From: a virus
Strand: one strand, 5' to 3'
DNA: 25,067 nucleotides
Virus record (IMG/VR): IMGVR_UViG_3300033146_002945
Span: 1-25,067 of that record
This document shows positions 1-25,067 of the stretch, piece after piece (position 1 is the first letter of the stretch; each line of letters starts with the position of its first letter). Under the pieces are notes generated by a model. That model made no database searches. It worked only from the letters and a program-made list of their open reading frames with translations, and was not told the origin of the DNA. The position numbers were made by a program, and so were the translations under genes.

Positions 1-3000
1 AAAATGTATTTACTAAGAAATTTTTAAATCACTCTAAAATATATCTAAGATATGCGCAAATATCTCCGGATAGGTTACGCGGAATGTGCCTGTCTAACTC
101 TAATGAATACAATACTTTACGAGGTTGGATTCCTGTTGATGAACTTACAGAGGATGATTTAGTTTTAACTAAAAATGAAGAAACTAATGAATTTGAATAT
201 CAGAAACCAACTAGAATTATAAATGAGCCTTATAATGGGAATATTCATATATTTAAAAGTAAGGGATTTAAATTAGAAGTAACTCCAGAACATAGAATGC
301 ATATAAATTTTGACGTAAGGGGCGATCATAATTATGCTGATAAATCACTTCCGTTGACATGGCAAACTGACTATAGAGCTAAAAATTTATTAGATAGAAA
401 TTTTAAAATGGGGTTGGGCGATGGATTTTATAAAGGAGAATCTCCAAGTTATTTTGAACTTCCTGAGATAGCAACAAATTTAAAAGCCGATGGTACTAAA
501 TATGCCGATGGTAAAATTCGTATATATAAATCTATAAAAATTCCAATAAAAGAATTTATGACGTGGTTTGGATGGTGGTTAGCAGAGGGATGGACTGCTA
601 AAAATTCTGTGGCAATTGGCATTGCACAATCTAAAAAATCTAAACATTATAAAGAATTAAAACAATTAATAGAAAGTATATTTCCAGATGCAAGATTAGA
701 TAATGAATCTAGATGGATTTTAAATAGTAATTATAGAACATTATATGAATGGTTAAAACCATTAGGAAAAAGCTGGGAAAAATATATTCCAAGAGAGATA
801 TTAGAATATACGGATTATTTACCTGATTTATTAGATGCTCTGTATAATGCAGATAAATCTTATAGAAAAAATGCTAATTATAAAAAGAATTTAAGATTAA
901 ATACAGCATCAAAAAAATTAGCTGATTCTGTGCAAGAGGCTTGGATTAGATTAGGAAAAATAGCTTCAATTAGAACAAGAAATAGAAATTTTACAAAAAA
1001 TCCACAGGGTACTATTTCTAAAGCTAGAATCATATATACAGTAGAAGTACGTTCTAAAAATTATATGAATTTTTATTTAAACAGGGATTCATGTTCTGAG
1101 ACGGTGGAAAATACAGAATATTCAGGAAATATATATTGTGTTACGGTACCTAATGGTAATTTTGTTGTTAGAGATTCTGAAGAAAAATTACCTATAGTAA
1201 CAGGTAATAGTGTTGATAAATTATACTGGGACGAGTGCCAAGATCAGAATCCTGACAATATACCGATTGTAGAGCAGGCTATGTCAAGATCTATGGTAAA
1301 GGAATCGGTATATACAGGGACTCCTAAACGTACAAAAGGTACATTGGCTGAGCTATGGTACAATTCGACAATGTATGAATGGATCCCAAAATGTGAGCAC
1401 TCTTTACCCCCCTATTCTACGATTTTAATAAAAAATAGAGACATATCGGAATTAATATCTATGTCGGATTTTTATTTTAAATATAAAGACGTAGATTTAT
1501 TAAAAAATGATATATTTGTGTGGGATGGGGATAGTTGGACTAAAGTGGTTAATACTATTAAAATTGATAGAAAAGAAGATATTTATATTACATCAAATGG
1601 AATTAATAGTGTATATACTACTGATTATCATAAAATTCAAAATAATAAATTAGATTTTATAGAAGCTTCTAAATTAAAAGGACGTGATATTAGAACGTCT
1701 AAATATCCTAATATAAATGAAAGAACTTTAGATGTATTAACTATAACGACTAATAAAAATGATCATGTAAAGATGTGCGATCACTGTCACCAGCCGTTGG
1801 TTAGGAAAAGGGGTTATATAAAAGTCCATCGATTTAAAAATGGTGAAAAAATAAGATATTATAAATGTAAAAACTGTAATAAACATACTAGAAGAAATTT
1901 TTATGATAAGAAAACTATAGATTTAAACGGCTGGCTATTAGGCATGTGGGTTTCTGATGGGTTTATTCATGGGAATTATATCGGATGGTCTCAAAAAAGA
2001 ATTGATGTTTTAGATAAATTAAAAAAAGAATTACAAAAAATAGATTTTAATATAAGAATAGATATAGATAATTCAAAATGTTTTAATTTTAGACTATTTG
2101 ATAGTGTAGTTGCAAAATATTTTAAAGAAAATTTTGGAAATTCATTTAAAAATAAAAAATTAAGTAGTGAGATGTTAACAAAAGGTAGTATTAAATTTTT
2201 ATATAAATATTTAGCAGGATTGCTTGATGGGGATGGTACAATATCATCAAATTTAGCTTTAATTAGAATGAGCTCTCAGGAAGCTATAGAACAAGTAGGA
2301 TATATTTTAGATATATTAAATATTAGATATACTACTAATTATATAGTGAGTCAAAATTTATTTTCAATAGCATTTGAAATAGATGATAAATTAGTAAAAG
2401 AATCAGTAAAAGGTAAAAATCAATATTTTAGAAAGCGTTCTATTAAAAAAGAAATATATAAGAAAACTTTTAGTGTTGATAGTATATATGACATTACTAC
2501 CGAATCGGGGAAATTTGTAAGTGGTGGTGTTATTATTCATAATTGTGGGGAATGGAATTTTATAGATGAAAGAACTATAGGATTAACCGGTCCTATATGT
2601 AGCAAGTGTGGTGGAAGTTTAAATACTAAAAAGGGGCAATGGGTCCACACGGGCGTTAAGGGCGCTAAGGCAGTCGGGTTTAGAGTTTCATTACCAATGT
2701 TTGCGGATGCACCCTGGGTGGATTGGCAGAGAGATGTAATAGATTATAGAAAGACTCTTACTTCAGATGCAATATTTTTTAATGAAGTTTTAGGACTTGA
2801 ATATGATACAGGGGTAACTCCTGTTACCATAGCAGATTTAAAAAAGTGTTGCACAGGGGGCCCTATGGTTAAGGAACCTGATAAAACTATGTTATCCGGG
2901 CCTAATACTTTAGGGTTAGATTATGGACCTGTAAGTAGTGTTAAATCTAAGACAGTAGTTTCAATAATGCAGCGAAAAGATAATAAAACAAGAGTAATGT

Positions 3001-3470
3001 ATTTAAAAAAATATAAAGGAGCACAGGCCGATTATAGTTTCATTCATAGAGATATACCAAAGCTTTTTAATAAGTGGAATATAAAAGTAATGGGGGCAGA
3101 TGCTGGTTTGGGTGACGCTCCCAATGCAGAAATTAGAAATAGGATAGGCAATTACAATAGATTAATAGCGTTCAGATATTCCGGGTCACAGAAAGTAAAA
3201 GGAAAGTGGAATCAATTATCCAGGGAGTATACTATTAGTAGAAATATGGTTTTAAGTGATTTATTTTCAAGAATAAAAAAACAACAGATGATTTTTCCCA
3301 GGTGGGAAGATTTTGAGCCATTTGCAGACGATTTCTTAAACATGGCCGTGGAGTATGATAAAAGTTCATCTAATTATAAATTTGTAAACGATGGTCCTGA
3401 TGATTCAGTTCATTCTATTGCTTTCGGGGATTTAGCATTACAATTGTTATTAATTCATAAAGAAGCTTGA
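1..3470 (+). CDS. Terminase large subunit (left end missing), interrupted by two inteins
   Basis: This is the ATPase/nuclease motor that packages DNA into the prohead. The frame is open from base 3 with no stop, so the gene begins upstream. The ATG at 84 is not its start: it is the last extein residue before intein 1. Extein landmarks, counting from the Met at 84: 'SPDRLRG' just upstream; Walker B-like 'LYWDE' (380-384) with a 'TGTP' segment (411-414); a zinc ribbon formed by C437, C821 and a later CSKC pair; and an RNase H-like nuclease with acidic residues D946 (LGLDYG), D1006 (GADAG) and D1106/D1107 (DDSVHS). The zinc ribbon recalls GpA-type terminases. Both inteins must splice out to give the active enzyme. 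The stop codon overlaps the -35 box of the next promoter. The terminase call is firm; the subfamily is uncertain. Confidence 0.93.
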   Translation, partial: NVFTKKFLNHSKIYLRYAQISPDRLRGMCLSNSNEYNTLRGWIPVDELTEDDLVLTKNEETNEFEYQKPTRIINEPYNGNIHIFKSKGFKLEVTPEHRMHINFDVRGDHNYADKSLPLTWQTDYRAKNLLDRNFKMGLGDGFYKGESPSYFELPEIATNLKADGTKYADGKIRIYKSIKIPIKEFMTWFGWWLAEGWTAKNSVAIGIAQSKKSKHYKELKQLIESIFPDARLDNESRWILNSNYRTLYEWLKPLGKSWEKYIPREILEYTDYLPDLLDALYNADKSYRKNANYKKNLRLNTASKKLADSVQEAWIRLGKIASIRTRNRNFTKNPQGTISKARIIYTVEVRSKNYMNFYLNRDSCSETVENTEYSGNIYCVTVPNGNFVVRDSEEKLPIVTGNSVDKLYWDECQDQNPDNIPIVEQAMSRSMVKESVYTGTPKRTKGTLAELWYNSTMYEWIPKCEHSLPPYSTILIKNRDISELISMSDFYFKYKDVDLLKNDIFVWDGDSWTKVVNTIKIDRKEDIYITSNGINSVYTTDYHKIQNNKLDFIEASKLKGRDIRTSKYPNINERTLDVLTITTNKNDHVKMCDHCHQPLVRKRGYIKVHRFKNGEKIRYYKCKNCNKHTRRNFYDKKTIDLNGWLLGMWVSDGFIHGNYIGWSQKRIDVLDKLKKELQKIDFNIRIDIDNSKCFNFRLFDSVVAKYFKENFGNSFKNKKLSSEMLTKGSIKFLYKYLAGLLDGDGTISSNLALIRMSSQEAIEQVGYILDILNIRYTTNYIVSQNLFSIAFEIDDKLVKESVKGKNQYFRKRSIKKEIYKKTFSVDSIYDITTESGKFVSGGVIIHNCGEWNFIDERTIGLTGPICSKCGGSLNTKKGQWVHTGVKGAKAVGFRVSLPMFADAPWVDWQRDVIDYRKTLTSDAIFFNEVLGLEYDTGVTPVTIADLKKCCTGGPMVKEPDKTMLSGPNTLGLDYGPVSSVKSKTVVSIMQRKDNKTRVMYLKKYKGAQADYSFIHRDIPKLFNKWNIKVMGADAGLGDAPNAEIRNRIGNYNRLIAFRYSGSQKVKGKWNQLSREYTISRNMVLSDLFSRIKKQQMIFPRWEDFEPFADDFLNMAVEYDKSSSNYKFVNDGPDDSVHSIAFGDLALQLLLIHKEA
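87..1208 (+). mobile_element. Intein 1 in terminase, with a LAGLIDADG endonuclease domain
   Basis: A 374-residue in-frame protein intron. It begins with Cys (TGC at 87), has a block B 'TPEH' about 65 residues in, and ends 'YCVTVPNGNFVVR' followed by a terminal TGN before Ser+1. That ending is typical of phage terminase inteins, which often end GN rather than HN. A first LAGLIDADG-type helix is 'FGWWLAEGW' (from about base 570). The second, 'LPDLLDALYNADK', is degenerate, with Ala and Asn in place of the usual Gly/Asp pattern, so the endonuclease may be weak or dead. Splicing joins 'RLRGM' to 'SVDKLYWDE', immediately before Walker B. The DNA looks more A/T-rich than the flanking extein. Confidence 0.88.
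1401..2543 (+). mobile_element. Intein 2 in terminase, with an intact LAGLIDADG endonuclease and a zinc-ribbon insert
   Basis: A 381-residue intein that starts with Ser ('SLPPYSTIL') rather than Cys. It has a block B-like 'YTTDYH' and ends 'VSGGVIIHN' before Cys+1. Between the splicing half and the endonuclease lies a CxxC...CxxC zinc ribbon (residues 565/568 and 595/598 counted from base 84). The endonuclease carries two good LAGLIDADG helices, 'WLLGMWVSDG' (1932-1961) and 'LAGLLDGDG' (2211-2237), with both acidic residues in place, so it is probably active. The insertion sits between His439 and Cys821, inside the first zinc knuckle of the terminase. The ends are inferred from intein consensus rules. 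Confidence 0.88.
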
Positions 3471-3495
3471 CAAAAATATTTTATTAGTTTATATT
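3467..3495 (+). promoter_or_regulatory. Promoter P1, sigma70-like
   Basis: TTGACA (3467-3472), a 17-base spacer and TATATT (3490-3495). The -35 overlaps the terminase stop codon. The predicted RNA start near 3500 gives a leader of about 30 bases with a CGGAG ribosome site before the ATG at 3531. It would drive the head-core genes. Confidence 0.82.
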
Positions 3496-3530
3496 ATTAA
3501 TGACTATAAAAATTAACGGAGATAAAAAAA

Positions 3531-3824
3531 ATGAAATACTTTGAAAAAAATGCAGGTGAAGTAAGTGAGCAGTGGGGCGTTGGTATGGGGGGAGTAGGCG
3601 CTAGTATGTTGGCTCCAATAGACCCGGCAACAGCTTTACTATCGGGGGGAATTCAAGGTGGGTCTTATTTAGCTGGTAGGTTGAGACGTCCTTTAACTAA
3701 AGCAGAATTACGTCATCAAAATGCTGCCGGCCCAAGTAATATAATTTTTAATGGTTTTTTACCGCAGTATAGACTTGGTAGGAGAAACTCCACAACATCG
3801 GCAAAAATGCATAACGAGGAATAA
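3531..3824 (+). CDS. Small glycine-rich protein, probable virion component
   Basis: 97 residues, function not recognised. It begins 'MKYFEKNAG', very like the next gene ('MKYFNKEAA'), and carries an EKxA-type motif found throughout this head region. Residues about 15-50 form a glycine/alanine-rich hydrophobic stretch that could be one or two membrane-active helices; the remainder is basic. The start is set by a CGGAG site about ten bases upstream, behind promoter P1. It overlaps the next gene by one base (TAATG), so translation is likely coupled. Position between terminase and prohead protease suggests a minor head or internal protein. That role is inference. Confidence 0.7.
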   Translation: MKYFEKNAGEVSEQWGVGMGGVGASMLAPIDPATALLSGGIQGGSYLAGRLRRPLTKAELRHQNAAGPSNIIFNGFLPQYRLGRRNSTTSAKMHNEE

Positions 3825-4168
3825 TGAAATACTTTAATAAGGAAGCCGCATATTTATCTGAAGCTAAAACTCATATAAAAATTGCATCTAATTTTAATTC
3901 TACAAAAATGATAGATGTAGTATCAAAAAGAGGCGAAGAGTTAAAGAAAGCTTGGAAAGCTGCTATTACTACAGGTCAGAAAAAATCTGTAAGAGATGCA
4001 GCTGACAAATCTTTGAAACAGATGGATCACATGAAAGATATGAGTGTTAGGCGGGCAAAAACTATAAAAGATGTAGCTAAGGCAAAAATAGCTAAAAAGA
4101 ACGCTAGAACCTTGGAAGCTATACGGCCTCATATAGAGTTAGATTATAAAAATTTAGTTGGAGCATAA
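3824..4168 (+). CDS. Small lysine-rich helical protein, unknown
   Basis: 114 residues, strongly basic, almost entirely predicted helix from its Lys/Ala/Glu content and lack of Pro. The N-terminus 'MKYFNKEAAYL' repeats the start of the gene before it, and the first twelve bases ATGAAATACTTT are identical in both. The ATG overlaps the previous stop (TAATG) and is served by a CGAGGA site. No enzyme motif is visible. A head-internal or DNA-associated role is possible from its charge and location but is not shown. Confidence 0.7.
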   Translation: MKYFNKEAAYLSEAKTHIKIASNFNSTKMIDVVSKRGEELKKAWKAAITTGQKKSVRDAADKSLKQMDHMKDMSVRRAKTIKDVAKAKIAKKNARTLEAIRPHIELDYKNLVGA

Positions 4169-4169
4169 A

Positions 4170-5084
4170 ATGAATTTAGACTACCTGGCTAAAGAAGCAT
4201 CTGCTGATTACATTAATAACAATGTACCATTAAATGACAGCATAGCTAAATTAGCTGAAAATAACGCTTTGAATAGAGAGCAAATAAATAGAGTAACGGA
4301 AAGTGCAAATACATCTACGTATTTGTCACTGTTTAAAGCATCAAACGATAAATATGTAGAATTTCCAGTAGCAGACTCTGAGAAGATAGCTAGCATAATT
4401 AATTCGGAAGTGGAAGATATAGATACGTTAAGCGACTACGATATTCCACCTGATACACAATTACAAGATATGGAAATATTTCCGATTAGTGAAGGTGCTG
4501 ATACGCATGAGAAGAACGCCTCCGTTAGTGATACAGAACTTCTTAATGCAATACATAGAATGAAATATGCAGATAAATTAATTACTGAAAAGCTCGGAGA
4601 GTACAAATACTCTTTTGAAGAAGAAGCTTTTAAGTTATATAATTTTGTTAAACAAGCCGTCCTTTCAGGAGAGAGCTTTGGGCATATAAAGACTGCTATG
4701 TTGCGGCATCTTCCCGGAAATATTACAGAAAAGATAGTAAATGATTTTGAAGATAGATTAAAAAATACTGATAGAATATTTAATTTAGATACTTCTGTTA
4801 ATGAAAAAGTGGCGGAGATGTCACTTAATGAAGATTCTCCAATATTAAAACAGTTTAATAAAGTTTATAACATTACTACTGAATATGAAAATTGGCTAGA
4901 GAAGCAAGCTTCATTATTGGCTAAAAAAAGTCTTTTAAACAAGGCAGGTAAATGGGCTAAGGGGCTTGCAGCTATAGGAGTATTGGGAATAGGAGCCACT
5001 GCCGGGTATCAAGCAGGTAAATCTAAAGCATATGAAGAACAATCGGTTTTAAAAAGAAAGCCATCAAATTATACAATGAGGTAA
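4170..5084 (+). CDS. Uncharacterised head-region protein with repeated KxA motifs
   Basis: 304 residues when started at the ATG at 4170. A TTG at 4158 would extend it, but the GGAG that serves the ATG (4160-4163) lies inside that extension, so the ATG is preferred. The protein carries many short KxA motifs: 'LAKEAS' near the N-terminus, then EKIAS, EKNAS, EKVAE and 'LEKQAS'. It ends with a glycine-rich hydrophobic helix ('GLAAIGVLGIGATAG') and a basic tail. No known fold is recognised. It sits among small proteins between terminase and prohead protease, so a minor capsid or ejected internal protein is plausible. Confidence 0.72.
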   Translation: MNLDYLAKEASADYINNNVPLNDSIAKLAENNALNREQINRVTESANTSTYLSLFKASNDKYVEFPVADSEKIASIINSEVEDIDTLSDYDIPPDTQLQDMEIFPISEGADTHEKNASVSDTELLNAIHRMKYADKLITEKLGEYKYSFEEEAFKLYNFVKQAVLSGESFGHIKTAMLRHLPGNITEKIVNDFEDRLKNTDRIFNLDTSVNEKVAEMSLNEDSPILKQFNKVYNITTEYENWLEKQASLLAKKSLLNKAGKWAKGLAAIGVLGIGATAGYQAGKSKAYEEQSVLKRKPSNYTMR

Positions 5085-5086
5085 AG

Positions 5087-5554
5087 ATGAAAGATTTAGA
5101 ATTTATTAAAAAGGATGCATTTAAAAAAGAGCTGGAAAAAGTAGCCAGTAAAGGTCTTTACATGGCTCTGGGGGCAGGTTTGGCTGGGGCTGGTATTGCA
5201 GGTGAAATGGCATTGAATAAATATCAAGATAAAAAAATTGCTCAGGAATCAGGGGAGATTTTTGAAGAAATTTATAGAACTACCCCAGAGTTAAGTAAGT
5301 TCCCTAAATCAGAAGTTAAACTTTACTTCGATTCTTTGGTACATCACTCTCCAAGAGTAGCAACAGATCCCGTATCTGCTAGATCATTTTTGCTGCAAAT
5401 GCTGCCATGGAATGAAACTGGCGGAGTTCCGGTTGATAATTTTGTTAATCTTGCTAAAATTACTCAGACAAATGAGTACATGCCTTATAAAGTTAAAGCA
5501 GGAATAAATAGTGTATTAGCTGCTAATCCCCTTGCAGCGGCTAGATTAGATTAA
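5087..5554 (+). CDS. Small virion-type protein with FxxELEKVAS tag and hydrophobic helix
   Basis: 155 residues. The N-terminus contains 'AFKKELEKVASKG' (residues 12-24), one of the clearest copies of the recurring head-region tag. It is followed directly by a glycine-zipper hydrophobic segment ('GAGLAGAGIAGEMAL'). The rest is a soluble domain without recognised motifs. The start lies two bases after the previous stop with a GAGG site upstream. The order tag, then glycine zipper, then soluble part is shared in outline with neighbours. Function unknown; a head-internal or ejected protein is the best guess. Confidence 0.72.
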   Translation: MKDLEFIKKDAFKKELEKVASKGLYMALGAGLAGAGIAGEMALNKYQDKKIAQESGEIFEEIYRTTPELSKFPKSEVKLYFDSLVHHSPRVATDPVSARSFLLQMLPWNETGGVPVDNFVNLAKITQTNEYMPYKVKAGINSVLAANPLAAARLD

Positions 5555-5559
5555 TAATT

Positions 5560-7272
5560 ATGATTAAATATATAGACATATCTAGTGATGACGATGGCGT
5601 TGAAATAAGCGCCATCCATCCAGGTGTTATGATTAAAACTGCAGAGTTCGATCCAGAACTTGCAGATTTTTTATCTAGTATTAAGCCTAACTTAGGCAAA
5701 TACTATTTACATATAAATGCATTAGGAGCTGGAGAGTATTTTGGGGAAAATAGAAATGGAGATTTTTTCCCGGAAACGGCATTACTAGAATATCATAAAA
5801 CTTTTGAAACAAATGCTAACTTATATAAGCATCATCAAAATAAGCCGCATTTGGGACATAAAATATATGGGAAAGTTTTATTTTCTTTTTATAATAAAAA
5901 AATGCATAGAGTGGAATTAATAGTAGAATTTGATACTGCTACCGCTCCTGAAATTAAAGAGAGAATAGACTCGGGAGAAAATTTAGCTTTCAGTATGGGG
6001 GCTAAATTAAAATATGACGAATGTTCTATTTGTGGTAATAAAGCCAAAAATTTAAATGAATATTGTGATCATTTAAAATATCAAATGAGGCGAACATTAG
6101 CAGATGGCAGGAAAGTATCTGCTATAAATAGACATCCAAAGTTTTTTGATATTTCTTTCGTAACAATACCAGCAGACAGGACTGCTTATATGTTTTCTAA
6201 AGTAGCCTCTGTTAAGGAGGATGGGGAAATAGAAGAAAAAGAATTAGATGTTTTAATGAAAAGTGCCGAGGAAGATTCTATTAAGAAAGCTGAAATAGAG
6301 AAAGTAATTCCCGGTGGAAATTTGGAGGGATATTCAGAAGATCCTAAGGGATTAATTTATAATTCTCAACCAAAGATGTCTAGTTCATTAATGGATGATT
6401 TATTAAAATTTAAATTAAATAAAGTATTATCTACTTTAGCAGCTTTACATATTATGCCTACTAAAAGAGACTTTCAGACATTAGTATTAAAGTCTTCTAA
6501 TATGGGCGGTCTAGCAGATAAATTAAATGATAGGAATTTAGTATTTGCTACGCCAAGAGATGTAAAACCTGTATACGTAGATGATGTAAATACAAATCCA
6601 TGTAATGACGTATTAGAAGTTTTTAGGAATCATGATAACTATTTAAGCCGGGCTCCCCTAACAAAACCTGTAATAAGTATAAGAATTTTAGAGAAGCAGG
6701 CGGAGATGGGGAGAGGAAATGATTTTCAAGAAGGTAGTGAGATGGAACAGTTGGGATTACTATCTGAAGTAGAAGTTGATAAGAATTTAACTTTAACAGG
6801 CGTTAAAAATCCTTTAGTACCCTTATCCGGGATAGCAGGTTTGTATTATGCACAATCCAGGATGTCAAACATGTATAAAGATGCTGAAGGCTTAAAAGCA
6901 TTAATGTTAAATAAGCCTTGGCTATTACCACTTTTTGTAGGGGGGGCTTCTTTAGCTACTATAGTGAGTCAACAATATATGAATAAGACAGCAGGCGCCG
7001 GGCCGGGAATTTTAGCAAGTTCTATGATATCCGTACCTTTAACTTATTTGTATTCTGGCAGACAGGAAAGTAAAGTTAGAAAAGGGGAGCCTATAAGTTT
7101 TTATGGAGATACTGTAAGAAAACATCCTTTTATTATGGGCATAACTCACGGAGTTTTGGCCAGTAAAGCTTTAAATTTAATGGCTAAAACAGCTTCAATA
7201 TCACAGGCATATTTAGAATTACCGGAAAATAAATTTGATGAAATTTATAATACAATTATAGGAATGTCATAG
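5560..7272 (+). CDS. Probable prohead (head maturation) protease with C-terminal extension
   Basis: 570 residues. The first 210 or so match the pattern of herpes-assemblin-fold prohead serine proteases: a His-rich segment 'LYKHHQNKPHLGHKIYG' (candidate catalytic His91/92), a Ser in 'LAFSMGAKL' (Ser145), and the strand 'DISFVTIPADRTAY' (197-210), equivalent to the usual 'SLVTxPANP'. A CxxC...CxxH zinc-knuckle-like insert (C155, C158, C169, H171) follows the Ser. The C-terminal 350 residues are unassigned, with KxA motifs ('LEKQAE', 'NKTAG', 'AKTAS') and a glycine-rich hydrophobic region near 450-500. It would cleave scaffold and capsid proteins during maturation. There is no clear ribosome site upstream, so coupling to the previous gene is likely. 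Confidence 0.8.
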   Translation: MIKYIDISSDDDGVEISAIHPGVMIKTAEFDPELADFLSSIKPNLGKYYLHINALGAGEYFGENRNGDFFPETALLEYHKTFETNANLYKHHQNKPHLGHKIYGKVLFSFYNKKMHRVELIVEFDTATAPEIKERIDSGENLAFSMGAKLKYDECSICGNKAKNLNEYCDHLKYQMRRTLADGRKVSAINRHPKFFDISFVTIPADRTAYMFSKVASVKEDGEIEEKELDVLMKSAEEDSIKKAEIEKVIPGGNLEGYSEDPKGLIYNSQPKMSSSLMDDLLKFKLNKVLSTLAALHIMPTKRDFQTLVLKSSNMGGLADKLNDRNLVFATPRDVKPVYVDDVNTNPCNDVLEVFRNHDNYLSRAPLTKPVISIRILEKQAEMGRGNDFQEGSEMEQLGLLSEVEVDKNLTLTGVKNPLVPLSGIAGLYYAQSRMSNMYKDAEGLKALMLNKPWLLPLFVGGASLATIVSQQYMNKTAGAGPGILASSMISVPLTYLYSGRQESKVRKGEPISFYGDTVRKHPFIMGITHGVLASKALNLMAKTASISQAYLELPENKFDEIYNTIIGMS

Positions 7273-7287
7273 TAGCAAAAAATAAAT

Positions 7288-7316
7288 TTGACAAAAAAAT
7301 AAACATTGTTTATATT
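7288..7316 (+). promoter_or_regulatory. Promoter P2, sigma70-like
   Basis: TTGACA (7288-7293), a 17-base spacer and TATATT (7311-7316) lie in the 86-base gap before the gene at 7359. The leader contains a strong CGGAGGT site (7344-7350). It probably drives the scaffold-like, decoration and capsid genes up to the terminator at 11194. Confidence 0.85.
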
Positions 7317-7358
7317 TAACTTACATTGATTAGAAAATTATAACGGAGGTAACAATTA

Positions 7359-7868
7359 ATGGGAACATTTAATTTAGACGCTTATTTAGGCGAATTGGAA
7401 AAAACAGCAGGGGCTGATGTTAAAGTTGTCCCGGAAAATGTTGATAATTCCGAAAGAGAAAAAGTAGCGGCAGCTGTAGAAGAAGGCCAAATAATGGCTC
7501 ATGCTTTCATGGCTGAACTTGAAAAAGTTGCAGTAGGAGATAGTCCTATACCTTTAGATACCGCTTCTGTAAAAGGTAAAGATGAAATTAACCACGTAGC
7601 TACAACTAACATTAAGCAAGACGAAGTAAATAAAGTTAATGCTATTTTATCACAACTTACTGGTCCGGTAAAAGCTGGTGTTGGTGAAATTGCTACACCC
7701 GCAGGTGTTGTTGACGTACCAGCGAGACCACCGGTAGATGAACAACCTCTTCCAGCTGATGCTATGAAACAGCAGGAACAGCAGGCCGCCGCTGTAGTCG
7801 AAATGAATAAAGCAGCCGCTTCCGACATTCTTACAAATTTATATAATCGTTATTTCGGGGAGGAATAA
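7359..7868 (+). CDS. Scaffold-like acidic protein with two ELEK(T/V)A tags
   Basis: 169 residues, acidic and Ala/Val-rich, with no enzyme motif. It carries two clear tags: 'AYLGELEKTAG' (8-18) and 'AFMAELEKVAVG' (49-60). The second sits in a segment ('EEGQIMAHAFMAEL') that also occurs in the next two genes. The C-terminal half is Pro/Gln/Ala-rich and probably flexible. A strong ribosome site behind promoter P2, and position upstream of the capsid gene, suggest an abundant scaffold or head-core protein that the prohead protease would process. The name is inferred from context, not homology. Confidence 0.75.
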   Translation: MGTFNLDAYLGELEKTAGADVKVVPENVDNSEREKVAAAVEEGQIMAHAFMAELEKVAVGDSPIPLDTASVKGKDEINHVATTNIKQDEVNKVNAILSQLTGPVKAGVGEIATPAGVVDVPARPPVDEQPLPADAMKQQEQQAAAVVEMNKAAASDILTNLYNRYFGEE

Positions 7869-7870
7869 TA

Positions 7871-8149
7871 ATGTCTTTAATTAATACATACAATGAAATG
7901 GTAAAAGAAGCAGAAGTTGATGAGTCTGTAAACGAAAGAGTAGAAATTTTAGAAAAATACGCCTCCGCCGCTGAAGAAATGTTAGACGCGGAATACGGTG
8001 AAAATTATGATGCTAATGATGTACAAAAATTAGCCGCAGCTTTGATTGATCGCGATTTGGAAGCTGAAGAGGATTATGAAAAAATAGCGGAGTTAGATAC
8101 TGCTGGCCGAATTATGGCTAGAGCATTTATCGACGAATTAGAAGGTTAA
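7871..8149 (+). CDS. Small acidic helical protein, paralogue of the next gene's N-terminus
   Basis: 92 residues, highly acidic and helical. Residues 26-92 align along their length with residues 7-71 of the protein at 8160: both have 'LEKYAS', then a YG..Y segment, a 'DV.KLA' segment and 'LID.D', then KIA/RVA, 'AG.I.AR.F' and DEL. The protein ends at 'ARAFIDELEG', exactly where the paralogue continues into KIAG, so it resembles a stand-alone version of a tag domain. A GGGGAGG site precedes the ATG. Likely a scaffold or core protein; no biochemical function can be read. Confidence 0.72.
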   Translation: MSLINTYNEMVKEAEVDESVNERVEILEKYASAAEEMLDAEYGENYDANDVQKLAAALIDRDLEAEEDYEKIAELDTAGRIMARAFIDELEG

Positions 8150-8159
8150 GGGGGTAATA

Positions 8160-9098
8160 GTGCATAATGCTGAAATAGAATACTTAGAAAAGTATGCCAG
8201 TTATGCGGATCAACTTCTTGCCGAAGCTTATGGAACTGATTATAGTGTAGATGATGTAGAAAAACTTGCAGAATCTTTAATTGATCTTGATATGGAAAAA
8301 GTTGCTGAAATGGAACGTGTCGCGGAAATCGTAGAGGCTGGACAAATACAAGCTCGCGGTTTTGCTGATGAATTAATTAAAATTGCCGGTCAAAACTTTT
8401 TTGAAAAAGTTGCATTAACGCGTATGGGTAAAATTTTGCTAAGTGGCGGTGCTAAAGATATTAAAGATGCTGCCAAAATTATGAAAAAACATGGCAGAAA
8501 TGTTAGCCCAAAATCGTTAAAAAAATATTTTAATGAAGCCAAGGCCGCTGGCAATGTAAATAAAAGTGTAGCAAAAAAAGGTGTTAAGGGGTCCTCTGGA
8601 GTTATAAGCAAAGCTAGAGTTAAAAAAGAAAAATTAGTGAAGGGCTATAACAAGGCTGAAGGTAAATTAAAACCTGGTGAGGAATTTTATCAGAAAAAAG
8701 TATATAAATCTGTAGATTTAAAGAAAAACGGTAAGCCAAAGATGAGAGCTAAAGCCGTATCTAGGGGCGAACGTATAGGTAACTTAAAAAATAGTAAAGC
8801 TGGGCAGCAATTAGAAAGAAATAGATCTGCAAGCAAGGCTGATCAATTTAGAAAAGAGGATGCCTATAATTATTCTAAAAAGAACGGTACTGATTTTTCT
8901 TCTTCTTCTTCTTCTTCTTCTTTTAAAAATTCTACAAATTCCAAAAAGCAAGAAGGTAAATATAATTTTGACAGTTTTAAAAAAGATGTCAAAGGTAATT
9001 GGGCAAATTCTAAGAGTTTCGCTAAAAAGAATCCATGGGCAGTTGGAGCTGGCGTAGGCGCCGCGGGTGCAGGTGGATATGCTCTCAATTCTAAATAA
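8160..9098 (+). CDS. Head-region protein: acidic tag domain plus long basic C-terminus
   Basis: 312 residues from a GTG start, chosen because AAGGGGG (8148-8154) sits just upstream. Residues 1-77 are an acidic helical domain paralogous to the preceding gene, ending 'ARGFADELIKIAG'. Residues 80-290 are strongly basic and Lys/Ser-rich, suggesting nucleic-acid contact. A run of eight Ser (TCT codons, 8898-8921) is encoded by a microsatellite. The last 25 residues are a Gly/Ala-rich hydrophobic segment ('AVGAGVGAAGAGGYAL'). The acidic-then-basic design would suit an internal protein that loses its N-terminal domain by proteolysis and then binds DNA. That is inference. Confidence 0.75.
   Translation: MHNAEIEYLEKYASYADQLLAEAYGTDYSVDDVEKLAESLIDLDMEKVAEMERVAEIVEAGQIQARGFADELIKIAGQNFFEKVALTRMGKILLSGGAKDIKDAAKIMKKHGRNVSPKSLKKYFNEAKAAGNVNKSVAKKGVKGSSGVISKARVKKEKLVKGYNKAEGKLKPGEEFYQKKVYKSVDLKKNGKPKMRAKAVSRGERIGNLKNSKAGQQLERNRSASKADQFRKEDAYNYSKKNGTDFSSSSSSSSFKNSTNSKKQEGKYNFDSFKKDVKGNWANSKSFAKKNPWAVGAGVGAAGAGGYALNSK
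8897..8920 (+). repeat. (TTC)8 trinucleotide microsatellite
   Basis: Eight perfect TTC units in a coding region, read in frame as eight consecutive TCT serine codons. Slippage by whole units keeps the frame, so only the length of the serine linker would vary. Confidence 0.95.
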
Positions 9099-9112
9099 AT
9101 AGAAAGATTAAA

Positions 9113-9607
9113 ATGCTATCAATAAATGACATATTAAATGATAACTATGGAGTCGAAGAGCCAGAAAATTCGCCTGATAGCCCTCAATTTAGCGTATCTG
9201 ATTTAGAAAAAACTTCAGAGTTTTTGAAAGAGTTAGAACTTATCGAAGATGAAATAAAGGGCTTAGTTAAAACAGCCTGGGAAGCCGGCAGAAGTGGTAT
9301 AGAGAAAGAAGCAGGAATGATTTCTAATGCCCTTGCCAAAGGTAAAGCTAGAAAAGCTCTAAGAACTGCAGAAACTCATTTATCCGTAGCAGAAGCTATG
9401 GGAGAAGTAAAGAAAATTGAAGAGAAAGCTTTAAGAATTAGAGAAGGTAAAGGTGGAGGAATTCATCCCGCAATCTTAGGAATGGCTGGAGGAGCAGCGG
9501 TAGCTGGGCCTATTGCGTATAATATGGCTACTGAAAAGAAAAAACAAGAATTAAGTGAAGTAGCTAAAAAGTATTATCAGGCTGGGAGGAATAGTGAAAC
9601 TGGATAA
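9113..9607 (+). CDS. Helical head-region protein with LEKT/FLKELE tag
   Basis: 164 residues. After an acidic, Pro-containing N-terminus comes 'LEKTSEFLKELELIEDE', a variant of the head-region tag with Ser in place of the usual Ala. Then come 'LVKTAWEAG' and 'IEKEAGM'. The middle is a basic helix and the end carries a glycine-rich hydrophobic stretch ('AILGMAGGAAVAGPIAY'). The ribosome site is weak. The 3' end overlaps the next gene by 14 bases. It has the same ingredients as its neighbours (tag, helix, glycine zipper), so it is probably another internal head protein. Specific function unknown. Confidence 0.72.
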   Translation: MLSINDILNDNYGVEEPENSPDSPQFSVSDLEKTSEFLKELELIEDEIKGLVKTAWEAGRSGIEKEAGMISNALAKGKARKALRTAETHLSVAEAMGEVKKIEEKALRIREGKGGGIHPAILGMAGGAAVAGPIAYNMATEKKKQELSEVAKKYYQAGRNSETG

Positions 9608-9941
9608 AGACTTATATAAAACTGCAGAAGACCATTATAATTTTCTGCTAAGCAATTATAAAGATACATTAAATTCCAAAGAGATAGAAAAATTAGCTTT
9701 TGCAGTAGTAACGAAAATGGCAGAAGTTGGTACAATTTCTACTCCCGAGGAAGCAATAGAAAAAATAGCTGAATATAGAGAGAAGGGCCTGGAAGATTTA
9801 AAAATAATCGAAAAGGCTATTGATCTAGGTCCTGTGGTAAAGACTGCTGAACATGAAAGCGTTAAGCTGGGTTCGCTATCTGATTCTCCATCCGGAGATG
9901 GCCAGGACAATTTAACTAGTTTTTTACTCGAAGATATTTAA
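9594..9941 (+). CDS. Small helical head-region protein, distant paralogue
   Basis: 115 residues from a GTG at 9594, supported by GGGAGGA (9584-9590) and a 14-base overlap with the previous gene. The sequence 'LYKTAEDHYNFLLSNYKD' followed by 'EIEKLAF' matches, at low identity, the LEKYAS...KLA layout of the proteins at 7871 and 8160. KxA motifs recur through its length (KLAF, KMAE, KIAE, KTAE). The C-terminus is acidic and Ser/Gly-rich. Immediately upstream of the decoration and capsid genes, it is a candidate scaffold protein. The paralogy is a by-eye alignment and moderately supported. Confidence 0.7.
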   Translation: MKLDKDLYKTAEDHYNFLLSNYKDTLNSKEIEKLAFAVVTKMAEVGTISTPEEAIEKIAEYREKGLEDLKIIEKAIDLGPVVKTAEHESVKLGSLSDSPSGDGQDNLTSFLLEDI

Positions 9942-9960
9942 TTAAAAAGGAGTTAACTGA

Positions 9961-10413
9961 ATGTTTAAAATTATTTCAGATTTAAACCTGTGTGAGCGAG
10001 TAACTAGAGAGTATAATGGCACCTTGAGTGCTACTGCAACATCCGGAACGTGGGTAACTCTTAACGCGAGTGGGGAATTTGCGGCAACTGGTAGTACTGC
10101 TACTGGCCTGTCTTTTCCTATCTGGTCTGAGGGTAACCGGGACGGATCTGCTGGATTTACTCCCGATGTGGAAGCTACAGGTAAAATTACTGTTCTTAAT
10201 GGTAAATTTAGAGCGGTAACTGATCAAGTAGCTGCTACGTATGTTAGTGCAGGAATTGCTGTAGGGGATGCTTTAGTAAGTAAAGCAGGAGAATTGACGA
10301 AGATGACTGCTGGAGAAGAAGCTGCTGTCGTGGGCTATGTAAGCGCCGATTTAGGATCTGTTGAGCACGTAGGTGTAACATTTACTGATTGTATAGAAAT
10401 TTATTCTAAATAA
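9961..10413 (+). CDS. Probable capsid decoration (cement) protein
   Basis: 150 residues, Ala/Thr/Gly/Val-rich, predicted mostly beta. The C-terminal half has the pattern 'GIAVGDALVSKAG...' then a VVGYV strand, which resembles small capsid-stabilising proteins encoded directly before major capsid genes in many phages. A good ribosome site (AAGGAG, 9947-9952) and a more G/C-rich codon choice suggest high expression. It likely binds the outside of the expanded capsid. A head-fibre base is the main alternative. The assignment rests on gene order and composition, not on a diagnostic motif. Confidence 0.62.
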   Translation: MFKIISDLNLCERVTREYNGTLSATATSGTWVTLNASGEFAATGSTATGLSFPIWSEGNRDGSAGFTPDVEATGKITVLNGKFRAVTDQVAATYVSAGIAVGDALVSKAGELTKMTAGEEAAVVGYVSADLGSVEHVGVTFTDCIEIYSK

Positions 10414-10430
10414 AAGGGAGTAATTATATT

Positions 10431-10898
10431 ATGGCAGATGTACCTGCAAGTGTAGTAAATCAATTATTCGTGGAGAAATTGGATAATTCTGATGGCCGTG
10501 AAAAAATCGCCTCCGAGGGTGCGCAGTTTATTCGTACCAAACTTAGAGAAGTTTCTTTTGCACGCAAAATTCTTCAACCACAGTACGTAACAAAAGCCGA
10601 TCTTCAGAGATCTTTGAATCATGATGGATTGGTAAAAATAGTAGACATCGAGCCGGATTCGGCAGCGATGGCAATTAACTTTCGTGGCGCAGCTGATACT
10701 CGTTATGTTGAAGGCGAGCGTTATGAAATACCGTTTTTCATGATTTCGTCTGACGATTTTCAGAAAACGGAGCAAGAGCTGTTAGCCTATGAAATGCCTA
10801 TTACAGACGTTATTGACCGTAATAGCGTTAAAGATATTCAGGCAGTAGAAGATGGTGCGTTTATATTTGGTATTGTGGGAAGCTACCAGTGCTGGTGA
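10431..10898 (+). CDS. Major capsid protein, N-terminal fragment (reading frame broken)
   Basis: 155 residues, of which about the first 145 look like the N-arm and start of an HK97-fold capsid protein: 'GAQFIRTKLREVSFARKIL', then 'RYEIPFF' and 'DRNSVKDIQAVEDGAFI'. After that the frame runs into an unrelated tail and a TGA at 10896. The remaining capsid sequence resumes in the +1 frame. Arg codons are mostly CGT/CGC (7 of 9), unlike most of the window, which fits a highly expressed gene. AAGGGAG (10414-10420) precedes the ATG. An EKIAS motif near residue 24 resembles the head-region motif. A real gene, but apparently damaged or misassembled here. Confidence 0.78.
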   Translation: MADVPASVVNQLFVEKLDNSDGREKIASEGAQFIRTKLREVSFARKILQPQYVTKADLQRSLNHDGLVKIVDIEPDSAAMAINFRGAADTRYVEGERYEIPFFMISSDDFQKTEQELLAYEMPITDVIDRNSVKDIQAVEDGAFIFGIVGSYQCW

Positions 10899-11169
10899 CG
10901 CGATTGCCGGGGAATTAATTATTAATGGGTATACATATACTTCTTTGTTTGGTAAAAAATTAATTGTAACTAATAAAAAAGAATATGTACCTCGCGGAAC
11001 TATCTACGGATTTGCCGCTCAAGAATATCTTGGTAATTCCTATATCATGGAAGACACCAAATTCTGGATAGATAAGAAAAAGAATGTCATAACCTGGTCT
11101 GCTTATGAGACTATTGGTATGGGTATTGGTAATATTAAAGCTGTTGCCAAGGTTACCTGGACTGCTTAA
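10852..11169 (+). CDS. Major capsid protein, C-terminal fragment in +1 frame
   Basis: The frame is open from 10852, but capsid-like sequence probably starts near 10879 ('EATSAGDAIAGE'). It has typical features of an HK97-fold C-terminus: 'GYTYTSLFGKKLI', then VPRGTIYGFA, 'EYLGNSYIMEDTKFWI' and 'AYETIGMGIGNIKAV'. No ribosome site serves the ATG at 10852, which lies inside the upstream fragment. The two pieces together give only about 245 residues, short for this fold, so a stretch of the middle appears to be missing as well as the frame being shifted. Terminator T1 follows. Confidence 0.75.
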   Translation: MVRLYLVLWEATSAGDAIAGELIINGYTYTSLFGKKLIVTNKKEYVPRGTIYGFAAQEYLGNSYIMEDTKFWIDKKKNVITWSAYETIGMGIGNIKAVAKVTWTA

Positions 11170-11193
11170 AATATTTAATATCTAAAAAAATAT

Positions 11194-11223
11194 GGCCTAT
11201 AATTAATTTTATAGGCCTTTTTT
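11194..11223 (+). terminator. Terminator T1 after the capsid gene
   Basis: Stem GGCCTAT (11194-11200) pairs with ATAGGCC (11211-11217) across a 10-base loop, followed by a T run. A-rich sequence upstream of the stem could extend the pairing. Confidence 0.9.
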
Positions 11224-11287
11224 ATTTGTTTTATTATATTTTTATCCGTAAATTAAACCATTATAAATTATAAACCAAAACTATATT

Positions 11288-11494
11288 ATGGAAGAGCAAA
11301 CAGTACAGTTGAGAGATGTAGTACTAGAGATTTATGGACTTAAAAAGAGAGAGGAGTCTCTAAAAAAAGAATTGGAATCTTTACACCTAGATATTGATAG
11401 GAAAGAAAGCTTCCTTTATAATTCTTTGCAGGAGGAAGCAATTCAAACGGCAAGGGAGGCCCGGCTTAAAGAGGGCTCCACTTCTAAAAAGTAA
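11288..11494 (+). CDS. Small coiled-coil protein between two terminators
   Basis: 68 residues, charged, with a heptad-like pattern through 'LKKREESLKKELESLHL', so probably a coiled-coil oligomer. Family not recognised. The gene is isolated between terminators T1 and T2. It has no Shine-Dalgarno site: the ATG is directly preceded by TATATT, the same arrangement as the possibly leaderless gene at 12184, but no good -35 box is found 16-19 bases upstream. It may depend on read-through of T1. Position after the capsid gene suggests a structural or assembly role, but this is a guess. Confidence 0.6.
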   Translation: MEEQTVQLRDVVLEIYGLKKREESLKKELESLHLDIDRKESFLYNSLQEEAIQTAREARLKEGSTSKK

Positions 11495-11502
11495 GAGAAA
11501 AT

Positions 11503-11527
11503 AACCCGCCATGCGCGGGTTTTTTTG
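11503..11527 (+). terminator. Terminator T2
   Basis: Stem AACCCGC (11503-11509) pairs with GCGGGTT (11515-11521) around a 5-base loop and runs into a T tract. The end of the T tract overlaps the -35 box of promoter P3. Confidence 0.92.
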
Positions 11528-11553
11528 ACTTTGCTCCTTTAAATTTCTATATT
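11525..11553 (+). promoter_or_regulatory. Promoter P3, sigma70-like
   Basis: TTGACT (11525-11530), a 17-base spacer and TATATT (11548-11553), placed directly after terminator T2. The bases after the -10 (TAAGTA) match those at promoter P5. Predicted start near 11560, about 22 bases before the GTG at 11582. Confidence 0.82.
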
Positions 11554-11581
11554 TAAGTAACATAAAGTCTAGGAATAATTC

Positions 11582-12160
11582 GTGGCAACAGCATATAAAG
11601 ATAAGCTAAAAAAAAATAACGTTAATATTGGTGATGGAAAACCATTACAGGATAAGAAATTATCCTTTAATATTGACAAAGACCATCCTGATGAAAACCC
11701 TTATATAAAATATGAAGGTTCTACGGAGCGTTTACTATTTTCTGGAACTGGAAATTCCCAAGACGAAATACAAGTAGCTCCTACAATTAAAATTGCTCAG
11801 ATATTTAATTGTGCAGCTGGAGTACAGGCTGGAGATCTAATAAGGATGTCTTTAACTACTGATAATGCCGTAGTGAAAGTAGTAGATAATTTAAGTATTA
11901 ACAGAGTAATGGGAGTAGTAGATTTTAAAGCTAATCCTACTGATACTAAATGTAGAGTAGTGATGCATGGTTTTTGTGATTTTATTTATCAGCTAAATTT
12001 TACTAGGGGCAAGCCTTTATTTGTGTCTAATACTGGAACTCCTACTAATTTTCCAATATTAAGTGGGCCCGGATATTTACATAAAATAGGTCACGCAGTA
12101 TCTGTAAATAAAATTTTTGTAGATGTTTCATCAAATAGAGTTAAATTGTTGACAATGTAA
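11582..12160 (+). CDS. Beta-rich capsid- or fibre-associated protein
   Basis: 192 residues from a GTG start, with only a modest ribosome site (TAGGAATAATTC). After a lysine-rich, extended first 60 residues comes a beta domain: 'GVQAGDLIRMSLT', 'NRVMGVVDFK', a VVMHGFCDF strand, then 'RGKPLFVSNTGTPTN' and 'LHKIGHAVS'. This layout recurs in the proteins at 12784 and 15682 and is common at the ends of phage head fibres and decoration proteins. It has its own promoter, P3. It is probably displayed on the virion surface. The exact partner is unknown. Confidence 0.68.
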   Translation: MATAYKDKLKKNNVNIGDGKPLQDKKLSFNIDKDHPDENPYIKYEGSTERLLFSGTGNSQDEIQVAPTIKIAQIFNCAAGVQAGDLIRMSLTTDNAVVKVVDNLSINRVMGVVDFKANPTDTKCRVVMHGFCDFIYQLNFTRGKPLFVSNTGTPTNFPILSGPGYLHKIGHAVSVNKIFVDVSSNRVKLLTM

Positions 12161-12177
12161 AGTTTTTAAATTATATT
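12149..12177 (+). promoter_or_regulatory. Promoter P4, sigma70-like, directly abutting a start codon
   Basis: TTGACA (12149-12154), a 17-base spacer and TATATT (12172-12177). It overlaps the 3' end of the preceding gene. The usual +1 position, seven bases after the -10, is 12184, the A of an ATG, so the transcript may be leaderless. Confidence 0.8.
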
Positions 12178-12183
12178 ATGATT

Positions 12184-12390
12184 ATGAAGAAAAGTAGAGA
12201 TTTGTGGTTTGTAGCATTTATTTTATTGAAGGGGGTAGAATATGACAGTTTAAGTTCTGTAAAAGGGAAAACTGTATTTTCTTTTAATATAGAGGAGGCC
12301 GATTGGTATTCTTTAAAAGAAGAATTTTATAAATCATATGATAGTAAATTAAAATGGCAAATTGAAAAATTAAAGGATTTGATGCATTAA
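12184..12390 (+). CDS. Small DUF5659-like protein, possibly leaderless
   Basis: 68 residues from the ATG at 12184; another in-frame ATG at 12178 touches the -10 box and would lie upstream of the predicted RNA start. The sequence 'DLWFVAFILLKG' with 'GKTVFSFN' and a later 'EFYKS' resembles the small DUF5659-type domain seen in phages and bacteria, function unknown. No Shine-Dalgarno site is present. It overlaps the next gene by one base (TAATG). Placement among virion genes is unusual for this family, and a regulatory role is possible. The family match is from memory of the pattern. Confidence 0.6.
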   Translation: MKKSRDLWFVAFILLKGVEYDSLSSVKGKTVFSFNIEEADWYSLKEEFYKSYDSKLKWQIEKLKDLMH

Positions 12391-12749
12391 TGGGAACAAA
12401 ATCAAAAAAAGTTACACAGGAAACTTTGGAGAGTAATTCTCCAGATAGTAAATTCTTAAAAGAATTAGACCTACTTAAGTTAGAGTTAGAGAATGAGCGA
12501 AGAACTACCGCTAGGCTGCGTTGGGAAAAAGCAAGGCTAGAAGTTCAAATACAGCAGTTAGTGGCTAAAGTTCAAGCTTATAAAGTTAGTGAGGAGTCTC
12601 GAAGAGCTAAAGAAGTTGAATCTCAATATAGAGGCGCCGTTAGTCGTTATAAGGATCTCGCTAAAGATATCGCAAAGTCTTATAAAATAAAAGAAGACGA
12701 ATGGGGATTTGATCCCGACAATGGTGAGATTATTTTTAATGAAAAATAA
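12390..12749 (+). CDS. Coiled-coil protein, probable assembly or structural role
   Basis: 119 residues, mostly one long predicted coiled coil (about 20-90) rich in Glu, Arg and Leu. It includes 'FLKELDLLKLELE', which resembles the FxxELE tag of the head-core proteins but lacks KxA. The C-terminus ends 'WGFDPDNGEIIFNEK'. The ATG overlaps the previous stop (TAATG), so translation is coupled. No enzyme motif. It could be a chaperone or scaffold for the fibre proteins that follow. Function is not known. Confidence 0.65.
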   Translation: MGTKSKKVTQETLESNSPDSKFLKELDLLKLELENERRTTARLRWEKARLEVQIQQLVAKVQAYKVSEESRRAKEVESQYRGAVSRYKDLAKDIAKSYKIKEDEWGFDPDNGEIIFNEK

Positions 12750-12783
12750 TAATAATTAACTTTAACAAAGGAAGGTAATTTAA

Positions 12784-13896
12784 ATGGCAGATCAACGAAT
12801 TGTGTTTGTAAATGCTGATGCCGATATTGAGGAATTAGATGGGTTAGTGGCTAATGATGCCAACGGCCTATTATCCTATGATAGTCATCCGGCTTTCTCC
12901 ACAGATACGGAGATTATAGATAAAAAGTATGTGGATGACGCAGTAGCGGCAACGGGAACCGCCGCGGAGTGGCAGGATTCCGCTATAGATATTCTATTAG
13001 CACCTCCGGGGACTCCAAATTCCGGTGATAGATATTTGATTGACGGTGTAGGAACTGGAACATGGAGCGGTCACAATAATGACATCGCAGAGTGGGATGG
13101 CAGTGCGTGGCAGTATACAACTCCAACTACGGGAACTTATATTTCTGTAGATGATGAGACAGACGGCTTGTATTATTATAATGGTACATCGTGGACTAAA
13201 CACATGTACGAATCTACTACTGCATCTCTTGGTGTAGAAAAAGTAGGCGTAGATATTAGATTAGACATGTTGGCCGCAGGCGGATTAAAACTTACGGGTA
13301 ATGAAGTAGGCGTAGAGCCTGATGATTTTGCTGGAGAGGGTATCGTAGACGATGGATCAGATAATTTAGCTATTGACTGGTCAACCGCATTTAACGATGC
13401 TAAAGCAGTAAAAGCTTCAGATTTATCTTCTAATTCTAACGCCCTTGGAGCTTCAATAATTGGTATCGAAGATGCCGGTGCATATACAACTGAAACAGAT
13501 GTTGAGGGAGCCCTCCAAGAAATTTACGGTCTTATGGATAGTACTGTAGGTGGATCTATTTACACTGCCGGGTCTGGTGGGGTAAGTAAAGGTGATTTAG
13601 TTTATATCTCTAGCGCCAATACAGTAGCTAAAATACCAATTAATGCAGCACATGTAGCAATAGGTGTGGCTGAAGATGCTGCGGCTTCTGGAGTAGACGT
13701 AAAAGTTAGCGCTAACGATAATATTATTACTGGAGTTTTAACTGGCGGAGTTGCCGGAACCAAATATTTTTGGAACGGAACCGGTTGGACTAATACCATG
13801 TCTGCCGTCTCTGGAAATTATGTATGGCTTGGCGGAGTAGCTAAAAATGCTACAGATGTTCATGTCGAAGTAGCATTTATTAAACGTAACCGTTAA
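12784..13896 (+). CDS. Fibre protein with DUF2793-like domain (probable head fibre)
   Basis: 370 residues, behind a strong ribosome site (AAAGGAAGG, 12767-12775). The N-terminus 'MADQRIVFVNADADIEE' is shared with the next gene. Residues about 58-135 fit a DUF2793-like module seen in phage fibres ('GDRYLIDG', 'WSGHNNDIAEWDGSAW', 'YYYNGTSW'). A middle section ends 'TDVEGALQEIYGLM', and residues about 255-368 are a beta domain related to those at 11582 and 15682. It is probably a trimeric surface fibre that adheres to host or environmental glycans. Location between capsid and neck genes favours head attachment. Terminator T3 follows. Confidence 0.75.
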   Translation: MADQRIVFVNADADIEELDGLVANDANGLLSYDSHPAFSTDTEIIDKKYVDDAVAATGTAAEWQDSAIDILLAPPGTPNSGDRYLIDGVGTGTWSGHNNDIAEWDGSAWQYTTPTTGTYISVDDETDGLYYYNGTSWTKHMYESTTASLGVEKVGVDIRLDMLAAGGLKLTGNEVGVEPDDFAGEGIVDDGSDNLAIDWSTAFNDAKAVKASDLSSNSNALGASIIGIEDAGAYTTETDVEGALQEIYGLMDSTVGGSIYTAGSGGVSKGDLVYISSANTVAKIPINAAHVAIGVAEDAAASGVDVKVSANDNIITGVLTGGVAGTKYFWNGTGWTNTMSAVSGNYVWLGGVAKNATDVHVEVAFIKRNR

Positions 13897-13923
13897 AACA
13901 GTTATAACAACTAAGGTTTTAAC

Positions 13924-13960
13924 AGGCCCCTCTAGTTAATGTCTGGTGGGGCCTTTTTTT
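13924..13960 (+). terminator. Terminator T3 after the first fibre gene
   Basis: Stem AGGCCCC (13924-13930) pairs with GGGGCCT (13948-13954) across a 17-base loop, then a run of T. No promoter is visible between it and the next ATG, so it may be partial and set a step-down in expression. Confidence 0.88.
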
Positions 13961-13979
13961 ATTAAAAGGAAAAAAAATA

Positions 13980-15680
13980 ATGGCAGACAAACAGAAATTG
14001 TTATACGTTAATACTGATGCCGATTATGAGGAAACATTTGTCCACGGAGGCTCTATATTTATTGTAGATGTACAGCCAGTGTCCGGCGGAGATAATGTTG
14101 ATCTTACATATTTATCTGGAACTATTCCTAATAATCATGTAGTGGATACTGTTACTTCTGATACTGATGATATGATAGTATATGTTGAGTTTGATGGCCC
14201 CGGGTATGGGTTTACCGGGACAGCTACCGTAAATAATATTACGGTTACCAATATACAGCCATTAGGCACACATACGAGAAGATATTCCGGCCAAGCTACC
14301 ATAGATATAGGATCAGATACCTCAATTTTAGCGGAGCATTCGGAGGGGCATACTCATGAAGTAACTTATGACTCTTATCCGGAAGGCCCTAAAATAACAT
14401 TAATTAAATTTATTAATGGATATCCGGGATCACAAACAGAAGTAAAATCTGGCGATACGTTTGATATAGAAGTGACTTTTGATTCAGCCGAAACCGAGCC
14501 CTCGCAATTAGATATAGAAAATTACGGAGCCTCTACTGCAGCATCATTTAATAGTACTCAACTAGCTTCTGGCGGATTAGACTGGAGTGGTGGTACTTAT
14601 AAAACTTCTCTCACTATTACAATAGCAAATAGGGGAACTTCTACTCAATATTTACCTCTTAGGGGTAAAGCTAAAAATTCAAATAATACTTATGGTGATA
14701 CAGTAGCTACTAATGCTTCTGGAGGAACTACTGATGGGCAACACGTAGTAAAGTTAAATAATACTTACCCATCTATCAGTTTTGGAGCTAAAACATATCC
14801 TGCTAGCCAAAGCGCTTTAAAAAACACAGAATCAGCTACAATAGGATTTACTTATTCTAATACTGATACTATTCAATTTAGTTCACCAATATCTGAATTA
14901 TCAATAACCAACCCAACTAGCTTAGCTTCTACTAAGACAGTTACTAGAACCGGCGGTACCTATAATATATCGACAAATAATTTAAGAGCCGCGGGAAATA
15001 GGACAGCTAACAATGCTTCTACCACTATCAATACTATTATTTACATAGCACATGTAGCGGCTACTATTACTGTAACGGAACCATATACTAGATTGAGATC
15101 TAGCTCTTCCGGTACTAATTATACAATAACTATTAATTCAAATCAACGTTTAAGAATAGTTCCTACTATGACAGCTCCGGAAGGTACTTTGGGAACCTTT
15201 AGTGGAAGCGTACCTGGAACAACATTTACGGCTAGTTTAAATGTATCTGACTCTGATACAAATGGTACATATACCTGGGGTAGTTTATCCGCAAGAAACT
15301 TAGCTAATATAGAAACTACTTCTATATCTGGGGACGATCAATATACAATTGGAGGATTTATAAAACGAAGATTAACAGTATCAGCGTATTCGGCTGAAGT
15401 TAGTATAGGGACTTATGTTTCAGATACGACTAAATTGGTCTGTACTAACTTATCTGAAGGAGATGAGAACTCTGAAAACTTTTCTTATCAATCTTACAGT
15501 AATGATACTACATTAGATCCTAATAATACTACCGGAGTTAATATAAATGATAAGTATACAATTACAGATCCATCTAATAATACTGATAATCATGGTAATA
15601 TTTGGTTTAATTTAGATAGACCTAATAGGGCTGGCAATACTACTGGTACTATGCAAATTGATATAGAAGAGGAGGTATAG
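13980..15680 (+). CDS. Large beta-rich virion fibre/Ig-like protein
   Basis: 566 residues, Ser/Thr/Asn/Gly-rich with alternating hydrophobic residues and no catalytic motif. The N-terminus 'MADKQKLLYVNTDADYEE' is paralogous to the previous fibre. Then come several probable Ig-like or jelly-roll beta modules, for example 'GPKITLIKFING' with 'VKSGDTFDIEVTF' (about 136-170). The last residues are acidic (EEEV), and their codons also supply the AGAGGAGGT ribosome site of the next gene. The start is served by AAAAGGA (13964-13970). It is likely a virion surface appendage attached through the shared N-terminal peptide. A neck whisker is an alternative. Confidence 0.7.
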   Translation: MADKQKLLYVNTDADYEETFVHGGSIFIVDVQPVSGGDNVDLTYLSGTIPNNHVVDTVTSDTDDMIVYVEFDGPGYGFTGTATVNNITVTNIQPLGTHTRRYSGQATIDIGSDTSILAEHSEGHTHEVTYDSYPEGPKITLIKFINGYPGSQTEVKSGDTFDIEVTFDSAETEPSQLDIENYGASTAASFNSTQLASGGLDWSGGTYKTSLTITIANRGTSTQYLPLRGKAKNSNNTYGDTVATNASGGTTDGQHVVKLNNTYPSISFGAKTYPASQSALKNTESATIGFTYSNTDTIQFSSPISELSITNPTSLASTKTVTRTGGTYNISTNNLRAAGNRTANNASTTINTIIYIAHVAATITVTEPYTRLRSSSSGTNYTITINSNQRLRIVPTMTAPEGTLGTFSGSVPGTTFTASLNVSDSDTNGTYTWGSLSARNLANIETTSISGDDQYTIGGFIKRRLTVSAYSAEVSIGTYVSDTTKLVCTNLSEGDENSENFSYQSYSNDTTLDPNNTTGVNINDKYTITDPSNNTDNHGNIWFNLDRPNRAGNTTGTMQIDIEEEV

Positions 15681-15681
15681 T

Positions 15682-16248
15682 ATGGCCACACCTTTTCAGG
15701 AATATGTAAATGCGGAGTTACCTAATAGACAGATAATGTTGCAAGGCACCGTAGATCCTAGAACGGGATCCGGGGTTCCGTCTAATTTAGGAGCTTATTA
15801 TTATAAAACTAATGATGGTACCAGGTACGAAAAAACTGGAAGCTCAGATACGGCATGGACTTTATTAGGTTCCGCAGGTTCGGCTACTGAAGCAGAAAAA
15901 ATTATTATTACTAGAAATTGTGCTTCTTCAGCTTCTTCCGGAAATCTTGTATACGAATCTAATTCTATAGCTAATGGAGTAGATGTGTCATCCGGCAATT
16001 CTGATGATAGAAATATTGTAGGTATAATAATATCTAAGCCTACATCTACTACTTGTAAAGTTTTATTTGAAGGAACGTATAGCACTTCTCTATCTGGACT
16101 TACTAAGAGCGATAAGATATTTTTAAGCTCTTCTGGAGCAGTTACATCTACAGCTCCTACCTCTGATTATGTACAGATTTTAGGAAATGCTATAGACGCG
16201 ACAGCAATAAATTTCAAGCCATCTCAAATTAAGACTAAAAGAGTTTAA
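15682..16248 (+). CDS. Fibre-type protein with connector motif and beta domain
   Basis: 188 residues. Near the N-terminus 'GAYYYKTNDGTRYEKTG' and 'DTAWTLLG' form a connector often seen in phage fibres; a similar piece is in the protein at 16290. Residues about 75-185 form the beta domain shared with 11582 and 12784: GNLVYESNS, 'RNIVGIIISKP', 'KVLFEGTY', 'SDKIFLSSSGAVTSTAPT'. The ATG is one base after the previous stop, with the ribosome site inside that gene. It probably assembles with the neighbouring fibres as a short spike or adaptor. Precise role unknown. Confidence 0.7.
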   Translation: MATPFQEYVNAELPNRQIMLQGTVDPRTGSGVPSNLGAYYYKTNDGTRYEKTGSSDTAWTLLGSAGSATEAEKIIITRNCASSASSGNLVYESNSIANGVDVSSGNSDDRNIVGIIISKPTSTTCKVLFEGTYSTSLSGLTKSDKIFLSSSGAVTSTAPTSDYVQILGNAIDATAINFKPSQIKTKRV

Positions 16249-16255
16249 CAAAAAC

Positions 16256-16284
16256 TTTACTATTTGCCCATATTTTTGTATATT
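16256..16284 (+). promoter_or_regulatory. Promoter P5, abutting a start codon
   Basis: TTTACT (16256-16261), a 17-base spacer and TATATT (16279-16284). The -35 is weaker than in the others. Bases after the -10 (TAAGTA) match P3. The predicted RNA start at 16290-16291 coincides with the ATG at 16290. Confidence 0.68.
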
Positions 16285-16289
16285 TAAGT

Positions 16290-16715
16290 ATGAGTAATGT
16301 AAAAGTAGCAGTTTTAGAGAGAGACGGAGTTGATTTAGAATACTGGGAGGAGACTGCAGTCAATGAAGATGTGATAGCCTCCCACGGTATTCAATTTTAT
16401 AATACGGATTTTTCCCCAGGCCCAGGATTATATGGAGGAAGTGTATCTCCATCCATAGAGGGTTTCCCCGCTTTAATAGGCTCACATTATTTCAAAGACG
16501 ATAATACTACTTGGAAAAAGTTTGGCGTAGCCGACACGGATTGGCAATTAGAAACTCAATCTGTCTCAGCGGGAAGCTTTCCTCAGTGGTATATACCTCC
16601 CGGGGTGACAATTACTGTGGAGGATTTTCAACAATATGTAATTCATTTTAGAAATTATTTAATAATATCCGGGACATTGATATTAGGTCTTGGAGCAGAT
16701 TTGGGGTTTGATTAA
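16290..16715 (+). CDS. Short fibre/adaptor protein, possibly leaderless
   Basis: 141 residues. After an N-terminal 'MSNVKVAVLERDGVDLE' it contains a 'GSHYFKDDNTTWKKFG' and DTDWQL connector like the one in the protein at 15682. It ends in a beta segment ('YIPPGVTITVEDFQQYVI' to 'ISGTLILGLGADLGFD') typical of phage fibre trimerisation or cap regions. No ribosome site lies upstream: promoter P5 ends five bases before the ATG. It is coupled to the next fibre gene by TAATG. Probably an adaptor joining fibre to virion. Confidence 0.7.
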   Translation: MSNVKVAVLERDGVDLEYWEETAVNEDVIASHGIQFYNTDFSPGPGLYGGSVSPSIEGFPALIGSHYFKDDNTTWKKFGVADTDWQLETQSVSAGSFPQWYIPPGVTITVEDFQQYVIHFRNYLIISGTLILGLGADLGFD

Positions 16716-18169
16716 TGGCAGAAGGCGCAAAGATAGTTTTTAAGAAAGGCGACACACCAGTAGATACTCCTGCGGCAGGTTCTCATTATTTATGGATAGC
16801 TACTAATGGAGATATGACTGTAAAGGATGACGCCTCCAATGTAAATAAAGTAGTAGGTGGCAATACGGAAGACGTATCATCTGCTAATTGGGTACTGGAC
16901 GAAGATACTTTAATATCTAATTCGGATGAAAAGGTTCCCACACAACAGAGTGTAAAGGCTTATGTAGACGCTATTACAATTTCTAATCCAGGAGACATTA
17001 CTTACAATACGGATAGTGACGTTTCGGGTAATAATTGGGTATTAAATGAAAATGATCTTCATTCAGCTTCCACTACTAAGTTAGCTACTCAGGGAAGTAT
17101 TAAAGCTTATATAGATGCAAGCGTAGCATCCAATCAGTCGGATATAACTTACAATACGGATGTAGATATATCCAGTAATGCGTGGGTATTAAATGAAAAT
17201 AACTTAGTCTCCAACTCTTCTATTAAAGTTCCAACACAGAGTAGTGTAAAAGCTTACGTAGATAGTAGTGTCATTATTAATCAGGGAGATGTCACTTATA
17301 ACACGGATATGGATGTTTCAAGTAATGCGTGGGTATTAAATGAAAATACTTTAATATCTAACTCTAGTAGCAAGCTGGCTACTCAAAGTAGCATTAAAGC
17401 TTATGTAGATGTTAATGTAGCGTCTGATCAATCAGATATAACTTATAATACAGATGCAGATATATCCGGAAATGCCTGGATACTTGATGAAGATAATTTG
17501 ATATCTGATTCAGATATCAAAGTACCTACTCAGCAAAGTGTAAAAGCTTACGTAGATAATAATGCAGTAGCTAACCCGGGAGACATTACTTATAATACGG
17601 ATACTGATATATCTAGTAATGATTGGGTATTAGATGAAGATAGTATGACGTCTAATTCTAATAAAAAACTAGCTACTCAGCAGAGTATAAAGGCTTACGT
17701 AGACGCCAATTCCGGGGGTTCAAGTCAATTTATACAAGTGCAAGATGTGAAATCACATAATACTCAGGGTGGGACATTTACCAGGTATGCTAAAAGAACT
17801 AGAACATTGAATACAGTAGTTTCTAATAATATTACAGGGGCATCTCTGTCAAGTAATCGAGTTAATTTACCTGCCGGCACTTATTATTGTGAAGGATTAG
17901 CTACAACATTTAAAGTTAATTATCACAGACTTTATATAGAAGATGTGACTAACTCCACTACTCTTCTAGAGGGGTGTTCTAGATATTCCAATACTGCTGT
18001 AAATGATTTGGCCAATGTTTCCGGAAGATTTACCCTAACGGGCGCGGCATCTATTGAACTGCAGCATTATTGTACTAGAACTAATAATAGTAATGGATTT
18101 GGCAGAGCAGCTAGCGATATGGATGGAAATGAAAGATACGTAGATTTTAAAATATGGAAGGTGAGTTAA
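16715..18169 (+). CDS. Repeat-containing receptor-binding fibre with jelly-roll-like tip
   Basis: 484 residues. Residues 1-52 are an attachment region ('KIVFKKGDTPVDTPAAGSHY'). Residues 53-330 hold six 49-residue repeats, each with a 'NWVLDEDTLISNS' half and a 'KVPTQQSVKAYVD' half, a motif widespread in phage fibre shafts. Residues about 334-484 form a C1q/TNF-like beta tip ('VNLPAGTYYCEG', 'NVSGRFTLTGAASIELQHY', 'YVDFKIWKV') expected to bind the host receptor. Start ATG overlaps the previous stop. The following small gene may be its assembly partner. Host-range determinant by inference. Confidence 0.85.
   Translation: MAEGAKIVFKKGDTPVDTPAAGSHYLWIATNGDMTVKDDASNVNKVVGGNTEDVSSANWVLDEDTLISNSDEKVPTQQSVKAYVDAITISNPGDITYNTDSDVSGNNWVLNENDLHSASTTKLATQGSIKAYIDASVASNQSDITYNTDVDISSNAWVLNENNLVSNSSIKVPTQSSVKAYVDSSVIINQGDVTYNTDMDVSSNAWVLNENTLISNSSSKLATQSSIKAYVDVNVASDQSDITYNTDADISGNAWILDEDNLISDSDIKVPTQQSVKAYVDNNAVANPGDITYNTDTDISSNDWVLDEDSMTSNSNKKLATQQSIKAYVDANSGGSSQFIQVQDVKSHNTQGGTFTRYAKRTRTLNTVVSNNITGASLSSNRVNLPAGTYYCEGLATTFKVNYHRLYIEDVTNSTTLLEGCSRYSNTAVNDLANVSGRFTLTGAASIELQHYCTRTNNSNGFGRAASDMDGNERYVDFKIWKVS
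16871..17704 (+). repeat. Six tandem 147-bp coding repeats in an A-B dimeric pattern
   Basis: Repeat units begin at 16871, 17018, 17165, 17312, 17459 and 17606; the last is partial. The period is exactly 49 codons. Odd units read KVPTQ.SVKAYVD; even units read KLATQ.SIKAY(V/I)D. The real repeating unit is therefore a 294-bp pair present three times. Confidence 0.93.
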
Positions 18170-18171
18170 TA

Positions 18172-18687
18172 ATGGATATAGCTTTAACTATAGATAATTT
18201 ATTACCAGCAGCTACTTATACTGGTACTTTTACAGATAATACAGAGGCAGAATATGATGCTTTGGATTGGACAGATGCTAGGGAAAAGCCCGCATGGTCT
18301 GCCATAGTATCTAAAGATACTGTACTTCAATTAGAGATAGCGAAGGATGAACAAAAAGAGCTTATTAGAGAAAATTTCTATGTAGATACTTTAAAGCAAG
18401 TACAGGTTGAAGACGAGAATGGAGTAGATACTTGGTGGAACGGCGGGTTTGATTCTGCCGTAAGACTAGACGCTGCTTTAAGATTAACCCAGAAAATACC
18501 AGGATACACAACTTGTGTAATTCATGATTATTTTAATGAGTCTCATACTTATACTTTTTCCGGAGTAGATATAATTACCGTTGCAATAGGGGCATCTTTT
18601 CAATATAAATTTGGGAGAAAAGAAGCATTGCTGGTCGCTATTGATAGCGCTTCGGGTATAGAGGATGTACAAAATATTGTATGGTAG
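18172..18687 (+). CDS. Fibre-associated protein, DUF4376-like (possible fibre assembly factor)
   Basis: 171 residues from the ATG at 18172, which lies just after the fibre stop with GGAAGGTGAG upstream; an earlier ATG at 18154 overlaps that site and is less likely. The C-terminal half ('WWNGGFDSAVRLDAALRLTQ', 'VAIGASFQYKFGRKEALL', ending 'IEDVQNIVW') resembles the DUF4376-like domain encoded next to fibre genes in many phages. It may help fold or cap the repeat fibre encoded just upstream. It overlaps the next gene by seven bases. The family assignment is moderate. Confidence 0.65.
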   Translation: MDIALTIDNLLPAATYTGTFTDNTEAEYDALDWTDAREKPAWSAIVSKDTVLQLEIAKDEQKELIRENFYVDTLKQVQVEDENGVDTWWNGGFDSAVRLDAALRLTQKIPGYTTCVIHDYFNESHTYTFSGVDIITVAIGASFQYKFGRKEALLVAIDSASGIEDVQNIVW

Positions 18688-19139
18688 GGTACAAGGATCA
18701 AAAAGTTCTCTTAAATATCCAGTTGTCTGGCGGAGAGGACGACTTATATCCTCAGGCTACTGTGGTTAGATCGGATAATACTGTGCTGGGAGTGTATGAC
18801 TTAGATCATACTATTGATGGTATGTATACAAATTATATTAATCCGGTGGACGTAGGCTCTTATGTAATATCTTTTAAAATATATACAGATGCCGCCCACA
18901 CTGTAGAGTCATATTTTTATGCCGATAGAGTTGGGGAACATCTATCCGTAGAATCGGGCGAGTCTAACACCGAAGAATTAATAATGTTAGCCAAGAACGA
19001 TAATAAATTAGATCCTGGTACTAATACTCTTATTATTTATGAAGATGATGGTATTACTCCTGCAGTCACTTATGATTTATTTGACGTTAATGGTATTCCG
19101 GCAGTTAATAATGTTTATTATAGAAAGAAGCAACCTTAA
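18681..19139 (+). CDS. Beta-rich fibre/baseplate-type protein, unknown
   Basis: 152 residues. An N-terminal beta domain includes 'VLLNIQLSGGEDDLYPQATV' and a 'GMYTNYINPVDVGSYVISF' segment resembling Ig-like domains in phage appendages. A C-terminal part ends in 'NTLIIYEDDGITPAVTYDLF'. The ATG overlaps the end of the previous gene and no strong ribosome site is seen, so translational coupling is likely. It overlaps the next ATG by one base. Probably a structural protein of the appendage or neck; no specific role can be assigned. Confidence 0.65.
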   Translation: MVGYKDQKVLLNIQLSGGEDDLYPQATVVRSDNTVLGVYDLDHTIDGMYTNYINPVDVGSYVISFKIYTDAAHTVESYFYADRVGEHLSVESGESNTEELIMLAKNDNKLDPGTNTLIIYEDDGITPAVTYDLFDVNGIPAVNNVYYRKKQP

Positions 19140-19363
19140 TGCAAATGTTTATTACTCGCGGTCTTGGAATGACTACCGCATACGTTGATACAGTTATTGT
19201 TGCTGGGGTTCAGGTGGACATAGATAATAGGGACGATATAACAGGTGATATAGATGCATCCTCTAATTATAAAGTTGCAACTAGTGGGAAAACTGCTTAT
19301 AAAACTTCTATAACTAAGAAGTCTAAACATAAAGTATCAGTAAAGACAAAAGGAATAGTATAA
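19139..19363 (+). CDS. Small hypothetical protein
   Basis: 74 residues, starting in a TAATG overlap with the previous gene and ending in a TAATG overlap with the next. An alternative ATG lies two codons in (19145). The first half has short hydrophobic beta-like segments ('AYVDTVIVAGVQVDID'); the second half is Lys/Ser/Thr-rich and basic. No family recognised. Tight coupling on both sides argues it is a real gene and a small virion or assembly part. Confidence 0.6.
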   Translation: MQMFITRGLGMTTAYVDTVIVAGVQVDIDNRDDITGDIDASSNYKVATSGKTAYKTSITKKSKHKVSVKTKGIV

Positions 19364-20139
19364 TGGCGTTTGATGTAAGTATTTATCAAAATAATAATAA
19401 AGATTTAGAAGTAACAGTTACAGATGAAAATGATAATGTGGTAAATTTGACAGGAGCACAATTAGAATTTAAAGTGGTTGACTGGAGAAATAATGAGTTA
19501 ATTAGTAAAATGTCTACGGCAGGGCCTACGCAAATAGAAATAACAGATCCTCCGGCTGGGAAAGCTACCATTTATTTAGAACCGACGGACACGGAAAATA
19601 TACCTCCAGGAACTTACGCATGCTATATGGATTTAATAACCGCTACCAATAAGAGATACACAGTAGATACCGGGGATTTTAAAATATTTGCTGCGGCAGG
19701 CTCTTATCAATTAGTTATTAATAAGATAAGGAATTTAATATCTGATAAAGAAGAGTTAAATGTATTAACCAATGAAGAGGAATCTACCGATGAACGTATG
19801 ATGGATTATATAGAAAAATCCATAGATTATTTTAATACGGCAGGATATACAACTTCCTTTACTATAAAAGATTTTCCGAATCTTGGAAATTTAATTGATG
19901 GAACTATTATACAAATATTAATAGGTGAAGGAATATTATCTGCCAGGAATCTATTAACTTATAATGATTCCGGAGGAGTTCAGGTATCTGATTTTGATAA
20001 ATATGGAAGATATGTTAATTGGTACAATGTATTGATTGCTAAATATACACAGCAAGTTATGGAAATAAAACGGTCCATGAATGTAGAAGCAGCTTACGGA
20101 AATATAGATTCAGAATTTAGTGAAGTCTGGTATAACTAA
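19363..20139 (+). CDS. BppU-like N-domain fused to a helical connector-type region
   Basis: 258 residues. Residues 1-108 look like the Ig-like BppU N-terminal domain of phage baseplate proteins ('LEVTVTDENDNVVNLTGAQL', 'PAGKATIYLEPTDT', 'PPGTYACYMDL'). Residues 115-258 are helical ('YQLVINKIRNLISDKEELNV', 'MMDYIEKSIDYFNTAG'), reminiscent of head-tail adaptor proteins. It could link neck and appendages. TAATG overlaps at both ends indicate translational coupling. The N-terminal call is reasonable; the C-terminal call is tentative. Confidence 0.65.
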   Translation: MAFDVSIYQNNNKDLEVTVTDENDNVVNLTGAQLEFKVVDWRNNELISKMSTAGPTQIEITDPPAGKATIYLEPTDTENIPPGTYACYMDLITATNKRYTVDTGDFKIFAAAGSYQLVINKIRNLISDKEELNVLTNEEESTDERMMDYIEKSIDYFNTAGYTTSFTIKDFPNLGNLIDGTIIQILIGEGILSARNLLTYNDSGGVQVSDFDKYGRYVNWYNVLIAKYTQQVMEIKRSMNVEAAYGNIDSEFSEVWYN

Positions 20140-20921
20140 TGTTAGAATTAATAAATGTTTTTATTGACACCTTAGACATAGATGCTTTAGATATCCACTG
20201 GGAAGTTAGAAATACCGGGGAGCAAATATCTAATTATAGTATGGATTTATATAGATCTGAAGCTCCGGTAGCTATAACTGAATTTGAGTATGTAGCTTCC
20301 GACATTGACTTAGCCTCGGGCATATATACCGATAATACCCTTAGTAGGATGTCTTATTCTATTAACAGAAATATTTATTATTACTTGAAAGTAATAGAAA
20401 CTTCTTCCGGTATAAATAAGAATTACGGTCCGTATTACATGACCACAACTCCGGATTATGCTGCTATAGAAATAATAAGGAGAAAAAACATAGTTCTAAC
20501 AAATCCAAGGTATGGAGCTAGAACTTTTAAAATTTTAAAAAGAAGAACATGGGGAGATTACTGTTCCAGGTGTTTTGACCCTATAACTCAGCGATCTCAA
20601 GATCCCAGCTGTACTACCTGCTACGGTACCGGGATTGAAGGTGGTTATTTTGATTCTATAACTCTTAAAGGATATAGATCTCAAAGATCTTATAGGAGTC
20701 TGTTAAATTTATTTGGAGTTTTTGAAGATACGGACGTTTCATTTGTAATGCAGGGACATCCTTTATTAAATGTAAATGATACTTTAGTAGATGAATTAAA
20801 CACAAGATATAAAATATTAGATCCTGTAAGGCATACTGAAAAAGGTATGTATGTTTTAGAACAGCAGGTTAGGGCTGATATTATACCAACTTCAGATATT
20901 ATATATAAATTAGATGTATAG
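20139..20921 (+). CDS. Zinc-ribbon virion protein with FN3-like N-domain (neck-type)
   Basis: 260 residues. Residues 1-105 suggest a fibronectin-III-like fold (Trp at 21, 'YYLKVIETSSG'). Then comes a four-Cys zinc ribbon, C142/C145 and C158/C161, in 'RRTWGDYCSRCFDP' and 'DPSCTTCYGTGIEGGY'. This pattern occurs in conserved phage structural proteins encoded near neck genes. The rest ('YKILDPVRHTEKGMYVLEQQ') is beta-rich. The start overlaps the previous stop. The likely role is in the neck or head-tail junction; this comes from gene order. Confidence 0.68.
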   Translation: MLELINVFIDTLDIDALDIHWEVRNTGEQISNYSMDLYRSEAPVAITEFEYVASDIDLASGIYTDNTLSRMSYSINRNIYYYLKVIETSSGINKNYGPYYMTTTPDYAAIEIIRRKNIVLTNPRYGARTFKILKRRTWGDYCSRCFDPITQRSQDPSCTTCYGTGIEGGYFDSITLKGYRSQRSYRSLLNLFGVFEDTDVSFVMQGHPLLNVNDTLVDELNTRYKILDPVRHTEKGMYVLEQQVRADIIPTSDIIYKLDV

Positions 20922-20932
20922 GAGAAAAATTT

Positions 20933-21382
20933 ATGCATTGGGCACAATTTGTATTCGGATTAATTTTAATATTTTCGTTCGAAAGACTTAGAGAAATAAC
21001 TAATTTTTCAGGATGGTTTAAAGCGAGTTACTTTTCTAAAGTTTCGGATTATTTAATTAAACGTAGGAAGAGGAGTAAGTTTTTACAAAGCCATTTAACA
21101 GATTATATGATAGATAGAATATATAAATGGTTCGAAAGTAAGGCTATTAATAAAGTTAAGTATGTTGTAGTGTTTCATTTTAAAATTCCCACACATCCTA
21201 TTATGTATGATGCTTATCACTTTTTTAAAAATATGCTAGTGATTTCAGCAGTAGTTGTATTTGGGTGGGAACTAGGAATTTGGTGGATATTGGTTGGATT
21301 AGTACTAAGTTGGTTAATACAAGAAAAGGTAATATTAAGATATGTTTGCCCCGGGCTTACCGTCAAAAAAATTAAAAAGTAG
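20933..21382 (+). CDS. Small membrane protein
   Basis: 149 residues. A hydrophobic N-terminal helix ('WAQFVFGLILIFSF') could be a membrane anchor or signal. A second strongly hydrophobic region lies at about 103-135 ('MLVISAVVVFGWELGIWWIL'), probably one or two membrane spans, and the segment between is basic. AGGAGA (20920-20925) gives a clear start. The 3' end overlaps the ligase gene by 41 bases. Family not recognised. A holin-like role is possible but there is no endolysin beside it, and a membrane-associated assembly or ejection role is equally possible. Confidence 0.65.
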   Translation: MHWAQFVFGLILIFSFERLREITNFSGWFKASYFSKVSDYLIKRRKRSKFLQSHLTDYMIDRIYKWFESKAINKVKYVVVFHFKIPTHPIMYDAYHFFKNMLVISAVVVFGWELGIWWILVGLVLSWLIQEKVILRYVCPGLTVKKIKK

Positions 21383-22673
21383 TTTTCCTTCTTTAAAGGA
21401 TAAGCGGTTGCCGTTTGTTATACAAAAACATAATGCAGACCGCGCAGGATTGCATTACGATTTTCGTATATCAGATGGCAGCATAGCCTATTCTTGGGCT
21501 ACGAGGAAAGGTCTACCTTCAACAGGTGTAAAACATTTATTTGTAAGGCAGCCGGATCATACCCCAGAATATATGTCTTTCCAAGGACAGATATCTGACG
21601 GCTATGGTAAAGGTAAAGTTAGTACTTTTAAATCCGGAAATGTGCATATATTAGAATCATCTACCAGCAAAATTAAATTTAACATATACAATGGACAAGG
21701 GGTGGATCAATATATACTAATAAATACAGGGTCTGATAACTGGCTTTGTATTAATATAACTCCTACCTTAAATAACAGAAGTTTAATACCTACAAAAAAA
21801 GTTAAGTATAAAGAGGGTAATGTTAATAATTTAGAATTTAATAATTCTATGGTGTTATCTCCTAAAATAGATGGAAGCGCTTCTTTATTTGTTTTAAAAA
21901 AAGAAAGACCAATTGAAGTTTTTTCATATAGAAAATCTAAACGTGGTCCGGAACTAATAAACAGGACATATAAATATCCATATTTATATAACAGAAAAGT
22001 ACCAAAAGAGTTAGATAATACTACTCTGTGGGGGGAGTCATTTGTAGTAGACAGCTCTAATAAGCCTTTGCCCTATCGTAAAGTTTCCGGGCTTTTAAAT
22101 ATGAATACAGATAAAGCAGTAAAATTAGTTAATAAAAGAAATTATAAATTTGATAACATTATTTATAATATAAATACTTTTAAAGGTAAAAAATTCATAG
22201 ATGAAAATTATGGTAATAAGCTAAAGAAATTAAGAGAAATTAATACTCTAATACCAGAATTAAAATTACCAGAATTAGCAGTTACTGAAAAAGAAAAAAG
22301 ATTATTATTTGAATCAATAAAAAGAAATAAAAATATAACTACCGGCGAGGGTTTAGTTGGATATAATATTTATAGCTCTAAGCCAATAAAGTTTAAGTTT
22401 AAAAAAGATACAGAACTATATATTAATGGATTTGAAGAGGGTAGGGGGCGCCTAAAAGGTACTCTTGGTAAAATATATGGTGTGGAAGATTCTCAAGGCT
22501 CTGGTCCTATTATTGCAGTGGGCAGTGGCTTTACTGATAAGGAGAGAAGGGATATTTGGGCTGATAAGAAATCTTATATGGGATTGCCGGCAAAAATACA
22601 ATATCAGGAAAGATTGCCTAGCGGTAAATTAAGAACTCCAATATATAAGGGGATAAGAAGAAATTGGATATAA
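21342..22673 (+). CDS. LigD-like 3'-phosphoesterase / ATP-dependent DNA ligase fusion
   Basis: 443 residues. The N-terminal about 100 residues form a LigD 3'-phosphoesterase domain with its metal and catalytic residues visible: 'QKH' (His30), 'LHYDFR' (His38, Asp40, Arg42) and 'DHTPEY' (His73, Tyr77). This cleans 3' ends. It is followed by an ATP-dependent ligase: motif I KIDG (Lys175, the adenylated residue), GES (Glu232), EGLVGYN (336-342) and motif V 'KFKFKK' (350-355). An OB-fold ending 'GKLRTPIYKGIR' completes it. Together they would process and seal DNA breaks. LigD's polymerase domain is absent. The ATG at 21342 overlaps the upstream gene; AAGGT precedes it. It is out of place among neck genes. 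Confidence 0.88.
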   Translation: MFAPGLPSKKLKSSFPSLKDKRLPFVIQKHNADRAGLHYDFRISDGSIAYSWATRKGLPSTGVKHLFVRQPDHTPEYMSFQGQISDGYGKGKVSTFKSGNVHILESSTSKIKFNIYNGQGVDQYILINTGSDNWLCINITPTLNNRSLIPTKKVKYKEGNVNNLEFNNSMVLSPKIDGSASLFVLKKERPIEVFSYRKSKRGPELINRTYKYPYLYNRKVPKELDNTTLWGESFVVDSSNKPLPYRKVSGLLNMNTDKAVKLVNKRNYKFDNIIYNINTFKGKKFIDENYGNKLKKLREINTLIPELKLPELAVTEKEKRLLFESIKRNKNITTGEGLVGYNIYSSKPIKFKFKKDTELYINGFEEGRGRLKGTLGKIYGVEDSQGSGPIIAVGSGFTDKERRDIWADKKSYMGLPAKIQYQERLPSGKLRTPIYKGIRRNWI

Positions 22674-22678
22674 ATAAT

Positions 22679-22707
22679 TTGACTATTGATAGGAGTTTGA
22701 TTATATT
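22679..22707 (+). promoter_or_regulatory. Promoter P6, sigma70-like
   Basis: TTGACT (22679-22684), a 17-base spacer and TATATT (22702-22707). Predicted start near 22714. It lies right after the ligase stop and would drive the tail-terminator and downstream tail genes. Confidence 0.78.
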
Positions 22708-22911
22708 TTGATTAGGCCAACTATATACAGAAAAGAAGAGGGGTCGGTAGGGGGAAAAATAGTAGAGATGATCTCTAGTAAGTTAGAGAGATTAGATGCG
22801 TCTTTAATAGTTAAGCAGGTAAATGAAAATGAGATAACTATTTCTACTAAAAATAAAGATAACTCTATAAAATTTAGGGATTTAATAATACAGAAAATTA
22901 ATAGTCTATGA
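22708..22911 (+). CDS. Small hypothetical protein (start uncertain)
   Basis: 67 residues if begun at the TTG at 22708, for which AGGAG (22691-22695) is a possible ribosome site. That TTG directly follows the -10 box of P6 and would lie upstream of the P6 transcript start, so from P6 the likely start is the ATG at 22767 (about 47 residues), with GTAGGGGG roughly 12 bases upstream. The protein alternates helix and strand ('EMISSKLERLDASLIV', then 'ENEITISTKN'). It overlaps the next gene by four bases. No family recognised. Confidence 0.55.
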   Translation: MIRPTIYRKEEGSVGGKIVEMISSKLERLDASLIVKQVNENEITISTKNKDNSIKFRDLIIQKINSL

Positions 22912-23768
22912 GCTACTCTATAGCCGTTAAACATATATTTTTATCATTTTTGCAGGAGTTATTTTCTGAAAATGATTTTTTAACTTGGAGTTTAGATCCT
23001 AGATTAACTAAAATTTTTATAGGTGATGAATATTTTATTAGTAACCCAATAATAGAAAAATATCCATCAGTAATTTTAAAGAGATCGTCGTTTAGGTGGG
23101 GAATGCACTCCATAGATCAAAGAATGGAGCTTGATTTAGCCACTAATAATAAAAAGTTTTCAGATGTCTTTTATGGTAACATAGTATATAACGTGTTAAC
23201 CACGTCACAGCAAAGTTCAGAAAGATTAGCAGATTATATATTTTCTAACCTTACTGCACATAGAGATCAATTTAGACCTAAAGGCATTATGAAATTTACT
23301 GGGATATCAGTAGGAGAACAGGTATCTATTAAAGGTCCTACGGATGTAGAGTTAATTAATGTTCCAATAAGTATTGGGTATGCTTTTAATAAAGAGTTAT
23401 CTAATATTACTGATTTACATGATATAAGAATTTCTGCAGTAGGAAAAGGTTTTACAGGGCACGAGGCCAGCGGCGAGTTTCAATCTGGATATTTTGTATA
23501 TAATAATGATTATACTGTTAGCGGGCAAGATATAATATTTACAAACGCTCCTTCGGGAGTAGAATTAGTTATTAAATATATAGGAAGCCTAACGTTACAA
23601 GAATATGAAGAATCTTTAGACTGTACTAATGGGTGTTCTAATATTTATACGTTGCATGAAGTTCCTAGATGGCATTTTGAATTATTGTCTGGCATTGAAA
23701 TTTATTCTGGTGTGGAAACTCAATCAGGAATAGAGACGGCGGAGGGAGATCCTTGGATACTAGTTTAA
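22908..23768 (+). CDS. Probable tail terminator/neck protein
   Basis: 286 residues. The first 165 or so look like a tail-completion fold: a helix ('HIFLSFLQELF'), beta strands ('RWGMHSIDQRMELDLAT'), a long helix ('QQSSERLADYIFSNLTAHRD') and another strand pair. The C-terminal 120 residues are an added beta region ('SGYFVYNNDYTVSGQDIIFT') of unknown role. Its ATG overlaps the previous stop (ATGA). Placement just before a tail sheath gene agrees with a protein that caps the tail tube and joins it to the neck. Fold-level inference only. Confidence 0.6.
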   Translation: MSYSIAVKHIFLSFLQELFSENDFLTWSLDPRLTKIFIGDEYFISNPIIEKYPSVILKRSSFRWGMHSIDQRMELDLATNNKKFSDVFYGNIVYNVLTTSQQSSERLADYIFSNLTAHRDQFRPKGIMKFTGISVGEQVSIKGPTDVELINVPISIGYAFNKELSNITDLHDIRISAVGKGFTGHEASGEFQSGYFVYNNDYTVSGQDIIFTNAPSGVELVIKYIGSLTLQEYEESLDCTNGCSNIYTLHEVPRWHFELLSGIEIYSGVETQSGIETAEGDPWILV

Positions 23769-24517
23769 TAAAATACGCTTCTTTTTTAAATGAATTAGAA
23801 AAGACAGCGGGTATTCGTAGTTCAATTTTTAAAAAATTAGTAAATAAGTTTCCAAAATTATTAGACTTTGGTAATAAATTTAAAAGTTATGCTAAAGCCG
23901 GGGCATCCTCCGAGCGCGCTTTTGCCCCTAAATTCTTTAATAAAGGGACGGTTGCAAGCGCTGGTAAAGATGCTATGAAAGGTGAGCTGGGAAAAATAAC
24001 ACATAAGCCGACGTTAGGTTTTAAGCCTAAGGAAGCTATTGGCTTTAGAGAAGTTACACCAAATGCAAATCATGGACTAAAGTGGTATCAAAAGAACCCC
24101 GGGGAATGGGGTAAGTCTGTATTAAAGAGTCAGGCTGATAGATTTGATTATGCAAAAAAACATGGAATATTTAAGACAATTGGAAAACAGATATCAGAAG
24201 CTCGTCATTATACTAAAGAGTTTAAAGGAGCAGATGGTAAATTATACCAGGGAAAATTTAAAAGATCGGTTGCTGGCCAGGCTCTCGGAGTAGCAGGTGG
24301 AACCGGAGTAGCCTTCGGCGGTCTTGAATATATGAATAAAGAAGATGAACAAGGAAATCCGCTTACTAAGGGGAAGCGCGCATTAAACGCGGCAGCAGAA
24401 GTAGGAAAATGGACTGTTGCAGAACCTCTTATGATGGCAAAAATGACACTATATGATCTACCAAAAATGGGATTAGATTTAATAAAGCCTAAAAAAAGTA
24501 ACAATAGTGGGTTTTAA
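23753..24517 (+). CDS. Tagged internal-type virion protein with FLNELEKTAG motif
   Basis: 254 residues from a TTG start, chosen because GGAGGGAG (23741-23748) lies five bases upstream; it overlaps the previous gene by 16 bases. The N-terminus reads 'IKYASFLNELEKTAG' (residues 6-20), the same tag as in the head-core proteins 14 kb upstream. The middle is basic and soluble. A glycine-rich hydrophobic stretch ('GQALGVAGGTGVAFGG') lies at about 187-202, and the C-terminus is basic. It has the same ingredients as the head-core proteins (N-terminal tag, glycine zipper), so it may be packaged inside the head and ejected. Function not known. Confidence 0.72.
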   Translation: MDTSLIKYASFLNELEKTAGIRSSIFKKLVNKFPKLLDFGNKFKSYAKAGASSERAFAPKFFNKGTVASAGKDAMKGELGKITHKPTLGFKPKEAIGFREVTPNANHGLKWYQKNPGEWGKSVLKSQADRFDYAKKHGIFKTIGKQISEARHYTKEFKGADGKLYQGKFKRSVAGQALGVAGGTGVAFGGLEYMNKEDEQGNPLTKGKRALNAAAEVGKWTVAEPLMMAKMTLYDLPKMGLDLIKPKKSNNSGF

Positions 24518-24549
24518 TATATAAAAAAAATTAATATAGGAGTTTAAAA

Positions 24550-25067
24550 ATGGCATACGTAAAACCAGGAGTAGAGGTAAAGCAAGAACAAGTAACAGTA
24601 TCGCCTAATTTAACTGCGCCAGATTTAGTGGCGAGTTTAATAGGTAAGCCATTTTACGTAGAGGAAGTTGATGATTATGCTTATGGATCTTACGATGATT
24701 CGGAAACAACGGTTGATTATGCAGGATTACTCAGCGGCAGCGAAGTACATACAGATAGTGTGTATGTAGATTTAGTTGTCTCCTCTGGGGCTAAAGCTGG
24801 TACGGTGTACCACTTAAGTTCTTCCGATTTTACCGCCGGCGATGCTCACGTAGTTATAGATGCTTCGTTAAACAGTACTTATGACGGCGTAAGTGATTCG
24901 GTAGTTAAAATGGGTTATAGAGCTATAAGAACAGATTTAGAAAAAATTATTTATCTGGAATCTGTGGAAGATATTGAAGAAGAAATTGGTAAAATAAGTA
25001 CTCTTAATCCTTTAGGATTGGGATCCTTTATTGCACTAAGTAATGCGGGAAATAATGTAATAGCATG
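24550..25067 (+). CDS. Tail sheath protein, N-terminal part (cut by window end)
   Basis: 172 codons are visible with no stop before the window ends. The start 'MAYVKPGVEVKQEQ' is typical of contractile tail sheath proteins, whose N-termini carry a conserved PGV segment used in the linkage between subunits. The ending region 'GKISTLNPLGLGSFIALSNA' also fits sheath proteins ('NPLALAASLALLNA'-like). TAGGAGT (24537-24543) precedes the ATG. It implies a myovirus. The preceding gap of 32 bases shows no convincing promoter. Confidence 0.78.
   Translation, partial: MAYVKPGVEVKQEQVTVSPNLTAPDLVASLIGKPFYVEEVDDYAYGSYDDSETTVDYAGLLSGSEVHTDSVYVDLVVSSGAKAGTVYHLSSSDFTAGDAHVVIDASLNSTYDGVSDSVVKMGYRAIRTDLEKIIYLESVEDIEEEIGKISTLNPLGLGSFIALSNAGNNVIA

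Follow-up and report, generated by a model that had tools for sequence, protein, structure and literature searches.

A K-x-A motif as the predicted cleavage site of the prohead protease in a group of large tailed phages

The head proteins encoded on a 25,067-nucleotide viral sequence (IMG/VR record IMGVR_UViG_3300033146_002945, positions 1 to 25,067, hereafter the window) carry a recurrent motif, [L/M/F/I]-x-K-x-A with S, E or A preferred next, which is very probably the recognition and cleavage site of the prohead protease encoded at 5560-7272, the cut being made after the Ala. The occurrence of K-x-A at domain boundaries, its avoidance in the parts of proteins that would be retained and its conservation support a cleavage motif, and these sequence patterns are less well explained by composition or by a binding motif that stays uncleaved. 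K-x-A would represent a new specificity within prohead proteolysis, a known system that depends on a serine protease of the HK97/herpes-like type. A literature search returned no report of K-x-A prohead cleavage and no Arash proteome paper.

Distribution of the motif in the window

The ten head genes between 3531 and 9941 (2096 aa) contain 34 copies of [LIVMFY]xKxA where 6.2 are expected (s.d. 2.3), the expectation being derived from 500 shuffles of the same proteins with composition kept, none of which exceeded 15 copies. When S, E or G was required after the Ala, 25 copies were found against 1.5 expected, and the highest shuffle reached 7. This shuffle count, proposed with the original prediction, bears out the enrichment claimed there. 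The arrangement of the three residues is specific as well, since the spacing of a hydrophobic residue, a Lys two positions later and an Ala two positions after that accounts for the 34 copies, and the runner-up among the 24 spacings tried gave 16. Of the 50 K-x-A encoded by the head genes, 16 have no hydrophobic residue ahead of them, and perhaps not all of these 16 are sites.

Each of the ten head proteins holds between 1 and 7 copies. The original prediction had extended this range to nearly every protein up to the capsid gene, which stands for these ten but not for the gene directly before the capsid gene (9961-10413, a probable decoration protein), in which there is no copy. In the other 6028 aa of the window the motif is at background (6 copies, 7.5 expected): the terminase ORF has 3 copies, a chance level, and the fibre, zinc-ribbon and ligase genes have none or one each, in agreement with the view that they essentially lack it. 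The motif had also been described as belonging mainly to head-core proteins, and the background level elsewhere is in line with this, apart from a second carrier in the tail region, outside the 3531-10898 interval. This gene (23753-24517) has two copies within its first 20 residues, in the N-terminal sites LIKYAS and LEKTAG. The D181 gene in a position like that of 23753-24517 begins MDNVDTLLEKIAAK. An example peptide sequence for a K-x-A site is NLDAYLGELEKTAGADVK.

All the carriers lie on the plus strand. The small head-region protein at 3531-3824 has one N-terminal site (FEKNAG, residues 4-9), and so has the small basic head-region protein at 3824-4168 (FNKEAA), whose predicted mature part has a charge of +13. 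Several sites and a short basic C-terminus characterize the acidic core or scaffold candidate at 4158-5084, to which similar proteins occur in related loci; the ATG start of this gene may be 4170. The head protein at 5087-5554 bears IKKDAF and LEKVAS in its first 20 residues, ahead of a Gly/Ala-rich segment. Acidic scaffold candidates are encoded at 7359-7868 (3 sites), 7871-8149 (a small protein of 92 aa with 4 sites) and 9594-9941 (115 aa, 5 sites). The probable internal protein at 8160-9098 has 5 sites in its first 85 residues, and the product of 9113-9607 consists of a predicted acidic propeptide, in which A55 and A67 are the last residues of the sites, and a basic remainder.

Predicted fragments were obtained by cutting the window proteins in silico after each motif. 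Those of genes 7359, 7871 and 9594 are small, mostly acidic peptides, which resemble scaffold to be cleared, and those of gene 4158 are much alike, with a 57-residue basic end left. Genes 8160, 9113 and 23753 lose short propeptides in this digest and leave basic remainders of 227 aa (net charge +39), 97 aa (+7) and 235 aa (+24), respectively, which appear suited to staying with the DNA.

The protease, the capsid protein and their relatives

In the window the protease gene (5560-7272, 570 aa) has the terminase ORF on one side and the capsid gene on the other, and in D181, Arash and related loci the capsid gene likewise follows the protease gene at a distance of a few genes. The window protein matches phrog_18299 (head maturation protease) with an E value of 2.1e-9, as do all 44 aligned relatives (best E 2.5e-15 in PHROGs). 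Residues H92, S145 and D197 are invariant in the 44 protease sequences; phage G has a Glu at the D197 position, and by analogy D197 would be the third catalytic residue. With the PF04586 (Peptidase_S78) and TIGR01543 models, weak matches arose in 3 and 4 of the 44 relatives, at E values no better than 0.022 and 0.0072, respectively. The window protease itself had no significant match in Pfam and NCBIfam, these two models included, and no match in the PDB. On the basis of the PHROGs matches, the invariant H92, S145 and D197 and the weak S78 matches, we call it a putative prohead serine protease with an HK97-like His/Ser/acid layout.

The catalytic core of the protease spans approximately residues 29-216 and is followed by a C-terminal part of about 350 residues that carries further sites, as the original prediction had noticed for the C-terminal half. 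Both edges of the core are marked by the motif, with K26-T27-A28 (MIKTA/E, 5635-5643, the slash marking the predicted cut) on the N-terminal flank and K214-V215-A216 (FSKVA/S, 6199-6207) on the C-terminal flank. The K and A of the former and the complete K-V-A of the latter are identical in the window, D181, Arash and phage G. More widely, of 49 scorable proteases 48 have a KxA on the N side, and 47 have one on the C side no more than 25 residues from the core. Within the core, K-x-A was found 18 times against 43.6 expected, and the reversed A-x-K 28 times against 43.3, a milder depletion.

The major capsid protein gene (10431-11169), assigned by profile and alignment to the D181, Arash and L042 capsid proteins and by phrog_2522 (major head protein), is broken in the contig into two ORFs (10431-10898 and 10852-11169), and 179 nt are missing relative to L042 at 10864/10865. 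Its putative propeptide site is K25-I26-A27 (REKIA/S, 10503-10511), with Ser28 as the predicted mature N-terminus. The EKIAS originally seen near residue 24 therefore fits K-x-A but leaves the hydrophobic position unmatched, because K25-I26-A27-S28 is preceded by R23-E24. All 52 distinct capsid proteins examined have K-x-A in their N-arm, and a count in 51 proteins gave 51 KxA in the N-arm compared with 11.4 expected; after clustering at 60% identity the motif was found in 16 of 16 clusters, where 4.1 are expected. The capsid body contains 15 K-x-A against 67.4 expected, and 49 reversed A-x-K against 66.8, which again are less depleted. The proteins fall into groups that differ in the spacing between the site and a conserved F-x-R block, at 8 residues (28 proteins) or 9 residues (23 proteins), and the site is kept despite this shift.

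Because the motif was derived from the window itself, it was tested on independent sequence. Relatives of the protease are found in Vibrio phages D69, D148 and D181, Salmonella phage Arash and Bacillus phage G, and more distant ones in mycobacteriophages and others. In the complete genomes of D181 and Arash the motif is confined to six proteins each, which in each genome hold 41 motifs; most of the six are encoded next to the protease, and each phage has in addition one distal gene, about 285 aa long, with 8 to 9 copies. The remaining ORFs are at background (D181, 269 ORFs, 74 copies against 74.2 expected; Arash, 247 ORFs, 64 against 75.0), which indicates that the motif belongs to a defined protein set and not to the genome at large.

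Used as a single query sequence, the window protease found no matches in IMG/VR. A four-sequence protease alignment used as a profile matched 254 stretches, of which 80 loci were taken; removal of duplicates left 59 distinct loci, with the window, D181, Arash and phage G counted in. The phages bearing the motif, called K-x-A phages hereafter, are a family of large tailed phages. Across the 59 loci the ratio of observed to expected motifs was 4.8 for the protease, 5.7 for the genes between protease and capsid and 4.5 for the four upstream genes, against 1.1 for downstream ORFs and 0.96 for ORFs on the opposite strand. In an unbiased scan of the 510 head proteins of these loci, which covered residue pairs with gaps from 1 to 8, K-(2)-A ranks first (2415 observed, 1085 expected); it is this rank that is informative, as the z-values of the scan are inflated by the relatedness of the proteins. 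The wider preference in the head proteins of related loci reads [L/M/F/I], E/Q/V/T, K, Q/V/T/E/I, A, S/E/A. In the Mycobacterium and Rhodococcus relatives (I3, E3) the capsid N-arms and proteases showed no clear K-x-A code.

Evidence for cleavage and alternative readings

The capsid protein of the distantly related phage G, the one relative for which a mature N-terminus was found, has 282 residues and a mature form of 255, as determined by N-terminal sequencing (PMC5646251, Table 1). From these lengths the cut should lie between A27 and Q28. In a sequence alignment this A27 faces A27 of the window capsid protein. The residues before the phage G cut are V-A-L-A, with an Ala and not a Lys two residues ahead of A27, so that the comparison supports the position and the Ala of the window site but not its Lys. 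As a control we counted the established L/I-x-E cleavage site of T4, which is dense in the scaffold protein gp22 (16 against 5.8 expected), the protease gp21 (7 against 2.6) and gp68 (5 against 2.0); in gp17, gp18 and gp19 its count is close to background. A genuine prohead code can thus be expected to be dense in both the scaffold and the protease, and the K-x-A enrichment exceeds that of L/I-x-E in T4. A code of the T4 or phiKZ type in the K-x-A phages was rejected, as L/I-x-E (1.15x), A-x-E (1.08x) and S/A/G-x-E (0.98x) are all close to expectation in the 510 head proteins. The lack of enrichment of L/I-x-E and A-x-E points to a distinct specificity, as first proposed. The motif is also conserved: in orthologue pairs of 25-70% identity, with the protease excluded, its K and A are kept at 0.60 and 0.66, the corresponding values for the remaining K and A residues being 0.34 and 0.40. 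Taken with the N-arm and core-flank positions and the depletion in the capsid body, this conservation, the phage G N-terminus and the T4 control support the earlier idea that cleavage after Ala would destroy the scaffold while the shell is kept.

K, E and A are abundant in head-core proteins, in which E-E periodicities are enriched too, and this would suit an artefact of composition or of coiled coils in Lys- and Ala-rich helical proteins. The shuffles preserve composition, however, and the 2-2 spacing alone stands out; moreover, the reversed A-x-K is unenriched in the same segments. In the 510 head proteins hxKxA occurs at 4.94x expectation, whereas its neighbours hxRxA (1.23x), hxKxS (1.08x) and hxKxG (0.82x) are at background. 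We consider such an artefact extremely improbable, and the shuffle, spacing and reversed-motif controls rule it out. A docking or assembly motif that is left uncleaved, through which scaffold, protease and cargo would bind one another or the inner shell while the true cleavage sites lie elsewhere, accounts for the abundance of the motif in acidic scaffold-like proteins and for its copies near cargo N-termini, reminiscent of a capsid-targeting sequence. The depletion of Pro and Gly around the motif in the 510 head proteins would fit a helical binding motif too. Yet a binding motif needs no avoidance in the capsid body and the protease core, where K-x-A is depleted. The capsid copy moreover coincides with the maturation cut of phage G, the motif stands on either side of the protease core, and the true cleavage motif of T4 has the same distribution, all of which makes uncleaved docking improbable.

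Possibly, though we incline against it, the motif serves two roles, as the end of a short capsid-targeting peptide that is recognized by the core and later cut off there by the protease, comparable to the targeting sequence of T4 internal proteins. Such a role, which would add to the cleavage explanation and not replace it, is suggested by several small proteins whose sole site falls within the first 10-20 residues, and by the 20-residue propeptide of SPN3US gp45, a length comparable to that of T4 targeting sequences (PMC5694885); the scaffold proteins with multiple sites, on the other hand, need no targeting.

In the favoured reading, that of a cleavage site, the protease, the scaffold proteins and the cargo proteins would co-assemble within the shell, and the protease would cut itself at A28 and A216 to release a 188-residue core. 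The scaffold proteins would be cut at many sites into small acidic peptides able to leave, the capsid protein would be trimmed by 27 residues, and the basic internal proteins would lose their N-terminal propeptides and then stay with the DNA. That the motif is cut in the K-x-A phages, at which exact bond, and what becomes of each fragment are points that we infer.

Implications and comparison with known systems

We tentatively suggest, as one possibility, that a large and mostly uncultured phage lineage uses a single code, [L/M/F/I]-x-K-x-A followed by S/E/A after the cut, to destroy the scaffold, trim the capsid protein, release the protease and remove cargo propeptides, that the herpesvirus-like Ala cut is a retained or convergent specificity within a shared protease ancestry, and that genomes give a direct reading of all the head substrates. 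K-x-A would provide a testable cleavage code for a widespread lineage, judging from the 254 matching IMG/VR stretches, whose head proteins are nearly all unannotated. With this code scaffold, internal and ejected proteins would become recognizable from sequence, and mature N-termini predictable. Such a prohead specificity would be unlike the cut after Glu of T4 and the giant phages and would have the Ala cut in common with phage G and the herpesviruses, which bears on how related proteases shift their specificity together with dozens of substrate sites.

Bacillus phage G (gp19 protease, gp27 capsid) resembles the window in its homologous protease, which has the same Cys/His insertion and K-x-A on both core flanks. 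Its capsid protein loses 27 residues by a cut after Ala, but at a site that differs from that of the window in having no Lys. Unlike in the window, the neighbouring head genes show no general enrichment of the motif: in the first 300 kb of phage G the protease alone is clearly rich in it, and hydrophobic-x-K-x-A is found in the first 14 residues of 16 scattered ORFs where 6.1 are expected.

With HK97-type proteases (Peptidase_S78, PF04586/TIGR01543) the window protease has in common the His/Ser/acid layout, and it contains an F-D-I-S-x-V-x-x-P-A block, which we take to resemble the S78 signature. It differs from them in a C-x2-C...C-x-H insertion and in its long C-terminal part with cut sites.

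The T4 gp21 and phiKZ/SPN3US proteases follow a common logic with that proposed here, namely self-cleavage, scaffold destruction, trimming of the capsid protein, removal of propeptides from internal proteins, and a motif that is dense in scaffold and protease. They cut after L/I-x-E and S/A/G-x-E, whereas the residue before the predicted cut in the window is Ala, with Lys two before it, and not Glu; Glu precedes the cut for each of the proteases of T4, phiKZ, 201phi2-1 and SPN3US (PMC5694885).

The link of the window protease to the herpesviruses is drawn solely from the common ancestry of prohead and herpes proteases reported in the literature. Herpesvirus assemblin, whose catalytic domain is freed from a scaffold-like tail, has, to our knowledge, no requirement for a Lys two residues before the Ala. 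It cuts after Ala with Ser next, like the predicted window site, and a cytomegalovirus protease substrate contains ...Asn-Ala-Ser... (PMC12632753).

K-x-A carriers outside the head module

In the complete-genome relatives Vibrio phage D181 and Salmonella phage Arash, the proposed hydrophobic-x-K-x-A cleavage site also occurs in a distal gene (36179-37030 of L002, the D181 stretch; Arash 174466-175335) whose product of about 285 aa carries 8-9 sites in each phage. Searches of PHROG and Pfam with the D181 protein returned no match, and this gene probably encodes an additional core or scaffold protein. Two minus-strand genes distant from the head module (D181 53338-54141 and Arash 58195-58971) encode proteins of comparable sizes in which a K-x-A site at the protein start is followed by basic Ala/Gly-rich sequence, and we regard these proteins as candidates for additional cargo. 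In the first 300 kb of the more distant relative Bacillus phage G, 16 ORFs have hydrophobic-x-K-x-A within their first 14 residues (6.1 expected), several copies taking the form MKRLxKKA.

Other genes of the window and its relatives

In D181 (L002:10248-13268 and 13907-15736) and Arash (3252-7829 and 12600-14420 of its stretch, L003), the region immediately upstream of the head core genes carries RNA polymerase beta/beta'-like genes, which possibly encode a virion RNA polymerase. The large terminase ORF of the window (3-3470) contains two LAGLIDADG_3 stretches and an intein splicing domain match slightly below the cut-off; it appears to harbor two inteins. Within the tail gene region, 21342-22673 encodes a LigD-type 3'-phosphoesterase domain fused to a DNA ligase OB domain. 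The capsid gene (10431-11169) is disrupted at 10864/10865, where 179 nt present in the related locus L042 are absent and the frame changes. This gap probably reflects an assembly collapse, but it could be a genuine defect.

A Cys/His insertion in the protease

The head maturation protease (5560-7272) has a conserved C-x2-C...C-x-H insertion at residues 155-171, after the catalytic Ser and before the last catalytic block. The insertion looks like a zinc knuckle. It is common to the window phage, phage G and the Rhodococcus/Mycobacterium relatives E3 and I3, and could mark the lineage of this protease.

Follow-up and report, generated by a model that had tools for sequence, protein, structure and literature searches.

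The proteases of phages SPN3US (gp245) and phiKZ (gp175) recognize short P3-x-P1 sites, A-X-E↓S and S-X-E↓, which are repeated in the propeptides and scaffold of a large phage head. The published SPN3US site is A-X-E with Ser at P1′ (PMC10052503). In phage T4, the gp21 protease cuts after Glu at [I/L]xE, and its gene neighbors those of the core proteins (gp22, gp67, and gp68) and the capsid protein. The T4 core is digested to peptides, and short N-terminal leaders are cut from internal proteins (PMC9958956).

We analyzed a 25,067-nucleotide stretch of viral DNA (IMG/VR virus record IMGVR_UViG_3300033146_002945, positions 1 to 25,067; hereafter the window). Protease, scaffold, and capsid genes are likewise neighbors in the window, and a short P3-x-P1 sequence is again repeated through the predicted propeptides and scaffold. 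As in SPN3US and phiKZ, Ser is favored at the predicted P1′ and the protease probably also cuts itself. The predicted site nevertheless has Lys at P3, Ala at P1, and a hydrophobic residue at P5, whereas P1 is Glu in those phages; unlike their proteases, that of the window phage carries a CxxC...CxH cluster, and the leader sequence differs from that of T4. Herpesvirus assemblin cleaves between Ala and Ser; its site shares the P3-x-P1 spacing and has small residues at P1 and P1′, but its P3 residue is hydrophobic instead of Lys, and each scaffold has few sites. From the sequence patterns described here, we conclude that a peptide recurring in the window's head genes is very probably part of a cleavage code, [L/M/F/I]-[E/x]-K-x-A-[E/S/A/G], recognized by the prohead protease that the phage itself encodes (ORF 5560–7272). 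The predicted cut most likely falls after Ala, with Lys as P3 and Ala as P1.

A Lys-x-Ala motif is concentrated in head genes

The preliminary description had proposed a longer FxxELEK-type tag shared by otherwise unrelated virion proteins. All of the quoted peptides are present in the translated ORFs, which we name by start position: AFKKELEKVAS in 5087, AYLGELEKTAG and AFMAELEKVAV in 7359, AFIDELEG in 7871, GFADELIKIAG in 8160, EFLKELELIE in 9113, SFLNELEKTAG in 23753, and KFLKELD in 12390. The enrichment that they pointed to is real, but the tag was drawn too long and its membership was wrong. None of the peptides quoted from 7871, 9113, and 12390 contains KxA, and none is a site; 12390 has no KxA anywhere, and the true sites of 7871 and 9113 lie elsewhere in those proteins. 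Nor are 7359, 7871, and 8160 unrelated at this point, for in all three the quoted peptides form part of a single conserved paralogous segment, AGxIMARAFxxELxKxA, of which the C-terminal AFIDELEG of 7871 is a copy without KxA. We therefore rejected FxxELEK as a unit, as it is in part this paralogous segment and the conserved core is KxA. Sites absent from the earlier list occur in 3531, 3824, 4158, the protease (eight copies), 9594, and the capsid N terminus.

In a blind search of all 3-residue gapped patterns, EKxA came first in the window head block, with 20 copies in 10 proteins against 1.98 expected (Poisson P=5e-14), with KxAE, LxKxA, and KxAS behind it and FxxEL a secondary signal (6 versus 0.53 expected). 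The core is hydrophobic-x-K-x-A, usually in the form [L/M/F]-E-K-x-A-[E/S/A/G]. This core is found 33 times in the window's head genes versus 5.9 expected (5.6x) and once in its other genes versus 3.8 expected (0.3x). Ten relatives give 278 versus 49.0 expected in head genes (5.7x) and 27 versus 24.1 elsewhere (1.1x), the excess being absent from the tail genes. A capsid query retrieved relatives from IMG/VR; the protease as query yielded none, and a near-identity DNA search found no match. EKxA, LxKxA, or KxAS ranked first in the head blocks of three divergent phages (the window, P=5e-14; Arash, 2e-15; D181, 9e-13), and 12 to 33 hydrophobic-x-K-x-A sites occur per head block. As a positive control, the same blind search was run on phages of known protease specificity: it returned AxES for the cleaved proteins of SPN3US (12 versus 1.2, P=8e-9), which is the published site, and IxE as the top pair for T4, in agreement with the known [I/L]xE site.

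The scaffold-like proteins are acidic and rich in Lys, Glu, and Ala, and a chance pattern arising from their helix or coiled-coil composition is the obvious alternative. Composition-preserving shuffles, however, yield only about one fifth of the observed count, and replacing Lys with Arg, Gln, Glu, or Asp, replacing Ala with Ser, Gly, Leu, or Glu, or changing the Lys–Ala spacing leaves about 1x only. Because changing the Lys, the Ala, or the spacing abolishes the excess, helix composition is not the explanation. The other ORFs of phage Arash likewise show little excess (43 versus 36.3), and the motif is invariant in the capsid protein and protease leaders. These results contradict a compositional origin, which we regard as extremely improbable.

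Predicted sites around the protease catalytic domain and before the capsid body

The window protease is homologous to E3 gp77, which is annotated as a prohead protease. No usable family for it was found in Pfam or NCBIfam; an hhalign comparison with T4 gp21 gave a collinear NxN...H...S arrangement that is not significant (P 0.03–0.07), and the AlphaFold model is poor (pLDDT 51), with no PDB fold match at E<=0.001. The models of the protease and the major capsid protein (MCP) are too poor for placing sites on a fold. Each of the eight KxA sites in the protease is followed by Glu, Ser, or Gly. By region across the proteases compared, KxA occurs 12 times versus 1.8 expected in the leader, 5 versus 9.4 in the catalytic domain, and 30 versus 8.2 in the post-catalytic stretch. 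By self-processing, the protease would lose its N-terminal leader at K26-T-A28 and its long tail at about residue 214.

A similar arrangement is seen in the capsid protein. The 17 MCP leaders compared contain 17 KxA sites, even where indels shift the position, and the mature bodies avoid the motif (6 versus 21.9 expected). The capsid protein would thereby lose about 27 N-terminal residues; the Myrna capsid paper gives no protease or N-terminus information. With depletion in the MCP body and catalytic domain and enrichment in the leaders and post-catalytic stretch, the distribution fits protected mature domains. A processing site, which the earlier description had offered as one function of its tag, is strongly supported by these patterns once the motif is taken as hydrophobic-x-K-x-A: only head genes carry it in excess, all MCP and protease leaders examined contain it, and mature bodies are depleted of it.

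Scaffold-like proteins and head cargo

Many sites are carried by the acidic scaffold-like proteins, namely 4158, 7359, 7871, 9594, and the N-terminal part of 8160 (Table 1). Within the prohead these would be cut into small fragments, and the cargo proteins 3531, 3824, 5087, and 23753 would each have a short N-terminal leader removed. Homologs of 4158 in relatives are likewise multi-site, and the 230-residue basic tail of 8160 has no counterpart in the relatives compared. For the decoration-like gene, KxA stands at chance level (7 versus 6.8). In 5087, a Gly/Ala-rich hydrophobic segment directly follows the leader; that of 23753 is also found in four head-block proteins. The prediction that 23753 is packaged is retained on its two N-terminal sites (KxA at 23771–23779 and 23801–23809), basic body, and Gly/Ala-rich hydrophobic segment; a search for a homolog found none.

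Table 1. Features of the head block and related genes in the window (↓, predicted cut).
Feature	Coordinates	Strand	Evidence or comment
Predicted head cargo, 97 aa	3531..3824	+	N-terminal leader MKYFEKNA↓G, KxA at 3546–3554
Predicted head cargo, basic, 114 aa	3824..4168	+	N-terminal leader MKYFNKEA↓A, KxA at 3839–3847
308-aa protein	4158..5084	+	10 KxA sites versus 2.6 expected; Gly/Ala-rich hydrophobic C-terminal segment
155-aa protein	5087..5554	+	Leader FIKKDAFKKELEKVA↓S, last KxA at 5138–5146
Prohead (head maturation) protease, 570 aa	5560..7272	+	phrog_18299 head maturation protease, E=2.1e-9
K26-T-A28, predicted self-processing site just before catalytic domain	5635..5643	+	K26 and A28 invariant in 14/14 relatives
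K214-V-A216, predicted self-processing site just after catalytic domain	6199..6207	+	Opens KxA-rich stretch in relatives
Acidic scaffold-like protein, 169 aa	7359..7868	+	ELEKTA↓G at 7401–7409, ELEKVA↓V at 7524–7532
Acidic scaffold-like protein, 92 aa	7871..8149	+	4 KxA sites versus 0.6 expected
Acidic scaffold-paralog domain (76 aa) plus basic tail (230 aa)	8160..9098	+	Junction ELIKIA↓G (8379–8387) and FFEKVA
164-aa protein	9113..9607	+	Sites LVKTA and IEKEA↓G; Gly/Ala-rich segment; EFLKELELIE not a site
Acidic scaffold-like protein, 115 aa	9594..9941	+	5 KxA sites versus 0.9 expected
Decoration-like protein, directly upstream of capsid gene	9961..10413	+	No KxA; in-block negative control
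Major capsid protein, broken in this contig	10431..11169	+	Relatives match phage G gp27, PDB 6wkk
K25-I-A27↓S28, predicted capsid N-terminal cleavage site	10503..10511	+	KxA in leaders of all relatives compared
Predicted packaged head protein, basic, 254 aa	23753..24517	+	Leader SLIKYA↓SFLNELEKTA↓G; encoded after tail genes

N-terminal leaders and the question of an address

The peptide had also been read as a modular address. Most copies of KxA are internal, often with 5 to 10 per scaffold-like protein, so the motif by itself is no N-terminal address; real N-terminal leaders ending in KxA nevertheless exist, and they resemble the T4 capsid-targeting sequence. The sequence MKYFxKxA opens several unrelated proteins (3531 and 3824 in the window, four ORFs in L003, and four in L004), which still fall into at least five groups when clustered on their bodies. 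A second leader, IKx(A/D)(A/S)FxxELEKxA, is common to 5087 and 23753. Short leaders on unrelated bodies, ending at a predicted protease site, are the pattern expected of a T4-type capsid-targeting sequence, and these too would be cut.

Such leaders, the double site on 23753, and the T4 precedent (PMC9958956) could also be accommodated if KxA were an uncut binding motif, a head address or scaffold-docking element recognized by the capsid or portal. The many internal repeats argue against this reading, as do the sites on either side of the protease catalytic domain and at the end of the capsid leader; avoidance in capsid bodies agrees better with cleavage, and a motif whose information is limited to about 6 to 7 residues with K-x-A fixed shares its P3-x-P1 form with the SPN3US site. 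We therefore consider an uncut binding motif unlikely. An extension compatible with the cleavage code is that the leaders are capsid-targeting sequences ending in a cleavage site, with the internal sites serving digestion only. The recurrence of both leaders on different bodies would fit this extension, as would T4, in which an N-terminal targeting sequence of ~10 residues sends GFP into the core (PMC9958956). The likeness may partly reflect recent whole-gene duplication, however, as five L003/L004 proteins cluster by body similarity, and we give targeting by the leaders somewhat less than an even chance.

The motif in cultivated relatives

Salmonella phage Arash and Vibrio phages D181, D148, and D69 share with the window a homologous protease and capsid protein, the order of the block, and the same motif enrichment. 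In Arash, whose protease is gp222, the predicted cut in the capsid protein gp226 would follow K27-E-A29 and leave G30 (GAAMSAFVR) as the new N terminus. Among 268 Arash ORFs, one clear KxA excess lies outside the block, in gp242 (6 sites), a protein detected in virions. The text of the Arash paper makes no mention of the motif or of cleavage (PMC10585845). In its proteomics, the motif-rich gp223 and gp220 reach 100% and 95.8% coverage, which counts against cleavage because such coverage is unexpected if the proteins are fully digested and lost, with the caveat that proteins with two unique peptides only have very high coverage values as well (PMC10585845).

A homologous protease domain also links the window to Bacillus phage G (gp19/gp27) and to cluster C-type actinophages (I3, Myrna, and E3), whose protease genes are much longer (852–1408 aa). 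The phage G protease contains 8 KxA versus 2.5 expected; an excess is also present in the I3 and Myrna proteases and is weaker in E3 (7 versus 4.7). KLA is conserved around residue 45 in five actinophage MCPs, but the phage G MCP has no KxA at the aligned position, which counts against the cleavage code.

Implications for head maturation

Scaffold destruction and leader removal are already known from T4. The KxA specificity appears to be undescribed in the searchable literature, in which we found no report of prohead cleavage at KxA. Tentatively, the Salmonella and Vibrio phages, the uncultured phages, phage G, and the cluster C actinophages may form a clade of large phages with one Lys-x-Ala code, in which the leaders MKYFxKxA and IKxA(A/S)FxxELEKxA act as interchangeable capsid zip codes that are clipped on arrival; sequence alone would then reveal the full complement of head cargo. 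If K-x-A is the cleavage site, all digested or trimmed head proteins and the mature termini of protease and capsid protein become predictable from sequence, as do cargo genes far from the head block, among them 23753 and Arash gp242, and one mass-spectrometry run would check these predictions. The blind pattern search, which also recovered the SPN3US and T4 sites, is a simple way of reading the maturation code even where a phage has never been cultured.

Identification of a Lys-x-Ala motif in the head proteins

Every peptide quoted in the preliminary description, which proposed a recurring FxxELEK(T/V)A tag, is present in the ORFs of the window (named here by start coordinate). When pattern counts are judged against shuffles of each protein, however, the true excess is a shorter and commoner element, Lys-x-Ala (KxA) with a hydrophobic residue two positions ahead of the Lys. 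It is carried by 3531, 3824, 4158, 5087, the predicted prohead protease, 7359, 7871, 8160, 9113, 9594, the N terminus of the major capsid protein (MCP), and 23753. Both motif and member list thus differ from those first described, and the excess is borne by KxA in head proteins. The peptides of 9113 and 12390 were rejected as sites. The window, a virus record of 25 kb, runs from a terminase gene with inteins through the head block and tail genes to a final gene, 23753; the tail genes show no excess of hydrophobic-x-K-x-A. Across 421 KxA sites, position −2 is Leu, Met, or Phe (hydrophobic in 68% versus 32% background), Glu at −1 occurs at 3.7 times, Thr, Val, or Gln lies between Lys and Ala, and Glu or Ser follows Ala.

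Coordinates of features in the window and in related loci
Feature	Location	Observation
Terminase ORF	window 84-3470	domains for intein splicing and of the LAGLIDADG type, the latter in two or more stretches
Head block	window 3531-11169
Predicted prohead protease	window 5560-7272
ORF 8160	window 8160-9098	acidic scaffold-like domain joined to a basic tail of 230 residues, rich in Lys and Ser and absent from compared relatives
Capsid gene	window 10431-11169	two ORFs in different frames; residues found in relatives missing
LigD-type ORF	window 21342-22673	N-terminal LigD 3'-phosphoesterase domain, C-terminal DNA ligase OB domain; among tail genes
Interrupted protease gene	L009 5304-8237	intein/homing-endonuclease sequence
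Interrupted protease gene	L022 5039-7852	intein/homing-endonuclease sequence
Interrupted protease gene	L007 4987-8166	intein/homing-endonuclease sequence

Specificity and distribution of the motif

In a blind search of all three-residue gapped patterns, the leading pattern is EKxA for the head block of the window (20; 1.98 expected), LxKxA for Salmonella phage Arash (21; 1.86 expected), and KxAS for Vibrio phage D181 (18; 1.78 expected); the other window genes yield no similar pattern. The identical procedure places AxES first (12 versus 1.23) in established SPN3US substrates of the protease gp245, whose published site is A-X-E with Ser at P1' (PMC10052503). IxE is the top pair in T4 head proteins, and LxE is second in T4 core proteins plus protease alone. 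Thus, in both systems whose site is known, the repeated short motif that this search picks out of head precursors was the protease site.

Enrichment of hydrophobic-x-K-x-A is 5.6-fold for the head block of the window and 5.7-fold for those of ten relatives, with no excess outside these blocks. Helix composition, the alternative raised in the preliminary description itself, is ruled out as the cause: counts fall to near chance when Lys is replaced by Arg, Gln, Glu, or Asp, when Ala is replaced by Ser, Gly, Leu, or Glu, and at K-A spacings of 1, 3, 4, or 5.

Protein searches identified Arash, Vibrio phages D181, D148, and D69, and 21 IMG/VR loci as relatives, with more distant protease homologs in Bacillus phage G, cluster C mycobacteriophages, and Rhodococcus phage E3. 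Arash, D181, and eight large IMG/VR loci all show the motif densely placed in the capsid gene and the genes upstream of it; the downstream genes are not filled in this way. Eleven IMG/VR loci each have 12-33 counts upstream of the capsid gene versus 4-6 expected, and approximately the expected number downstream. Among 268 Arash ORFs, those of the head block hold 32 sites (4.5 expected) and all others 43 (36.3 expected). Beyond the block, only gp242 shows a clear excess; this protein was detected in virions (PMC10585845), and its homolog D181_0303 has ten KxA. Protease KxA counts are about twice expected or more in phages G, I3, and Myrna. A KLA near residue 45 is kept in five actinophage MCPs, and the phage G MCP is without the KxA site.

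The protease and its candidate sites

The assignment as a predicted prohead protease draws on a match to phrog_18299 (2e-9), annotated homologs, gene order, and invariant residues (NxN, H92, S145, and CxxC...CxH). A structure model, fold search, and profile alignment gave no confirmation of the fold. The CxxC...CxH cluster (residues 155-171), inside the catalytic domain, is invariant and is conserved as far as phage G, actinophages, and an Erwinia phage; it is a possible zinc site. In L009 and L022, two of the three interrupted protease genes, the inserted sequence separates the conserved SMG motif from the CSICG cysteine motif.

K26 and A28 never vary across 14 proteases, in a leader that is otherwise variable and lies directly ahead of the catalytic domain. 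KxA is depleted in that domain (5 versus 9.4 expected) and enriched 3.7-fold directly after it (30 versus 8.2). All aligned MCPs retain the leader KxA, even where insertions shift it relative to flanking sequence, and the body that follows has 6 versus 21.9 expected. KxA is at chance (7 versus 6.8) in a decoration-like protein encoded upstream of the capsid gene, which weakly matches phage G gp26. The broken window capsid gene reflects either an assembly error or a real deletion.

Leaders and protein classes

The peptides of 7359, 7871, and 8160 are parts of a single segment, AGxIMARAFxxELxKxA, that is paralogous among the three and conserved in relatives. Those of 5087 and 23753 fall in a leader at the N terminus, IKx(A/D)(A/S)FxxELEKxA, whose 5087-family element recurs in four related loci (L014, L015, L019, and L022). 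A second leader, MKYFxKxA, stands at the start of 3531, 3824, and eight further ORFs, four per locus in L003 and L004; at least five groups of these proteins remain after grouping by body similarity. Both leaders are similar to the capsid-targeting sequences of T4, stretches of about ten residues that are able to carry a foreign protein into the core of the head (PMC9958956). We infer that they target proteins to the head. Of the earlier proposal, the processing site is right in substance, and the address is plausible for these two leader types only.

Acidic pI values (4.1-4.6) characterize 7359, 7871, 9594, and 8160 up to residue 78, all KxA-rich; basic values (9.9-10.3) characterize 3531, 3824, 23753, and the tail of 8160. 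This split may point to a disposable acidic core surrounding basic cargo. Each of five motif-bearing proteins (4158, 5087, 8160, 9113, and 23753) contains a hydrophobic segment of 19 residues in which 10-12 are Gly or Ala, a count of 10 or more being seen in none of the other genes tested. These segments show GxxxG-like spacing. The five are possibly membrane-active ejection proteins. The pI classes and Gly/Ala-rich segment support grouping 23753 with the head proteins.

Proposed processing pathway

Most likely, the protease would be taken into the prohead together with the scaffold and switch on once the prohead is complete. It would then release its catalytic domain by cuts at about 28 and 216 and digest the scaffold at many KxA sites; the capsid protein would lose about 27 residues and the cargo its short leaders. 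Cleavage would fall after Ala, because SPN3US and T4 sites have a P3-x-P1 form and a small or acidic residue follows. Peptides cover the motif-rich Arash proteins almost completely (PMC10585845), which is unexplained and sits badly with digestion; either precursors in the preparation or untrustworthy coverage values could account for it. Overall, judged from sequence, KxA is an apparently new predicted specificity in a system of known type.
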